Below are positions 1 to 64,000 of a stretch of DNA of 64,000 nt, piece by piece. Position 1 is the first letter of the stretch; every line of letters starts with the position of its first letter. The position numbers and the translations under genes are program-made. Where the stretch lies: positions 2,194,501-2,258,500 of the forward strand of contig OY365741.1 in the NCBI GenBank assembly GCA_959347425.1, read 5' to 3'. The notes under the pieces are model-generated. The model saw only the letters and a list, made by a program, of their open reading frames with translations, searched no databases and was not told where the DNA came from. Source of the DNA: an uncultured Amylibacter sp. Lineage in GTDB: Bacteria; Pseudomonadota; Alphaproteobacteria; Rhodobacterales; Rhodobacteraceae.

Positions 1-276
1 GACCGATAACTTCCAACTACGCGAACCCGCATAAACCAGTCCCGCAAATATCACCAGAAATAACGCCCAAGGCATGGACACCAGCAGGTTTTGGAACCAC
101 ACCAAGAACCATTTTAATGGGTCAAACGCCGCCTCTATCCATTCGCCGTTTTCGCGAATGAAATCGCGGAAGGTTCCGTCAATTCCCTTTTTAACATCAC
201 GCAAGGCTTCGCGTCCCATCTCTGGTGGGTCAATCAGGGTTGTTTTTGAAAAATCAATGATGCTCTCTTTGCTCAT
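1..276 (-). CDS. proW: Glycine betaine/proline ABC transporter permease, N-terminus (partial)
   Basis: The reverse strand encodes 92 residues from an ATG at 276 and then runs off the window. The start is supported by GAAAGGAAA just upstream. The protein has a soluble amphipathic N-terminal tail (MSKESIIDFS...), a segment around residues 44-60 reading EWIEAAFDPLKWFLVW, and a first membrane helix at about residues 68-84. That long N-terminal tail before the first helix is typical of ProW/OpuAB permeases, which form the channel of the betaine importer in the inner membrane. The gene for its likely binding protein lies directly upstream on the same strand (479-1492). The ATPase gene would lie outside the window. 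The core permease domain is not visible, so the call rests on the N-terminus and the neighbour. Confidence 0.68.
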   Translation of the reverse strand, partial: MSKESIIDFSKTTLIDPPEMGREALRDVKKGIDGTFRDFIRENGEWIEAAFDPLKWFLVWFQNLLVSMPWALFLVIFAGLVYAGSRSWKLSV

Positions 277-424
277 CTGGTTTCCTTTCGGTTTATTTTG
301 CGGTTATTTTACGGATTAAAAAACAAAACGACCAACATGTCAAGGCAACATGCGAGCATCTCTTACGCTATTCGTTTTTTGTATTCGTTTTTTGTATTCG
401 TTTTTTTATCTATTAAAAAAAACA

Positions 425-458
425 AAAGCCCCGCACGCCATGACACCTACGGGGCTTT
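425..458 (-). terminator. Rho-independent terminator or intercistronic hairpin after the binding-protein gene
   Basis: A 9-bp perfect stem, AAAGCCCCG with CGGGGCTTT, encloses a 16-nt loop. On the minus strand it is followed by a long U-rich run (complement of 409-424). It lies 20 bp past the proX-like stop and about 150 bp before the permease start. It would stop or attenuate transcription between the binding protein and the permease, which favours excess binding protein (inference). Confidence 0.8.
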
Positions 459-478
459 ATTCGTTTTAAAGCGTAGCC

Positions 479-1492
479 TTACAGCGCAGCTTTGATTTTC
501 TTAGCGATGCGTCTTGGCACCCAAGATTCCCAAACTTCCCCTTGTGTTTCAAGGAAATAAATGGCGGCATCTTCACCAGAAGCCTGCTCGTCTTGCATAT
601 AAACGAGCATGCCGTTCATAACAGGACCAGGAAAGATGCGCTTTTCAAGGTATTTCAACGCTTGCCTGCCACCATTTTTCTTGAAATTATCGGTGACAAC
701 GGTATAAACCTCTGATTCTGTCCAAGCGCTCACCTGCGGATCAGAGCAATCTTGCTCTGGTTGCGCAATGCAATTGTCCCAATTTTCTCGACCCGCGAAA
801 GGTACGCCCCAATCCAATTTCACCATATTGTATTTACCAATCAGCGCAGTCGGATTCCAGTAATAACCGAACCAAGGCTCGCCGCGTTCAACAGCTTTTG
901 CCATAGAACCGTCCAAACCAGCAGCAGAACCTGGGTCAATCAATTCCCAGCCCTTTGCTTCCATATCGAAAGCGCGGAACAGGTTGGCATTATTCAACTG
1001 ACAACCCCAACCAGCAGGACAGCCAACAAAGCCGCCTTTACTTGGATCTTCTGGATGTGGGAAAAGATCTGGACGTTCCAGAACTTTCAAAACCGTGTCC
1101 AATTCAGGGTGTTTTGCAGCAAACGCAGGTGGTAGCCACCAGCCCTCGCCCAATTCGGTGATTGGTCCTTCAAGGACAGGGTGCAGGCGGCCTTCTTTAA
1201 CCGCGGCCTGCAATGGCACTTGCACAGCGTTCGTCCAAAGCTCTGGCGCGACATCAGGTTGCCCTTTTTCGTTCATAGACGCAAAGGTAGTCGTTGTCGC
1301 CCCCGGCACCAATTCTATATCACAGCCATAGCCGTTTTCCAGAATAAAGGCATCGATGTTCGCCATAAGTTCGGCCGAAGCCCAGTTCATTTCAGCTATT
1401 TGAAAGCTGCCACATTTGCCTTGTGCTATCGCACCAGAACCAAATGTTGTTGCCGCAAGCCCTACGGCTAGAGGTGTTAAGTATTTATGCAT
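479..1492 (-). CDS. proX: Glycine betaine/proline-type ABC transporter substrate-binding protein
   Basis: The protein has 337 residues. The start at 1492 is chosen because AGGAG lies just upstream and the protein then begins with a clean Sec signal peptide (MHKYLTPLAVGLAATTFGSG, cleavage probably after AIA or AQ). An upstream in-frame start at 1609 would add 39 unlikely residues. The mature protein matches the OpuAC/ProX fold: an early NWASAELMANID segment, the GATTTTF segment, then PDVAPELWTNAV. It should bind a quaternary ammonium compound such as glycine betaine in the periplasm and deliver it to the permease encoded downstream. Family members also bind choline, carnitine or proline betaine, so the exact ligand is not settled by sequence. 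A hairpin separates it from the permease gene. Confidence 0.85.
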   Translation of the reverse strand: MHKYLTPLAVGLAATTFGSGAIAQGKCGSFQIAEMNWASAELMANIDAFILENGYGCDIELVPGATTTTFASMNEKGQPDVAPELWTNAVQVPLQAAVKEGRLHPVLEGPITELGEGWWLPPAFAAKHPELDTVLKVLERPDLFPHPEDPSKGGFVGCPAGWGCQLNNANLFRAFDMEAKGWELIDPGSAAGLDGSMAKAVERGEPWFGYYWNPTALIGKYNMVKLDWGVPFAGRENWDNCIAQPEQDCSDPQVSAWTESEVYTVVTDNFKKNGGRQALKYLEKRIFPGPVMNGMLVYMQDEQASGEDAAIYFLETQGEVWESWVPRRIAKKIKAAL

Positions 1493-1668
1493 TATATTTC
1501 TCCTATTTGCATTTAATGTTTTCAACGCACCGCCATAATAGCAAGGGAATCTCGCAAGGCGGGTTATTGTGATAGGCAGGATGGTAAAGGCTAGGGATTT
1601 ATTAAACAAGGGGTAAAAGGGGGTTTTTGTGAGAAAAATGCTAAAGTGTTGATTTTAGGGGAAATTTT

Positions 1669-2137
1669 TTAGTGATTAGTGATTAGTGGTTAGTGATTAG
1701 TGGGGGCTTTTGTGCATATAGGGCTTTACATAAGGGCAGTTGAACCTGCCCGACCAAGATAAAATCATGTAAAGCCCATCCACAAAAGCCTTTGGTTACA
1801 AGACGATAAGATTATCATAAATTTACTATCTGGAATAACAAGATTATAGAGTGGATTATTTGTTTAGAATACTTGGGAAGTGGCGATAGGTTTGTCATAA
1901 ATTTATTTAGACACTATACAAGACGCTGAGCCAAACCCCAGCCAAAAAATAGCCCGTCCAGCTCATTATTTTTATTTGCGGGCAGGTTCAACTGCCCTTG
2001 TAGGAGGGGTGGGCGGGCGGGCGACATTTCGAAGAAATGGCGCAACAAAAAACCTCTGCCCTTAACCTCTCATAACCAACCCACAATTCCTAACAACCAA
2101 TCACTAATCACTAATCACTAATCACTCACCACTAATC
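1669..2137. repeat. Dispersed palindromic element, copy 1, bounded by heptamer arrays
   Basis: This gene-free stretch starts with five TTAGTGA/TTAGTGG heptamers (1669-1703) and ends with the inverted array TCACTAA (2097-2137), which supplies the purB stop codon. Inside each end is a hairpin: GGGCAGTTGAACCTGCCC near 1735 and its inverse near 1980. A core (about 1780-1910) contains the runs TGGATTATTTG, GAATACTTGGGAA and AAATTTATTTAG, which recur at 14356-14485. No open reading frame of note lies inside. The structure suggests a non-autonomous repeat rather than a gene. The remaining bases 1493-1668 are the 5' region of the binding-protein gene. Confidence 0.7.
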
Positions 2138-3433
2138 AAAAACCCGTCCAAATATCACATCCACATGCCGTGTATGATACGCCAAATCAAACAACTCCGC
2201 CAATTCCGCCTTATCCAAATACGCCGCCACATCCGCGTCCGCCGATAAAACTTCCAACAACTGCCCGCCATTTTGCCAAACAAACATCGCGCTCTTTTGC
2301 ACCAATTTATAGGCCACCTCCCTGCTCGCCCCTTTTTGCGTTAACGCCAACAACACCCGTTGCGAATGCACCAACCCCCGCGCCGATTCCAAATTCGCCA
2401 TCATTTTATCCGGATAAATCACCAGATTTTCAATCAAACCAGCCAACCGCCCCAAGGCGAAATCCAAGGTAACGGTCGCATCTGGCGCAATCCCGCGTTC
2501 CACCGAGGAATGGGATATATCGCGTTCGTGCCAAGTCGTCACATTCTCCATCGCTGGCACAACACTTGCGCGAACCAACCGCGCCAATCCGCATAAATTC
2601 TCACTTAACACAGGGTTGCGCTTGTGGGGCATAGCGGACGAGCCCTTTTGCCCAGCAGAGAAAAACTCCTCTGCCTCACCCACTTCACTACGTTGCATGT
2701 GGCGGATTTCCGTGGCGATATTTTCAATGGAACTGGCAACCAGCCCAAGGACCGCAAAAAACGCCGCATGACGGTCGCGGGGGATGATTTGCGTGGATAT
2801 CGGCTCTGGCGATAAGCCCATTTTTTCGCAAACATAAGCCTCCACAAACGGGTCTATATTGGCGAAAGTCCCAACCGCGCCCGAAATCGCACCCGTGGCG
2901 ATTTCCGCCCGTGCCACTTGCAATCGCGTCAATCCCCGTGCCATTTCCGCATAGAACCGCGCGAAGGTCAGCCCCATAGTCACAGGCTCGGCAAATATCC
3001 CATGACTGCGACCGATTCGCAGGGTGGTTTTGTGTTCATAAGCACGGGTTTTTAACGCGGTCAAAACGCGGGTTTGGGCGGCTATTAACAAATCGGCAGC
3101 GCGGGTGAGTTGCACATTCAAAGTCGTATCCAGAACGTCCGAAGAAGTCATACCCTGATGGACGAATCGCGCCGCGTCCGCGCCGACTATTTCACCCAAA
3201 TGGGTTAAAAAAGCGATAACATCGTGTTTGGTTTCTGCCTCTATCGCGTCAATCCGCGCTTCGTTGAATGTTGCGTTTTTGGCTTTCCAAACGGCGGTGG
3301 CGTTGGCTTTTGGGATAACGCCCAGCTCCGCCTGTGCGTCGCAAGCGTGTGCCTCTATTTCAAACCAGATTTTGTATTTGGTTTGGGGCGACCATATCGC
3401 AACCATTTCGGGGCGGGAGTATCGTGGAATCAT
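2132..3433 (-). CDS. purB: Adenylosuccinate lyase
   Basis: The enzyme cleaves SAICAR to AICAR and adenylosuccinate to AMP in purine synthesis. The 433-residue protein shows the fumarase/aspartase superfamily signature GSSAMPHKRNP at about 264-274, which carries the mobile catalytic serine loop. It also has TSSDVLDT near 97-103 and the GRSHG segment with the catalytic-type His near 144. Length is normal for the short PurB class. The start overlaps the stop of the upstream zeta-subunit gene as ATGA, so translation is probably coupled. The TAG stop lies inside the terminal heptamer array of the downstream repeat element. Its purine role agrees with purC-purS-purQ on the opposite strand nearby. 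Confidence 0.97.
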   Translation of the reverse strand: MIPRYSRPEMVAIWSPQTKYKIWFEIEAHACDAQAELGVIPKANATAVWKAKNATFNEARIDAIEAETKHDVIAFLTHLGEIVGADAARFVHQGMTSSDVLDTTLNVQLTRAADLLIAAQTRVLTALKTRAYEHKTTLRIGRSHGIFAEPVTMGLTFARFYAEMARGLTRLQVARAEIATGAISGAVGTFANIDPFVEAYVCEKMGLSPEPISTQIIPRDRHAAFFAVLGLVASSIENIATEIRHMQRSEVGEAEEFFSAGQKGSSAMPHKRNPVLSENLCGLARLVRASVVPAMENVTTWHERDISHSSVERGIAPDATVTLDFALGRLAGLIENLVIYPDKMMANLESARGLVHSQRVLLALTQKGASREVAYKLVQKSAMFVWQNGGQLLEVLSADADVAAYLDKAELAELFDLAYHTRHVDVIFGRVFD

Positions 3434-3741
3434 TCACTCATAACCTGCGTTTTGGCATCGATCATAAACGCGGACATTTTGTCACGGATAACCTGCTCTT
3501 CGGCACGCCCGCCCAAATCGCCCGCGATTTTACGAAACACATCCTCCTCCCCTGCCTCTTCAAAATCGGATTTCACCACCTCTTTGGCGTAATCCGCGGC
3601 GGCATCCCCGGTTTTCCCCAGCAAACCAGCAGCCCAAAGCCCCAGCAGTTTATTACGCCGAGCCTCCACGCGGAACCGCAGGGCTTCGTCGTGGGCAAAC
3701 TTGTTTTCAAAGCTATCGCGGCGGTCGTCAAATTGTGTCAT
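3430..3741 (-). CDS. F1-ATPase inhibitor zeta subunit (DUF1476 family)
   Basis: The protein has 103 residues. The start at 3741 is supported by AAGGAGA 7 bases upstream. A longer reading from 3828 has no family support. It matches the DUF1476 family, shown in Paracoccus to be the zeta subunit that inhibits ATP hydrolysis by F1-ATPase: MTQFDDRRDSFENKFAHDE at the N-terminus, then KLLGLWAAGLLG, and an acidic four-helix C-terminal part ending AFMIDAKTQVMSE. The inhibitory N-terminal segment is present. The family is close to exclusive to Alphaproteobacteria, which helps place the organism. Its stop overlaps the purB start by four bases, making a two-gene unit with no obvious functional link. Confidence 0.9.
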   Translation of the reverse strand: MTQFDDRRDSFENKFAHDEALRFRVEARRNKLLGLWAAGLLGKTGDAAADYAKEVVKSDFEEAGEEDVFRKIAGDLGGRAEEQVIRDKMSAFMIDAKTQVMSE

Positions 3742-3813
3742 AGTGTTCTCCTTCAGGTTTTTCCAATTTCCACAGACTATAACCAAAATTCGCGACACAA
3801 TCAACCCTAAAAA

Positions 3814-3854
3814 CAATTCACCATTCACAATTCACAATTAGCAATTTACAATCC
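3814..3854. repeat. Heptanucleotide array between zeta subunit and purC promoters
   Basis: About six consecutive 7-bp units (CAATTCA, CCATTCA, CAATTCA, CAATTAG, CAATTTA, CAAT) fill the gap between divergent genes. It is a sequence variant of the heptamer arrays found at other junctions in the first 23 kb. Confidence 0.6.
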
Positions 3855-3909
3855 CACCAATCCACGCTATAACACCCCAAACCAACCCCCGAACCCCAAA
3901 GGAACCCCC

Positions 3910-4674
3910 ATGGCGCGTGGCAAAAAACTCTATGAAGGCAAGGCGAAAATCGTCTATCAGGGCAGTGAGCCGAATACGATTATCCAGTATTTCAAAGACG
4001 ATGCCACGGCCTTTAATGCCGAGAAAAAGGCGGTTTTTGAAAACAAAGGCGTGCTGAATAACCTGATTTGCGAGCATATTATGGTCGGGTTGAACGCCTT
4101 GGGTATTGAAACGCATTTCCTGCGCCGTATAAACGCGCGGGAGCAACTTTGCCATAAGGTGGAAATCATTCCTCTGGAGGTTATCGTACGCAATCGCTCG
4201 GCTGGGTCTTTCGCGGCGCGATTGGGGATAGAGGAAGGGGTGATGTTGTCCCGCCCTCTGCTGGAATTTTGCTATAAAGATGATGCGTTGGGCGACCCGT
4301 TGGTCAGCGAGGAGCATATAGACGTGATGGAATGGGCGGCACGTGGTGAGATGGACAAAATGATTCATGTAGCCCTGCGTGTCAACGATTATCTGATGGG
4401 AATGATGTATTCTATCGGCATTTCTTTGATTGATTTTAAGCTGGAATTCGGGCGGAAATACGATATGGACGGGCAGTTGGCTATCCTGCTGGCGGATGAA
4501 ATCAGCCCCGATACTTGCCGTTTGTGGGATATGGAGACAAGCCGTCGTTTGGATAAAGACGTGTTTCGCCGTGATTTGGGCGATTTGGGCGATGCCTATC
4601 GCGAATTGGCGGGGCGACTCAATATATTGCCACGGGGGGCTGCTGGGGTGAGTGCGCCGAAGCTGGTGGTTTGA
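3910..4674 (+). CDS. purC: Phosphoribosylaminoimidazole-succinocarboxamide synthase
   Basis: The enzyme joins CAIR and aspartate with ATP to make SAICAR. The 254-residue protein has the N-terminal LYEGKAKIVY loop (residues 7-16) that binds nucleotide, LEVIVRNRSAGS in the middle and SLIDFKLEFGR toward the C-terminus, all standard PurC motifs. Length is normal. AAAGGAA lies upstream of the start. The TGA stop shares its last base with the purS start (TGATG), so purC, purS and purQ are almost certainly one operon. purL, usually next, is not here: purQ is followed by a repeat fragment and an opposing gene. Confidence 0.97.
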   Translation: MARGKKLYEGKAKIVYQGSEPNTIIQYFKDDATAFNAEKKAVFENKGVLNNLICEHIMVGLNALGIETHFLRRINAREQLCHKVEIIPLEVIVRNRSAGSFAARLGIEEGVMLSRPLLEFCYKDDALGDPLVSEEHIDVMEWAARGEMDKMIHVALRVNDYLMGMMYSIGISLIDFKLEFGRKYDMDGQLAILLADEISPDTCRLWDMETSRRLDKDVFRRDLGDLGDAYRELAGRLNILPRGAAGVSAPKLVV

Positions 4675-4949
4675 TGCGGGCAAGGATTTATATCACTTTG
4701 AAAAACGGGGTTTTGGACCCGCAAGGGATGGCTGTGCAGAGCTCTCTGCGGCATCTTGGGTTTGATAATGTCGTTGGTCTGCGTCAGGGCAAAATGATTG
4801 ATGTAGAGCTGGATATGGTGGATGAAACCGCCGCACGGGCGGTTTTGGGTGATATGTGCCAAAAGCTATTGGCGAATACGGTTATTGAGGATTATTCGTT
4901 TGAAATCCTGCCTAATAGTGCGGATAATCCCGCAAAGCCCGTGACATAA
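4674..4949 (+). CDS. purS: Phosphoribosylformylglycinamidine synthase subunit PurS
   Basis: This small subunit (91 residues) bridges PurQ and PurL in the three-part FGAM synthase. It begins with the family pattern MRARIYITLKNGVLDPQG and continues with the GFDNVVGLRQGKMIDVELD segment that forms the dimeric beta sheet. The ATG start overlaps the purC stop by one base. A TTG one codon upstream is possible but less likely. It is followed one base after its stop by purQ. Confidence 0.95.
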   Translation: MRARIYITLKNGVLDPQGMAVQSSLRHLGFDNVVGLRQGKMIDVELDMVDETAARAVLGDMCQKLLANTVIEDYSFEILPNSADNPAKPVT

Positions 4950-4950
4950 C

Positions 4951-5631
4951 ATGCGCACGGCGGTTATTCAGTTCCCAGGCTCTAACTGCAACCGCGATAT
5001 GGCGGTCGCGCTGGATGCCACTTTGGGGCGGGTCTCGCCCCCTTCCAAACCTGTGCAAATGGTGTGGCATAAAGAGTCCTCCTTGCCCGATGGTTTGGAT
5101 TTGCTGGTTATCCCTGGCGGGTTTAGTTTCGGCGATTATCTGCGGTGTGGCGCGATTGCCGCCCACGCCCCGATTATGCGGAGTGTCAAGGCCTTCGCCG
5201 ATAAGGGCGGTTATATTTTGGGCGTGTGCAACGGGTTTCAGATTTTAACGGAAAGCCGGATTTTGCCGGGCGCGTTAGTCCGCAATGCTGGACTGAAGTT
5301 CGTGTGTAAATCGGCGCGGTTGCAGGTGGCAACTGTGGATAGTGTTTTCACATCGGGTTTTGCTGCGGGCGCGGAATTGTCCCTGCCAATAGCGCATCAC
5401 GATGGGAATTATACGGCTTCTGCCGAGGTTTTGGCGCGGTTGCATGGCGAAGATAGGATAGCGTTTCGGTATTTGGATAACCCCAATGGGTCGGTTGACG
5501 CGATTGCTGGTGTGCTGTCCGCCAACCGCCGAGTGTGCGGGATGATGCCCCATCCAGAACGTTTAATAAGCGAGGATTTGGGCGGTATGGATGGTGCGGT
5601 TTTGTTTGAGGCGTTGTTGTCTAGTTATTAG
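4951..5631 (+). CDS. purQ: Phosphoribosylformylglycinamidine synthase glutaminase subunit PurQ
   Basis: This class I glutamine amidotransferase (226 residues) releases ammonia from glutamine for PurL. The nucleophile Cys93 lies in GVCNGFQIL, and the His201/Glu203 pair lies in MMPHPE. The N-terminus MRTAVIQFPGSNCNRD is characteristic. Normal length. The last codons and TAG stop (TCT-AGT-TAT-TAG) are already part of the heptamer array that follows, so the C-terminal residues SSY look as if set by the repeat. Last gene of the purC-purS-purQ operon here. Confidence 0.97.
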   Translation: MRTAVIQFPGSNCNRDMAVALDATLGRVSPPSKPVQMVWHKESSLPDGLDLLVIPGGFSFGDYLRCGAIAAHAPIMRSVKAFADKGGYILGVCNGFQILTESRILPGALVRNAGLKFVCKSARLQVATVDSVFTSGFAAGAELSLPIAHHDGNYTASAEVLARLHGEDRIAFRYLDNPNGSVDAIAGVLSANRRVCGMMPHPERLISEDLGGMDGAVLFEALLSSY

Positions 5632-5740
5632 TTATTAGTGATGCCCACAAGGGCAGTTGAACCTGCCCGTAAAATAAAAACAATGTCTTCGTCATCGCTT
5701 GCACGAATGCCGACCAGCTTTTAACGGGGCGGGTTTTGGT
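5622..5740. repeat. Partial copy of the dispersed repeat element
   Basis: It begins with the TTAGTTATTAG array at the purQ stop and continues with CCCACAAGGGCAGTTGAACC, an AT-rich spacer and GTCTTCGTCATCGCTT. It ends near a CGACCA/TGGTCG stem (about 5708-5737). The first part matches the reverse complement of 14560-14637 closely. This looks like a single end of the longer element seen at 1669 and 14229. It fills the space between the convergent purQ and Abi-like genes. Confidence 0.65.
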
Positions 5741-5745
5741 CGCCT

Positions 5746-6366
5746 TTATTCCAACACCATCCGCGCAACCCAGTCTTTTGTATCCGCACACATCCAGCCG
5801 ATAGTCTCTATAATTTCGTCATGCTTACCGTTAATACCATTGATAAATACAATCGGTTCTTGGTGGGCGATAGCATTACGTAAATCACGAATCGCATGAA
5901 CTCTATTGCTCAGTGGTTTAAAATTACCTCTATAATTTGGAAATGCATGGCGAAGCGTTGGTCGCCAAAGCGTTTTTTCATATTTTTTACCAAGCAACCT
6001 AACCCAAAATCCCAAAGAAAGTTCCGAAACAACCCTTCCCATGTTTTCAGATACATTATCGTTGATCTTATTATAGGTTTGTAATTTTTCATAGACCGCG
6101 ATAGCAGTGTCTATCTCGTCTTGTTTTAAGGGCGTTTGCCCCTCTAACAGCAGCCAATCAACACCGTAAGTTTCTTTCATAGTTTCGTGGATATGATTGC
6201 GCAGACACACCTCAAAGCACGAAATAGCAAGATAAAATCCAGCAGACATACGCATGTTTTGTTCATATAATTTTAAGGCTTTTTCAAAATCATCACCCGA
6301 ATGTGATAAAAATCTTTGTAATCGCTGGGGTGAAATTGAACGGCTTAGTGTGTTGATATTATTCAT
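5746..6366 (-). CDS. Abi-like HEPN-domain protein, possible abortive-infection RNase
   Basis: The 206-residue, helix-rich protein resembles the Abi-like (Abi_2-type) family. It shows ISPQRLQRFL at the N-terminus, AISCFEVCLRNHIHE near residues 49-63, LSLGFWVRLLGKKYE in the middle, and RVHAIRDLRNAIAHQEP toward the end. The RNAIAH segment fits the R-x4-6-H active motif of HEPN ribonucleases; a second RNH in CLRNHIHE could also take part. Such proteins are often phage-defence or toxin-like RNases. It stands alone, pointing toward purQ, with a repeat fragment downstream and a divergent small RNA-like element upstream. No partner protein is visible. The family call is from recognition only. Confidence 0.65.
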   Translation of the reverse strand: MNNINTLSRSISPQRLQRFLSHSGDDFEKALKLYEQNMRMSAGFYLAISCFEVCLRNHIHETMKETYGVDWLLLEGQTPLKQDEIDTAIAVYEKLQTYNKINDNVSENMGRVVSELSLGFWVRLLGKKYEKTLWRPTLRHAFPNYRGNFKPLSNRVHAIRDLRNAIAHQEPIVFINGINGKHDEIIETIGWMCADTKDWVARMVLE

Positions 6367-6435
6367 TTTATTTTATCCATCTGTGGTTTTATACAACACT
6401 TTTACCAATTATTTGGATTTATTGCAAATTTTTTC

Positions 6436-6464
6436 TTGCAAAGGGGTATGAAAAACGCTATTAT
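6436..6464 (+). promoter_or_regulatory. Sigma-70-type promoter for a small RNA
   Basis: TTGCAA (6436-6441), a 17-bp spacer, then TATTAT (6459-6464). The likely transcription start is near 6471. There is no protein-coding gene downstream on this strand, only a hairpin with a U tract. Confidence 0.55.
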
Positions 6465-6470
6465 AGTCCC

Positions 6471-6529
6471 GTACACCCCCGGTGCTAGCTGCTTGTTTTT
6501 AATAAGCACACCCGGGGGTAGGTTTTTTA
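6471..6529 (+). ncRNA. Candidate small RNA with intrinsic terminator, next to the Abi-like gene
   Basis: Downstream of a good promoter lies a short structured segment. CCCCCGGTG (6476-6484) pairs with CACCCGGGGG (6509-6518, one bulge), with an inner TGCTT/AAGCA stem. Six T residues follow (6523-6528). With its own promoter and terminator and no open frame it could be a transcript of about 58 nt. Alternatively the hairpin only ends stray transcription. On the minus strand there is no U tract, so it is not a good terminator for the DUF1638 gene. Placement beside an Abi-like gene recalls defence toxins paired with non-coding RNA, but this is inference. Confidence 0.4.
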
Positions 6530-6546
6530 GCGACAAAGCATCCGAC

Positions 6547-7236
6547 CTAACAACGAGACAGCGCGTTTTCCAAATCCCCATACCCCGTGAACCGCCGCTC
6601 AAACGGCAAGCCCAGCCTATCGGCACATTCCTGCGCCTTTTTATCCAGCTCCGCATCATTCACCTGCGCCTGATACACCAGCTTTTCATAATTGCCAAAG
6701 TAGGTATCGCGCAGTTCTGGATGCTTATCCAAGCCCAAGGGGCGGATGATAAAGGCATCAAACTGCTTGACCAGAAAATCGGTCAAATAAAACGCGGTAA
6801 TCTCATCTTCGTGGGAGGCGAAGGCATCCACCCCCTCAAAAAACGCATAGCAATGGGGGCCAGCAATCATCTCCACCCCCAATTCCGCACATTTCTTCGC
6901 CAGCAAGCCACCCGTGCCACAATCGGCATAAGCCACGAAAATCTTATCAAACTTAACGCGGTGTTTTAACACGGCGCGTTCCACTTCTTCGGTGATTTTA
7001 TCGGGGTATAGATGCAGTTTCGCGGGCAAACAAGTCAGGTGCAAATGCCCCCAGCCGTTCATCCGTATCATCGCCAAGATTTCCCGCGCCAAAGCCCCGC
7101 AAGCCAATATCAGCACGGGTTTCAGAGCAGAATCCGCGCCCGAAACAACGCCCAGCCCCCGCTCAGTTAAATCTGAATCGGTTAAATCCGAATCGGTTAG
7201 ATTAGTAGGCAAATTATCGGGCAAATCGTTAGGCAA
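6547..7236 (-). CDS. DUF1638 domain protein associated with corrinoid methyltransfer
   Basis: The 229-residue reading starts from a TTG preceded by a G-rich stretch. No better start is visible, so the N-terminus is uncertain. The domain begins at about residue 39 with KPVLILACGALAREIL and continues with LTCLPAKLHLYPDKI, FVAYADCGTGG and GPHCYAFFEG, typical of DUF1638. The conserved Cys and His residues could bind a metal or cofactor. Family members commonly sit beside corrinoid proteins and MttB-like methyltransferases, as here, 19 bp after the corrinoid gene. The biochemical role is not known to me. The first 27 residues are a degenerate repeat (LTDSDLTDSDLT) that may be a dispensable extension. 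Confidence 0.8.
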   Translation of the reverse strand: MPNDLPDNLPTNLTDSDLTDSDLTERGLGVVSGADSALKPVLILACGALAREILAMIRMNGWGHLHLTCLPAKLHLYPDKITEEVERAVLKHRVKFDKIFVAYADCGTGGLLAKKCAELGVEMIAGPHCYAFFEGVDAFASHEDEITAFYLTDFLVKQFDAFIIRPLGLDKHPELRDTYFGNYEKLVYQAQVNDAELDKKAQECADRLGLPFERRFTGYGDLENALSRC

Positions 7237-7255
7237 ATCATCAGCCCCCCACCCA

Positions 7256-7960
7256 TTACGCGGACATTTGATTATGTTTTTTCTTCATAAACTCTTTGGC
7301 CGTCTCCACCGCCACAGCAGCATCACGACAATAGGCATCGGCTCCGATAGCCTTACCAAACTCTTCATTCAAAGGCGCACCGCCGACCAGAACGATATAA
7401 TCATCACGGATACCCTGTTCCACCATCGTATCAATAACGACCTTCATATAAGGCATGGTAGTCGTCAGCAACGCCGACATCCCCAAGATATCATAGTCGC
7501 CTGATTCCAGCTCGCCCAGATAATTTTCAACGGGGTTGTTTATGCCGAGGTCTTTCACCTCAAAACCCGCGCCTTCCATCATCATAGTCACCAGATTCTT
7601 GCCGATATCATGAATGTCACCTTTCACCGTGCCAATCACCATGTTGCCCATACGGGGCGCACCCGTTTCAGCAAGCAACGGCTTTAGGATTTTCATCCCA
7701 GCTTTCATAGCGTTCGCGGCCAAAAGAACCTCTGGCACGAATAAAATACCATCGCGGAAGTCAACGCCAACGATGCGCATGCCTTCAACCAACGCCTTGG
7801 TCAGGACATCGTAGGGCTGCCACTTGCGGCCAAGCAGGATATTCACACCCTCCGTCACCTCTTCGTTAAGACCGTCATAGAGATCGTCGTGCATTTGCAG
7901 GCACAGGTCATCGTCGCTGAGATCAGCTAGGATAATTTCTTGTTCATCAGTATCAGACAT
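7256..7960 (-). CDS. Corrinoid (cobalamin-binding) protein of a methyltransferase system
   Basis: The 234-residue protein has an N-terminal helical cap domain (about 15-100) and a Rossmann-like B12 domain. DIHDIG at residues 115-120 is the DxHxxG motif, with His117 as lower cobalt ligand. SALLTT and VLVGGAPLN follow as the other B12-loop motifs. It is like MtbC/MttC/MtgC corrinoid proteins, which carry a methyl group from a substrate methyltransferase to tetrahydrofolate or another acceptor. AAAGGAAA precedes the ATG. It heads a two-gene unit with the DUF1638 gene. The methyltransferase itself is not in the window, so the substrate (methylamine, betaine or other) is unresolved. The betaine-type importer 6 kb away is suggestive. 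Confidence 0.9.
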   Translation of the reverse strand: MSDTDEQEIILADLSDDDLCLQMHDDLYDGLNEEVTEGVNILLGRKWQPYDVLTKALVEGMRIVGVDFRDGILFVPEVLLAANAMKAGMKILKPLLAETGAPRMGNMVIGTVKGDIHDIGKNLVTMMMEGAGFEVKDLGINNPVENYLGELESGDYDILGMSALLTTTMPYMKVVIDTMVEQGIRDDYIVLVGGAPLNEEFGKAIGADAYCRDAAVAVETAKEFMKKKHNQMSA

Positions 7961-8120
7961 GGGCTAAGTTTCCTTTTCATAAAGCCTTAATGTTTATGGT
8001 GTTGGCATGCGTGTTTTTATCGTTGGAGTCTGTGCGAATTACGACATAAGCAAGGGTATTAAAGACATTTTGTTAATAATTGTAGGAATTTTGGGTGATT
8101 ATTGGTTATTATTCGTGATT

Positions 8121-8250
8121 AACATCTAATTTTAATAAAACCTAAATCCACTTTTTGATAAACTGAAACGAGTTGGCGAACCCGCCCGCCATAATCATAT
8201 CACCATCCTAGCCAATTCTCTGGCATTAACTTAACATCAGGATGGAGCCC
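8121..8250 (+). repeat. Duplicated leader upstream of lipoprotein 1
   Basis: These 130 bp are closely matched at 11420-11548 upstream of the second lipoprotein. Shared parts include AACATCTAATTTTAATAAAA, CACTTTTTGATAAAC, CATCCTAGCCA and ATCAGGATGGAGCC directly before the start. Conservation of a non-coding leader between paralogs points to a shared promoter/5' UTR, possibly co-regulated. I could not assign -35 and -10 elements with confidence. The rest of the gap (7961-8120) holds only the 5' region of the corrinoid gene. Confidence 0.6.
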
Positions 8251-11247
8251 ATGACTGTACAAACACAAACAAACCGAAAAACCCTATTAACCGCAACCCT
8301 AAACGCAACCTTATCCACAACTTTATCCACAACCCTAAACACTACACGCACGCTGGGATTGGGCGCACTCGCCGCCCTGTTTATCTTATCCGCCTGTGGT
8401 GGGGCAAGCCCCGCGTCAACCGACACAGAGATACCAAGCGATATCCCGATAGACGCGCCTATAGACGGTTCGGGGGATAACTTGATGGATGATTTGACGG
8501 ATGATTTGACCGATGGTTTGACCGATGGTGAGACTCCGAATGACGGCACAACGGATGAAACTCCGAAGGATGACACAACCGATGATACAACGGATGATAC
8601 AACCAATGACGGCACTGATTCAAACGATGACACAACTGATGGCACAAACGATGGCACAAACGACGACACAACAACCATTGAACCAGACACTTCCTGCGCG
8701 AACCCCGCGAACGCCAACCAACGCGCTTGCGTAATCGCGGCAACCTGCCCAGGCGACCCCTATAACGCGGTTTGCTTTGATGACGGAACCTACGCTTCGG
8801 CAAGGGACGCGTTTACCCTGCTGGAAACCTGCACGGCAAACCCGTTTGATCCTGTTTGCTATGCGGATGATACTTATGCGGCCGATCGCGCGGCAAAAGC
8901 CCCAGAAATCTGCCCCTACGCACCGTTTAACCCCGTGTGTTATGAGGATGATAGCTACCAAGACTACCGCGATTCGGAAACCACCCTCATAGCCTGCACA
9001 ACCAACCCGTTTGATGAGGTTTGCTATGCGGACGATACATACAACGCGATTCGCGCGTTCCTAACCTGCCCCGCCGACCCGTTTAATGAGATTTGTTTTG
9101 AGGACGACACTTACCTCGACGCGCGCGTGGCAAAAGCCGATGAAATCTGCCCAACCGACCCGTTAAACGTGGTTTGCTTTCTTGACGATACCTACGAACC
9201 CCAGCGAGCTGCCCTCGCCATAGCGGAAACCTGCACGAATGACCCGTTTGCTTCGGTTTGCTATGCGGACGAGACTTACACCGCTGACCGTGCCGCATTA
9301 GCCGCCGAATTCTGCCCAGATGACCCGTTTAACGGATACTGCTTTGGGGATGACAGCTATGAAGCCGCCCGCAACGCAATCATCATCGCGGAAACTTGCC
9401 CCACCGACCCGTTCAATGCGATTTGCTATGCGGACTATACTTACGCCGATGACCGCGCAGCAATTGCCGCCGAAATCTGCCCAGATGATCCGTTTAACGC
9501 ATACTGCTTTGAGGGTAACCTTTATGACTCCGCCCGCAGTGCAATTGTCACCGCGGACACCTGCACGGCTGACCCGTTCAATGCGATTTGCTTTGAGGAT
9601 GACACTTACACGGACGCACGGAACGCCTTAACACTCATAGCAACCTGCATGGCTGACCCGTTTAACACGGCTTGCCTTGATAATTCGGATTATGATGACG
9701 CACGGACAACCAAAGTGGCAACCACCTGCCCCGCCGACCCGTTTAACGCTATTTGTCTGGATAATCCCGATTATGACGACGAACGCACGGCCAAAATACC
9801 GGAAATCTGCACGGCTGACCCGTTTGACGCACTTTGCTTTGATGGCACGACTTACGATACGCCCCGCTCGGAGGTAATCGCAACCTGCGCCACTGATAGC
9901 ACCAGCCCAGCTTGCACGGGTGCGTTAAACCGCCCGAACTACGCGACCTATTTGCAGAGCTTCGATGCCCCCCTGCCCACCAATCTGGACACGGCGTTTG
10001 AGGATTTTAACTTCACCCAAATCGGTGAAAGCGGAGTCCTTGATACCTCTTCCCTGATTCAAAACATATTCCTGAATGAAGGCACGGTCACCCGCGCTGG
10101 CGACTCTAGGGACGGGTTTTATTATGTCCTTGGGCAGAATAGCACGAATGGGTTTAATGTGGCGACCTCTGGCATTCTGCAGACAACCGATTTGGGTGCG
10201 CCTTTGGCGAATACCGAGCAAACGGTTGTTTGGAGTGGCTCTTACTTTCACCCGTGGTTAAAGCGCGTTTATAGCACGAATTTCACCATTGATATGGGTG
10301 CAGGCACGATTACAACGGACGGCAATTACATAGCCTTTCGGCGGTATGCTGAATTTGACCTTAACTTTGATGCCAAGGGGCTGATTAGCGGAACCGTCGA
10401 TTTGATATCTAACCCAACGCCCAATACGCCTACTGACCCAGCCGATTTGACGATTGACACAACCACGGCTGTGGGTGTCATTGGCGAAGAGGGATTGGTC
10501 GGAGTCTTCGGCAATATAGACGCGACTCGCAACCCCTATTTCGGTGGGTTTGTTGCCAGTAACTCCGCACTGGATAATGTGGTGAGTTACGCCGATTGGG
10601 TGGAAGGTGCTACGCCTGCCCTGCGCGCCGATACGACGGCTCGGAACGAATTCCTGCAAACAGAGCGGTTCTTTGACGGATCAAGCGGTGGGCGGCATTT
10701 CATAGTAACCCTGCCTGCGACATCTAATCGTTATGAGCAGTTATTTGATTTGAATGGAACGACCGTGGGTCTTACGGGGAATAACGCGGTATCGCTTGGG
10801 GTTGCCCGTGGTGAGGATGGACGGCATTACTATGCTGGGTTGAATTATGGCACGTCTTTGGGTGCGCCATTGGTTGAAACTACGGGGTCTGCCGTGTGGA
10901 ACGGCTGGGCTTATGTTTTGGACGGCACGCCGACAAGTAAAGCGATTGAAGTGTTGGTGGATTTTGACAATAGTGGCATATCCGCGTTCTTCAGCAAGGC
11001 AGAGAATACCAAGCATTATCTGCTGGAAGGTTCGTTTGATGACCGTGGTGTGATAACTGGCAGGGCTGTTCGTGCGGATTTCGCCGGCGATGTGCGCACG
11101 GGAGCTGTTACGGGGGCTGTTAATGGGTCTTTGACTGGGCTTATCGGTTTGGGCGGCGCGGTTGGCGCGTTTGTCGGTGGCGGAGTATCTGGGGATGGTG
11201 ATCCTTTGGACGGCTTTGCTGGCGGGTTTGTGGCACGCCCTAACTAA
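8251..11247 (+). CDS. Secreted lipoprotein with Cys-DPF-Cys repeats and two TbpB-like barrels (paralog 1)
   Basis: 998 residues from the ATG at 8251, chosen because AGGATGGAG is spaced correctly; an ATG at 8242 lies too close to it. The signal peptide ends in the lipobox LFILSAC with lipidated Cys49. An Asp/Thr-rich stalk follows (about 55-140). Next is an array of about 14 units of roughly 26-28 residues, each with CxxDPFNxxC followed by (F/Y)xDDTY and an Arg. The rest holds two beta-rich domains with YYAGLNYGTSLGAPL, a Trp strand, then LTGLIGLGGAVGAFVGG and a final FAGGFVARP. This resembles the TbpB-type barrel of surface lipoproteins. The even cysteine spacing suggests disulfides and an extracellular location. 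No function is established; iron or ligand binding is only a possibility. Confidence 0.75.
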   Translation: MTVQTQTNRKTLLTATLNATLSTTLSTTLNTTRTLGLGALAALFILSACGGASPASTDTEIPSDIPIDAPIDGSGDNLMDDLTDDLTDGLTDGETPNDGTTDETPKDDTTDDTTDDTTNDGTDSNDDTTDGTNDGTNDDTTTIEPDTSCANPANANQRACVIAATCPGDPYNAVCFDDGTYASARDAFTLLETCTANPFDPVCYADDTYAADRAAKAPEICPYAPFNPVCYEDDSYQDYRDSETTLIACTTNPFDEVCYADDTYNAIRAFLTCPADPFNEICFEDDTYLDARVAKADEICPTDPLNVVCFLDDTYEPQRAALAIAETCTNDPFASVCYADETYTADRAALAAEFCPDDPFNGYCFGDDSYEAARNAIIIAETCPTDPFNAICYADYTYADDRAAIAAEICPDDPFNAYCFEGNLYDSARSAIVTADTCTADPFNAICFEDDTYTDARNALTLIATCMADPFNTACLDNSDYDDARTTKVATTCPADPFNAICLDNPDYDDERTAKIPEICTADPFDALCFDGTTYDTPRSEVIATCATDSTSPACTGALNRPNYATYLQSFDAPLPTNLDTAFEDFNFTQIGESGVLDTSSLIQNIFLNEGTVTRAGDSRDGFYYVLGQNSTNGFNVATSGILQTTDLGAPLANTEQTVVWSGSYFHPWLKRVYSTNFTIDMGAGTITTDGNYIAFRRYAEFDLNFDAKGLISGTVDLISNPTPNTPTDPADLTIDTTTAVGVIGEEGLVGVFGNIDATRNPYFGGFVASNSALDNVVSYADWVEGATPALRADTTARNEFLQTERFFDGSSGGRHFIVTLPATSNRYEQLFDLNGTTVGLTGNNAVSLGVARGEDGRHYYAGLNYGTSLGAPLVETTGSAVWNGWAYVLDGTPTSKAIEVLVDFDNSGISAFFSKAENTKHYLLEGSFDDRGVITGRAVRADFAGDVRTGAVTGAVNGSLTGLIGLGGAVGAFVGGGVSGDGDPLDGFAGGFVARPN
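8746..9915 (+). repeat. Diverged array of Cys-DPF-Cys repeats inside lipoprotein 1
   Basis: About 14 units of 75-84 bp encode CPxDPFNxxCFxDDTYxxxR. Units are diverged in DNA, so the array is older than the near-identical array in lipoprotein 2. Confidence 0.75.
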
Positions 11248-11420
11248 TGGTGAATGGTGAATTATGAATGGTGAATGATTCTTTTTTCTCCCTCACTTCG
11301 TTCGGGTTTCCCGCCCGCCCACCCCTCTGCGAGGCTTGGGCGGGCGGGTTTTATTTTAGCTGGATTAGCCACTCATTCATAATTCACCATTCATAATTCA
11401 CCATTCATCACTAACAACTA
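11248..11420. repeat. Inverted heptamer arrays flanking a GC-rich hairpin after lipoprotein 1
   Basis: Right after the stop codon come TGGTGAA, TGGTGAA, TTATGAA and TGGTGAA. Near 11371-11410 the inverted set (TTCATAA, TTCACCA) follows. Between them lies the GC-rich terminator hairpin. It is a variant of the TTAGTGA-type arrays. No gene is present in 11248-11548. Confidence 0.65.
11310..11357 (+). terminator. Rho-independent terminator of lipoprotein 1
   Basis: A perfect 12-bp stem CCCGCCCGCCCA / TGGGCGGGCGGG with a 15-nt loop is followed by TTTTATTTT. Confidence 0.8.
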
Positions 11421-11548
11421 ACATCTAATTTTAATAAAACCTAAACCCACTTTTTGATAAACCAAATCTACTTGGTAAAACCCTGCCCCATAAGCATATC
11501 AGCATCCTAGCCAGTTCTTTGGCATTACTTAACATCAGGATGGAGCCT
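11420..11548 (+). repeat. Duplicated leader upstream of lipoprotein 2
   Basis: Second copy of the leader at 8121-8250, with scattered substitutions and short indels. It carries the same GGATGGAGCC ribosome-binding context immediately before the ATG. Confidence 0.6.
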
Positions 11549-14233
11549 ATGATTTTCTTAACCACACCCCTAACCACAAAACCCAACACCACACGCACAT
11601 TAGGATTGGGCGCGATTGCTGCCCTGTTTATATTAACCGCTTGCGGTGGGGGAACACCCGCTACGACTATCACACCCGTGCCAACGGATATACCGATGGA
11701 CGCGCCGATAGATTCATCTATGGACGACACAACAGACGACCTGATGGACGACACAACGGGGGATATAACGGACGGTATAACAGATGGTGAGACTCCCAAC
11801 GATACAACGAATAACGGCGGGAATGACGGCGGGGATAATAACGGGGCGGTGGACTTGCCAAAAGAGGACACGCCCAAAGATGATTCAACAAATGATGGCA
11901 CAAATGATGACACAGATGATACAACGGGCGAAACCCCAGATAACACAGGGGGCGATACAACCGACGAAACTCCAGATGACACAACGGACAACACCCCAGA
12001 CGACACATCCAACGGCGAACCAGAGCAACCTGATACCTCTTGCGCGAACCCCGCGAATGCCCAGCAACCCGCTTGCCTAGCCACTGCCATCTGCCCAAAC
12101 GACCCATTTAATACGGTTTGTTTTGCCGATGAAACCTACACCCCTGCTCGCAATGCCATTACCGTAATGGAAACCTGCCCAAGCGACCCGTTTAATACGG
12201 TTTGTTTTGAGGATGAGACCTACACCCCAGCGCGCAATGCGATTACCATAATGGAAACTTGCCCAAGCGACCCGTTTAATGCGATTTGCTACGCGGATGA
12301 AACCTACACCCCTGCTCGCAATGCGATTACCGTAATGGAAACCTGCACAACCGACCCGTTCAATGCGATTTGCTATGCCGATGACACTTACGAGCCAGCC
12401 CGCAATGCGATTACCATTGCCCAAACCTGCCCAAGCGACCCGTTTAACGCCATTTGCTTTGCGGATGAAACCTACACCCCTGCCCGCAATGCGATTACCA
12501 TAGCGGAAACTTGCCCAAGCGACCCGTTTAATGCAATTTGCTACACGGATGAGACATACACCCCTGCCCGCACGATTGCCATTACCCAAACCTGCCCAAG
12601 CGACCCGTTCAATGCGATTTGCTTTGAGGACGAAACTTACACCCCTGCCCGCACCGCGATTACCATAACGGAAACCTGCCCGACCGACCCGTTTAACCCA
12701 ATCTGCTATGCTGACGGCACCTATAATAACGACCGCATGCAACAGGTATTCGAAACCTGCCCGACCGACTTGTTTAACCCGATTTGCTTTGAAGATACAA
12801 CCTTTGATGAAGACCGCGCCAGGCTCATCCAAACCTGCGCCACTGGCTATAAAGGCGACCTAAGATGCGCAAGGCTGCTCGCCCGCCCGAACTACGCCAC
12901 CTATTTGCAGAGCTTCACCGAGGAAACCCTGCCCACGACATTAAACGACATAACCACGAATGGCGACATTATCCAAATCGGCGCAAGCGGTGAAATTGAT
13001 ATAACCCCGTTTGAAAACAATGCAGGTCTTAACCATGGCACAATATCCCTTACCGCCGATGCGGCCAGCGGCTTTTATTATGCAGAGGGCACGGACAGAG
13101 TCAATGGGCTACGCAAAGGGGCGGCGGGTTTATTGCCAACAACCGATTTGGGCGCACCTTTGGCGGTTGCCGATAAAACCTTGGTTTGGGATGGCTCTTA
13201 TTACCACCCGAGGCTTGACCTGGTCGGTCAATCCATTTCTGATGTGACTTTTTTCATTGATTTGCAGGCAAGCACTATTACAGCGAAAGCGGTTGGTTTT
13301 CATGGGCATTTTGCCGAGTTTAACCTTGTGTTTGACGCAAACGGGCTTATCAGTGGCGAGGTGGATGTTATCTTTGATAGCCTGCCTAATACTGTGGTAT
13401 TTGATAATTATGATATCGTAACGGACACGACCGAGGCTGTTGGTGTAATTGGGCAAGGCGGGCTGGTTGGCGTGTTTCGCTCTCCCACGCGGTCTTTAAG
13501 AGGTACGCCTATTTTCGGCGGGTTTGTCGCGGATAATTCTTTGACGGATAATATGGTGAGCTACGCCGATTGGGCGGAAAGTGCCGTGATTAAGGCGGAT
13601 GGGTCTTTGAATGAGGCGGTGAATGGGGCACAAGCCGCAAGCGGGTTTTTACCGACACAGAGGGTTTATCGCTCAAACACAGTCGGGGATTTTTACACAA
13701 CCTTGCCAGCCGAAATTGGCGATACGCGGGTGAATTTAACCAGTGAAGAGCTGGGCGGTGCGATTGAAAATGGCGTGACTCTTGGGGTTGCTTTGGGTGA
13801 ATATGGAGAGCCGTATTACTATGCAGGGTTGGATTATACCGTGAAACTGGGGGCGCCAGTGATTGAAACAACGGGGACGGTCGTGTGGAACGGCTGGGCG
13901 CGGGTTTTGGATGGTGTGGGGGCTAGTGCGACGAATACCCCGATTAACCTTGAAGTTGATTATCAAAACAGCGCGGTTGCGGCGTTTTTTGCAAGGAACG
14001 GCGGGGGGGAACATTATTTTCTGGATGGCGCGTTTGATGCCCGTGGTGTTATCACTGGCACGGCTGTTCGGGCAGAATTCGCGGGCGATGTGCGCACGGG
14101 GGCGGTTACGAGGGCGATTAACGGAGTGCTGAGCGGGCTTATCGGTACAGACGGCGCGGTCGGCGCGTTTATCGGTGGTGGCGGAACCGCTGGCGATGGC
14201 TTTGCTGGTGGGTTTGTCGCAGTTAGCGATTAG
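11549..14233 (+). CDS. Secreted lipoprotein with Cys-DPF-Cys repeats and two TbpB-like barrels (paralog 2)
   Basis: 894 residues from the ATG at 11549, which sits behind GGATGGAG. Upstream in-frame starts (ATG 11540, TTG 11519) fit the ribosome-binding site less well. The lipobox is LFILTAC with Cys32. The Asp/Thr/Asn-rich stalk runs to about residue 165. The array has about nine units of 28 residues (CPSDPFNAICYADETYTPAR plus eight), much more uniform than in paralog 1, which indicates recent expansion. Two barrel-like domains follow, ending LSGLIGTDGAVGAFIGG and FAGGFVAVSD. It is a tandem duplicate of 8251-11247 including its leader. The stop codon lies in the first heptamer of the repeat element that follows. 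Confidence 0.75.
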   Translation: MIFLTTPLTTKPNTTRTLGLGAIAALFILTACGGGTPATTITPVPTDIPMDAPIDSSMDDTTDDLMDDTTGDITDGITDGETPNDTTNNGGNDGGDNNGAVDLPKEDTPKDDSTNDGTNDDTDDTTGETPDNTGGDTTDETPDDTTDNTPDDTSNGEPEQPDTSCANPANAQQPACLATAICPNDPFNTVCFADETYTPARNAITVMETCPSDPFNTVCFEDETYTPARNAITIMETCPSDPFNAICYADETYTPARNAITVMETCTTDPFNAICYADDTYEPARNAITIAQTCPSDPFNAICFADETYTPARNAITIAETCPSDPFNAICYTDETYTPARTIAITQTCPSDPFNAICFEDETYTPARTAITITETCPTDPFNPICYADGTYNNDRMQQVFETCPTDLFNPICFEDTTFDEDRARLIQTCATGYKGDLRCARLLARPNYATYLQSFTEETLPTTLNDITTNGDIIQIGASGEIDITPFENNAGLNHGTISLTADAASGFYYAEGTDRVNGLRKGAAGLLPTTDLGAPLAVADKTLVWDGSYYHPRLDLVGQSISDVTFFIDLQASTITAKAVGFHGHFAEFNLVFDANGLISGEVDVIFDSLPNTVVFDNYDIVTDTTEAVGVIGQGGLVGVFRSPTRSLRGTPIFGGFVADNSLTDNMVSYADWAESAVIKADGSLNEAVNGAQAASGFLPTQRVYRSNTVGDFYTTLPAEIGDTRVNLTSEELGGAIENGVTLGVALGEYGEPYYYAGLDYTVKLGAPVIETTGTVVWNGWARVLDGVGASATNTPINLEVDYQNSAVAAFFARNGGGEHYFLDGAFDARGVITGTAVRAEFAGDVRTGAVTRAINGVLSGLIGTDGAVGAFIGGGGTAGDGFAGGFVAVSD
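12092..12868 (+). repeat. Recent 84-bp tandem array in lipoprotein 2
   Basis: About seven near-identical 84-bp units code for CPSDPFNAICYADETYTPAR plus eight residues. Two degenerate units and a terminal Cys pair follow. Copy number could vary between strains. Confidence 0.75.
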
Positions 14234-14679
14234 TTGTTAGTTATTAGTTATTAGTTATTAGTTATTAGTTATGCCCTTGCGGGTCTTCGTCATCGCTTAC
14301 GCGAGTGCCGACCAGCGTGGTCTTTTGTGCGTAGCCCTCACGGTGTGAGGGCATGCCAAAAGCCCTTGGGTTTCAAGGCGATAGGGATTTTATAAAATTA
14401 CTAGCAGGATATACAAGAAGATAGATTGGATTATTTGCAAAGAATACTTGGGAATTGGTGCTGGGTTTGCTCTAAATTTATTTAGGCTGTGCCTAGATGC
14501 TTGGATAGGCTTGGGTGCGCCCGCCCCAAAGAGGCTTTAGCCTCAAGGGTGCGGGCGCGCCCCGTGGGGGCATCGCAAAGCGATGACGCAGACATTATTT
14601 TATTTTCGGGCAGGTTCAACTGCCCTTGTGGGCTAAAACCACTAATAACTAATAACTAATAACTAATAACTAACAACTA
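14229..14679. repeat. Dispersed palindromic element, copy 2
   Basis: The gap between two convergent genes is filled by an element that starts with TAGTTATTAG-type heptamers (14229-14270), which contain the lipoprotein 2 stop. It ends with their inverse (14641-14679), which contains the gltA stop. Near the right end is CGGGCAGGTTCAACTGCCC, and the core 14356-14485 matches 1780-1910. It also includes a GGGCATGCC-type hairpin and a GC-rich middle. No open frame. Confidence 0.7.
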
Positions 14680-16011
14680 CCGCCGTCCATCAAACTTCAA
14701 ATACTTCTTCGTAGCCAACCGCGCCCCGACTTCCGTGTATTTGCGGTCTATCGCGCCGGTGTATAACTGCCTTGGCCGCCCAATCTTCTGCTTTGGATCG
14801 CTGACCATTTCCTTCCACTGCGCCACCCACCCGACACACCGCGACAGTGCGAATATCGGCGTGAACATAGAGGTCGGAAACCCCATCGCATCCAAAATAA
14901 TCCCCGAATAAAAATCCACATTCGGGTACAGCTTTTTCTCAATAAAATAGTCATCCTCTAACGCGATACGTTCCAGCTCTATCGCCACCTTTAACGTCTC
15001 ATTATCCTGCACTCCCAGCAAATCCAACACCTCATCCGCGCTTTCCTTCATAACCTTTGCGCGGGGGTCAAAATTCTTATAAACCCGATGCCCAAACCCC
15101 ATCAGGCGGAACGGATCGTTCTTATCCTTGGCGCGTTTGATATAGTCGCCAATTCTGTCAACCGACCCGATTTCACGCAACATATTAAGGCTTGCCTCGT
15201 TCGCGCCCCCATGGGCGGGTCCCCACAAACAGGCTATCCCCGCGGCGATACAGGCGAAAGGATTAGCCCCCGAAGACCCCGCCAAGCGAACCGTGGATGT
15301 AGACGCATTCTGCTCGTGATCCGCATGCAGGGTGAATATCCTATCCATAGCCCGTGCCAAAATTGGATTAACCTCATAATCCTCTGTCGGCACGGCAAAA
15401 CACATACGCAGGAAATTGGCGGCATAATTATCGTCATTACGGGGGTAAATAAAGGGCTGCCCGATAGAGTATTTATAGGCATGCGCGGCTATCGTAGGAA
15501 TCTTGGCAATCATACGAATACTGGCCAATTCGCGCTGTTCCAAATCGGTTATATCCGTGCTGTCGTGGTAAAACGCGGACAGAGCGCCGACGACTCCGCA
15601 CATAATCGCCATAGGATGGGCATCGCGGCGAAACCCCCTGAATAAATGCAGCATTTGGTCGTGCAGCATCGTGTGGGTGGTTACCTGCGTTTCAAACGCG
15701 GTCAGTTGTTCCGTACTGGGCAAATCACCGTAAAGCAGTAGATAGCAAACCTCCAAATAATGGGATTTTTCTGCCAAAACCTCAATATCATAGCCGCGAT
15801 ATTGCAACTGTCCCGCGTCGCCGTCAATATAGGTAATCGTACTATCGCAAGACGCGGTAGAGGTGAAACCTGGGTCATACGTAAAAACCCCGCCGTCCGC
15901 GTAAAGCCGCGTGATATCAACGACTTGCGGACCAGCAGAGGGCGAATACATCGGCAAATCCAGCGATTTGTTATCGATGGTGAGGGTGGCGGTTTTGGGT
16001 TTCGTTGTCAT
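14677..16011 (-). CDS. gltA: Citrate synthase (type II)
   Basis: The enzyme condenses acetyl-CoA and oxaloacetate at the entry of the TCA cycle. The 444-residue protein has catalytic His267 ([11 protein letters not shown]), His308 ([15 protein letters not shown]) and Asp366 (NVDFYSG), and the [10 protein letters not shown] segment. The extra N-terminal beta domain (about 8-60) marks the hexameric, NADH-sensitive type II form. AAAGGAAA precedes the ATG. It follows gltX by 19 bp on the same strand and is probably co-transcribed. Its TAG stop is part of the downstream heptamer array. Confidence 0.97.
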
Positions 16012-16030
16012 TGGGTTTCCTTTATTTTAT

Positions 16031-17302
16031 TTATTTTATATCATTTATTCTGGCGAGGCTTTCTTCCACGCCCAAAAAACACAGCATATCAAAAACAGAC
16101 GGGCTTTTGCTTTTGCCGCAGAGGGCAATCCGCAATGGCGCGGTAGCCTGCCCCATCGTTATCCCCTGCATTTGCGCAAAATCTTTGACTTTTTGCATCA
16201 GGTCTTCGCGTTCCCAATTAGCAGAGGTTAAAACGGGAGTCAACTGTTTTAATATGCTTTTCGCGTCCTCATCCAAATTTATTTCAGGCGTAATCGGGCG
16301 GGTTATCCGCGCGAATGCCGCGTTATCCAGTATAATATCCAGAGTTTTCGCACGGTCTCGCAAAAACGGCATGGCGGGTTTTATGCGGGTTTTTTCCGCG
16401 TCCGTAAGCGGTTGCTTGATAAAATCCGCGTAATCCATCAAATGGACAAACAGCGTGTCCGTGTCGGTGGTTTTAATATGGTGGGCGTTTATATGGTCGA
16501 GTTTTTTCATATTAAACTGGGCGGGGGATTTTTTTATCCCCGATAGGTCAAACCATTTTATCGCTTGGGGGGTGGTGAAAAGCTCATCATCCCCGTGGCT
16601 CCATCCTAGGCGGGTGAGGGCGTTGCGCAAGCCCTCAGGCGTATAACCCAGCCGTGCGTAATCCAGCAACGCAGTCGCGCCGTGTCGTTTGGATAGCTTG
16701 CCGCCGTCTTCCCCGTGAATCAGGGGAATATGGGCGAATATGGGGCAATCCCAGTTCATTGCATCGTAAATCATCTTTTGAATCGGGGCGTTAATCAGGT
16801 GGTCATCCCCGCGAATAACGTGGGTGACACCCATGTCATGGTCGTCAACGACTACCGCCAATGTATAGGTCGGCGAGCCATCGCTACGCAATAAAACCGT
16901 GTCGTTAAATTCGTTCGTGTTCCATTGGACGGTTTTCTGGACGGCATCGTTTATCTGGATTTTATCGTCTTTGGGGATGCACAGGCGGAGCGCGTCGCCG
17001 TCTTTATATGCCGAGCCGTTTGCCAGCATTTGGGCGGCCACGGCTTGGTGGCGGGTGGCGTTTGCCGATTGTTTTATGGGGGGAGCGTCCCAATCTAGCC
17101 CCAGCCATGCCAGCCCTGTTAAAATATCGGACTCATGGGCGGGGGTGGAACGCTCAATGTCGGTATCCTCAATCCTTAACAGGAATTGCCCCTGTGTTGC
17201 CCGTGCATAAAGCCAGTTAAACAAGGCGGTTCGCGCACCCCCTATGTGGAGAGCACCCGTGGGGCTCGGCGCGAATCTGGTGACAACGGGTTTTTGTGCC
17301 AT
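16031..17302 (-). CDS. gltX: Glutamyl-tRNA synthetase, shortened form
   Basis: This class I synthetase charges tRNA-Glu (and perhaps tRNA-Gln). HIGG at residues 19-22 and KLSKR at 202-206 are the two ATP motifs. RGDDHLINAPIQ and the PTYTLAVVVDDHDMG strand are clear. At 423 residues it is roughly 45 short of the usual 465-475. The missing part is between AYK (about 100) and LRLCIP, where the zinc-binding subdomain normally sits. The C-terminal anticodon domain looks complete. Alphaproteobacteria often carry two gltX genes, and this could be either. It is upstream of gltA in the same unit. Confidence 0.93.
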   Translation of the reverse strand: MAQKPVVTRFAPSPTGALHIGGARTALFNWLYARATQGQFLLRIEDTDIERSTPAHESDILTGLAWLGLDWDAPPIKQSANATRHQAVAAQMLANGSAYKDGDALRLCIPKDDKIQINDAVQKTVQWNTNEFNDTVLLRSDGSPTYTLAVVVDDHDMGVTHVIRGDDHLINAPIQKMIYDAMNWDCPIFAHIPLIHGEDGGKLSKRHGATALLDYARLGYTPEGLRNALTRLGWSHGDDELFTTPQAIKWFDLSGIKKSPAQFNMKKLDHINAHHIKTTDTDTLFVHLMDYADFIKQPLTDAEKTRIKPAMPFLRDRAKTLDIILDNAAFARITRPITPEINLDEDAKSILKQLTPVLTSANWEREDLMQKVKDFAQMQGITMGQATAPLRIALCGKSKSPSVFDMLCFLGVEESLARINDIK

Positions 17303-17510
17303 GGGTTGGTCTATCTTACTTGGTTTGCAGTGGTTTAACTGACCTTACCCGTTTCCCCATAAAAACGCAAGCCTATCAGAGGGCGCGCCCTAAAACCCCC
17401 GTTTTTCCCCAAAAAACCCCAAAAAAACCCCAAAAACCACACTAATCCGTGATATTTACCCCGTTTTGCCCTTGATATTAGCAAAAAATCCCCTACCCTA
17501 GCCACACTAT

Positions 17511-17528
17511 TTAGATAACACTATCTAA
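17511..17528. promoter_or_regulatory. Perfect palindrome, probable repressor operator
   Basis: TTAGATA-ACAC-TATCTAA, 7-bp perfect arms with a 4-bp spacer, lies 24 bp before the permease ATG. An upstream TTGATA (17472) and TACCCT (17494) could form a weak promoter. The symmetry suggests a dimeric regulator of the permease. No regulator gene is adjacent. AAAGGAGGAG (17541-17550) is the ribosome site. Confidence 0.5.
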
Positions 17529-17552
17529 CAAACAATAAAAAAAGGAGGAGCT

Positions 17553-18878
17553 ATGACTTCTACAAAAACAAATATGTCGTCCAATGACGATCCAAACGTA
17601 ACACCGCCAATGATGCAGGCTATTCCTTTGGGAATGCAGCATGTTCTGGCGATGTTTGCTTCAAACGTAACACCCTCTATTATCGTAGCGGGCGCGGCAG
17701 GCCTTGCCTTTGGCGGGACAGAGCAAATCTATCTCATCCAAATGGCAATGCTCTTCGCGGGTGTGGCAACCTTGTTTCAAACCATCGGTGTCGGTCCAGT
17801 CGGCGCACGATTGCCAATTATGCAAGGCACGAGTTTCGCTTTTGTCGGCGTGCTGGCGGGTTTGGCCGCAACCCAAGGCTTGGGTGTCGCCCTGACCGCC
17901 TGTTTAGTCGGCGGGGTTTTGCATTTCATCCTAGGCTCTTTCATTAAAAAATTGCGCTTTCTGTTTCCGCCTTTGGTAACAGGGTTGGTGATTTTGGCGA
18001 TTGGGTTGTATTTGATTCCTGTTGCGATTAAATATTCTGCTGGTGGCGCGGCTGAATTCCAAATGAACGCGCCCAGCTTTGGCTCTATGATGCACTGGGC
18101 TGTCGCGTTAACTGTGATAATCGTGTCTGTCGCGTGTAAATTCTTTGGGCGAGGGCTGATTTCTTCGGCTGCTATCCTAATCGGGTTGCTGGCGGGCTAT
18201 GCTTTGGCGTTTATGTTTGGCATGGTTAATTTCGGCGCGGTTGGCAAATCTGCGTGGATTACTGGATTGCAAGTCATGCCTTATGGGTTTGAATTCAGTC
18301 TGGGCGCGGTGATTGTCGTGACCTTGGTCTGTATCGTATCCGCCATTGAAACGGTCGGTGATGCAACCGCTACCACCCAAGCGGGTGCAGGGCGGATTGC
18401 CACGGATGAAGAGATTTCAGGCGCGACTTATGCCGATGGACTCGGCACAGCCATTGCGGCGGTGTTTGGCGGATTGCCGAATACTTCGTTCAGCCAGAAC
18501 GTCGGGATTGTCGGAATGACGGGGATTATGTCGCGTCATGTTGTGACGATTGCTGGTGTAATTCTTATCGTGTGCGGGTTGTTGCCCAAGGTTGGGGCGG
18601 TGATTTCATCTATGCCTTTGCCTGTTTTGGGTGGTGGCGTGATTGTCATGTTCGGGATGGTTGCTTCGGCAGGGATGAACTTGTTGTCCGTTGTGCCAAT
18701 GAATCGCCGTAATATGGCGATTATCGCGATTTCTCTGGCCTTTGGGTTGGGATTGAATCTAGTGCCGATGGCGGTGCAGTATTTGCCCGGAACGTTAAAA
18801 GTTCTGGCGACTTCTGCTGTTGCGCCAACTGCACTGGCTGCGGTTATTTTGAACCAAATCCTGCCACACGAAGAGTAG
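17553..18878 (+). CDS. NCS2-family nucleobase (uracil/xanthine) permease
   Basis: The 441-residue inner-membrane protein has about 14 hydrophobic segments. Family motifs are QHVLAMF near 29-35, QGTSFAFVG in TM3, IETVGDATATT in TM8 and SQNVGIVGMTGIMSR in TM10. The glutamate followed by VGD in TM8 is more like purine (xanthine or urate) carriers than UraA, where AEHIGH is usual, so a purine is the likelier substrate (inference). It is a single gene with a strong ribosome site, an operator-like palindrome upstream and a terminator downstream. Confidence 0.88.
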   Translation: MTSTKTNMSSNDDPNVTPPMMQAIPLGMQHVLAMFASNVTPSIIVAGAAGLAFGGTEQIYLIQMAMLFAGVATLFQTIGVGPVGARLPIMQGTSFAFVGVLAGLAATQGLGVALTACLVGGVLHFILGSFIKKLRFLFPPLVTGLVILAIGLYLIPVAIKYSAGGAAEFQMNAPSFGSMMHWAVALTVIIVSVACKFFGRGLISSAAILIGLLAGYALAFMFGMVNFGAVGKSAWITGLQVMPYGFEFSLGAVIVVTLVCIVSAIETVGDATATTQAGAGRIATDEEISGATYADGLGTAIAAVFGGLPNTSFSQNVGIVGMTGIMSRHVVTIAGVILIVCGLLPKVGAVISSMPLPVLGGGVIVMFGMVASAGMNLLSVVPMNRRNMAIIAISLAFGLGLNLVPMAVQYLPGTLKVLATSAVAPTALAAVILNQILPHEE

Positions 18879-18920
18879 GCGTTTTATCCTGTTTTATGGC
18901 AGGGTGACATTATGAAACAT

Positions 18921-18955
18921 AAAAACCCCGTGCCGTTTGGTGCGGGGTTTTTTTT
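18921..18955 (+). terminator. Rho-independent terminator of the permease gene
   Basis: AAACCCCGTGCC pairs with GGTGCGGGGTTT (two wobble pairs, GTTT loop), followed by a run of T. Confidence 0.85.
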
Positions 18956-18957
18956 AT

Positions 18958-19016
18958 GAGTTGTTAGTTGTTAGTTGTTAATCACTAATCACTAATCACT
19001 AACAACTAACAACTAA
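18958..19016. repeat. Palindromic heptamer array without a core
   Basis: Three GTTGTTA units, three TCACTAA units, then ACAACTA units: the outer arms TTAGTTGTTAGTTGTTA and TAACAACTAACAACTAA are inverse complements. It looks like the two ends of the dispersed element joined without its middle. Confidence 0.65.
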
Positions 19017-19082
19017 AAAATTAACCTTTTCTAAACCAATATAAAGACAAGGTTAATGGATGACCGAGCCCCACTATAACAC

Positions 19083-21278
19083 ATGCACTCCAAAAACCAC
19101 CCCACCAACCCCACCAAAAGGCCACCCGCGATGTTTGCCGTCTTCCTCAAAGTCTTAACAGAGCTCATCCACCAGCGTAAGCAAGCGATGCTGTGGTTTC
19201 CAGTATTCCTAGGCATTGGTATCGCGATTTACTTCTCACTGCAAACCGAACCGCACCTGCCAATCCTAATAACACTGCTCATCATAGGGCTAACCCTCGT
19301 TGCCATAGCCTGCCTGTGGGCGCATCCTCTACGCTGGCTGTTTGTCCTGTGTGCGTGGGTGATTTTGGGCGTGCTGGTCAGCAGCTTACGGACAAACCTC
19401 GTCAGCGCACCGATATTAGGCTGGCGATATTACGGCACAATGACGGGGACAGTCATCGGCATCGACCGCTCAAGCAAAGACCGCATTCGCCTAACCCTAA
19501 CCGACCTATCAATCGGCAAAATATCCGCGCCCCGCACGCCCAAAAAGATACGGATTTCCCTATACGGCAAAACCGAAACTTATGAAGGCAGGCTGGGCGA
19601 TATCGTCCGTATAGAGGGCTCTATCAGCCCGCCATCAGGCCCTACCGAACCAGACGGGTTCAGCTTTCAACGGCGCGCGTGGTTCAGCCAGCTTGGGGCG
19701 GTCGGCTATACCCGCAAAAACGTGGTGGTCATAGGCGAGGACGCAGATTCCTCCCTGAAAAGATGGATTTATGAAAAACGCCTGTCTTTATCGCGGGTGA
19801 TTCATAAAAAGGTGGGCGATGCGAACGGCGGGTTTGCCTCTGCCATCCTAACGGGAGACCGCAGTTTCATAGACTCGGCGGATTTGGAATCGTTGCGACG
19901 GTCTAATTTAGCGCATTTGCTCGCCATATCAGGGTTGCATATGGGGCTGCTGGTTGGGTTTGTCTTTGCTCTGGTACGCTATGGCATGGCGTTATTCGCG
20001 CCGTTTGCCCTGCGGTTGCCGTTAAAAAAGATAGCCGCCGTGGTCGCCTTGGGTGCGGGAGCGTTTTATCTGGTGCTATCGGGGATGAGCATCGCCACAA
20101 CCCGCGCGTTTATTATGGTGGCGGTTATGCTGTCCGCCATTTTACTGGATAGACCTGCGCTGTCCCTGCGGGCGGTTGGCTTGGCGGCAACTCTGATTTT
20201 GCTGGTGCATCCAGAAAACCTGCTGGGGGTCGGGTTTCAAATGTCCTTTGCCGCGACCATCGCGTTAATCGCCGCGTTTCGCGGGTTTAAACGGATGGGA
20301 TTATGGATGTTTGTCGATAAAGCCACCCGCCAAACTATGGGTGCGGCGCGGGATGATACGGGGATTGCTGCCTATATCACGCAAATCCTACGCGGGTTTT
20401 TGTCGTTGGTGCTTGCGTCATTGATAGCAGGGCTGGCGACCGCGCCGTTTTCCGCCTATCACTTTAATCAAATAGCACATTATGGGCTGTTGGCTAATTT
20501 ACTGTCCGTGCCTGTTATGGGAACGTTGATTATGCCGAGTGCCATTATCGCGGGGTTCTTTGCCCTTATAGGGCTGGAGGCCTTGCCATTATGGGTTATG
20601 GGGCAAGGAATCGGCTGGATTTTGTTTGTGGCAGAGCAGGTGTCTGCACTGCCAGGTGCCAATAGCCGCGTGCCCGCGGGCGGACAGATGGTTATGGTGT
20701 TGCTGGTGTTTGGCTCTGTGATGCTGATTTTGTTTCGCCAATGGTTCCGCGTGATTGGGATTGCGGTTCTGCTGGCGGGCTTTGCCGTGTGGATGAATGC
20801 GACCCGCCCCGCGATGCTGGTTTCTGATAGCGGGCGGTTGGTTGGCGTTTTGGACGATGGCTTGCGCGGGTTAAATCGCGCCAAAGGGCATGGGTTTATC
20901 GCGCAAAACTGGCTGGAAAATGACGGGGATAATCGCACGCAGGATAATGCGGTTATGGCGGGGGTGGATGTTGATGATTTTGATGTCAGGCTGGGCGATG
21001 TGGCGGTGAAATACCTGTGGGATGGCAAGGTTTCGGAAGAGGCGTTGCGGCGGCTCTGCACCGATTATGATGTGCTGATTGCGCCAAAATGGAAGGAGGA
21101 TACGGGGTTGTTCGGCGGGTGTCGGTTCTTTGGCTATTACGATTTTATCCGCGAGGGTGCGGTGGCGTTTTATCTGGATACGGGGGACGGTTTGCGGATA
21201 CGGACCGGGCGCGATAGTATTGGCGTGCGGTTATGGTCGCCTTTGGACCGGCGGAGGAAGTGGAAAAAGCGGGAATAA
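19083..21278 (+). CDS. comEC: ComEC/Rec2-type DNA uptake channel protein
   Basis: The 731-residue membrane protein shows two or three N-terminal helices (about 35-105), a soluble OB-like DUF4131 region (about 110-215) and the competence domain with the AHLLAISGLHMGLLVGF motif near 285. A further series of helices runs to about 590. The C-terminal part (about 600-731) is soluble, and I see no HxHxDH motif, so the metallo-beta-lactamase domain of classic ComEC is absent. It would move single-stranded DNA across the inner membrane. No other competence gene is nearby. The start at 19083 has no clear ribosome site; the ATG at 19131, behind AAAAGG, is an alternative. Confidence 0.88.
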   Translation: MHSKNHPTNPTKRPPAMFAVFLKVLTELIHQRKQAMLWFPVFLGIGIAIYFSLQTEPHLPILITLLIIGLTLVAIACLWAHPLRWLFVLCAWVILGVLVSSLRTNLVSAPILGWRYYGTMTGTVIGIDRSSKDRIRLTLTDLSIGKISAPRTPKKIRISLYGKTETYEGRLGDIVRIEGSISPPSGPTEPDGFSFQRRAWFSQLGAVGYTRKNVVVIGEDADSSLKRWIYEKRLSLSRVIHKKVGDANGGFASAILTGDRSFIDSADLESLRRSNLAHLLAISGLHMGLLVGFVFALVRYGMALFAPFALRLPLKKIAAVVALGAGAFYLVLSGMSIATTRAFIMVAVMLSAILLDRPALSLRAVGLAATLILLVHPENLLGVGFQMSFAATIALIAAFRGFKRMGLWMFVDKATRQTMGAARDDTGIAAYITQILRGFLSLVLASLIAGLATAPFSAYHFNQIAHYGLLANLLSVPVMGTLIMPSAIIAGFFALIGLEALPLWVMGQGIGWILFVAEQVSALPGANSRVPAGGQMVMVLLVFGSVMLILFRQWFRVIGIAVLLAGFAVWMNATRPAMLVSDSGRLVGVLDDGLRGLNRAKGHGFIAQNWLENDGDNRTQDNAVMAGVDVDDFDVRLGDVAVKYLWDGKVSEEALRRLCTDYDVLIAPKWKEDTGLFGGCRFFGYYDFIREGAVAFYLDTGDGLRIRTGRDSIGVRLWSPLDRRRKWKKRE

Positions 21279-21410
21279 GAGCGGGAAATAGAGTCATAAA
21301 GCGAGTCGGAAAAATTTTGATAAAAAGGTGAAAAAAGTTGGAAAAACGCGAAAAATGGCAAAAAAACACGAAAAAAGCACTAAAAATCGTGTTTTTGGGG
21401 CGAAAATCGT

Positions 21411-21450
21411 TTGACACGGGGCTATGAACAATAGTAGAACAAAGCAGAAC
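21411..21450 (+). promoter_or_regulatory. LexA (SOS) box overlapping the lexA promoter
   Basis: TTGACA at 21411-21416 is a -35. GAAC at 21426 and 21437 are spaced by exactly 7 bases, the reverse of the alphaproteobacterial GTTC-N7-GTTC LexA site. A third GAAC lies at 21447. The box overlaps the expected -10 region, which fits autorepression. AAGGAGG (21465-21471) then gives a strong ribosome site. Confidence 0.8.
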
Positions 21451-21479
21451 ATTAGTGAAACATTAAGGAGGCTTACGCC

Positions 21480-22295
21480 ATGCTCACACAAAAACAAATG
21501 CAGCTGTTACAGCTGATTGCTCAACGTTTGAATGAAACGGGCGTGCCGCCCAGTTTTGAAGAGATGAAAGTAGAGTTGGGACTGCGGTCTAAATCGGGGA
21601 TTCATCGGCTGATTACAGCGTTAGAGGATCGCGGGTTTATCCGCCGTTTGCCCAATCGAGCAAGGGCGATTGAGATTTTACAGATGCCCAAACTGATTGA
21701 CACAAGCGGGGCGATTGATGCTGGGGTTGGGGAATCGGGTGAATCTGGTGAATCTGGCGGTTCGGGTGGTGCTGGTGGTTCGGGTGGTTCTGGTTCGGGG
21801 GATGCTGATGATGCGGGCGCGAATTTGCGCCTTGTTCATAATAAGGTGTCGCAAAAGGATACGTCCGTTCGTGCTTTGGCGGCTGGTTTGCGTTTGGCAG
21901 AGCCGGCGAATGCCGTCCAAGTCCCCTTGATGGGGCGGATTGCCGCGGGAACGCCGATTGAGGCGATCCAAGATGTGGCAAATAATGTTGCCGTGCCAGA
22001 GGATATGTTGCGCCCCGGCGGGCGGCATTACGCGCTGGAAGTTAAGGGTGATTCGATGACAGGCGCGGGAATTAATGACGGCGATATTGTCGTGATTAAT
22101 GAGCAGAATGATGCAGAGACTGGGGATATTGTGGTGGCGTTAATCAATGGGCAGGAGGCTACTTTGAAACGGTTGCGCAAACGTGGCTCGGCGATTGCTT
22201 TGGAAGCGGCTAATCCAGCCTATGAAACGCGGGTGTACCACGATAATCAGGTGAAAATTCAGGGGAAGTTGGTTGGGTTGATACGAACTTATTAG
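21480..22295 (+). CDS. lexA: LexA repressor with extended Gly/Ser linker
   Basis: SOS repressor of 271 residues. The winged helix-turn-helix covers about 1-70 (GVPPSFEEMKVELGLRSKSG). The self-cleavage pair is Ala156-Gly157 (RIAAGTP), with catalytic Ser192 (KGDSMTG) and Lys230 (ATLKRL). Spacing among these is as in E. coli. Between the DNA-binding and latent protease domains lies an insert at about 82-112 made almost only of Gly, Ser, Glu and Asp. It makes the protein roughly 30-40 residues longer than usual LexA. The gene is autoregulated by the GAAC-N7-GAAC box. The TAG stop begins a heptamer array. Confidence 0.95.
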   Translation: MLTQKQMQLLQLIAQRLNETGVPPSFEEMKVELGLRSKSGIHRLITALEDRGFIRRLPNRARAIEILQMPKLIDTSGAIDAGVGESGESGESGGSGGAGGSGGSGSGDADDAGANLRLVHNKVSQKDTSVRALAAGLRLAEPANAVQVPLMGRIAAGTPIEAIQDVANNVAVPEDMLRPGGRHYALEVKGDSMTGAGINDGDIVVINEQNDAETGDIVVALINGQEATLKRLRKRGSAIALEAANPAYETRVYHDNQVKIQGKLVGLIRTY

Positions 22296-22320
22296 TGATT
22301 AGTGGTTAGTGGTTAGTGAT
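22291..22320. repeat. TTAGTGA heptamer array between lexA and the NtrC-like gene
   Basis: TTAGTGA, TTAGTGG, TTAGTGG, TTAGTGA. It includes the lexA stop and fills most of the 36-bp convergent gap. Confidence 0.7.
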
Positions 22321-22331
22321 TAAACGTTAAA

Positions 22332-23750
22332 CTAAAAAACCCGCTTGCCCCGCGTCACCACAATATCCAAATCCTGTATCTTCTTACGCAAGGTATTCCT
22401 ATTCACCCCCAGCATCTCTGCCGTCTTTAACTGGTTGCCGTGACTGGCCGCCAAAGCGTGGGTTATCAGGGGCAATTCCACCTCGCGTAACACCCGATGA
22501 TATAAACCCCCATGCGCAGACCCGCCAGCCCCGCCCGCATCAAAATACCCCTTGATATGCTGACCCAAGGCGACGGACAAATCCCCACCATTATACTCCC
22601 CACCGCTATATTCGGACGACACGGATAAATTAGCGGACACATCATCCGCGCTAATCTCTTCTTCCTGGGCAACCACGGCTAACCGTTTGATAAAATTCTC
22701 TAACTCGCGGACATTACCCGCCCAATTCGCCTTGCTTAATATATCCAAAGCGGCTCGGTTAATAGTCTTAAAGGGCAAACCCTCCCCTGCCCCTTTATGC
22801 AGGAAATGCCGCGCCAATTCGGCAATATCACTGCGCCGTTCCGAAAGCGAAGGAATAACCATAGGCACCACATTTAAACGAAAAAACAAATCCTCGCGCA
22901 ACTGCCCAATATCCACCAATTCGGATAAAACCTGTGCGGTGGAAGAAAAAATACGAAATCCCTGACGGCGGAACGCATCGCTGCGCATCAATTCCAATAA
23001 CCTAATCTGCACATCCCCAGCCATCTCATCCACTTTGGAGAAATACAAACACGCGGACGCACCCGCGCCCGTAATAGCCTTGTTTAATTGACCCACGCTT
23101 AAACTGGGCGAATGCAACTGGATAAAATCCTTATCCTTACGGTCGGACAAATCATGCATGCTTTGCGCCAATAAACTCTTGCCAACCCCCGTTTTGCCAG
23201 AAATCATCACGTTAATATCGGTGTTTAACACCCTTGCAACCAGTCGGTAAAGTTCCTGCATTGCAGGGGACGAACCAATCAGCGAAAGCCCGCTACCGCC
23301 CGAAACAGGCTCGCCGCCTTGGGCGGACGGTGATGCAGAGTCCTGTCCCTCGGCGGCGCGGTTGGTTTTGTTCAATGCAGCCAGCTCCCCCTGCGACAGA
23401 GCCTTATGGGTTTTCGCCAGCAACTCACGCAAATCAAACGGCTTTGGCAGATAGTCAAACGCCCCCGATTCCATAGCCCGTATCGTCGTCACCACCGTAT
23501 TTTGCGCGGAAATCACAATGACGGGCAGATTGGGGCGACGGCGTTGCACAGCCATCAGCAAATCAATCCCGTCACCATCGGGCAGGACAACATCGCAAAT
23601 GACCATATTGCCTTCGCCTTCACTAATCCATCGCCACAGAGTATTCGCGCTGCTGGTCGCCCGCACGCGACAGCCCGCCCGCACTAACGCTTGGCTTATC
23701 ACCGTGCGAATAGTCGTGTCATCATCGGCCAGCAGAACCGTTCCATCCAT
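22332..23750 (-). CDS. NtrC-like response regulator with degenerate AAA+ domain
   Basis: 472 residues. The receiver domain has acidic D9-D11, phosphoacceptor D53 (ICDVVLPDGDG) and K103 (LPKPF). An AAA+ domain starts near 155, with Walker A GKTGVGKS at 185-192 and the sensor segment LREDLFFRLN near 284. A Fis-type HTH ends the protein (HGNQLKTAEMLGVNRNTLRK). The GAFTGA loop that contacts sigma-54 is absent, replaced by a short SPSLSVGQLNKAITGAG stretch. The Walker B DE is replaced (LYFSKVDEM). It therefore probably does not act by sigma-54 remodelling. Rhodobacter NtrC also lacks GAFTGA and works with sigma-70. No NtrB-like kinase is adjacent. AAGGAT precedes the ATG. Confidence 0.85.
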   Translation of the reverse strand: MDGTVLLADDDTTIRTVISQALVRAGCRVRATSSANTLWRWISEGEGNMVICDVVLPDGDGIDLLMAVQRRRPNLPVIVISAQNTVVTTIRAMESGAFDYLPKPFDLRELLAKTHKALSQGELAALNKTNRAAEGQDSASPSAQGGEPVSGGSGLSLIGSSPAMQELYRLVARVLNTDINVMISGKTGVGKSLLAQSMHDLSDRKDKDFIQLHSPSLSVGQLNKAITGAGASACLYFSKVDEMAGDVQIRLLELMRSDAFRRQGFRIFSSTAQVLSELVDIGQLREDLFFRLNVVPMVIPSLSERRSDIAELARHFLHKGAGEGLPFKTINRAALDILSKANWAGNVRELENFIKRLAVVAQEEEISADDVSANLSVSSEYSGGEYNGGDLSVALGQHIKGYFDAGGAGGSAHGGLYHRVLREVELPLITHALAASHGNQLKTAEMLGVNRNTLRKKIQDLDIVVTRGKRVF

Positions 23751-24249
23751 TGTGTTTATCCTTATTGGGGTGGGATTGCCTAAATTTTACGCAATTTTGC
23801 GGGGAATGGCAAGGGGCGAAGGATGAATACCAAATAACCGATGCGAGCGATAATAAATCAGCACAGCACACGGTATTTCACCGCATTTTCGCCCAACCCC
23901 GCACAAAAAATCCAGAAAAACGCAAGTGATTCGCACGAATCGGTGAATCCCCGTGATTATCCGCCCATATTTCCCCGTGCAAAACATAGGAATATTACGA
24001 ATCACCCGCATTATATCAAGCCCCCCGAAACACCCCCATGTATATAGTATAACCACACCCCGCTTGATTCGCCTTAATAATAAAGATTTTTTAACAAATC
24101 GTGGGAAAACCGCACTTTTTACCCATTTTTATCCAAAATTTGCTGTTTTTTTAATAAAACATTAAAAAACATATTGACATAAACTTGTAATTATCCTAAT
24201 TATGGGGCGTTTATATAACCAGCAATAGCTCAAAAGAAAGGCTACTCCT
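23751..24249. other. Intergenic region between divergent NtrC-like gene and giant lipoprotein gene
   Basis: About 500 bp without a supported gene. It is AT-rich on the right (24060-24200), where the promoter of the giant gene lies. A short GATTCGCACGAATC palindrome is near 23929. I see no RNA gene or heptamer array here. Confidence 0.6.
24174..24202 (+). promoter_or_regulatory. Promoter of the giant lipoprotein gene
   Basis: TTGACA (24174-24179), 17-bp spacer, TAATTA (24197-24202), 48 bp before the first ATG. The same TTGACA-N17 layout occurs before the giant genes starting at 50793 and 55217. Confidence 0.65.
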
Positions 24250-27200
24250 ATGACAACCGCATTAAACACACACAAACAGCTTGAAAGAAAGGCTACCACT
24301 ATGACACACGCACAAAATACAGTTGCGAATCAGTACTTAAACTCCATCCTCCGCGTTGGGGCGAAACCATTGATGATTATTTCAATTTTACTAACTGCCA
24401 TGTTTATATTGGCGGCTTGTGGTGGTGGCGCGGCTGCCCCTGCTGGTGTTACGCCAACGACGAACCCTTGTGTGGGCAATCCTTTCGGCAGTACATGTAA
24501 TTCGACGGCGGACCAGGCAAGGCGCACGACGGTGGTTCAGACATGCCTTGCGGCGGGTGCGGCAAACACGCCCGTCTGTGCACAAGCGATTGTGGCAGAG
24601 CCTTGCATTGTAGATCCAACCGCCACCGGATGCGCGACGAAGCAGGAATTCATCGCTTATCTTCCTGAAGGCGAGACTGTTGCTGATGTCGTCTCTGATC
24701 GGGCGGATCATTGTAATGAAAACCCTAATACCGCAAATATTTGTACTGGTGTTCAAACTGCTCAAAGTGCTTGTACAGCGACCGCCCCTTTTGCGAACGA
24801 TTTGTGCGATACTGTCACGAATATTGGTATGTTAAGAACGACTTATTGTAACGCCACTGCGACTTTATGGAATGATAATTGCGACGCGGGTGAGGCAACA
24901 TATACAGGCGCGACAGAAAAGCGTAATATGGCGTGTTTGGAGAGTGGTATAACTGCGGATGCCAGTTGTGCGAGCCGTGCGAATGTTCGTGAGGCTTGTA
25001 ATGCCGACCCATTTATGCAAACGACAACCACGAATGCGGATCTCTGCACTGGTTCAACAGCAGATACCGGTGGCACGACTTATGCGGATGCACGGGCGGC
25101 ATGTGCGGTTGCTGCGACCAGCTTTGCTGCGAATTGTAATTCGCAAGATACTATTGGCGATGTTAAACTCGCGCGTGATATGGCTTGTGCCGAATCAGGC
25201 ACGGCTGCCAGTGCGGTCAATGATTGTGCGACCCGCCCGAATATTATTGAGGATTGTGATGCGGATGACCCCTTTGCGAATACTGGGTGTGATACGGCGA
25301 CCCATATCCTTGCGGAAAATAATAAAATAAGAACAACATATTGCACGACTGCCACGACCAGTTTTGATACGGATTGTACGGATGGTACGGATGGCATGGT
25401 AAATGTTGCACGGGCAAACCTTGCCATGAAGTGTCTGACCACGCCCACCGATTCTGAATGTACAGGTACTTTTGTAGATGGTGAAAGCGGAACAACTATT
25501 GCCGCGTGTAGTGGGGATCCATTTTTGACCGCAAATGGTTGCGTTACAAACGATGCTTTTGGCACAATACGGACGAATATTTGTACGACTGGCACGACTA
25601 TTTTTAATACGGGATGTAATGGTGATAATTATGGTGGGACGGCTGCTTTACGGGCAAGCTTTGTTGCCACGTGTAAGGCAAATCCAACCGCTTCTGTTTG
25701 TACCAGTACTTTTGTCAATGGTGTTGGCGGAACAACCGTTGCCGCTTGTAACGCGGATGCGTTTATAGACATGGATGGTTGTAATACCCACCCTGCGTTT
25801 AATGTGGAACGGACGAGATTTTGTGCGATTGATGCAAACAGTTTTACCGCGGGTTGTAGCGGAACAACCTATGCAGGTGCGGATGACGCACGGGTAAGTT
25901 TTGCCGAGGATTGTGCTAATGGCATCGTAACAGTGGGTTGCGATGCGCGTATAGATGGTAGTACTGACACCGGACAGACCATTGCTCAGTGTAATACGAA
26001 TCCGTTTCATGCTGATTGTGTTGCCAACGGTGCTTTTGCTACCGCACAGCCGCGCGTTTGTACGACCGAAGCAACTCTTTTTAATCCAGGTTGTACCAAC
26101 GCCAACTACGATACATCAGGTGGCTTACGGGAAGCGCTGATAGCGGAGTGTGCGGTTGCGACTCCCCCTGCTAAATGTACAATGATTTATGTCAATGGTG
26201 TTGACGGAACAGCCCTTAACACGTGTATTACTGACCCGTTTCATACTGATTGCGGGGACAGCATCGTTGACGATACTTTTGCTAGCGCACGGGCGGAACG
26301 GATTGACCTTTGCGCCGCTACGAATGACCCGTTTAATACCGCTTGCGAAATTGATAATTTTCCTAGCATGAACGATGCCGCACGTGATACCTATTGCCAA
26401 AATACTGCGCTTCCAGCCGATGGTCTTACGGATGGTGAGGGTTGTTTTTCTAGGAAAGCCGAAATTTGCACGGATGCGTCTGAAACCGCAACGTATAATC
26501 CTTTTGCCTCGCTATGTAGGGATGATTCTGGTATTGCCGGACTCCGTGGTACGTTTTGTACAGCGATTACGGATGCGGGCGGTCCCCCAAACCCCAATTG
26601 TGAAACTGCAGAGGTTACACTTTGCGGTGCGAATCCGTTCGGGACAAATCTGGGGACAGATGCCACTGTAGATTGTACAGCAGGTTATGCTACACAGCGT
26701 AAAACTCTGGCCGATGCCTGTCGGGCGGGGACTACACCTCCAGCTGGCACAACATGTACAACTGCTATCAATAACTGTAATGCCAATCCGTTTGGCGAAA
26801 CTGCGCCTACTGGTGGCGTAGCATGCGATGTTGCGGCATTTGCCAATGCGAGGACTGCCTATTGCATTGATCCCGCGACCACTTGGAATGCAAGTTGTGA
26901 TGCAATGGCGGGGGACGTTACAGTCGGTAATGCTGTTACGGCCGTCCGTAGTGGTGTTTGTGCTGCCAATGGTGCGATTACAGGCGCAACCGCTGGTGAC
27001 GTGGCGGCTGGTGAGTCTTTGTTTCATGCTGCGACTTGTTTGACACTGACTGCGACTGCAGACGCCATGACGATTACCGCTGCGCAGACGGATTATTGTG
27101 CTGCTGACGCGAACCCTTGGCAAGGAGATTGTGATAACGTGGCAATGGCAAATGGCGGTGTAAATACTGTTGTAACCGCCCGTAACAATGTTTGCCTTAA

Positions 27201-30200
27201 CAATGGTGCGATTACGACAGCTAGCGAAACACTAGCGGCTGGTGATTCTCTGTTTAATGATGCTCTCTGTGGAACTGTACCGACGATTGCCGATGTGCGG
27301 GAGAGGGAATGTGAAACTGAAGCGTTCGCTTGGCACGCAGGTTGCGAAACATTGGCGGAGGACAATAGTCGTGACAATGATATTGCAAAAGCCCGTGCAA
27401 GGGCTTGCTTTGCTAATGCTGAGCTTAAAAGAGGTAGCGGTGTTGTAATAGCGGAAGGCGCGTCTTTATTTAATGGTGTTTGTGATAATTATGTTGATGT
27501 GAACGCCGTGGAGATTAATGTTGCGCGGTTGAATCATTGTAAAGAAGCCGGGAACGCTTGGCAGTCAGGTTGTGGTAGATTCGATTCAGGACAGACTCTT
27601 GCCGATGCTGATATTGAAGACGCCCGTGACATTATTTGCGTTACCAATGCTGTGCTTTTTGTAGCAGAAGGTAGTAGCGATAACGCGGAGGCTGGTAAGT
27701 CTTTGTTTAGTACGCTTTGTAATGGTAGGGTTGCGGCAGACGCCAGGACGGTTGAAACTGAACGGGCTAATTATTGCACGGTTGGCAATAATATTTTTGA
27801 TGCGCAATGTGGTGATATAGATGAATATGGTGCAACAAATGCCGCACGTCAAACGGCTTGCAACACTATAGCTGATGCCCCCCTTGCGAGTGTGGGTGCG
27901 AACAATTGCGTTTCAAGAGCGGAGGCGATTTGTGGCGATGATGACAATGCTGGGGATAACCCCTTTGCCGCGATTTGCAGAGTTGCCACACAGAATATCA
28001 ATTATTTTGCCGAACTTACAGAATCCCAGCAAGATTATTGTGGTTTGCCCGGTAATAATGCGGAAACCGTTTGCGATACTACGGTAGCAAGTGTCTGCGC
28101 CCCTGGTGGGACTAACCTGGCTACGAATGAAATTTTTGCTGACATTTGCGCGCGTGCTACCTATAATGACGCAAAGGTAGCTTATTGCAGTAATGTTGCA
28201 ATGGATGGTGATACGGATTGTGATAAGTCGATAGCAGGAGCAGGCGGGACTATCAAAGCTGTTCTTTGTGATGGTACAGAAGTCTCTGATAATCCTCATG
28301 CTACGGTTTGCGGTACGGACAATGTCGCGGAGCAACGGACGTTCTGCGCACTTGATCACTCTGCTGCAGGAGACCCAACTGCGTGTGCTGGCACCCGTAC
28401 CGTCGCTTGTGCCGACACCGATGGTAACCCGTTTGATACTACCCTTTGTTTTGGGGAGAATAATATCTTTGATGCACAACGTAAGTTGCGTGCGGATGCC
28501 TGTCTTACTGAAGCAAAGACTGGTCCGGATTGTACGGATGTTGCCACTTGTAATGCCGCGCCGTTTGGCGAGTCTAGCCCTGGCGAATCCTGTAGTCCAA
28601 CCATTTATGCCGAAGCGCGGACGATGTTCTGTACGGTTGGTGCGGATATTTTCGATACGAATTGTGCCGAGGTTGCATTGAATGCGGAAGATAAAATTGC
28701 AGGTACGCAAGCGGCACGTCAAGCGGCTTGCGCACAATCGGGTGACACTCCTCACGCGGGTGTGGGTACTGCCAATTGCGTCAGCAGAGCGGACGATATT
28801 TGTGGTACTAATGCGATAGAGGGGACAAACCCCTTTGCCTTTATTTGTTCCGTAGCTACACAGAATGTCAATAATCATGCTGATTATGTGGCCGCGCAGA
28901 CATTTTATTGTCTGGCGGCTCAAGGTAATCTTAGCAATCACGAATGCCCGAATGTAACGTCTGGCGATTGGCTGAATAGTTTTACTGGCGAAGATGCTTT
29001 GGCAAACGACCCTACGGGCGATGCTGACTCAGCGACGCGTAGGAATGAATTTTTGGCAATCACGAACGACGCGGGCAATGGCCAGACGATTAGCACAGCT
29101 GGAACGGCAACCGAGACGAGTGGTTCGACCGCGCCCACCCCTGAAACGCTGAACTTTGGCGCGATTAAATATAAAACCCAAGATCTGGGTCTGGGCACCG
29201 ACAATGGTTTGGCGTTCTTTACTGGGTTCTTTGGCGATGATACTCTAGAGTCAGCCTATGCTGGGATTTATGAAACCACCGATTTGGGTGGGCCGATAGT
29301 CGATGATGTCACCAACGCAACTTGGTCTGGTGCGCTACGGATACTGGATGATGGTACCCTAGTTGAATCTGATTTTGACTTGAACGTGTCGTTTATTGGC
29401 GGTACTACTGGCACGATTAGTGCGTTTATTGCAGATGTTAGTGGCAATAAGGATTTCAATATTGATGGGACTTTTGGTGCTAGTGGTGTATTATTGACCG
29501 GAAGCCGTGTTTATTATGGTGAGCTCCCGAATAGCGTTCAATCAGAGGTTTCCACAGAGGGAGCTAATGGGGATTTGTCAGGGATTATCGGGCAAAACGG
29601 CGCGATCGGCGTGTTTGTCAGCGATAATAACGAGGATCTTTATACTGGTGGGTTTGTTGCGAGTGGCGTTTGTTCTACGAATATTTTTGCTGAGGGCTGT
29701 TCGATTGATGATATGCCATCGCTAATCGCGTTTTGTATCAATACGACTGACAACAACGGTAGAAATATCTTTAACCCAATGTGTATTGAGGGAACGCATG
29801 AAAATACCACAAACGAATTAAAAGGACTGCGTGATGCGGCTTGTTTGGTGGGCGGTGATGCGGCGGATGGCACTTGTAAGGAGCGTGACGAAGTTCGTAG
29901 GCTTTGTAATGAAAATCCATTTACGCTGACAAGTCTTACAACGGATGGTGATGCGACAATTTGTACTGGTATGGACGCGGGTGGCGTGACTTATGATTCT
30001 AGACGGATGAATTGTGAGACTCCTGGGACCAGCTTTGCTACGTCTTGTGATGTTGCGGATACTACTGGGTCGGCTGTGGAAACCGCTCGTAATAATGCTT
30101 GTTTGACGCTTGGTACGGCTGTTAACGGGGGTACTAATGATTGTGGCAACCGCCAAATTATCGTTACGACTTGTACGCTTGATCCGTTCACTCAAGCTGG

Positions 30201-33200
30201 GTGTGCGACTGCTGATGATATAAGCACGTATAGAACGAACTATTGTACGGTTGGTGCGAATATCTTTAATTCTAATTGTGGTGATGCGAATGCCTATGGT
30301 GATACGAATGGTGCCCGTGATACGGCTTGTTTGGATTTGGGTACTGCGAATGCTGGTGCGGGCAACGATTGTGGCGACCGCCAAATTATCGTTACGACTT
30401 GTACGGCAGACCCGTTCACTCGGACTGGGTGTGCGACTGCTGATGATATAAGCACGTATAGAACGAACTATTGTACGGTTGGTGCGAATATCTTTAATTC
30501 TAATTGTGGTGATGCGAATGCCTATGGTGATACGAATGGTGCCCGTGATACGGCTTGTTTGGATTTGGGTACTGCGAATGCTGGTGCGGACAACGATTGT
30601 GGCGACCGCCAAATTATCGTTACGACTTGTACGGCAGACCCGTTCACTCGGACTGGGTGTGCGACTGCTGATGATATAAGCACGTATAGAACGAACTATT
30701 GTACGGTTGGTGCGAATATCTTTAATTCTAGCTGTGGCACTGCGAATTTATATGGTGATACGAATGGTGCTCGTGATACGGCTTGTTTGGATTTGGGTAC
30801 TGCGAATGCTGGTGCGGACAACGATTGTGGCGACCGCCAAATTATCGTTACGACTTGTACGGCAGACCCGTTCACTCGGACTGGGTGTGCGACTGCTGAT
30901 GATATAAGCACGTATAGAACTAATTATTGTACGGTTGGTGCGAATATCTTTAATTCTAATTGTGGTGATGCGAATGCCTATGGTGATACGAATGGTGCCC
31001 GTGATACGGCTTGTTTGGATTTGGGTACGAATGCTCCTACGGGCAACGATTGTGGCAACCGCCAAATTATCGTTACGACTTGTACGGCAGACCCGTTCAC
31101 TCGGACTGGGTGTGCGACTGCTGATGATATAAGCACGTATAGAACGAACTATTGTACGGTTGGTGCGAATATCTTTAATTCTAATTGTGGTGATGCGAAT
31201 GCCTATGGTGATACGAATGGTGCCCGTGATACGGCTTGTTTGGATTTGGGTACTGCGAATGCTGGTGCGGGCAACGATTGTGGCAACCGCCAAATTATCG
31301 TTACGACTTGTACGGCAGACCCGTTCACTCGGACTGGGTGTGCGACTGCTGATGATATAAGCACGTATAGAACGAACTATTGTACGGTTGGTGCGAATAT
31401 CTTTAATTCTAGCTGTGGCACTGCGAATTTATATGGTGATACGAATGGTGCCCGTGATACGGCTTGTTTGGATTTGGGTACTGCGAATGCTGGTGCGGGC
31501 AACGATTGTGGCAACCGCCAAATTATCGTTACGACTTGTACGGCAGACCCGTTCACTCGGACTGGGTGTGCGACTGCTGATGATATAAGCACGTATAGAA
31601 CGAACTATTGTACGGTTGGTGCGAATATCTTTAATTCTAGCTGTGGCACTGCGAATTTATATGGTGATACGAATGGTGCCCGTGATACGGCTTGTTTGGA
31701 TTTGGGTACTGCGAATGCTGGTGCGGGCAACGATTGTGGCAACCGCCAAATTATCGTTACGACTTGTACGGCAGACCCGTTCACTCGGACTGGGTGTGCG
31801 ACTGCTGATGATATAAGCACGTATAGAACGAACTATTGTACGGTTGGTGCGAATATCTTTAATTCTAATTGTGGTGATGCGAATGCCTATGGTGATACGA
31901 ATGGTGCCCGTGATACGGCTTGTTTGGATTTGGGTACTGCGAATGCTGGTGCGGGCAACGATTGTGGCAACCGCCAAATTATCGTTACGACTTGTACGGC
32001 AGACCCGTTCACTCGGACTGGGTGTGCGACTGCTGATGATATAAGCACGTATAGAACGAACTATTGTACGGTTGGTGCGAATATCTTTAATTCTAATTGT
32101 GGTGATGCGAATGCCTATGGTGATACGAATGGTGCCCGTGATACGGCTTGTTTGGATTTGGGTACTGCGAATGCTGGTGCGGGCAACGATTGTGGCAACC
32201 GCCAAATTATCGTTACGACTTGTACGGCAGACCCGTTCACTCGGACTGGGTGTGCGACTGCTGATGATATAAGCACGTATAGAACGAACTATTGTACGGT
32301 TGGTGCGAATATCTTTAATTCTAATTGTGGTGATGCGAATGCCTATGGTGATACGAATGGTGCCCGTGATACGGCTTGTTTGGATTTGGGTACTGCGAAT
32401 GCTGGTGCGGGCAACGATTGTGGCAACCGCCAAATTATCGTTACGACTTGTACGGCAGACCCGTTCACGCGGACTGGGTGTGCGACTGCTGATGATATAA
32501 GCACGTATAGAACGAACTATTGTACGGTTGGTGCGAATATCTTTAATTCTAATTGTGGTGATGCGAATGCCTATGGTGATACGAATGGTGCCCGTGATAC
32601 GGCTTGTTTGGATTTGGGTACTGCGAATGCTGGTGCGGGCAACGATTGTGGCAACCGCCAAATTATCGTTACGACTTGTACGGCAGACCCGTTCACTCGG
32701 ACTGGGTGTGCGACTGCTGATGATATAAGCACGTATAGAACGAACTATTGTACGGTAACCAATATCTTTAATGGTCGTTGTGGCGATAATGATGCCTATG
32801 GTGCTACGAATGCGGCACGCGAGGCGGCTTGTGCTCCCCTGCCCTCTGATGGTAGCGGTACTGGTACTGCTAGCGACGGTCAATGTGGACCTACCGTAAC
32901 GCGGATTTGTGATACGGCTGGAACTATCTTTAATGCTGTGTGTACACGGACTACGACTGGTTCGCCTTATGTTGTCGCGCGTGGGGTAGCTTGTTTGGGT
33001 AATACTCCAGCTGCGACGCAGAGTGGCAACTGCCGTGGTGAACTCGATGCGGGTTTTTATATCCACGCCTATTGTAATGACCCTACGCAGGCGAATAATC
33101 TAAGGGATTGTCGTCAGACGTATGAGGGCAACAATCCTGCTATTCCTGCTCATAGAGTGACTTTGGCTACTTTAGCGAACAAAGCTCTTAATACCGATGG

Positions 33201-34167
33201 TTCGGCTTTGTTGTCGCCAGGATTTATCGCTGCTGAAGGGGCAACGAATGGCGATCCCGCCACGAACTTTATCCTGGATGGCACAGACGACAATACCGTG
33301 CTGGAATTGCAAAATTCTGCAACGGCTTTAGCCCCTGGTTCCTTAACGTTAGATTTGCTGAGTAATGTCACCGCGACTTCGGGTAGTCGCACCGCGACTG
33401 ATACTGTTGCGGAGGCTGGCTTTGCCTTTGCGACCACGAACGGCAAGTTCTATGTCGGTTTGTTGCATGGTACCGCTCTGGGTGCGCCTTTGTTGAATGG
33501 CGACGCGGATGGAGCATGGAAAGCAAGATTTAGGTTTTTGAATAACACAGATGGTGCGACAATAAACGACTCCACCGAATACAATTTGACTGTTAATTTT
33601 GATGCGAAGACTATTGTGACAAATAATGCGGCTGGTATGGCTCCTAATGTTGGAACTGATATTGGGCAGATTGGTATACACGGTAAATTCACCGCCAATG
33701 GCGTGATATATGGCACGGTAAGCGCGGGTGGCGTGGGTGTTAATGATGGCACGCTTACAGGTTTGATTGGGCAAATAGGCGCGGTCGGGATATTTAAAAG
33801 CAATGGTGGAGTTCCCGCTAAACCATACGTAGGTGGCTTTATTGCCGCACCTGGTAATTCTGCTCCAATACAAGAAGATGACACGTGTACTGATACTGAA
33901 GGGAATACTCCGTTCGCTCCAGAATGTACTGAAGAGGATGAAGTGGAATTGCAGGTGCTGTTGTGTACAGCAGACGCTTTGATGCGTTCGGCTCGTGTTA
34001 CGGATTACAACGCGAATTGTGTGAATAACGATAGGGTTACAAAACTGGTTTGCGATGATAATAAGAAACACGCTAATCCGTTTCATCCGACTCTTTGCAG
34101 TGGTGATAATCTAATTGCTCTGGGCTTGACGGAAAAAAAAAATCCTTCGCTAACTACTGCGACCTAA
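24250..34167 (+). CDS. Giant Cys-rich repeat lipoprotein, N-terminal part
   Basis: 3,305 residues from ATG 24250, or 3,288 from ATG 24301; both are preceded by GAAAGGCTAC and ATGACA. The hydrophobic helix ends in lipobox MFILAAC, lipidated Cys57 (or Cys40). Residues about 75-1570 are Cys modules of the types CxxNPFxxxC, TTYCTTATSFDTDC and ARxxACxxxG. A first barrel-like domain lies at about 28965-29670 (LSGIIGQNGAIGVFVSD). The near-identical 76-residue array follows, then a conserved GFYIHAYC module and a second barrel (33160-33850). It ends at TAA 34167, 25 bases after an A10 tract; the next frame continues the pattern as SFANYCDL. The protein should be exported and anchored to the outer membrane, with many disulfides. 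No enzymatic motif was recognised. Confidence 0.75.
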   Translation: MTTALNTHKQLERKATTMTHAQNTVANQYLNSILRVGAKPLMIISILLTAMFILAACGGGAAAPAGVTPTTNPCVGNPFGSTCNSTADQARRTTVVQTCLAAGAANTPVCAQAIVAEPCIVDPTATGCATKQEFIAYLPEGETVADVVSDRADHCNENPNTANICTGVQTAQSACTATAPFANDLCDTVTNIGMLRTTYCNATATLWNDNCDAGEATYTGATEKRNMACLESGITADASCASRANVREACNADPFMQTTTTNADLCTGSTADTGGTTYADARAACAVAATSFAANCNSQDTIGDVKLARDMACAESGTAASAVNDCATRPNIIEDCDADDPFANTGCDTATHILAENNKIRTTYCTTATTSFDTDCTDGTDGMVNVARANLAMKCLTTPTDSECTGTFVDGESGTTIAACSGDPFLTANGCVTNDAFGTIRTNICTTGTTIFNTGCNGDNYGGTAALRASFVATCKANPTASVCTSTFVNGVGGTTVAACNADAFIDMDGCNTHPAFNVERTRFCAIDANSFTAGCSGTTYAGADDARVSFAEDCANGIVTVGCDARIDGSTDTGQTIAQCNTNPFHADCVANGAFATAQPRVCTTEATLFNPGCTNANYDTSGGLREALIAECAVATPPAKCTMIYVNGVDGTALNTCITDPFHTDCGDSIVDDTFASARAERIDLCAATNDPFNTACEIDNFPSMNDAARDTYCQNTALPADGLTDGEGCFSRKAEICTDASETATYNPFASLCRDDSGIAGLRGTFCTAITDAGGPPNPNCETAEVTLCGANPFGTNLGTDATVDCTAGYATQRKTLADACRAGTTPPAGTTCTTAINNCNANPFGETAPTGGVACDVAAFANARTAYCIDPATTWNASCDAMAGDVTVGNAVTAVRSGVCAANGAITGATAGDVAAGESLFHAATCLTLTATADAMTITAAQTDYCAADANPWQGDCDNVAMANGGVNTVVTARNNVCLNNGAITTASETLAAGDSLFNDALCGTVPTIADVRERECETEAFAWHAGCETLAEDNSRDNDIAKARARACFANAELKRGSGVVIAEGASLFNGVCDNYVDVNAVEINVARLNHCKEAGNAWQSGCGRFDSGQTLADADIEDARDIICVTNAVLFVAEGSSDNAEAGKSLFSTLCNGRVAADARTVETERANYCTVGNNIFDAQCGDIDEYGATNAARQTACNTIADAPLASVGANNCVSRAEAICGDDDNAGDNPFAAICRVATQNINYFAELTESQQDYCGLPGNNAETVCDTTVASVCAPGGTNLATNEIFADICARATYNDAKVAYCSNVAMDGDTDCDKSIAGAGGTIKAVLCDGTEVSDNPHATVCGTDNVAEQRTFCALDHSAAGDPTACAGTRTVACADTDGNPFDTTLCFGENNIFDAQRKLRADACLTEAKTGPDCTDVATCNAAPFGESSPGESCSPTIYAEARTMFCTVGADIFDTNCAEVALNAEDKIAGTQAARQAACAQSGDTPHAGVGTANCVSRADDICGTNAIEGTNPFAFICSVATQNVNNHADYVAAQTFYCLAAQGNLSNHECPNVTSGDWLNSFTGEDALANDPTGDADSATRRNEFLAITNDAGNGQTISTAGTATETSGSTAPTPETLNFGAIKYKTQDLGLGTDNGLAFFTGFFGDDTLESAYAGIYETTDLGGPIVDDVTNATWSGALRILDDGTLVESDFDLNVSFIGGTTGTISAFIADVSGNKDFNIDGTFGASGVLLTGSRVYYGELPNSVQSEVSTEGANGDLSGIIGQNGAIGVFVSDNNEDLYTGGFVASGVCSTNIFAEGCSIDDMPSLIAFCINTTDNNGRNIFNPMCIEGTHENTTNELKGLRDAACLVGGDAADGTCKERDEVRRLCNENPFTLTSLTTDGDATICTGMDAGGVTYDSRRMNCETPGTSFATSCDVADTTGSAVETARNNACLTLGTAVNGGTNDCGNRQIIVTTCTLDPFTQAGCATADDISTYRTNYCTVGANIFNSNCGDANAYGDTNGARDTACLDLGTANAGAGNDCGDRQIIVTTCTADPFTRTGCATADDISTYRTNYCTVGANIFNSNCGDANAYGDTNGARDTACLDLGTANAGADNDCGDRQIIVTTCTADPFTRTGCATADDISTYRTNYCTVGANIFNSSCGTANLYGDTNGARDTACLDLGTANAGADNDCGDRQIIVTTCTADPFTRTGCATADDISTYRTNYCTVGANIFNSNCGDANAYGDTNGARDTACLDLGTNAPTGNDCGNRQIIVTTCTADPFTRTGCATADDISTYRTNYCTVGANIFNSNCGDANAYGDTNGARDTACLDLGTANAGAGNDCGNRQIIVTTCTADPFTRTGCATADDISTYRTNYCTVGANIFNSSCGTANLYGDTNGARDTACLDLGTANAGAGNDCGNRQIIVTTCTADPFTRTGCATADDISTYRTNYCTVGANIFNSSCGTANLYGDTNGARDTACLDLGTANAGAGNDCGNRQIIVTTCTADPFTRTGCATADDISTYRTNYCTVGANIFNSNCGDANAYGDTNGARDTACLDLGTANAGAGNDCGNRQIIVTTCTADPFTRTGCATADDISTYRTNYCTVGANIFNSNCGDANAYGDTNGARDTACLDLGTANAGAGNDCGNRQIIVTTCTADPFTRTGCATADDISTYRTNYCTVGANIFNSNCGDANAYGDTNGARDTACLDLGTANAGAGNDCGNRQIIVTTCTADPFTRTGCATADDISTYRTNYCTVGANIFNSNCGDANAYGDTNGARDTACLDLGTANAGAGNDCGNRQIIVTTCTADPFTRTGCATADDISTYRTNYCTVTNIFNGRCGDNDAYGATNAAREAACAPLPSDGSGTGTASDGQCGPTVTRICDTAGTIFNAVCTRTTTGSPYVVARGVACLGNTPAATQSGNCRGELDAGFYIHAYCNDPTQANNLRDCRQTYEGNNPAIPAHRVTLATLANKALNTDGSALLSPGFIAAEGATNGDPATNFILDGTDDNTVLELQNSATALAPGSLTLDLLSNVTATSGSRTATDTVAEAGFAFATTNGKFYVGLLHGTALGAPLLNGDADGAWKARFRFLNNTDGATINDSTEYNLTVNFDAKTIVTNNAAGMAPNVGTDIGQIGIHGKFTANGVIYGTVSAGGVGVNDGTLTGLIGQIGAVGIFKSNGGVPAKPYVGGFIAAPGNSAPIQEDDTCTDTEGNTPFAPECTEEDEVELQVLLCTADALMRSARVTDYNANCVNNDRVTKLVCDDNKKHANPFHPTLCSGDNLIALGLTEKKNPSLTTAT
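30142..32755 (+). repeat. Eleven 228-bp tandem repeats encoding a 76-residue Cys module
   Basis: Units start with TGTGGCAACCGCCAAATTAT or TGTGGCGACC at 30142, 30370, 30598, 30826, 31051, 31279, 31507, 31735, 31963, 32191 and 32419. A partial unit begins at 32647. All are 228 bp except the one starting at 30826 (225 bp). Each encodes CGNRQIIVTTC, DPFTRTGC, STYRTNYC, a central NIFNSNCG or NIFNSSCG, and ARDTACLDLG. Sequence identity is so high that expansion must be recent. Confidence 0.92.
34133..34142 (+). other. A10 homopolymer at the frame change
   Basis: Ten A residues follow GACGG. The upstream frame ends at TAA 34165-34167. The other frame reads AAA-AAA-AAA-TCC-TTC-GCT-AAC-TAC-TGC and carries on the Cys repeat. 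A -1 shift or one extra A joins the two. Confidence 0.85.
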
Positions 34168-34205
34168 AAAACACAATTGCTTTAGACGGGGCAACCTGCC
34201 CAGCA

Positions 34206-37200
34206 GTGGTTACGGCTTGTATAGAAAATCCGTTTGGCACGACTAGTGCGCCCTGCCCTGCGGAAGACTATGTTGATGTGCAGCAGAGATATTGTTCCAA
34301 TACTAGTACCGTTAATGCTTGGCTGTCCGGATGTACTACTTACACAAACATAGCTGAAGTTAGCAAACGCCGTGCAGAGATTTGTATTGACGATCTGGCG
34401 TTTAACGCGGGTACCGTTGATAACCCTGTTGCGGTAGCTGCTGGGGATTCTTTGTTTAGCGAGCGTTGCAATGGTTTGGACAATGGCGAAGGCGAAACGG
34501 TTGCCGCAAAGCGGATTGGAGTATGTACAACCCCTGCCACGACTTTCAAAACTGGATGTGTTACCACTGGTGAGCATGATGAATCGGCGGGTAACACTGT
34601 GCTTGCTGTGCGGAAGACACTTACACTCGATTGTCTCTTGGGCGGGATCAAAAATCCGACCGATGGTGTCTTAGGCGACGACTGTAAGGAACCTATCGCT
34701 GGAGACGGTGGCACAATCTCCGTTGCCGAGTGTAACCGAAATCCATACCTTAAGACCGATAACTGTAATACAAACGATGCGTTTGTTGACAGGCGGATGT
34801 CGCGGGATAGCACTTGCAATAACCCGGGGTCTTCTTTTGATTCCGCGTGTGATATTGAGGGTGAGAGTGCTACGCAGGAGGACGCTGCTACCAAAATACG
34901 TGTCGCACGGGGGCGGGCTTGTTTGGATGGTTATACCGAGGATGGTGGTGCGACCCCTGCCCTATGCGGTAATGAAAACACCAACGGTGATTATATCGCC
35001 GCCTATTGTAATGACCCAGCGCAGGTGAATAATATAGCGAATTGCCCTATGACCTATGCCACGGCGAATCCTGTTCAATCTGGTGATGTAGCGAATGTGG
35101 CTCTTTTAACGAGCAAAGCCCTTAATGCCGAGGGGCAGGAGCTGTTAACGATTTTGGAGAAGAATACAACAAGTGATACTCATGCCGCCGCGAACTTTAT
35201 CCAAGGTGATAATGCGTCGTTGAACTTAGCTAACGGGAATGTAAGTACAGAGAACAACGCCCTCTTAACATTAGGTGCGCTTGAAGACCCCACCAGACAG
35301 ACAGAACACGGGTTTGCCCTTGGAAGCAGTTTTCATACCTCTGGTCAAAAGCTCTATGTCGGTTTGTTGGCTGGCACCGATTTGGGTGCGCCTTTGACGG
35401 ATACCGCCAAGAATGGCGTTTGGAAAACAATAGCGCGAGTCATAGACGGCACTACTTTACAAGCCCAAACCGAGCAATTCACCTTGACTGTTAATTTTGA
35501 TACTAATGCTAGTACTATTGTGACAGGTGCTGATGCCCCTGTGATTGGCAGTCTTGGGGTTATTGATATAGACGGTAAATTCACCAATAATGGCGTGATA
35601 TATGGCACGGTTAGTTTTGCTAATTCTGGTGCGGGTACGCTTACAGGTTTGATTGGCACAAACGGCGCGGTTGGTATATTCGCCAGCAATAGTGCCGCAA
35701 CCACCGCCTATGTCGGCGGGTTTGTTGCAGAACGTTTTGATTCCGCGGTAGATTGTGTGGCTGACGCGGACCCGTTCAATCCGCTTTGTGGTGATAATCA
35801 GACGGCTCAGATTAGCTATTGTGAAGGCACTTCAACACCAAACGATATTCTGTGTAATGGTCGTAAAGACGCGGTTTGTGGCACGGCTGACTCTGGTGGC
35901 AGTAAGATTTTCGCAATGCTTTGTGGCACAAATACGGCGGCTCAGGATAACTTTTGCAATAATGATGCGGGCGAGAGTGATATCGATTGTGGAAATGGTG
36001 GTTATACAGCAACGATTTGTGAAACGACTAGTGCCACTAATGTTTTCGCAACGCTTTGCACCCCAGCTAACCGCGAGGCGTTCTGTACGACTGGCACTAC
36101 GACAATCTTTGATGATAGTTGTAAGAATGGTACGCATGGTGAAGTGGATAAGGCACGGGCGTTGGTTTGCCAGATGACTCCTGACGTAAATCCTGTGGAT
36201 GCTGATGGTAATGAGATAACCAATTGTGGTGATGATGAATATACAGGTCTTATGGCCGCCTATTGTCAATCGCCCGCGGGTATGGGGGATGGCAATAATT
36301 GCCCTATTACGGTTGCGGCTTTGCATCGCGGCGCATGTGAGGCTAATCCGTGGGGTACTGTTTCTGAAAATGGTGCTGATTGTGATGCGAATACCTATTA
36401 TACCAACCGTTTGGCTTTTTGTGCGCCCGGTGCGGTTTTGCCCGCGGGTGCGCCCCAAGATGCTTGTGCTACATTGGCAGAGATTACATGCAAAAATGGC
36501 GGGACGGGTATTACCGCTGACCCATTCCATGAGAATTGTTTTGTAGGTGATACCTATGCCAACGACCGTGCAACGGCTTGTAGAGATAATACGCAAGGGA
36601 CTGGTAATTGTAATACGTCTGAGATTGAGCCCGTTGTTTGTGCCGCCTCTGGCGACAACGCCAATCCGTTTGCCGCGTTCTGTGGTGATGAAGTGGGGAC
36701 GAGTACATCGGGTACTATTGAAGTGGTGAAACAAAATTTCTGTGGTGGCACGCCGCGGACAACCTCTGATGTTCATAGTGTTCATAGTAGTTGTGATGGT
36801 CTTCTAGATGCTCTTTGTTCGGGTGCTGCTTCGGTTGCGACAGTGGGTGCGGCGAACTATAATTGTTTGATGGATACGACAACCAATGTTGCGGCCGCGC
36901 GGGTGGGTTTCTGTGAAACCCCTGACAAGACCTATACCACTGGGTGTACGACCGCGATAGGCAATGTGCTTGACGTGCGGAGGCAACTTGCACTTAGTTG
37001 TAGCGGGGCTGGTTCTGGTGGCAATGGGTGTGGTCAACTTATCACTGCTGCAGGCACAATCACCGTTGCCGTGTGTAGCGCGAATCCATTCCTTACCACC
37101 GATGGCTGTAATACGGACACGGGGTTTGATACCGAGCGGACAACGCGGAGAGCACTCTGCACGACCGCAGGGGCTACTTTTGCTCCCTTTGATAGCAAGT

Positions 37201-40200
37201 GTAATCCTGCGACGGCGACAGATGCAACCTATCTTAGCAATGTAGAAACCGCGCGGGATAGCTATTGCGCTGATACGGCAGGCTTTGACCATACAGAATG
37301 TGGCGCTACTGGTCGTACAACAACGATTTGTACCGATACCGATTCCTCCACCCTTGCCACCAAGCCTTTTGCTACGCTTTGTGGTGGGAATGATGGTTCA
37401 ACGGCTACGGATGCACAGGCGGCGGCATGTCGTGTTAGTTCCAGTGCTGATGGCGGTACTTGTGGGAACACGATAATGGCTTTCTGTGGTTCGCCTGCTT
37501 CGCCCAGCTCTACGACTGCGAATTTGTTTGATACCGCACTTTGTAATGATACCTTTAATATCGCGCGTGGGCGGGCATGTTTGGATGGTTATACCGAGAA
37601 TAATGATGGCTCTACCGTCCCTACCCTATGCGGTAATGAAAATACCGCAGGTAATTATATCTACGCCTATTGTCAGGACGCAGGGCTTACCAATTTGGCG
37701 GATTGTCCTGCTACCTATGCGACGATGAATGGCGATGCTGCGGAAGTGTCTGTGGCAGCGTTTAAAGCATCTGGTCAAAACAAACCGCTCAATTCCGATG
37801 GTTCGGCAGAGTTGAATGTTGTGGATGCTGGCGGGGCGAATGATACCAACGATGCCACCACGAACTTTATCGAACTCGGCGCGGATGGCACACTCCTAAC
37901 CACGGGTACAAACCCAAGTGAAAGCCCAAGTGGGGATTCAAACGGCACAGGGCTTACCTTGGCGGATGATGGGGTAAATGGTTTTGCCTTTGCCAGAAAT
38001 AATAACAACAAGCTCTATGTCGGGTTGTTAGCAAGCACGAATTTGGGCGGCCCTTTGCGTAGTGATAACGCAACGAGTGCCACTTGGGATGCAAACTTGC
38101 GTGTTTTATATTTTAATGGTACGGACTTTATGCCAGAAGAGGCAGATTTCAAATTGCAGATTAATTATGGTGACGCAAACAGAGATAATACCCTTGCTAT
38201 AGCGGGGAATGACCCCAGCCTTACCACGCTTGGCGCGTTTTCTATCGTAAATGGCAAATTCACCAACAATGGCGTGATATATGGCGAGGTGAATTTTGCT
38301 AGTAATAATAATGTGGGTGCGGGTACGCTTACAGGTTTGATTGGCGCGGATGGCGCGATTGGCATATTTAAGAGCAATGATGCGGGGGATGCCAGCTCCA
38401 GCTCTATCGCCTATGTCGGCGGGTTTGTTGCCGCCCCTGCTGCTGAGGTAGAGCCAGAGGGAGATGGTTATACCACCTTTAAGAATCATTATGCCGCGCA
38501 ATCGGGGAATACGGAACTACGCGCAACGGCAGACTCATCGGCGAGTTCAGCCACACGTGGATTCTTGCAAGGCACAGCCACGGGCTTGATTGAAACAAAT
38601 TTAACCTTTGATTCGGTCGCAGGGTTTAACTCTATAGCGATTAAATTGGGCGGAAATACGGGTAATGAGAATAGCCCTGATGGTTTTGCTGTTGTGTCAT
38701 CTAACAATGGGGTTTATGCGGGGCTGTTATCTGGCACGGATTTGGGTGCACCTTTAGCGTCACAGTCCTCGATAAATGTAGAATGGACGGGTAGCCTTCG
38801 TTACGTGGCATCTACTTCGGCTATTGGTCTTTCAACATCCTCTGATTTTACTTTAACTGTGAATGTTAATGATGGCACGCTTACGTCAACCGCCATAAGC
38901 ATCCCCAGTTTTGCGACGGACGGCACAATGGTGATTAACGGGCGGTTCGGCAATCATGCGGACGCATCGGGCTTGCCCACAGGTGTTCTGGGCGGGTCGT
39001 TTGCTCTTTATAATAATGGTATTCTTAACCAAAGCAGAGCCAACGAAGCTTTGATTGGTTTGATTGGCGCAGAGGGTGTGCTGGGTGTATTCCACACGGC
39101 AGGTTTGACAGGCGGGTTTTGGGCGAGCGGAGACTTGCCAGATGGTATGGAAAAACAGGACGATAACCAATTCGACACTACCAAACCGAATTTTGGGGCT
39201 TGGAAGCAAGCGTTTAAAACGGCGGGTGACAACAATTTTGTTTTGCCAGTGGATTCTAGGGCGAGTGCATTTAGTGCTAATAAAACATACTTTGTAGAGG
39301 GTGCGGCAAATGGCTTTGGATTAACTAATGTACCAGAGACTGCTCTTGCTCCTGCGGGTAATTTTACCGAGGCTAAGAATCTTCTGCGATTGGGTACGAC
39401 TGACAGCGGTGTTATATTCTGGCAAGGTGGTATTTTTATTGCGAGCGATCAGGGTGGTGGTACTAATGTTAGTGGTGTAGGTCTTGCTGGCTTGTTAGCT
39501 GGTACAGATTTGGGTGCGCCTCTTGACAATAACTTTGTCAGTGCTGTTTGGAGTGGTAAAATAAAATCCTACGTATATGGGGGTCTTAATGCCGCGGTCG
39601 ATTTTCATCTTAATATTGCTTATACGGGTTCAGGTGGCACGGTTCGCTCTATAACTGCCGCGTCTGGTGGCACGGAAGGTGCTGTTCCGATAGATGATTT
39701 TGCCGTTGATGGCTCCACCATTGACATAAGCGGTAGTTTTACTGATGCTGGCGTGATGTCGGGTACTGCCGATCTGGATAGTGGTTCAGCCACAGGCACA
39801 TTCATTGGTTTGATTGGTGCAGACGGCGCGATTGGTGCATTCAAAGACAATGGCAATAATGCTGATTTCATCGGCGGGTTTGTTGTCGCGAAAGCTGCCA
39901 CCCCCCCCTCTACGACATGTAATCCCGATATGCCATTCTCTGATGCGAATTGTGATGCCGTGGCGGATGCCACCGCGCGATTGAATGAGGCAAACAGATG
40001 CTATAACGATGGTGGTTCGCGTCCATCAGACGGGGATTGCTCGGTTATTAATGAATGTTTGGGGAAAACCAGTCTCGGTTTATTCTCATCATCAGAAAGA
40101 CCCCGTAATGGAATAGATTGTTCCGATGCTGCTTTTGCGGGCGCACGGGCAAGCTATTGTGGCGGTAATAATATAGCTACTAGTTTATGTGAAGTGTTTA

Positions 40201-43200
40201 TAGCGTTGGACACCGCGGAAGCTGCCTGTATTACCAATCCATTCACCACTGGTTGTGATGCCAGTTTGGGTGCGGATGTTGCAATAACAGCACGAACCGC
40301 TCGTGTTGACTATTGTGTACTTCAGGCCATCCAGCCTACGACTACGACTACGGTCGGTAGTCCTTGTGCTGGTGCGCTGACGTATTGTAGCGACACCACG
40401 CGTTCAGATACTTCAGAGTGTAAGAGTAGTGCCACGGGGAATACTGCGCTGATTCCTGCATTTTGTGGGGCATTTCGCAACTTGTCGGATGGAGTATGTC
40501 GTGAGACTACGCAACGTACGGACAGCTGTGATGACAATCCGTTCGATACGTTCTGTACCGAACCGGGGTATATCACGGCACAGCGGACTGCCTGTGGTGC
40601 GGATGATTATGGGGTGAGATTGAGCGGTTTTAATAGCGAAGCTGGTAGAGATTTGTCGCCCACTATGGTAAATGTCGCCATTTGCCAAAGTCTCGGTCAT
40701 ACTGATACGCTTTGCGCGGATAGTGGTGATAATGCCAATCCGTTTGCCATGATTTGTACCGATACAATCGCCACCGAGACTCTTAAAACCACGCAAGAAG
40801 GTTATTGTCGTGCCGATGGTATTTTGGAAGCGAACCTCAGCGATTGTGGCGGGGTTGCTTCGGCTTTCTGTGCGACGGCGGGGACGGACAATGCGGTTGC
40901 CTTTGATAATCTGTGTCGCGATGCCAGTTATGATGAGGCACGGGTGAAGGCTTGTGGAGCGGGTACGCCTAACACAAGCACCTATACGGTGACTGGCTTT
41001 ACGGGTTGTAACGACCTTGTGGCAAGCCTTTGCCCCGATTCTGGTTCGCGTAATCCTGGGTGTCCTCTTAGTGGTGATACTGTAACCACCGCCAATTGGA
41101 CATCTGTATTGCCTGGTGCTGGTGCGGTGCAGGCTGATGGTTCAACGCGGTTGGATATTTTGTCCGAATTGGGATTAGACGAAGATTATACAGGCTATGT
41201 TCAGGCTGATGCCGATGGTTTGAAACTTGGGGCGGCTCTTCTTGATGCAGGTGGTACGCGTAAAACTGGCGTTACTTATAATGGTAATATTTTAAACTTA
41301 TCTGATGCTGGTGTGGTTGGGGATGGTGGTGTCGCCTTTGCCCTTATTGATTTTACCGATTTCGTGGCGAATGAAGTCGCCACTGGCAAAGAAAGATTTT
41401 ATGCTGGTATTTTGGATGGCACGGACGTGGGTGCGCCTTTGAATAACGCTGAGCAAAGTGGCACGTGGAGTGGTATGATTGCCCTGTATAATACTAATGC
41501 TGGTGGTTTGCTCTCCGCAGAGTTTGACTTGACGGTTAGTTTTAATAATGGCGCGGATGGTACTCTTACCGCTAGTCTTACGCATAGTGATTTGGCGGAT
41601 GCTACTTTTACTCTAAATGGCAATTTCACCAGTGCTGGTATTATCTATGGCACAACAAGCTTTGGTTATACAGGTTTCCTAAGCACTGGCTCGCTGACGG
41701 GTTTGATTGGTGCGAAGGGCGCGGTTGGCGCGTTTGTTTCTTCGGGCGCGGGTAATCGTTCTACTGCTGGTGAAGCCCGTAATCGCAATGGCGAATACGC
41801 GGGTGGTTTTGTTGTCAAAGCGTCTGAGCCTACCGAGGTAGGGACTGATTGTTCTGCCGCCACGGGGACTCCGTTTGATGCGAGCTGTGATAACACTGTG
41901 AAGTTGCAGTTGTGTGGCGGGGCGATTGACGATTTGATGGCCGCTGATGGTGGTAGCCTTGTTGCTTGTAACACTGCCGAATTGTCTGGTGCGATTTGTG
42001 CCAGCAGTGGCACCGCCGCGAATCCGTTTGCGCCGATTTGTTCGCAAACTACGGCTACGGCTATTATTTCTGGATTTGACCAAGTTGCGGTGCAAGTGGC
42101 GTTTTGTAATGCGAACTCTGATAATTCGGAGTGTGTGTTGCCTGCTTGGAAATTGAATGCGCGTAATACGAATGATACAGGCAGATTGGATGTTTTGGCG
42201 GCGGTCGGGAACGATGACCCTGATGTCAATTATGTTTCGGCAGGGACAGATGGTTTGAATCTCGGCTTTGTGGAAGAAAATGGTGCGCTCAAGGCGGGTG
42301 CTACCGTTCAACAAACGACTGTAAGATTATCTGCCTCCGCCCCGACGCTTGATACGACCAGTGGTTTTGCCATTGCCATTATTAATTTTGACGGTTTCAC
42401 GAATAATTCAAGAAGCACTGATTCAAGAGACCTCAAACAAAGATACTATGCTGGGATTTTGTCTGGTACGGATTTGGGCGCACCTCTTGTTGCGGCAGAT
42501 GTTTCGTCAGATAATACGACTGCGACTTGGAAAACGAGGTTTGCCGTTTTAATCAATAATGATTTAAGAGAATTTACAGGTGATTTGTTTGTTAATTTTT
42601 CTGGTAAAACTATTGCCACTGGCAATAATGGTAGGGGTATCAACACGGGATCGCTTTTGAGCCACCATTTACACATAGCAGGTAAATTCACCAATTCTGG
42701 CGTGATATATGGTACGACACTTATTGCAGATGCTGCGGGTAATAGTAGAGATACGAGAGCCAGTGGCTCGGTGACGGGTTTGATTGGTAAAGAAGGCGCG
42801 GTTGGTGTGTTTGTGGGTGAGGGAGTGCTAGACGGAAACGCGAGCCAATACGCTGGTGGTTTTGTTGCTGTTAATCCTAATATAGCTGTTGATTGTACGC
42901 CAGAGTCTGGAAATCTGTTTAATTTGATTGCTTGTCCAATTGCAGATAATCTACAGGCACAGGCGACTGCGTGTGAAAATCGCGTTACGCCAGCTGAAAA
43001 TGGTATTACTGATACGGCGTGTAACAGGGCAGATATTGTAAATCTGCTTTGTGCTGAAACCGCGAATCCGTTTGATACGCTTTGTTTTGCCGATAATACT
43101 TATGATGTGGTACGCGGAAGGCTCTGTCTTGATAGCAGTTATAGAATCCCCACGACGAATGCAGCTCCAGACTCCACGGGTTGCGGTAATGAAGCGACCC

Positions 43201-46200
43201 CAGATACTTATGTCGCCGCCTATTGTGGCTCGCCCGATGGTCGTGCGGATAGTGCGAATTGCGAGGTTGCCTATTGTACTTATACAGATGCGTTAGATAA
43301 TGCCTGTATAGCGTTCTGTATAGATACTGCAACTGATAATAGTGGCAACCCGCGTTGTACGCAAGGGGGTGTTTTGGCGATAACGAATGCCTGTACGCTT
43401 GATCCGTTTGCCGCGGTTTGTGAACCGTATGCAACGGAGTATCAGCAACTACGTAACGACCGTGTGGCAACATGTCGTGGTGATGCGGCGATGCGTGGTG
43501 CTACGCTTTGCAATAGAGCAAGGCGAGTGATTTGCCTGCGTGAGGATACGCCTTTTGCCTCTGTTTGTAATGCCATCCCAGGGCAATGGGCGGATCAGCA
43601 GACTACTCTTGTAAATAACTGCGGTGGGAATGACCAACATGCTGATTGTGCTATCACTGTTTCTGGTACATTGACCGTTGCTGGGTGTGTTGCTGACCCG
43701 TTTAATGCGCTTTGTCCTGTGGCTGCGGTTTTGGACCAGCGGGATGTGGTTTGCGAGTCAACTACGACCAGTTACACGGCTGGCTGTCTTGTTCCTGCGA
43801 ACGGTTATACGGGTCGCCGTGCGCGTACCGCAACCTTACGGCGGGCTACGCTTCTTTATAATTGTACAAATGATGACGCGGATAAAACGGGCTGTAATAC
43901 TGTTATTAAAGCGGGTACGACGACAACGCTTAATAATTGTATTGACAATCCATTCCTTGCCGATTGTAAGGGGGCGACTCTTGCCAGCGCACTGGCCGCA
44001 TCAACGGGTGCGAAGGCCAAACGTGATGCGTTTGTTGCTGGGTGTAGTACTGGGGGAACGGGCTGTGATACTGAGGTTGCGGGCGGTTTAACCATTACGC
44101 AATGTATCACCATGGCGTTTGATGCGCGTTGTTCTGGTGGCACTGCGGCGGATGCGTTTGCCCAATATCGTGCGCCTATCTGTACGACTGCCGCGACCAG
44201 CTTTACCGCTGGGTGTGATGAGGCAACGTATGCAGGCACAGATACCGCGCGGGCAGAGCTGGCGTTAAGCTGTGCTGTGGCTTCGGGTGGTACTGGCTGT
44301 GCTACGATTATGGTCACTAGCGGTAAGACTATTAATGATTGTAACGCCAACCCGTTTGCCGCTGGATGTGAAAGCCCTGCGTTTATTAACGCACGGCTGG
44401 AATCGTGTAAAGGCGGTAGTCCAGATGCCGATTGTAGTGTGGCGGACGGGCAAGGTCTTACAAACTATGTTAGCGGTGATAATTTGCAAGCGAGTGCAGG
44501 TGCCACCCAAACAGGCGGTTTAACCCTTGCTGAACTTGAGGGAAATGAGGATGCCACGGCTGGTTTTAACCTTGCCTATATTCCAACGGGACGCGCTACA
44601 GATACGGATGTTTTCGGCACGGACAGATTTTATGCTGGGTTGCTATCTGGTACGAATGTTAGCAGTGTCGGCATACCGATGACTGTTGCACCTACTAGTG
44701 GCGAATGGACTGCCAAGATGGCTATCATCCATGATGGTCGCGCAGTTGAAACGGAGGATTTCACTCTTGATGTTGATTTTGCCGCCAAGACTCTTGGTGC
44801 GTCTAGTACGCGCACAACAATAACCGAGGTGCTTGGTGTGCCTACTCAGATGATTGATCCATCCACGGGTGCGCTTGAGGTTGATGCACTAGGTAGACCT
44901 GTTCTTAGATCAACGATTACTACGACAACAGTGAACGAGGATGTGAAGTATGTCACTATCGCGGGCGGGCAGTTTACCATAGCGGGTAAATTCACCACGG
45001 CTGGCGTTATTTATGGTACAACCCGTTTGAGCGATGGACAGCTGAATGGTGAATCTTCGCGTGGGTCGCTTACCGGTCTTATCGGGGAAAAAGGCGCGGT
45101 TGGCGTGTTTGTATCTTCTGGTGAAGGGGTAACCGTAAATACACTCGGCGAATTCGCTGGTGGGTTTGTTGCCACCGCGCCAGAGGCAGTATTCGTTCCC
45201 ACCCCTGAGGATAATGCGAATCTGGTGAGTTATACCGATTGGGTGCGTGGTCAAGAACTTATCAATCAAGAATCTGTGTCACTGACGGCGACAACACCTC
45301 TGAAAAATCAATTCTTGGGTACGGCAGTCGGCGATACTGAGTTGGATGAAGAGGGTGCTGGTAGTGTTACTACTGCAGCAAAAGCCACCATTACCCTTGC
45401 GGGTGATACTGACTCTGGCTTTGCTATATTTAACAATAGTGTGCAATACTATGCGGGTCTTCTGTCTGGCACGAATTTGGGCGCACCTTTAATGGATGAT
45501 GGCGTATCGCTAACATGGATGGGTGCGTTTCGCGCGATTGGCACTTATCTCGATTCGGATAGCTCACGACCCCGCGAAACAGGTAGTTTTAGTCGTACGA
45601 CAAGTTTTGAGTTAGAGATTACCTTTGGTGCGGATTCTCGCGGTGTTGCGGGCTCTGTTGGCTCTATAGAGGCATTTCAACAAATAGCTAGGGATGAGGC
45701 TGATAACCGTTATTATCTTATAGAGGGGACGTTTGATGCGGGCGGTTATATCACGGGTACGGTTAATCTTGGGGCATTTACGAATGGGGATAGAACCACA
45801 ACACGTGCGTCCAATGGTATATTAACTGGGCTTATTGGCAAGAATGGCGCGGTTGGCACGTTTATCAGCAATCCCATTGATACAAGTGTAACAACGGGCG
45901 AGCATGCGTTTGCATATGCTGGCGGGTTTGCTGTTGCACCTCCGCCAACTTTGCCAAAATATAGCACTTTTGTAGAGTTTTATACGCCAAGATCGGATAC
46001 CTATGAACTACACGCAACCCACCCCGCAACGCCCGATGCTGGTAGATTCATAGAAGGCACGCCCACGAGTCTGGTTACGAATAATTTTGACCTTACGGGT
46101 AGTGATGGAGCAGGTAATGGTAATGGTTATGGACCTGCTGTGGTTAGATTGGGCGAGGTGGCAAGCGACCATGCCGACTATACGAGCGGGTTTGCTGTTA

Positions 46201-47321
46201 TGCGTTCAAATCAAAATAAGTATCGCGCGGGGCTGTTATCTGGCACAGATTTGGGTGCGTCTTTGGATGTCAATGTCGAGACAAATTGGAAGGGAAAAAT
46301 CTATCTTTTACGTCATACTGTAGATGAGGAGGATGGGGATGACCTGGATGTCGGTGATTTGACGTTGACTGTGGATTTTGCCGCTGGCACGATTAACTCA
46401 ACAGGCACTAGTATCACTAACGGTGGGTCGTTGACGGTTAAAGGGCGGTTCGGCTCGGTGCATAAGTTGCCCGATGGTATTCTGTTCGGGACGGTGGACA
46501 ATGATGCTAACAGGAATCTGCCTTTGGCTGGTTTGATTGGTGAAAAGGGTGTGCTTGGCATATTCCACGGCGGCGTGAATCAGCTTTTAGCTGGCGGGTT
46601 TTGGGCAACACCTGTTGTGGAAACGGCTACCTATACCTTTGCAGCTGCGGACACACTTTACTCCCATTGGACGGCTAGTCTTACGGGCACGGATGATGCA
46701 CGCAAAACTCGGCGGGCTTCGGGTGTGGATATTTCTACACTTGGCGGATTTGGATCTAACGATTATATCACATTGAATGGAAGCACTATCGAGTTGACAG
46801 GAGCTAACGTAGCAAGCGGGACTCTTACCCAAGATAGTTTGATGTTAGATGGGTCAGCAGTAGGCGGAGTTGTCTTTGGGGTTCATGATTATGACGCGCA
46901 AAGTTTTGTTGGTCTGTTATCAACCACAAATGTGGGTGGGGCTATAACCGCAGGACCCGCCAAGGCAACTTGGAGTGGGTCGTTAAAGGGTTTATCAAAT
47001 TCAGGCTATGACACTCTATCGTCTGCTAATTTCGAACTGGAAGTTACTTTTAATGCTGGGACAAAACAAGGGACGATTAAGACTTTTAATGATTTCGGTA
47101 GCGGGCAACCAACTTCTATAACTGGTGGGACATTTAATGTAGATGGTGAATTTGATATGAATGGTGTGATGTGGGGCAATGTTGCTTTGAACAATAGTAC
47201 TTTTGCCAATGGTGTATTCAGTGGGCTGATTGGGCAAAATGGCGCGGTTGGCGCGTTCATAGGTGCAAATAGCGATAGTGGTTACGCAGGTGGGTTTGTT
47301 GTCAAGCCCCCGAGCAATTAG
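34206..47321 (+). CDS. Giant Cys-rich/barrel repeat protein, central part (out-of-frame continuation)
   Basis: The first possible start in this frame is GTG 34206, but coding similarity begins at 34143 (SFANYCDLKNTIALDGATC). There is no signal peptide, ribosome site or promoter, so this is best read as the continuation of the gene starting at 24250. It holds ten barrel-like domains, each with a strand such as YAGLLSGTDLGAPL, a W-x-G strand, GVIYGT, LTGLIGxxGAVGxF and YAGGFVA. Between them are Cys modules (CTTAATSFTAGC, CNANPFAAGC). Two barrels are preceded by the linked module ACLDGYTE...CGNEN...YCNDP. Spacers between adjacent barrels carry SYTDWV or similar. It ends at TAG 47319-47321 in a proline-rich linker after the tenth barrel. 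Confidence 0.7.
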   Translation: MVTACIENPFGTTSAPCPAEDYVDVQQRYCSNTSTVNAWLSGCTTYTNIAEVSKRRAEICIDDLAFNAGTVDNPVAVAAGDSLFSERCNGLDNGEGETVAAKRIGVCTTPATTFKTGCVTTGEHDESAGNTVLAVRKTLTLDCLLGGIKNPTDGVLGDDCKEPIAGDGGTISVAECNRNPYLKTDNCNTNDAFVDRRMSRDSTCNNPGSSFDSACDIEGESATQEDAATKIRVARGRACLDGYTEDGGATPALCGNENTNGDYIAAYCNDPAQVNNIANCPMTYATANPVQSGDVANVALLTSKALNAEGQELLTILEKNTTSDTHAAANFIQGDNASLNLANGNVSTENNALLTLGALEDPTRQTEHGFALGSSFHTSGQKLYVGLLAGTDLGAPLTDTAKNGVWKTIARVIDGTTLQAQTEQFTLTVNFDTNASTIVTGADAPVIGSLGVIDIDGKFTNNGVIYGTVSFANSGAGTLTGLIGTNGAVGIFASNSAATTAYVGGFVAERFDSAVDCVADADPFNPLCGDNQTAQISYCEGTSTPNDILCNGRKDAVCGTADSGGSKIFAMLCGTNTAAQDNFCNNDAGESDIDCGNGGYTATICETTSATNVFATLCTPANREAFCTTGTTTIFDDSCKNGTHGEVDKARALVCQMTPDVNPVDADGNEITNCGDDEYTGLMAAYCQSPAGMGDGNNCPITVAALHRGACEANPWGTVSENGADCDANTYYTNRLAFCAPGAVLPAGAPQDACATLAEITCKNGGTGITADPFHENCFVGDTYANDRATACRDNTQGTGNCNTSEIEPVVCAASGDNANPFAAFCGDEVGTSTSGTIEVVKQNFCGGTPRTTSDVHSVHSSCDGLLDALCSGAASVATVGAANYNCLMDTTTNVAAARVGFCETPDKTYTTGCTTAIGNVLDVRRQLALSCSGAGSGGNGCGQLITAAGTITVAVCSANPFLTTDGCNTDTGFDTERTTRRALCTTAGATFAPFDSKCNPATATDATYLSNVETARDSYCADTAGFDHTECGATGRTTTICTDTDSSTLATKPFATLCGGNDGSTATDAQAAACRVSSSADGGTCGNTIMAFCGSPASPSSTTANLFDTALCNDTFNIARGRACLDGYTENNDGSTVPTLCGNENTAGNYIYAYCQDAGLTNLADCPATYATMNGDAAEVSVAAFKASGQNKPLNSDGSAELNVVDAGGANDTNDATTNFIELGADGTLLTTGTNPSESPSGDSNGTGLTLADDGVNGFAFARNNNNKLYVGLLASTNLGGPLRSDNATSATWDANLRVLYFNGTDFMPEEADFKLQINYGDANRDNTLAIAGNDPSLTTLGAFSIVNGKFTNNGVIYGEVNFASNNNVGAGTLTGLIGADGAIGIFKSNDAGDASSSSIAYVGGFVAAPAAEVEPEGDGYTTFKNHYAAQSGNTELRATADSSASSATRGFLQGTATGLIETNLTFDSVAGFNSIAIKLGGNTGNENSPDGFAVVSSNNGVYAGLLSGTDLGAPLASQSSINVEWTGSLRYVASTSAIGLSTSSDFTLTVNVNDGTLTSTAISIPSFATDGTMVINGRFGNHADASGLPTGVLGGSFALYNNGILNQSRANEALIGLIGAEGVLGVFHTAGLTGGFWASGDLPDGMEKQDDNQFDTTKPNFGAWKQAFKTAGDNNFVLPVDSRASAFSANKTYFVEGAANGFGLTNVPETALAPAGNFTEAKNLLRLGTTDSGVIFWQGGIFIASDQGGGTNVSGVGLAGLLAGTDLGAPLDNNFVSAVWSGKIKSYVYGGLNAAVDFHLNIAYTGSGGTVRSITAASGGTEGAVPIDDFAVDGSTIDISGSFTDAGVMSGTADLDSGSATGTFIGLIGADGAIGAFKDNGNNADFIGGFVVAKAATPPSTTCNPDMPFSDANCDAVADATARLNEANRCYNDGGSRPSDGDCSVINECLGKTSLGLFSSSERPRNGIDCSDAAFAGARASYCGGNNIATSLCEVFIALDTAEAACITNPFTTGCDASLGADVAITARTARVDYCVLQAIQPTTTTTVGSPCAGALTYCSDTTRSDTSECKSSATGNTALIPAFCGAFRNLSDGVCRETTQRTDSCDDNPFDTFCTEPGYITAQRTACGADDYGVRLSGFNSEAGRDLSPTMVNVAICQSLGHTDTLCADSGDNANPFAMICTDTIATETLKTTQEGYCRADGILEANLSDCGGVASAFCATAGTDNAVAFDNLCRDASYDEARVKACGAGTPNTSTYTVTGFTGCNDLVASLCPDSGSRNPGCPLSGDTVTTANWTSVLPGAGAVQADGSTRLDILSELGLDEDYTGYVQADADGLKLGAALLDAGGTRKTGVTYNGNILNLSDAGVVGDGGVAFALIDFTDFVANEVATGKERFYAGILDGTDVGAPLNNAEQSGTWSGMIALYNTNAGGLLSAEFDLTVSFNNGADGTLTASLTHSDLADATFTLNGNFTSAGIIYGTTSFGYTGFLSTGSLTGLIGAKGAVGAFVSSGAGNRSTAGEARNRNGEYAGGFVVKASEPTEVGTDCSAATGTPFDASCDNTVKLQLCGGAIDDLMAADGGSLVACNTAELSGAICASSGTAANPFAPICSQTTATAIISGFDQVAVQVAFCNANSDNSECVLPAWKLNARNTNDTGRLDVLAAVGNDDPDVNYVSAGTDGLNLGFVEENGALKAGATVQQTTVRLSASAPTLDTTSGFAIAIINFDGFTNNSRSTDSRDLKQRYYAGILSGTDLGAPLVAADVSSDNTTATWKTRFAVLINNDLREFTGDLFVNFSGKTIATGNNGRGINTGSLLSHHLHIAGKFTNSGVIYGTTLIADAAGNSRDTRASGSVTGLIGKEGAVGVFVGEGVLDGNASQYAGGFVAVNPNIAVDCTPESGNLFNLIACPIADNLQAQATACENRVTPAENGITDTACNRADIVNLLCAETANPFDTLCFADNTYDVVRGRLCLDSSYRIPTTNAAPDSTGCGNEATPDTYVAAYCGSPDGRADSANCEVAYCTYTDALDNACIAFCIDTATDNSGNPRCTQGGVLAITNACTLDPFAAVCEPYATEYQQLRNDRVATCRGDAAMRGATLCNRARRVICLREDTPFASVCNAIPGQWADQQTTLVNNCGGNDQHADCAITVSGTLTVAGCVADPFNALCPVAAVLDQRDVVCESTTTSYTAGCLVPANGYTGRRARTATLRRATLLYNCTNDDADKTGCNTVIKAGTTTTLNNCIDNPFLADCKGATLASALAASTGAKAKRDAFVAGCSTGGTGCDTEVAGGLTITQCITMAFDARCSGGTAADAFAQYRAPICTTAATSFTAGCDEATYAGTDTARAELALSCAVASGGTGCATIMVTSGKTINDCNANPFAAGCESPAFINARLESCKGGSPDADCSVADGQGLTNYVSGDNLQASAGATQTGGLTLAELEGNEDATAGFNLAYIPTGRATDTDVFGTDRFYAGLLSGTNVSSVGIPMTVAPTSGEWTAKMAIIHDGRAVETEDFTLDVDFAAKTLGASSTRTTITEVLGVPTQMIDPSTGALEVDALGRPVLRSTITTTTVNEDVKYVTIAGGQFTIAGKFTTAGVIYGTTRLSDGQLNGESSRGSLTGLIGEKGAVGVFVSSGEGVTVNTLGEFAGGFVATAPEAVFVPTPEDNANLVSYTDWVRGQELINQESVSLTATTPLKNQFLGTAVGDTELDEEGAGSVTTAAKATITLAGDTDSGFAIFNNSVQYYAGLLSGTNLGAPLMDDGVSLTWMGAFRAIGTYLDSDSSRPRETGSFSRTTSFELEITFGADSRGVAGSVGSIEAFQQIARDEADNRYYLIEGTFDAGGYITGTVNLGAFTNGDRTTTRASNGILTGLIGKNGAVGTFISNPIDTSVTTGEHAFAYAGGFAVAPPPTLPKYSTFVEFYTPRSDTYELHATHPATPDAGRFIEGTPTSLVTNNFDLTGSDGAGNGNGYGPAVVRLGEVASDHADYTSGFAVMRSNQNKYRAGLLSGTDLGASLDVNVETNWKGKIYLLRHTVDEEDGDDLDVGDLTLTVDFAAGTINSTGTSITNGGSLTVKGRFGSVHKLPDGILFGTVDNDANRNLPLAGLIGEKGVLGIFHGGVNQLLAGGFWATPVVETATYTFAAADTLYSHWTASLTGTDDARKTRRASGVDISTLGGFGSNDYITLNGSTIELTGANVASGTLTQDSLMLDGSAVGGVVFGVHDYDAQSFVGLLSTTNVGGAITAGPAKATWSGSLKGLSNSGYDTLSSANFELEVTFNAGTKQGTIKTFNDFGSGQPTSITGGTFNVDGEFDMNGVMWGNVALNNSTFANGVFSGLIGQNGAVGAFIGANSDSGYAGGFVVKPPSN
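47319..47321 (+). other. In-frame TAG separating central and C-terminal parts
   Basis: KPPSN-TAG-PTRPPPTPNPDKPEATLD: the linker and the next Cys module (CKATGTPFDVGC) continue in the same frame. The sister linker inside the central part (KASEPTEVGTDC then TGTPFDASC) has no stop. Other genes here use TAG as a normal stop, so recoding is unlikely. Confidence 0.75.
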
Positions 47322-47402
47322 CCCACGAGGCCTCCGCCCACTCCGAACCCAGATAAACCAGAAGCTACGCTTGATTGTAAAGCCACGGGGACTCCGTTTG
47401 AT

Positions 47403-50400
47403 GTGGGTTGTACGGACAATAGCGATGTGAAGTTGGCGTTGTGTCAAGGCACGATTGCCCTTTTGAACGCCGCTAATGGTGGTAGCCCTGATAAATGTAA
47501 AACACCCGCCCTGTCTGGGGCGATTTGTGGCACGGCAACCTCAACTGGCACAAATCCGTTTGCCCCGATTTGTTCGGATGCCACGGGGAATTCCGATTTT
47601 GCTAATATATTGACCAGACAAGTTGCCTATTGTGTGGATAATGCCAGCGCAAGTGGTTGCTCGGGGGCAATATCATCATTCTGCCAAACTGCGGAAGGGC
47701 GGAAAAGCCAAACACTCTGCCCCGCGCAATATACGCCAGCTGTTCGGGCAACCGTGATTGCCACCGATTGGGCAACCACTGCGCGGAATGCCACGGATAA
47801 TACGGGGCGTGGCGTTTTGGAGGCGGTTGGGAATAACGATGCCCGCACGAGTTATATTAACGCGATTGCTCGCACAAACGGACGCGGGACTTTTGATTTT
47901 GATGGCGGTGTTAACGGGGTGGATGGTGTTAGCATCATACAAGATAGTTTATTGCTCTCTGATTTTAATTTTGTGGAGGATAATGTTGGGGGCACGGATG
48001 GTTTTGCCTTTGCCCGTGTTGATAATCCCGCCTTTACCGATAATCCCGATGGCGCACTTGATGCGAAAGCCAGATTTTATGCTGGGTTGCTGACCACTAC
48101 CAATCTGGGCGCACCCCTGACGGATACCTCCGCCGATGGGATATGGGATGCGGTATTTGCGGCCGTTGTGAGCGATTCCAAACCCGCGTGTGACCCAAAT
48201 TGCGACACGGATCAAAATCCAAATTATAGGGAAGTAAGAAGCGGTCGCCTCATTGAGACCAGTTCCACCGTGGATGTTAGTTTTGCCGATAAGACCATTA
48301 AAACCAGAGAGGTAGATGCCGATTTTACCCCTGACCCGACTGACTTTGAGCTGGACGGAGACCGTATTACTATAGATGGTAAATTTAACGCGGATGGCGT
48401 GATATTTGGCACATCATCATGGATTTATGATAGGCAAACATCGCACGGCTCGGTTTCTGGTTTGATTGGGTCAAAAGGCGCGATTGGCGCGTTTGTGTCC
48501 AATGGGCAGAATAATGGTGAAGATTCAAACGGCGAATATGCGGGCGGGTTTATTGCGTCTAACCGATGTCTTGTGTCCCCCTTTATCGCGGCTTGTGTGC
48601 ATGAGTCTTTTAATGGATTACGAGCCGCGCGTATTGCGTTATGTCGTGATGATTTACAGAGTACCAACCCGCTCTGCCTGCAAACGGGTGTTGTGGCGGC
48701 TGTTTGTGTTGCTGGTGATACACCTTTTGCCACGATTTGCGGTGATAATATGGCGGAGAAGGATAGCTATTGCCGTGATACTGCGCGTTCTGGTGATGCG
48801 AAGTGTGACCCTACACGTACAGGCAGGATTTGTGGTGCGGGGGATTCGCCCTTCTCTGATATCTGTATTACGGAGGCGGATAATAATGTGCCGAACCAAC
48901 GCGAATTCTGTCGCACTAGAAATCCTAATGATGGAACATGCCAACCTACGATATGGGCTTTCTGTGGTACGCCAACAAGCCCGACCCCTGCGAATGTGAA
49001 TTTGTTTAATTCCCTTTGTGATGGTGATTATGATGTCGCGCGTGGGGTGGCTTGTTTGGCTGGTTATAATGATGGGAATTGCGGTGATGATAAAACCCCC
49101 AGTAGTTATATCCACGCCTATTGTACTGCTGGTTCAGCCGAGGCTGTGGCTAATGCAAGGCATTGTGGCAATACCGCCTATCTGACTGCGAATCCTGTTA
49201 ATGCTGATGATAGAGTGACCGTGGACACTTTAAGAAGTAAAGCCCTTAATGGGCAAGGTACCGCTCGCCTGACTCGCCTGACGGGCGAGGATGCGACAAC
49301 GACCACCACAAAATTTATCCACGGGGGCGCGGCGAATCTTACCGATGCGGATGCGAACTTTATCTTGGGCTTGGGCAGTACTATTGGGCTGAATTTGGGG
49401 GCAAGGATAGCAACTTCAGGACGAAAAATTGTGAAGTTAGATGGGATTGGAAATAGTAATAATACCATCAGTGGCTTTGCCATTGCGACTGGTAATTTTA
49501 TTGATTCGGGGGCGCGTATTGCCAAGCACTATGTCGGTTTGTTATCTGGCACGAATTTGGGTGCGCCTTTGATTGAAGCCCCGCAGGAGAGTATTTGGGA
49601 TGCAAAAGTAAGTGTCAGAACAGGGCAGCTTTTTAACCTGACACTGGAAGAGAATTTCAAATTGAAGGTTGATTTTGCCACGAAGTCCATTAAAACCGTT
49701 AATGATGAGGGTGTTAGCTGGACTCATGGTCTTTTGCATAATCCTATCTTTACTATAAGGAACGGTAAATTCACCGCCAATGGCGTGATATATGGTACCA
49801 CGAATTTTTTTGCTAATTCTATAAACAGCTTTGGTACCTTGACAGGTTTGATTGGCTCAAACGGCGCGGTTGGTATATTCAAGAGCAACCCTAATGTTAC
49901 CGACAATAATTATGTCGGCGGGTTTGTTGCCGCACCGCCAGATACAGCGAATTTCGCGGATTGGGAGGCTAGTTTTGCGAACGGCGGGGTTAATTCACCC
50001 GAACCTTTGCACGAGTCGGGTTTTGTTAGTGGTACAGATGGAATTGCGGATTATATCAAATTGGATACACGCGATAAAATCGTGGTAAATTCACGGACTC
50101 TTACCACCACGATTGTACGCTTGAATGAGACAGCGAATCAAGACGGCTATGAAAGCGGTTTTGCCTATGCGTATGAACATGGTAACCGCCAAGCATACGT
50201 GGGGTTGCTATCAACCACCAATGTGGGTAAGGCTTTAACCTCGCAAACCCCCGCCAAGACAATTTGGACGGGCAGGATGGCTGGTATAGCAGGTCGGGGC
50301 AATACCGCTATATCGTCTAATTTGTCACTGGAAGTTCATTTCGGTGCTGGCAACCATGCAGGAACAATCAGGACTTTAAATAATGGAAACCCCGGAAGAG

Positions 50401-50606
50401 CTTTTCTAACTGGTGTTGGGACGTTTGATGTAAATGGTAATTTTAACACGGATGGTGTGATGTGGGGCAATGTTTCTCTTAACAGAGTCAATGGTGCATT
50501 CAGTGGGCTGATTGGCGAACGCGGCGCGGTTGGCGTGTTCAATGGCACAGGTAGCGATATCAATGATGCTTACTCAGGTGGGTTTGTTGTCAATAATCCT
50601 AACTAA
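47403..50606 (+). CDS. Giant Cys-rich/barrel repeat protein, C-terminal part (after in-frame stop)
   Basis: The open frame actually begins at 47322. GTG 47403 is only the first possible start and has no ribosome site. The segment holds Cys modules (GTNPFAPIC, ENPFxxxC-type), then a barrel ending near 48560 (SGLIGSKGAIGAF) and Cys modules with CRDTARSGDAKC. The ACLAGYNDGNCGDD...YIHAYC module follows, with a second barrel ending near 49935 (GFVAAPP) and a third that ends the protein (GVFNGTG, then SGGFVVNNPN, TAA). If translated alone it would stay in the cytoplasm and could not fold with disulfides, so it is either dead or read as part of the giant protein. Confidence 0.65.
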   Translation: MGCTDNSDVKLALCQGTIALLNAANGGSPDKCKTPALSGAICGTATSTGTNPFAPICSDATGNSDFANILTRQVAYCVDNASASGCSGAISSFCQTAEGRKSQTLCPAQYTPAVRATVIATDWATTARNATDNTGRGVLEAVGNNDARTSYINAIARTNGRGTFDFDGGVNGVDGVSIIQDSLLLSDFNFVEDNVGGTDGFAFARVDNPAFTDNPDGALDAKARFYAGLLTTTNLGAPLTDTSADGIWDAVFAAVVSDSKPACDPNCDTDQNPNYREVRSGRLIETSSTVDVSFADKTIKTREVDADFTPDPTDFELDGDRITIDGKFNADGVIFGTSSWIYDRQTSHGSVSGLIGSKGAIGAFVSNGQNNGEDSNGEYAGGFIASNRCLVSPFIAACVHESFNGLRAARIALCRDDLQSTNPLCLQTGVVAAVCVAGDTPFATICGDNMAEKDSYCRDTARSGDAKCDPTRTGRICGAGDSPFSDICITEADNNVPNQREFCRTRNPNDGTCQPTIWAFCGTPTSPTPANVNLFNSLCDGDYDVARGVACLAGYNDGNCGDDKTPSSYIHAYCTAGSAEAVANARHCGNTAYLTANPVNADDRVTVDTLRSKALNGQGTARLTRLTGEDATTTTTKFIHGGAANLTDADANFILGLGSTIGLNLGARIATSGRKIVKLDGIGNSNNTISGFAIATGNFIDSGARIAKHYVGLLSGTNLGAPLIEAPQESIWDAKVSVRTGQLFNLTLEENFKLKVDFATKSIKTVNDEGVSWTHGLLHNPIFTIRNGKFTANGVIYGTTNFFANSINSFGTLTGLIGSNGAVGIFKSNPNVTDNNYVGGFVAAPPDTANFADWEASFANGGVNSPEPLHESGFVSGTDGIADYIKLDTRDKIVVNSRTLTTTIVRLNETANQDGYESGFAYAYEHGNRQAYVGLLSTTNVGKALTSQTPAKTIWTGRMAGIAGRGNTAISSNLSLEVHFGAGNHAGTIRTLNNGNPGRAFLTGVGTFDVNGNFNTDGVMWGNVSLNRVNGAFSGLIGERGAVGVFNGTGSDINDAYSGGFVVNNPN

Positions 50607-50716
50607 CATCGGGGTGAGTCGCCCTGCCCGGCAAAAATCCCATGAATTTAGCGAAAAGTTTAGCAAAAAATCGCGGAAATGTATAAAAAAGCACAAAAAA
50701 AGCATGGTAAACGCTA

Positions 50717-50745
50717 TTGACAGGAGCGTGAAATTTTTTTATCCT
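50717..50745 (+). promoter_or_regulatory. Promoter of the five-barrel lipoprotein gene
   Basis: TTGACA (50717-50722), 17-bp spacer, TATCCT (50740-50745), 47 bp before the ATG at 50793. Confidence 0.7.
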
Positions 50746-50792
50746 ACTCTTGTTTTACAAACTCACCTAAAAATGAAAGAAAGTCCGTTCCT

Positions 50793-53700
50793 ATGACATA
50801 TACCACAAAAACCACCACAACCACTTCCGCCCGCTTTACCCTGCCCGCGATATTGCCCGCGATTTTAACAGGATTGTTTATATTGACGGCTTGCGGTGGC
50901 GGGGCTTTGCCGAATGACGGGCAGATTGCGCCAGATACGCAGAAAAATGTGTGTAAGACGAATCCACTGGCGGATGGTTGCCAAGCGGGTGCGGGGTTTT
51001 TATCCGTGGGTTTGGATGAGGGTATTGGGAATCAAGAGGCGGAGCCCAGCGTTGCGCCCCCTACCCCAGAGCCTGTTGTTAATACGCCTGTTGTTAAGAA
51101 AACCGAGCCTGTGTTAGAGGAATTGGCGAAGAAAAAGACCCAGCCTGCGCCCGCGCCGATTACCTCCGTTGATACGCACGATTTCACGCCAAAGACCAGC
51201 CCTTCCACACAATCCGCCCCTGCCGAACAGCGCAGTGGCTCTGCCGTCTCTGGTGATTCTGGGGCGAGTGGTCAGCAATCCGCCCCTGTTAGGGCCGCGG
51301 GCACGACTGCTTTTACGGATTTGCCGACCGAACGAAAGGTGGCTACACCAAACCAATTCGGTGTCATTCCGAACTTAAACAACCTAAGCAACCAATTTTT
51401 AGAGGCTGATGATGATACAGGATTGGATAGATTGGGTGCGGTTCGCGCAGACCCGCTTCGCATGAACCTAGCCCAAGCCACGTTTGACGGGGTTGCCATC
51501 GGTGGCAATGCGGCAGATGGGATAGATTTCTTTACAGCAGACCTTCAGCAGTCTACATTCAAGAATAATGGTACAATTAATACTATCTCACACAGCCGTT
51601 TTCACTACGCGGGGATTTTAGTTGGTACGGATTTGGGTGTGCCCGTTTCCTCCGATGTTGGGACGGCAACTTGGAACGGGTCATTTAGAACCTATAACAC
51701 GAACCCCGTGGATTTCCAATTAGAGGTTACTTTTGGCGGGGAGGGCGGGCGAACCATATCCGCCTTTGTCAAAGACGGGGCAAGACGTGACGATTATTAT
51801 TATCTGGTGGCGGGGACTTATACTGACGCGGGGCTGATAACAGGCACGGTGAATTGGGGAACATTTAGCGATATTGCCCTGCGCACCCCAACGGCTAGTC
51901 GCCCAACAAATGGCACTCTTAGAGGGCTTATCGGGGTGGAGGGCGCGGTTGGCGTGTTTATCAGTGATGTGGCAGGGAGTACTGTAAGGGATGACGCAGC
52001 GCATGTAACTACTTTTATCGACGGTTATGCTGGCGGGTTTGTTGCCAGTGCATCCTTCACAGGCAACCCCGATGTTACGTTTAGCGATTGGGCACGGGCA
52101 ACGACCCCTTCTACCACATTAAATAAGGACACGCGAGCCAATGAATTCTTGGCGGGCGGGGCGACTGGGATTAGCACAACGGGGGCAGCCAGTGTGATTA
52201 TTAGCCGTGCTGATTGTGATGCGCATAACGCACAAACCGTAATAGAGAGTGTTACTTACACTTACAATCGCCCCGATCCTAGTATGCCTATAAGCGACGT
52301 CAATAGAGTCACAAGCGTAACGCCAGTGATAACGAGGATACAGCAGTTCGACCAGTTGGATTGCAATAAAAACGATAGGGCTAGCCTGAACCTAGCTGGT
52401 GCAAAGTTTGGCGAGGTGACAGGCTCTGGCGTGGCGTTCTTTAGGGATGACAGCAATTATTACGCAGGTTTGCTATCTGGCACGGATTTGGGTGCGCCGA
52501 TAACCAATGCCAACCAAGTGGGCATGTGGAAAGGGACATACCAAGTGATTGGCAGTGCGGCAATCAATACAGATTTCACGTTAATGGTTACCTTTGGCGT
52601 GGATGCAACGGTTGAAGGCTCTGTTGGCTCTATAGAGGCTTTGGTGCCCACCGATGGAACTTTTTCTCATTTTGTAAAAGGGACTTTCAATGCCGCGGGT
52701 ATTATCAAAGGCACAACTGATTTTGGAATTACCCCCGCAGTCGGAGAATCCAGGACTCCAGGGGTATTGGGAGTCTTAACAGGGCTTATCGGGGTTGATG
52801 GCGCGGTTGGCGCGTTTCACTCCACCAACTATTCTGGCGGGTTTGTTGCCAGCCCAATTACCCCCGATACAGAATCTGATGTAACCTTTGGCGATTGGAC
52901 GCGCAGTTTTGCCACTGAACCCGAAGACGCACCGACCACGGGGACTCCGCAAAGCGAGTTTTTGCAAACCACGGGTAGCACTTTGGCGACAGGGACTTTG
53001 ACGGCGCTGGGTGGCGGAGCTATAACCGTCACCACATTAGACCTAAACACCGCCACACTTAGAAACAATCCACTGGGTGGCGATGTCAAGAATGGTGTGG
53101 CGTTCTATCGGGGCTATGATAGTGGCAATAGTGCTGGCTACGCTGGGATTTTTAGCACCACGGATTTGGGCGGACCTATAACCGCCAAAGATGCAAGAGC
53201 CGAATGGCGCGGGCAGTTTCAGGTGGTTCAGTCTAGGATAATCAATACAGATTTCACGTTAGAGGTTACCTTTGGCGCGGTTGCTGGAGTTGATGGCTCT
53301 GTTGGCAAGGTAGAGGCTTTTGTTGAGCAAGTCGCGGGTGGTGCTGCCCATCATTATGTAAGAGGCACTTTCAATGCCGCGGGGGTTATCAAAGGCACAG
53401 CCATTGCTGGGGGTTTCACTAATGGCGACCGAAACCAATTCAATGGGGGCGCCACTGACGGTATCTTAACAGGGCTTATCGGGGAAGACGGCGCGGTTGG
53501 CGCGTTTTACTCCCACACAGGAGTCTATGCTGGCGGGTTTGTCGCCCTGCCCTTATCACCTGTACGGATAGGTACACCTGGGTTTTGGGCGCGAAATGCA
53601 CTGACAACAACGGCTGGCGTATATCCGACTATCTTATCCGCTGGCACGGCAACGCTTACCAAAACGGGCAGTGAGTCAGACGACGATGCCCAAGCGAACT

Positions 53701-55022
53701 TTATGCAGGCTGGTGCATCTGCGCTGAATTTGGGTGTGGATGCACGTGCTGATGTCACGATAGCCAACAACTATAACGTTAATTTCGGCGCGCTTTTTGA
53801 TAGCAACGATGCCACCAGTGGCTTTGCCCTTGCGCATGCGCAAAGTATTGCTGATACCACGCAATTTAACTTGTACGTGGGTATATTGTCTGGTACGGAT
53901 GTCGGCGCACCCTTTACCAATGCGAATATGCCATACGCGAGTTGGACTGGGAGACTTCGTCTGGAATCGCCACAAGCGCAAATTAGTTTTAACGAGGAGG
54001 TCAGATTTACGGTTGGCTTTGACGGTACGGACGGTACGATTGTAACAGATGCAATTGCTCTGGGCGCGGGCAGGCAAACTACGAATAACATAACTATCAA
54101 TGGTCAATTTGGCGCGGATGGTGTGATATTTGGCACGACAACCGCTGATTTGGGTACTGGTTCGGCAAATGTCTCTGCCACGTTAAGCGGTTTGATTGGC
54201 GTGGATGGCGCGGTTGCCGTCTTTGCTGGCAATGATGCAAGCACGAATGGCAGTTATGCTGGCGGGTTTGTCGCCCGTCCCACGTTTACTGTGAATTATG
54301 ACGGCTGGTTGGATAGTTTTAGTGCAACCTTGCCAACGGAAGGTCATCCTTCAGATGGTAACGACAGTGAATTCCTGCAAAGCGGACCAATAAAGTTAGA
54401 CACTGGGACTATTACAGGACCTTTCGGTGCCCTTGTAACTAATTTAACCCTAACAATGGACGACAATACCAATAATGGCGTGTCTTTCTTTAGCGGTACT
54501 TATGTGTCGCCGCGCGGCGTGGAAAATATTAATAGACACAGATTCTATGCTGGGATATTGTCGGGGACGAATGTGGGCGAACCGCTTGCCCCTTATACCT
54601 CTGGTGATACCGCCTTCGCCATGTGGAACGGGAAACTCCAATCGGTGAATTTTGTTAAAGGTGGCGGACGTTTAGTAGGCCGTGAAGAAATAATACCTAT
54701 GAAACTAAGAGTTAATTTTGACATGAGCACTATTGAGGCTTTTGTTAAATTGATGCCTAATAATGATGCCGACCACCACCATCTTTTGCTAGAAGCAGGG
54801 TATAATGAGCGGGGGCAATTCACAAACGGCACGGTTAAGTACGGAGTATTTCCGGGGAGTGTCAAAACCGCAACGCGGACAGACCCTGACGGATTAGGGA
54901 ACCAAAGACCGCTTGACGGAAGGCTAACAGGGATTATCGGGCAGGACGGCGCGGTCGGCGCGTTCATCAACGACATAGTGCCAGAATATGGCTTTGCTGG
55001 CGGGTTTGTCGCGTCTCCGTAA
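50793..55022 (+). CDS. Surface lipoprotein with five TbpB-like barrel domains
   Basis: 1,409 residues. AGAAAG lies upstream of the ATG. The signal peptide ends in lipobox LFILTAC, Cys34. A single Cys pair module (CKTNPLADGC) and a Pro/Ala/Ser/Thr-rich stalk (about 85-185) follow. From about residue 190 there are five barrel-like domains of 200-250 residues. Their signatures are AGILVGTDLGVPV, AGLLSGTDLGAPI, AGIFSTTDLGGPI, VGILSGTDVGAPF and AGILSGTNVGEPL, each closing with GAVG/GAVA-x-F and a GGFVA strand. Unlike its neighbours it lacks long Cys arrays, which makes it the cleanest example of the barrel unit. A strong terminator follows. The likeness to TbpB suggests surface display, perhaps by a Slam-type translocator not seen here. 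Ligand unknown. Confidence 0.75.
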   Translation: MTYTTKTTTTTSARFTLPAILPAILTGLFILTACGGGALPNDGQIAPDTQKNVCKTNPLADGCQAGAGFLSVGLDEGIGNQEAEPSVAPPTPEPVVNTPVVKKTEPVLEELAKKKTQPAPAPITSVDTHDFTPKTSPSTQSAPAEQRSGSAVSGDSGASGQQSAPVRAAGTTAFTDLPTERKVATPNQFGVIPNLNNLSNQFLEADDDTGLDRLGAVRADPLRMNLAQATFDGVAIGGNAADGIDFFTADLQQSTFKNNGTINTISHSRFHYAGILVGTDLGVPVSSDVGTATWNGSFRTYNTNPVDFQLEVTFGGEGGRTISAFVKDGARRDDYYYLVAGTYTDAGLITGTVNWGTFSDIALRTPTASRPTNGTLRGLIGVEGAVGVFISDVAGSTVRDDAAHVTTFIDGYAGGFVASASFTGNPDVTFSDWARATTPSTTLNKDTRANEFLAGGATGISTTGAASVIISRADCDAHNAQTVIESVTYTYNRPDPSMPISDVNRVTSVTPVITRIQQFDQLDCNKNDRASLNLAGAKFGEVTGSGVAFFRDDSNYYAGLLSGTDLGAPITNANQVGMWKGTYQVIGSAAINTDFTLMVTFGVDATVEGSVGSIEALVPTDGTFSHFVKGTFNAAGIIKGTTDFGITPAVGESRTPGVLGVLTGLIGVDGAVGAFHSTNYSGGFVASPITPDTESDVTFGDWTRSFATEPEDAPTTGTPQSEFLQTTGSTLATGTLTALGGGAITVTTLDLNTATLRNNPLGGDVKNGVAFYRGYDSGNSAGYAGIFSTTDLGGPITAKDARAEWRGQFQVVQSRIINTDFTLEVTFGAVAGVDGSVGKVEAFVEQVAGGAAHHYVRGTFNAAGVIKGTAIAGGFTNGDRNQFNGGATDGILTGLIGEDGAVGAFYSHTGVYAGGFVALPLSPVRIGTPGFWARNALTTTAGVYPTILSAGTATLTKTGSESDDDAQANFMQAGASALNLGVDARADVTIANNYNVNFGALFDSNDATSGFALAHAQSIADTTQFNLYVGILSGTDVGAPFTNANMPYASWTGRLRLESPQAQISFNEEVRFTVGFDGTDGTIVTDAIALGAGRQTTNNITINGQFGADGVIFGTTTADLGTGSANVSATLSGLIGVDGAVAVFAGNDASTNGSYAGGFVARPTFTVNYDGWLDSFSATLPTEGHPSDGNDSEFLQSGPIKLDTGTITGPFGALVTNLTLTMDDNTNNGVSFFSGTYVSPRGVENINRHRFYAGILSGTNVGEPLAPYTSGDTAFAMWNGKLQSVNFVKGGGRLVGREEIIPMKLRVNFDMSTIEAFVKLMPNNDADHHHLLLEAGYNERGQFTNGTVKYGVFPGSVKTATRTDPDGLGNQRPLDGRLTGIIGQDGAVGAFINDIVPEYGFAGGFVASP

Positions 55023-55051
55023 TAATAAAAAACACCCCATCTTTAACAAAG

Positions 55052-55079
55052 AAAAAACAGGCAAATTGCCTGTTTTTTT
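55052..55079 (+). terminator. Rho-independent terminator of the five-barrel gene
   Basis: AAAAAACAGGCAA / TTGCCTGTTTTTT forms a perfect stem with a very short loop and ends in T residues, 30 bp after the stop. Confidence 0.85.
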
Positions 55080-55139
55080 ATGCCTATCGTGTGGCGAGGC
55101 AAAAATATTAAAAAACACTGGTAAAATATTGGCAAATCA

Positions 55140-55168
55140 TTGACAATTAACGCGAAGTGTTTTAAAAA
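55140..55168 (+). promoter_or_regulatory. Possible promoter of the third giant lipoprotein gene
   Basis: TTGACA (55140-55145), 17-bp spacer, TAAAAA (55163-55168). The -10 is weak, but the layout matches those at 24174 and 50717. Confidence 0.45.
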
Positions 55169-55216
55169 AAATTGTTTTTAACACATTAAATTGACTAGAG
55201 ATGAAAGGTTGTCCTT

Positions 55217-58200
55217 ATGGTAAATGCTCTTTACACCATAAAAACCTCAACAAATCAAGCACTTACCCCGCGACCTTGGGGAAACCGAATCACCCTGCCC
55301 GTTTTGTTGCCCGTTTTACTGGTCACATTGCTCATTTTATCCGCATGTGGCGGGGGTGGGGCCGCACCTACCACTGCCACCCCGACCCCGCCAGCCACCT
55401 GCGCGACAAATCCGTTCGGCGACGCTTGCACGAGCGAGGCAGACAAGGCAAGGCAAGATGTCATCATTAGACGATGTATCATGGTCGGTAATGCAGGCAA
55501 CGACGATTGCAAAAACGCTATTGCCAAGAATCCATGTATAGCAACCCCGTTTCTTCCCGAATGCTCTTCCCGCAACTCCACTTTCGCCCCCTATGTTGTT
55601 ACCGCGCAAATGCAACGGCGGGGTTTCTGCGAAATCAGCACGAATGCCGCCAACAAACTTTGTGTTACTTCCGTTGCTAATATCTGCACGGGGGATATAT
55701 TTGATACGATTTGCCCCTCTTCCACCTTGGAAGAACGGCAAGATTTTTGTCGTAGGGGAAACAACCTGAACATTAACCCGAATTGCGCCGATATTGCTGC
55801 GCCAATTTGCGCGTCAAACCCCTTGTTTGAGGCGCTTTGCACGCCTGATGTCGTGCGCCAACGGATGTATTGTCGCACGGGTACGAATGCCATGACTGAC
55901 ATGAATTGCAAGGCAGTTATTGTGGGGATTTGCACGGAGAACGCGTTTGATGGGATTTGCGATGCGGATGATACAGAAGGGCAGGCAGCGTTTTGCGGTA
56001 GGGGTAATAATTTTGTAACCTATGCGAGTAATTGCACCGCCATTCTCGATACTTATTGTGCAACACGGGCGTTCCTTCCTAGCTGCGACAGCCAAACTGA
56101 GACTAGAATACAGGCATGCAGTGGTAGTATTGCTGCTTTACGCACGGCGGGCGGGGAGGCGAGCGATTGTGTCGACTATGCTGACCGTATTTGTGGGCGC
56201 GGACAGCTGGGCGGTTCAAACCCCTTTGCTCCGATTTGCGCAGATGCAGATGTCAGCGACTATTCTGCCACGATTAACACTGTGCGGGATTCGTTTTGTG
56301 CGAATGATGTGTTTAATCCGCTTTGCGATGGTTATATTGACCAACGAGTGGCCGCATGTCATTTAAATGGAGTGCCGACAAATGCCGACCCTCGGTGTCC
56401 TGCGATTATTGCGCAGCAATGCCCGTCTAGCGGCGGGACGCGGAGATCCACCTGTCATATTGCGGTTGCGGCTGCGAGTATAGCAAGAACAACCGACCCT
56501 ATTACGTTTTATGTTGAGGGAACAGCGGATGCGTTAAAGCTGGGCTTTACCCAATCAAATGTCCCAGCAAATATCAGCGATTTTTCCTCGGGCGTGATAC
56601 GATTGTCTGATTTGACTGATGTGGACTCTCCTGAAGGAGACAACGACGGTGTGGGCTTTGCATCCTTTACGGATAGCAATGGTGACAACAGCGAAGGGCA
56701 GCATCGCCAACAGAAATTCTATGCTGGGTTGCTGACGGGCGATACTTTAACCACACGGGTTTCAGAAAATTTGAAAAACGCCAAATGGCCTGCCAAACTT
56801 GCTATCTATAATGAGGTTAATCTTTTATGTTTGGGCAATGAGCTTGGCGAGGGGATGCCGCATATGGCGAACCTTAATTGCAACACCGCTCCCAATGATG
56901 GGCGTGTGGTTGAGCCAGCAGAATTCATCTTGTTGGTTAGTTTTGATGGTAGCAATGGCACTATTAGGGCTGATGGTATCCCTGTTATAGGCGACTATCA
57001 ATTCGCCATAGATGCAGGGTTTAACGATGCGGGCAAGATATTTGGCAATACCAGACTCAGCGTTGTGCGCATGTCTGCTCCGGGTTTGTTCCCCGTCACT
57101 CTCTTGACCGAGGCTTCCGATGGCACTATCACTGGTAAAATTGGGCAAAAGGGCTTGCTTGCGGCGTTTGTCTCTGACGGGGTGAATAATAGGTTAGGTG
57201 AATATGCTGGCGGGCTGGTTGCCCATAATCCCCATAATGGTGCGAGTGCGCCTGATTGTACCGCTACGGGGACTCCGTTTCATGGGCGATGTGTGGATAA
57301 TAATAATGTGCGGATAATGCTGTGTAGCACGCGCAATGCGCTGGCGACCGCCGATTTAACCAATAATTGCCTACAAGATAGCGATATTGTCGCCGCGATT
57401 TGTGCGAGTAGTGGCACCTATGCCAACCCGTTTGATGGCGTTATTTGTGCGAACCCGCAAGCATTGGTGCAACAGGCGTTTTTGGCAAATTGTGACCCAG
57501 GGGCGAATATATCTTTACGGGCGGGGGCGGATTGTGCGGGTGTGCTGGCTTGTACTGAAAACCCGTTTTCATCTACTTGTAATACGGGGGATACTGCGGA
57601 GATTTATGCCTCTGCCCGTGTGGCGCATTTGGAATATTGCCGTAGTAGCGTGGCTGTCGCTGGCACAGATAAATGTCTTTTGGCGGTGGTGAATTGCGCG
57701 TCTTCTAGTCCTCATGCAAATTGCGGGGATTTGCCAACATCATATTGTCTTGGCGACGCGGGGCGTACTATAGCGGAAGATACCTCCGACTGCAATACAA
57801 GGGTAACCGCCCGTTGCCGTATAAATCCGTTGAATCTACTTTGCGGGGATGATACAATAAACGCTGCTTTTATAAATGGTGCCAACCTTAAATTAGACCG
57901 CGAAAATTTCTGTCTGAGGCCGATTAACGCAAACAACCCTGATTGCGCCCTTACCATAGTGGTATTTTGTGATGATGCGAGTAACGCAATTTCTAGCCCC
58001 CTATGCCGTAATAGAGTGCATTATAGATACAATGTTATAGCCAGCGTTTGTGACAATCCAAATCGGGATGCACGTTTTAATAAACTATGCGATACCCCCC
58101 ATGCTTACGATATAACACGGCTGGAACACTGCAAAACTGTCGATTTCAAACTTGCTGGATGTGGCGTTACTGTTAGCGAGGAAAGACAGGTTATGTTAGA

Positions 58201-61200
58201 GATAACTTGCGGGGATGATGCAGGTCTTAGAGGTACCAACCCCAATGATCCTATTTGCACCCATCACCAAAAGGATCCTAATGGCAATCTGAGAATTTGC
58301 GGGTCTTATAATCGTGCAGGAACAAACCCTATGAGTCCTATTTGCGAAATTGAACCGCAGGCTTTGATTACAGTGGCGGCGCTTTGCGGGCAAGGTTTTA
58401 AAGGTCGTACTATCGGCACTATCGGGATAAATCCGTTTTCTGCTATTTGCGCGGATGACCTTTTTAACCCCGCCCCCTGCCCGTCATGTACTACCGATTT
58501 GGAACGCACAAACGCCAACACCAACGCGTGGACGGAAGCCCAACGAGCATTTTGTCGGCAGGATATTACGAATAACGCTTGCACATCAACGATAACGACA
58601 TATTGCGATGACGCGACAGGCGCGGATTTATTTGATAACCTGTGCAATGGTAATGACTATCTTGCCGACCGCGTAACCCATTGTGAAACTGCCTTTACCC
58701 ACGCCAAATGTACGGAGAATCAGATGAATATAAGCGATGCGGCGGCTATTTGTGGTACCACGTCCGTCCCTGGCACCGATCCGTTTAATGCTGTTTGCAA
58801 AAATGAAACGCTAAACCCCATCGCTTGCCCCAGCTGTGAAGCCATTTCTGATGCGAAAGATAAAGCCACAGAGCTGGCAAGAATCCGTATCATCGTGATT
58901 AGAGCCACGCAACAGGCATTCTGTCGGGCAACCGCGAATGTTGGCGAATCTATTTGCGCCGATACGATATCAAGTTTTTGCAGTGTCCCCACTGACAGCG
59001 ATATGATTTTTGATGACCTGTGCGGTGGTGCTGATTATACTGGGGCGCGTTTGGCCTATTGTATTCACCCAACAAGATCCGTGCATCACGATTGTGAGAC
59101 TGCCTCGGATAATAAAGCCGCGCTCATGACACTTTGCGGGGATGCGGAAACTGCGGGGACAAATCCGTTTTCTGTTGCCTGTCGTGAGGCATTTGCCCTG
59201 CGAAACAGTATTGATATAGTGTGTGGGGGTGGGCGGAATTCCCAGCTCCCTCTTTGCACGGATGAAAATGCTATTCCAGATATTGATAGAGCATCCGTTA
59301 CAGCATCGCAAGAAAATTTCTGTCGTGGCAACCTTGCCAACACCGCTTGCGAAGAAACAATAGCGGATTTTTGTGATTTTGCCTTTGATACGGATGTTTT
59401 AGACCCCCTTTGCAGTGGTGATGAACGTTATGAAAACAGCCGTTTAATCACCTGTCTTAACGGTGATACGAACCATGCGAGTTGTCGTGGAGCGGCGGGT
59501 GTTGTCGCCACGCTCTGCCCCACGGATGGGATGCCACGCCACGAAGACTGCCCTATAATCGTTGATCACGCGCTTTACCGAACCTCTGTTGATGAATTTG
59601 ATGAAATTGATGAAAATAGTGCTAATTTTATTCGGCCCTCTGATTATTTCTCTCGTAGTATTCTAGCGCTGGCGGGTGTTAAGGATAAAGCCAAGGATGG
59701 TCTCTCCGATGTTGAACGGGCTATCGGCTATGTCACAGATGCCCGCGCGAACCTTATCAGGGGTACTGGTTCACAGTTGGATTTTGGGACGATCCCCGCC
59801 ACCGACACCGTAATCAGGAACGGCGGCAACCCGCTTAAAATCAGAGTCAGAATAACACAACAGGACGTCAATGCTGATACCTATAGAATAGCCGGCACGA
59901 ATTACGGCTATGCCCTTGCCCATGCCACTGTCACCGCCCAAGACACCATTACCAACGCCTTCATCAGCAGTGAAAGAAAGCTATACGCGGGTTTGCTGTC
60001 GTATAGTGGTTTTAGTGCGCCGAATTTTGATAACCCCACGGTTGGGATTTGGAACGCGACAATGAATCTGAGGGGGCTGGGCGGTGCTACGGCAAGTGCG
60101 GATTTTGATTTGAGTGTTGATTTTATTTCGCAAAGGATTACAACCCATGCGACTCGGCTTGCCGAATTTACCCTTGCAAGTGCCAGTTTTCAAGAACGGC
60201 AATTCACCCCGATTGATAGCCATGTGTTTGAGCTCAGAAACCCATTCACTCTCAAAACTTTTTATCAACGCAACAGCAGGGGCGAGGATATTATCGTAAC
60301 CTCGCGTGATACCTATACAGATTGTAACGGCAATGTATTGCTACAGGGTAGTAAAGTCCCCCTATGTAAAGGTGGCGGTAGCCCCGATTATCTGACATCG
60401 TCGTATGGTATTTTAAGACTAGACGTTAACGGCAACCCTAGATTTATCACAGAAACCAAACAGACATCGGGTCGCCTAACCATAGATGCGAGTTTCAGCC
60501 GTCTTGGTCTAATACACGGTGGTATAAACATTGAAACAGGTGTTTTGAACGATGATGGCAATTTAATCGGTAAAAACGGCGGTGATGTGACGAGCAATCC
60601 TGGCACGCTTGTCGGGCGGATTAGCACAGACCAATTGTTTGCCGCGTTTGCCAGCAATGCGGGTAGTGCAGAGGCTTATGCGGGCGGGTTTATTGCCACA
60701 CCCTCTGCCACGCTCTCCCCCACACGTTTCACCACAGGTGGGACGGATAAATTGACATTGGCAGGTAAAACCGAGGCGGCTGCCCCGACTTCCCAAATCC
60801 GCCATCCGCTCGGCATTACCAGCAATGAGGATTATGTAATAGACAGCACAACCAACGGCTTTGCCCTTGCCTCTGAAAATATCGCCAATGACGGGATAAA
60901 TTTATACGCGGGTATTTTAAGTGGCACAGATTTAGGCAACCCCCTGTTTGATAACAGCGCGACTGGTATTTGGAGGGCGAAATTGAATCTGCTGATTCTT
61001 GGGGATACGGCATCCGCCGATTTTGATTTGAACGTTGATTTTAATACGCGAACGATTGAGACTTTGGCAAATCGCCCAGCGCAATTTACCTTTGATAAGG
61101 AGAACAAAGTATTAAATAGGCTTGGGGAAGACGCTATAACTGTTGCCAATAATGGGGTTGCGACGGTTAATGCCCTTGACGCGGAGGGCAACCCCGTTAC

Positions 61201-64000
61201 TTTCGTCAGCTCGGCCAGCGGTGTGGTCGTAACCATGGAAACCCTAACGGAAGTTCTTACTATTGACGATGACCCTGGTCTGCCCCTCCTCACCGATACG
61301 TATCAATCAGGGGATCGCAGAACTGTAAGCGTGACGGAGACGGAAGATACCAGTGTCTCTAATCGTGTTACACGAACGAAAGTTGTTGTATTGAAGGCTG
61401 GCGGTACGCTCACTATAACAACTGCATATAGCACGTCCGGTGGTACTGAACAACTGCTTAGTCAAATAGCACAAACAACTAGGGAAATTCCAGTCGTTAG
61501 AGTTACCGAAGGGGCGGTTGTTACCACTTACAGGGCTGGTCAACTGGTTGAAGTCAGTACGAGTGGCGCACCCGCTGTCAATCCTTTAACAAAAGCTCCA
61601 AAAGCAACTGGTCGTTTAACCGTAAATGGTCGTTTCAGCGAAACTGGTAAAATAAGCGGCACAACCAATCTCCAACCTGGGCAGAATGACCTCGCGCCTG
61701 GCGTGTCTGGTACTTTAACGGGTTTGATTGGCGAGGCAGGATTAGTTGCCGCGTTTATCAGCGATCCTGATAACCCCAATGCTTACGCGGGCGGATTTAC
61801 CGCCACGCCGTGGGTTTGTACGGCTGGCGGGACTCCGTTTGATAAAACAAACTGCCCCGATGCGAACATAGGCGCGAAAGCCCTACGCTTGCAGTTGTGT
61901 CTTGACCGCGACCCAGCCGCCATGGCGGATTTTGCGACAAATTGCGCGGGGGATGCCACGATTACCGCCTTGGTTTGCACAGGCACTGGTACTTACGCGA
62001 ATCCGTTTGATGCAGATATTTGCCCAACTGCGGATGATAATGTTAAAACCACTTTTGTTGATGAATGTTTTGCTGATGCAGGGCAAGCCAATGCATGTAC
62101 CACGGGGCAGGTTGCGCGGTGTTTGCATGACCCCTATGCCTTTGTTTGTAAGAGCAGTATGTATGAGCAGGCACGGACAGCGCATTTGGACACCTGCGGT
62201 GTGGCGACCAGCCCGCCCAACCCGCGATGCACTAATTTACGGGCGCAATTGAATAGTTGCTCTGTTGCCCAGCCCGACCCAAGTTGCGGAACGTTGGTTA
62301 ATGATTATTGTTTGGGGGGTGCGGGACGCGCGATAGCGGGTAAAACCACCTGTGTGGAGAATATACGCGTTGCTTGTACGGCAAACGCACTTCATCCACG
62401 ATGCCGCGATTTGGGCGTATTTCCAACTGAGATTGCCCATGTCGCGCATATAAACAAACAACGCGACTTCTGCGAAGGTGATCTTACCAATTTGCCAACG
62501 GGCGCAAAGGTGAGTGATTGCAACACGCTGGGTATAACTGTTCAAATTTGCGGTTCGCCCACTGCCGTTGGGACAAATCCGTTTGCCACGATTTGCAGTA
62601 ATGCGATGGGCAACCCCTATTCTGAAGCGCGTGAGCTTAAGATTATACAAACCTTTTTCTGTCAGCAAGGCGCGCAAGGTGTCAATAATGATTGCAACAC
62701 GCTACAACAACAATTGGATAGTGAATTTGCGCAAATAGGCGGAAAGACTCCATATTGGGCTGATAATGCAATTCGCGAGGTGGCTGCGCCAGATTTGGAT
62801 GAGAACGGGAACATCCAAATCATTTCTGGACGGCACACTGACACCAAATTAGTCCAATTCCCGATAAACATCACACCAGCAGGCAAGATAAGACGAGACA
62901 GTGCCGATGCGAATTATATCGTGGGTGGCACAACCCAGCTGGATTTGGCAAGTCTAATTGAACGTGACAGAAACGGTGTGGAGATCGACCATACCCCGGT
63001 AACGGATGGTATTGCTAATCGTGGTGGCTTGTCGCTGAACACTCCCTTTACAAACAGCGCTGATTTAAAAACCAGCACGGATGCTGCCAGTGGCTTTGCC
63101 TTTGCTAGTGTGGAATTCCCTGTTAGAACACTCGTGGTAAAGGTTCTAGATGACGGAAGCGAGTTTCGTACCATTGCCAGAACCGCGACTCGTAGGTATG
63201 GCGGAATCAAGCTATACACGGGGCTTCTGGCTGGCACGGATGTTGGCGCACCCGTGAGCGACATCCAAACAGAGGTTGAATGGACAGGTAAAATTAGTGC
63301 GCTTTATGGAGTAGGGAAGCTGGGGGAAACGCGGGGGGAGCGGAACATTGATGTTGTTAAATATGACGACAAGGAATTCACCTTATTGGTCAGCTTTTAT
63401 GGCAACTTTGGGAGTATTAGGAACAAAGACCTTATTGTTCTTAGTTCAGCCGCCAGATTTAATATAGACGGTCGTTTCAATGATAAAGGCCTGATTTATG
63501 GCAAAACAAGGCTTTTTGATAAGGAGGATCTGATTGCCAGTGGCTCTTTAACAGGTTTGATTGGCGCGGATGGCGCGGTTGCCACGTTTGTTTCTGATGA
63601 TGAGAATCCGTCTCCGCCTGGACCAGACGGTTGCTGTCCTATTCACTTTGGCAATTATGCTGGCGGGTTTGTTGCCCTGCCCCCCGCGACTCCATCGACT
63701 GCGCCACGGGTGGATTTTGAAACTTGGCTCGATAGCTTTGATGCACCTAACACCCCATTGACCCGCGCAATCAGACCCCAAGACTTCACGTCAGGGAATG
63801 ACAAACAGTATTTCGTGCAAGGCACATTTTCTGCACTAGACCGTGCGAATGATAATTATGGGACTGAAAAGGATAATCATTGGGCTGAAACCCGTGTTAA
63901 GGGCAATCCTGTCAGAACTCTAACCTTGGATAAAGCGTTTAACGATGGCAATATCTATGATGGTATTGCGTATCTTCGCGGTACAGGCAGACGCGCCTAT
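55217..64000 (+). CDS. Giant Cys-rich/barrel repeat lipoprotein (partial, runs past the window end)
   Basis: The frame is open from ATG 55217 to the last base (2,928 codons, no stop). GAAAGG lies upstream. The N-terminus ends in lipobox LLILSAC, Cys44, then GGGG and a Thr/Pro stretch. Residues about 60-440 are Cys modules (CATNPFGDAC, TNPFAPIC-type). A barrel follows at about 56500-57230 (AGLLTGDTL, AGGLVAH). A long Cys region (57250-59550) includes two related blocks with CPSC. Further barrels end near 60705, 61810 and 63690, and a sixth-type domain is cut by the edge at AYLRGTGRRAY. Its Cys modules differ clearly from those of the 24250 gene. Same predicted location: outer-membrane or surface lipoprotein. 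No function is assigned. Confidence 0.78.
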   Translation, partial: MVNALYTIKTSTNQALTPRPWGNRITLPVLLPVLLVTLLILSACGGGGAAPTTATPTPPATCATNPFGDACTSEADKARQDVIIRRCIMVGNAGNDDCKNAIAKNPCIATPFLPECSSRNSTFAPYVVTAQMQRRGFCEISTNAANKLCVTSVANICTGDIFDTICPSSTLEERQDFCRRGNNLNINPNCADIAAPICASNPLFEALCTPDVVRQRMYCRTGTNAMTDMNCKAVIVGICTENAFDGICDADDTEGQAAFCGRGNNFVTYASNCTAILDTYCATRAFLPSCDSQTETRIQACSGSIAALRTAGGEASDCVDYADRICGRGQLGGSNPFAPICADADVSDYSATINTVRDSFCANDVFNPLCDGYIDQRVAACHLNGVPTNADPRCPAIIAQQCPSSGGTRRSTCHIAVAAASIARTTDPITFYVEGTADALKLGFTQSNVPANISDFSSGVIRLSDLTDVDSPEGDNDGVGFASFTDSNGDNSEGQHRQQKFYAGLLTGDTLTTRVSENLKNAKWPAKLAIYNEVNLLCLGNELGEGMPHMANLNCNTAPNDGRVVEPAEFILLVSFDGSNGTIRADGIPVIGDYQFAIDAGFNDAGKIFGNTRLSVVRMSAPGLFPVTLLTEASDGTITGKIGQKGLLAAFVSDGVNNRLGEYAGGLVAHNPHNGASAPDCTATGTPFHGRCVDNNNVRIMLCSTRNALATADLTNNCLQDSDIVAAICASSGTYANPFDGVICANPQALVQQAFLANCDPGANISLRAGADCAGVLACTENPFSSTCNTGDTAEIYASARVAHLEYCRSSVAVAGTDKCLLAVVNCASSSPHANCGDLPTSYCLGDAGRTIAEDTSDCNTRVTARCRINPLNLLCGDDTINAAFINGANLKLDRENFCLRPINANNPDCALTIVVFCDDASNAISSPLCRNRVHYRYNVIASVCDNPNRDARFNKLCDTPHAYDITRLEHCKTVDFKLAGCGVTVSEERQVMLEITCGDDAGLRGTNPNDPICTHHQKDPNGNLRICGSYNRAGTNPMSPICEIEPQALITVAALCGQGFKGRTIGTIGINPFSAICADDLFNPAPCPSCTTDLERTNANTNAWTEAQRAFCRQDITNNACTSTITTYCDDATGADLFDNLCNGNDYLADRVTHCETAFTHAKCTENQMNISDAAAICGTTSVPGTDPFNAVCKNETLNPIACPSCEAISDAKDKATELARIRIIVIRATQQAFCRATANVGESICADTISSFCSVPTDSDMIFDDLCGGADYTGARLAYCIHPTRSVHHDCETASDNKAALMTLCGDAETAGTNPFSVACREAFALRNSIDIVCGGGRNSQLPLCTDENAIPDIDRASVTASQENFCRGNLANTACEETIADFCDFAFDTDVLDPLCSGDERYENSRLITCLNGDTNHASCRGAAGVVATLCPTDGMPRHEDCPIIVDHALYRTSVDEFDEIDENSANFIRPSDYFSRSILALAGVKDKAKDGLSDVERAIGYVTDARANLIRGTGSQLDFGTIPATDTVIRNGGNPLKIRVRITQQDVNADTYRIAGTNYGYALAHATVTAQDTITNAFISSERKLYAGLLSYSGFSAPNFDNPTVGIWNATMNLRGLGGATASADFDLSVDFISQRITTHATRLAEFTLASASFQERQFTPIDSHVFELRNPFTLKTFYQRNSRGEDIIVTSRDTYTDCNGNVLLQGSKVPLCKGGGSPDYLTSSYGILRLDVNGNPRFITETKQTSGRLTIDASFSRLGLIHGGINIETGVLNDDGNLIGKNGGDVTSNPGTLVGRISTDQLFAAFASNAGSAEAYAGGFIATPSATLSPTRFTTGGTDKLTLAGKTEAAAPTSQIRHPLGITSNEDYVIDSTTNGFALASENIANDGINLYAGILSGTDLGNPLFDNSATGIWRAKLNLLILGDTASADFDLNVDFNTRTIETLANRPAQFTFDKENKVLNRLGEDAITVANNGVATVNALDAEGNPVTFVSSASGVVVTMETLTEVLTIDDDPGLPLLTDTYQSGDRRTVSVTETEDTSVSNRVTRTKVVVLKAGGTLTITTAYSTSGGTEQLLSQIAQTTREIPVVRVTEGAVVTTYRAGQLVEVSTSGAPAVNPLTKAPKATGRLTVNGRFSETGKISGTTNLQPGQNDLAPGVSGTLTGLIGEAGLVAAFISDPDNPNAYAGGFTATPWVCTAGGTPFDKTNCPDANIGAKALRLQLCLDRDPAAMADFATNCAGDATITALVCTGTGTYANPFDADICPTADDNVKTTFVDECFADAGQANACTTGQVARCLHDPYAFVCKSSMYEQARTAHLDTCGVATSPPNPRCTNLRAQLNSCSVAQPDPSCGTLVNDYCLGGAGRAIAGKTTCVENIRVACTANALHPRCRDLGVFPTEIAHVAHINKQRDFCEGDLTNLPTGAKVSDCNTLGITVQICGSPTAVGTNPFATICSNAMGNPYSEARELKIIQTFFCQQGAQGVNNDCNTLQQQLDSEFAQIGGKTPYWADNAIREVAAPDLDENGNIQIISGRHTDTKLVQFPINITPAGKIRRDSADANYIVGGTTQLDLASLIERDRNGVEIDHTPVTDGIANRGGLSLNTPFTNSADLKTSTDAASGFAFASVEFPVRTLVVKVLDDGSEFRTIARTATRRYGGIKLYTGLLAGTDVGAPVSDIQTEVEWTGKISALYGVGKLGETRGERNIDVVKYDDKEFTLLVSFYGNFGSIRNKDLIVLSSAARFNIDGRFNDKGLIYGKTRLFDKEDLIASGSLTGLIGADGAVATFVSDDENPSPPGPDGCCPIHFGNYAGGFVALPPATPSTAPRVDFETWLDSFDAPNTPLTRAIRPQDFTSGNDKQYFVQGTFSALDRANDNYGTEKDNHWAETRVKGNPVRTLTLDKAFNDGNIYDGIAYLRGTGRRAY

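What the first reader, a model, noticed from the sequence alone, without database searches (positions are those of the whole stretch)
24250..64000. A 40-kb locus of giant, Cys-rich, TbpB-like barrel lipoproteins
Three loci in a row each have a TTGACA-type promoter, signal peptide and lipobox, and each encodes a long protein. These alternate Cys-pair modules (CxxNPFxxxC and relatives) with a beta-rich domain marked by GLLSGTDLGAPL, GVIYGT, GLIGxxGAVGxF and GGFVA. With the two lipoproteins at 8-14 kb I count 28 full copies of this signature, plus one cut by the window end. Fusion of many TbpB-like barrels with disulfide-rich arrays in proteins of thousands of residues is not something I recognise as described. 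The signature likeness to TbpB is seen by eye. A surface adhesin, receptor or shield is inference.
Basis: partly seen in the sequence, partly recalled or inferred. Interest (0 to 1): 0.88.

Follow-up and report, generated by a model that had tools for sequence, protein, structure and literature searches.

The report
Giant multi-barrel bacterial surface lipoproteins
This stretch of a marine bacterium's chromosome, probably from a relative of a sponge symbiont, encodes very long lipid-anchored proteins that string together up to ten copies of a barrel fold best known singly or in pairs from iron- and heme-grabbing surface proteins, separated by cysteine-rich spacers, which suggests an unusually elaborate and exchangeable cell-surface coat.

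Summary
AlphaFold2 folds one unit confidently (pLDDT 87, pTM 0.87); 49 of its 50 listed structural neighbours are hemophilin/HphA, TbpB, LbpB, HpuA, NHBA or fHbp. TbpB-likeness is right: each unit is a handle-plus-barrel lobe, as in Slam/type 11 secretion cargo. Distant single-unit genes of Rhodobacteraceae lie directly upstream of a Slam gene in 8 of 29 unit-bearing genomes; 10 of the 29 show no Slam. Database relatives end in a unit in 80 of 82 cases. Described cargo has one to three lobes (PMC12282271); one ORF here has ten. The Cys modules have no Pfam match above cut-off and no confident fold. In protein 50793, unit 2 is 60% identical to the nearest relative, the others 92-97%: a swapped or fast-diverging cassette. 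The first locus is interrupted as assembled (A10 tract, in-frame TAG). Slam in this genome was untestable. Most likely: T11SS-exported, outward-facing modular surface arrays. New variant of a known kind.

The parts
8242..11247 (+). Lipoprotein ORF, 1001 aa: lipobox LSAC-GG, Asp/Thr-rich linker, 14 CxxDPFxxxC-type repeats spaced 27/28 aa (one of 24), 2 C-terminal handle-barrel units
10003..10557 (+). handle-barrel unit
   Evidence: iE 4.8e-43
10582..11235 (+). handle-barrel unit
   Evidence: iE 2.5e-48
11519..14233 (+). Lipoprotein ORF, 904 aa: lipobox LTAC-GG, Asp/Thr/Pro-rich linker, 9 CxxDPFxxxC-type repeats, 2 C-terminal units
12956..13531 (+). handle-barrel unit
13553..14221 (+). handle-barrel unit
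24174..24203 (+). promoter-like site TTGACA-18-AATTAT
   Evidence: consensus match only
24250..34167 (+). Lipoprotein ORF, 3305 aa, lipobox LAAC-GG, 203 Cys, 2 units; frame ends in a Cys-rich stretch at a frame change
28954..29661 (+). handle-barrel unit
30139..32812 (+). 228-bp tandem array, 11.8 copies, 96% matches: 76-aa six-Cys module
33235..33846 (+). handle-barrel unit
34133..34142 (+). A10 tract where the reading frame changes; the only A/T run of 9 or more in the window
34206..47321 (+). ORF of 4371 aa, 148 Cys, 10 units, no signal peptide seen; continues the Cys array in another frame
35148..35729 (+). handle-barrel unit
37830..38432 (+). handle-barrel unit
38496..39125 (+). handle-barrel unit (contains the one exact GLLSGTDLGAPL)
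39186..39884 (+). handle-barrel unit
41163..41813 (+). handle-barrel unit
42198..42869 (+). handle-barrel unit
44472..45173 (+). handle-barrel unit
45225..45929 (+). handle-barrel unit
46002..46607 (+). handle-barrel unit
46656..47300 (+). handle-barrel unit, ends 6 residues before the stop
47319..47321 (+). in-frame TAG shortly after a unit; the same frame stays open to 50606
47403..50606 (+). ORF of 1067 aa, 3 units, no signal peptide seen
47754..48557 (+). handle-barrel unit
49320..49931 (+). handle-barrel unit
49947..50588 (+). handle-barrel unit
50717..50745 (+). promoter-like site TTGACA-17-TATCCT
   Evidence: consensus match only
50793..55022 (+). Uninterrupted lipoprotein ORF, 1409 aa: lipobox LTAC-GG, Pro-rich linker, 5 units, 5 Cys
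51381..52046 (+). unit 1
   Evidence: 96% to P0002 unit 1
52074..52850 (+). unit 2, variable cassette
   Evidence: 60% to P0002 unit 2 while units 1, 3, 4, 5 are 92-97%; low-identity block at about residues 421-690
52881..53546 (+). unit 3, folded here
   Evidence: AF2 pLDDT 87.3, pTM 0.87
53637..54275 (+). unit 4
54288..55013 (+). unit 5, ends 2 residues before the C-terminus
55217..64000 (+). Lipoprotein ORF cut by the window end, at least 2927 aa, lipobox LSAC-GG, 125 Cys, 4 complete units and one cut
56471..57223 (+). handle-barrel unit
59798..60697 (+). handle-barrel unit with a long insertion
   Evidence: two stretches
60713..61804 (+). handle-barrel unit with a long insertion
   Evidence: two stretches
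62870..63676 (+). handle-barrel unit
63710..63982 (+). unit cut by the window end

Best explanation
These are outer-membrane surface lipoproteins of the Slam/type 11 secretion (T11SS) cargo kind, expanded to giant size. Shown: five ORFs begin with a signal peptide and lipobox (by eye); 28 complete lobes plus one cut, of which one was modelled as a TbpB/hemophilin-type handle-barrel; cysteines almost confined to the stretches between lobes; chains mostly end in a lobe; distant single-lobe genes of the same family sit directly before Slam in some relatives; lobe 2 of one protein is mosaic between relatives. Inferred: Sec and Lol bring the lipoprotein to the outer membrane; a Slam protein recognises the C-terminal barrel and passes the chain out; the Cys modules form disulfide-locked spacers; the result is a long, lipid-anchored string of barrels. 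The barrel core is a fixed scaffold, while loops, handles and whole lobes vary and are exchanged, as expected for a host-, phage- or neighbour-facing surface adhesin/receptor array. The organism is a Rhodobacterales bacterium, probably a sponge symbiont related to Candidatus Halichondribacter.
Against: No Slam gene was found in the window ORFs scanned and none could be sought in its genome. A Slam search of the protein database listed 73 proteins, none on the 2,370,456-base contig of this genome, but only the 7996 candidates sharing most words were scored. Of the 29 unit-bearing relatives, 10 have no SlipAM match at all, among them genomes with strong units (G163, G239, G259, G375, G379), and 21 show no adjacent one in the listed matches. 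PMC12282271 finds barrel-type cargo rare beside marine Rhodobacteraceae Slams (0.21 per Slam; section 18). An abstract (PMC5500766) says some lipoproteins cross the outer membrane without species-specific machinery, so the fold does not prove Slam use. Window units have no PF01298 match. The Cys module gave no usable model (pLDDT 41.6). The largest locus is interrupted as assembled. Export of so long a Cys-rich chain through Slam has no precedent in what I read. The sponge host rests on a relative about 49% identical.
Confidence: 0.64

Rival explanations
1. Nutrient receptors: the lobes bind heme or an iron-carrier protein and hand it to a TonB-dependent receptor, as TbpB and hemophilin do; multiplication of lobes raises capacity or ligand range.
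For: The best structural matches are hemophores and transferrin-binding proteins.
Against: HphA coordinates heme by two His (PMC8560813, passages); here no column has His in more than 5 of 25 units. No TonB-dependent receptor among the 22 window ORFs scanned against Pfam, of 46 of 150 aa or more. That sponge tissue offers no known transferrin target is recalled. TonB receptors are rare beside marine Rhodobacteraceae Slams (PMC12282271, section 18).
Confidence: 0.12
2. Slam-independent lipoproteins, either displayed by another route or facing the periplasm, for example as a Cys-rich scaffold between outer membrane and cell wall; the fold is inherited from Slam cargo.
For: No Slam shown in this genome; 10 of 29 unit-bearing relatives have no SlipAM match; an oxidising periplasm suits Cys arrays; lipobox +2 is Gly, normal for outer-membrane sorting (recalled rule).
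Against: The C-terminal lobe is kept in 80 of 82 database proteins; unit genes and Slam co-occur and are adjacent in 8 genomes; lobe 2 differs between relatives as a block, more typical of surface-exposed proteins.
Confidence: 0.16
3. Degenerating or misassembled repeat region: the giant ORFs are relics or collapsed repeats, and the finding is inflated by assembly error.
For: Frame change at the only A/T run of 9 or more in the window and an in-frame TAG; the 228-bp array could be mis-sized.
Against: ORFs of 3305, 4371, 1409 and at least 2927 aa stay open; 81 other database proteins of up to 2436 aa, a length capped by the search, share the units; unit order is conserved between relatives.
Confidence: 0.07

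Closest known systems
Psychrobacter and Sphingomonas T11SS surface proteins (PMC12282271, section 15 read)
   Same: Mostly lipoproteins, with several TbpB_B_D handle-barrel pairs; Pro-Thr or Pro-Thr-Asp repeats near the N-terminus, not unlike the Asp/Thr/Pro linkers of ORFs 8242 and 11519
   Different: Two to three lobes only; no Cys arrays mentioned in the sections read; other bacterial groups
Hemophilin / HphA (7re4, 7rea, 6om5, 8gmm, 8gm3, 8glo; PMC8560813)
   Different: Single lobe; no conserved His in the units here
TbpB / LbpB
   Different: Two lobes, paired with TbpA/LbpA (recalled); no such receptor in the window ORFs scanned
Single-barrel T11SS cargo of Rhodobacteraceae (PMC12282271, section 18; loci L096, L133-L139 here)
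   Same: Same family or order; hit by the unit profile; next to Slam
   Different: 182-249 aa here, 282-375 aa in the paper's set; one lobe
NilC of Xenorhabdus nematophila (PMC9100927, search listing and start of abstract only)
   Same: T11SS cargo that promotes colonisation of a host
   Different: Two-domain protein

Membership tests
Slam/T11SS-dependent surface lipoproteins | N-terminal signal peptide with lipobox | tested here: met
   Five of seven ORFs (8242, 11519, 24250, 50793, 55217), by eye; ORFs 34206 and 47403 show none and follow the two breaks; no signal-peptide program was available
Slam/T11SS-dependent surface lipoproteins | Handle plus 8-strand beta-barrel lobe | tested here: met
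Slam/T11SS-dependent surface lipoproteins | Barrel at the C-terminus | tested here: met
   80 of 82 database proteins within 24 residues; window ORFs 8242, 11519, 34206, 47403, 50793 within 6 residues; ORF 24250 not (106 aa after its last unit); ORF 55217 is cut
Slam/T11SS-dependent surface lipoproteins | Slam (SlipAM, PF04575) in the same genome or operon | not testable with these tools
   No genome held. In related genomes with units: adjacent in 8 of 29, present in 19 of 29, not found in 10 of 29
Slam/T11SS-dependent surface lipoproteins | Slam-dependent surface display | not testable with these tools
   needs a bench assay
Pfam TbpB_B_D (PF01298) | Profile match at the gathering cut-off | tested here: not met
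   No match among 25 units at E<=10 nor in the seven whole ORFs; met in relative P0013 only, of 11 relatives scanned
Hemophilin/HphA hemophores | Heme-coordinating His | tested here: not met
   No column with His in more than 5 of 25 units; site-by-site mapping onto HphA not done
TbpB | Two lobes and a TonB-dependent partner receptor | tested here: inconclusive
   Unit numbers per ORF 2, 2, 2, 10, 3, 5 and 4-5; no receptor among 22 scanned window ORFs, rest of genome unseen

The most novel reading that the evidence does not exclude
A symbiont clade has turned the Slam-cargo lobe into a modular building block: giant, disulfide-braced surface strings of up to ten (fifteen if the broken locus is ever read as one chain) lobes whose individual lobes are swapped as cassettes and whose spacer arrays grow and shrink, i.e. 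an exchangeable recognition coat that lets a sponge symbiont be told from food bacteria or escape phages.
Probability: 0.3. Interest if true: 0.8.

Novelty: new variant of a known kind. Interest (0 to 1): 0.64.

Why it matters
It extends T11SS-type cargo from one to three lobes to ten in one ORF, adds a Cys module that the held Pfam does not know, and puts the expansion in bacteria related to an obligate sponge symbiont. It gives concrete candidates for the open question of how sponge symbionts present themselves to a filter-feeding, phagocytic host, and a hard test of how much chain a Slam protein can export.

Tried and rejected
Pfam, NCBIfam, PDB-sequence and plasmid searches with window proteins gave nothing useful (the one Pfam touch in a Cys array was EsV_1_7_cys at 0.12, 12.7 bits against a cut-off of 25). 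A genome-contig scan with A2 matched 207 stretches, none a relative; a viral-contig scan, none. A1 over 376 Alphaproteobacteria: none; over 331 Rhodobacterales genomes: 4 genomes, 5 matches in frames of 202-299 aa. No genome known to carry the giant proteins was among them and only a few first-look candidates per genome were scored, so absence is weak. AF2 of two 76-aa Cys modules: pLDDT 41.6, not interpretable, not searched. An alignment of the 27/28-aa repeats (A6) was made and not folded. I considered hemophore function and set it low because no His is conserved. I considered that the three ORFs of 24250-50606 are separate genes: the second and third show no signal peptide, so as assembled they look like fragments; whether the breaks are sequencing error, phase variation or decay is open. 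PF27069, which the protein database lists on P0133-P0141, is not in the held Pfam, so its meaning was not seen. The Slam match list was cut off ('more matches are not listed'), so 8 adjacent of 29 is a lower bound.

Full report
What is there. The window is a bacterial chromosome segment; Pfam domains point to purB, purC, a purQ/L-type amidotransferase, gltA, gltX, a purine/uracil permease, comEC, lexA and a sigma-54 response regulator (gene names are my reading). Its citrate synthase is 81% identical to that of Amylibacter sp. SFDW26, the best of 80 kept matches. Seven long same-strand ORFs carry a repeated ~220-residue unit. A profile built from ORF 50793-55022 finds 28 complete copies and one cut copy (31 stretches, two units being split). 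No shuffled protein (0 of 140) and no other frame of the window hits. Cysteines avoid the units: 8 of 566 lie inside them although units make up 42% of the residues; in 82 database proteins it is 24 of 1878.

Anatomy. ORFs 8242 and 11519 are lipoproteins with an Asp/Thr-rich linker, 14 and 9 CxxDPFxxxC-type repeats, nearly all spaced 27/28 residues, and two C-terminal units. ORF 50793 has only 5 Cys, a Pro-rich linker and five units. ORFs 24250, 34206 and 55217 alternate units with long Cys arrays. In 24250 a 76-residue six-Cys module is repeated 11.8 times at 96% DNA matches, and a diverged form of its pattern (CxADPFxxxGC, RxxYC, FNxxC, ARxxAC) recurs along the array. The first locus is interrupted: the frame changes at an A10 tract in a Cys-rich stretch (34133-34142, the only A/T run of nine or more in the window), and an in-frame TAG stands 6 residues after a unit at 47319-47321. 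I describe these breaks and do not decide whether they are error, phase variation or decay. Promoter-like TTGACA sites precede 24250 and 50793, but none on the + strand was found before 55217.

Link to Slam. In 394 genomes of the family of G001, A1 finds units in 7 genomes, and a mixed profile that includes nine single-unit proteins from them (A3) finds units in 29 genomes, 40 matches, all in short frames of 138-392 aa. SlipAM is found in 145 of the 394. In 8 of the 29 (G137, G351, G373, G311, G231 with strong unit matches; G270, G052, G348 with weak ones) the unit gene ends 2-60 bases before a Slam ORF on the same strand, and a lipobox-like motif was found in 7 of the 8. One Slam was checked by Pfam: L096 8714-10042, SlipAM 5.1e-22 with a sub-threshold TPR_Slam match. 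Unit-bearing genomes have SlipAM more often than others (19 of 29 against 126 of 365, Fisher p 0.0012, not corrected for kinship). Against this, 10 of the 29, including some with strong units, have no SlipAM match, and most units are not adjacent to one. So distant single-lobe relatives are at least partly Slam-linked. Whether the window's own genome has a Slam could not be tested; the protein search is inconclusive.

Relatives. Two protein searches with window proteins gave 57 and 25 proteins. These 82, of which P0001 is the window's own ORF 50793, carry 1 to 9 units, and 80 end within 24 residues of a unit, 73 within 10; the exceptions are P0013, which has the TbpB_B_D domain there, and P0053 (84 residues). 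Few are named: P0009 Candidatus Halichondribacter symbioticus, and P0053 and P0054, partial proteins of a proteobacterial and a gammaproteobacterial MAG. NCBI places Halichondribacter in Rhodobacterales, and it is an obligate symbiont of Halichondria panicea (PMC10154371, passages). A sponge origin for the window is likely but inferred.

Evolution. Between ORF 50793 and P0002, units 1, 3, 4 and 5 are 96, 95, 92 and 97% identical and unit 2 only 60%. In 30-residue windows the identity falls from 0.90 to 0.60 at residue 421, reaches 0.30 at 631 and is back at 1.00 by 721. P0002's unit 2 is 86% like that of P0010, whose other units match P0002 at 62-63% (units 1 and 3) and 51% (last unit); the window's unit 2 is closest to P0006 (79%) among 12 proteins compared. 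Unit 2 thus occurs in at least two classes that do not follow the rest of the protein, as expected of an exchanged cassette; fast divergence is not excluded. Paralogous units in this protein are only 34-51% alike, and units match their position-mates best, so units are old and keep their order; P0009 and P0010 lack a counterpart of unit 4. The Cys arrays behave oppositely: near-identical tandem copies, and 4-13 repeats among the 18 close relatives P0131-P0148.

Function. The invariant positions are glycines, a tryptophan, an isoleucine and a phenylalanine; no His column exceeds 5 of 25 units, which speaks against an HphA-type heme site (PMC8560813, passages). Strand columns are more conserved and fuller than the rest; of the nine places that take 15 or more inserted residues, seven lie outside strands. 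The best reading is a family of T11SS-exported, lipid-anchored, modular surface arrays facing host, phage or neighbours. Export and surface exposure are inferred from fold, C-terminal placement and the Slam link of relatives; disulfides are inferred from Cys patterns; the binding partner is unknown.

Known background. PMC12282271 (abstract and sections 15 and 18 read) lists about ten T11SS cargo architectures, including Sphingomonas and Psychrobacter proteins with two to three handle-barrel pairs and Pro-Thr(-Asp) repeats, and single-barrel Rhodobacteraceae cargo near Slam, which it finds rare. PMC5449769 (passages) shows that many Slam-adjacent lipoproteins share an eight-strand barrel and tests display in E. 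coli. PMC8406197 was seen in passages. Searches of the paper library listed nothing whose title or shown start of abstract tells of giant multi-lobe or Cys-array cargo; they are word searches with capped lists, and the Halichondribacter genome paper, cited in PMC10154371, was not read. Hence: new variant of a known kind.

Noticed in passing
window 1669-1702, 2099-2138, 3813-3852, 11246-11277, 14229-14272, 14641-14679, 22291-22322: Short heptanucleotide tandem arrays (such as ATTAGTG, AATCACT, ATTAGTT) between genes or at ORF ends (listed); function unknown.
   Followed up: no
window 5746-6366 (-): A 206-aa Abi_2-like / HEPN protein (PF07751, 8.7e-9), a possible anti-phage abortive-infection gene.
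   Followed up: no
window 6547-7960 (-): DUF1638 protein (6547-7236) next to a B12-binding-domain protein (7256-7960).
   Followed up: no
window 34133-34142: A10 tract at the frame change in a surface-protein gene: a possible slippage (phase-variation) site or a sequencing error.
   Followed up: partly
P0013 (unnamed relative): Three units fused to a C-terminal TbpB_B_D (PF01298) domain, a natural bridge between the two sequence families.
   Followed up: partly
P0053, P0054 (partial proteins of MAGs named Proteobacteria / Gammaproteobacteria): Seven and three units with two and one Cys: the multi-unit form may not be limited to Rhodobacterales.
   Followed up: no
P0133-P0141: The protein database lists Pfam PF27069 on these relatives of ORFs 8242/11519; it is not in the held Pfam copy and was not seen.
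   Followed up: no
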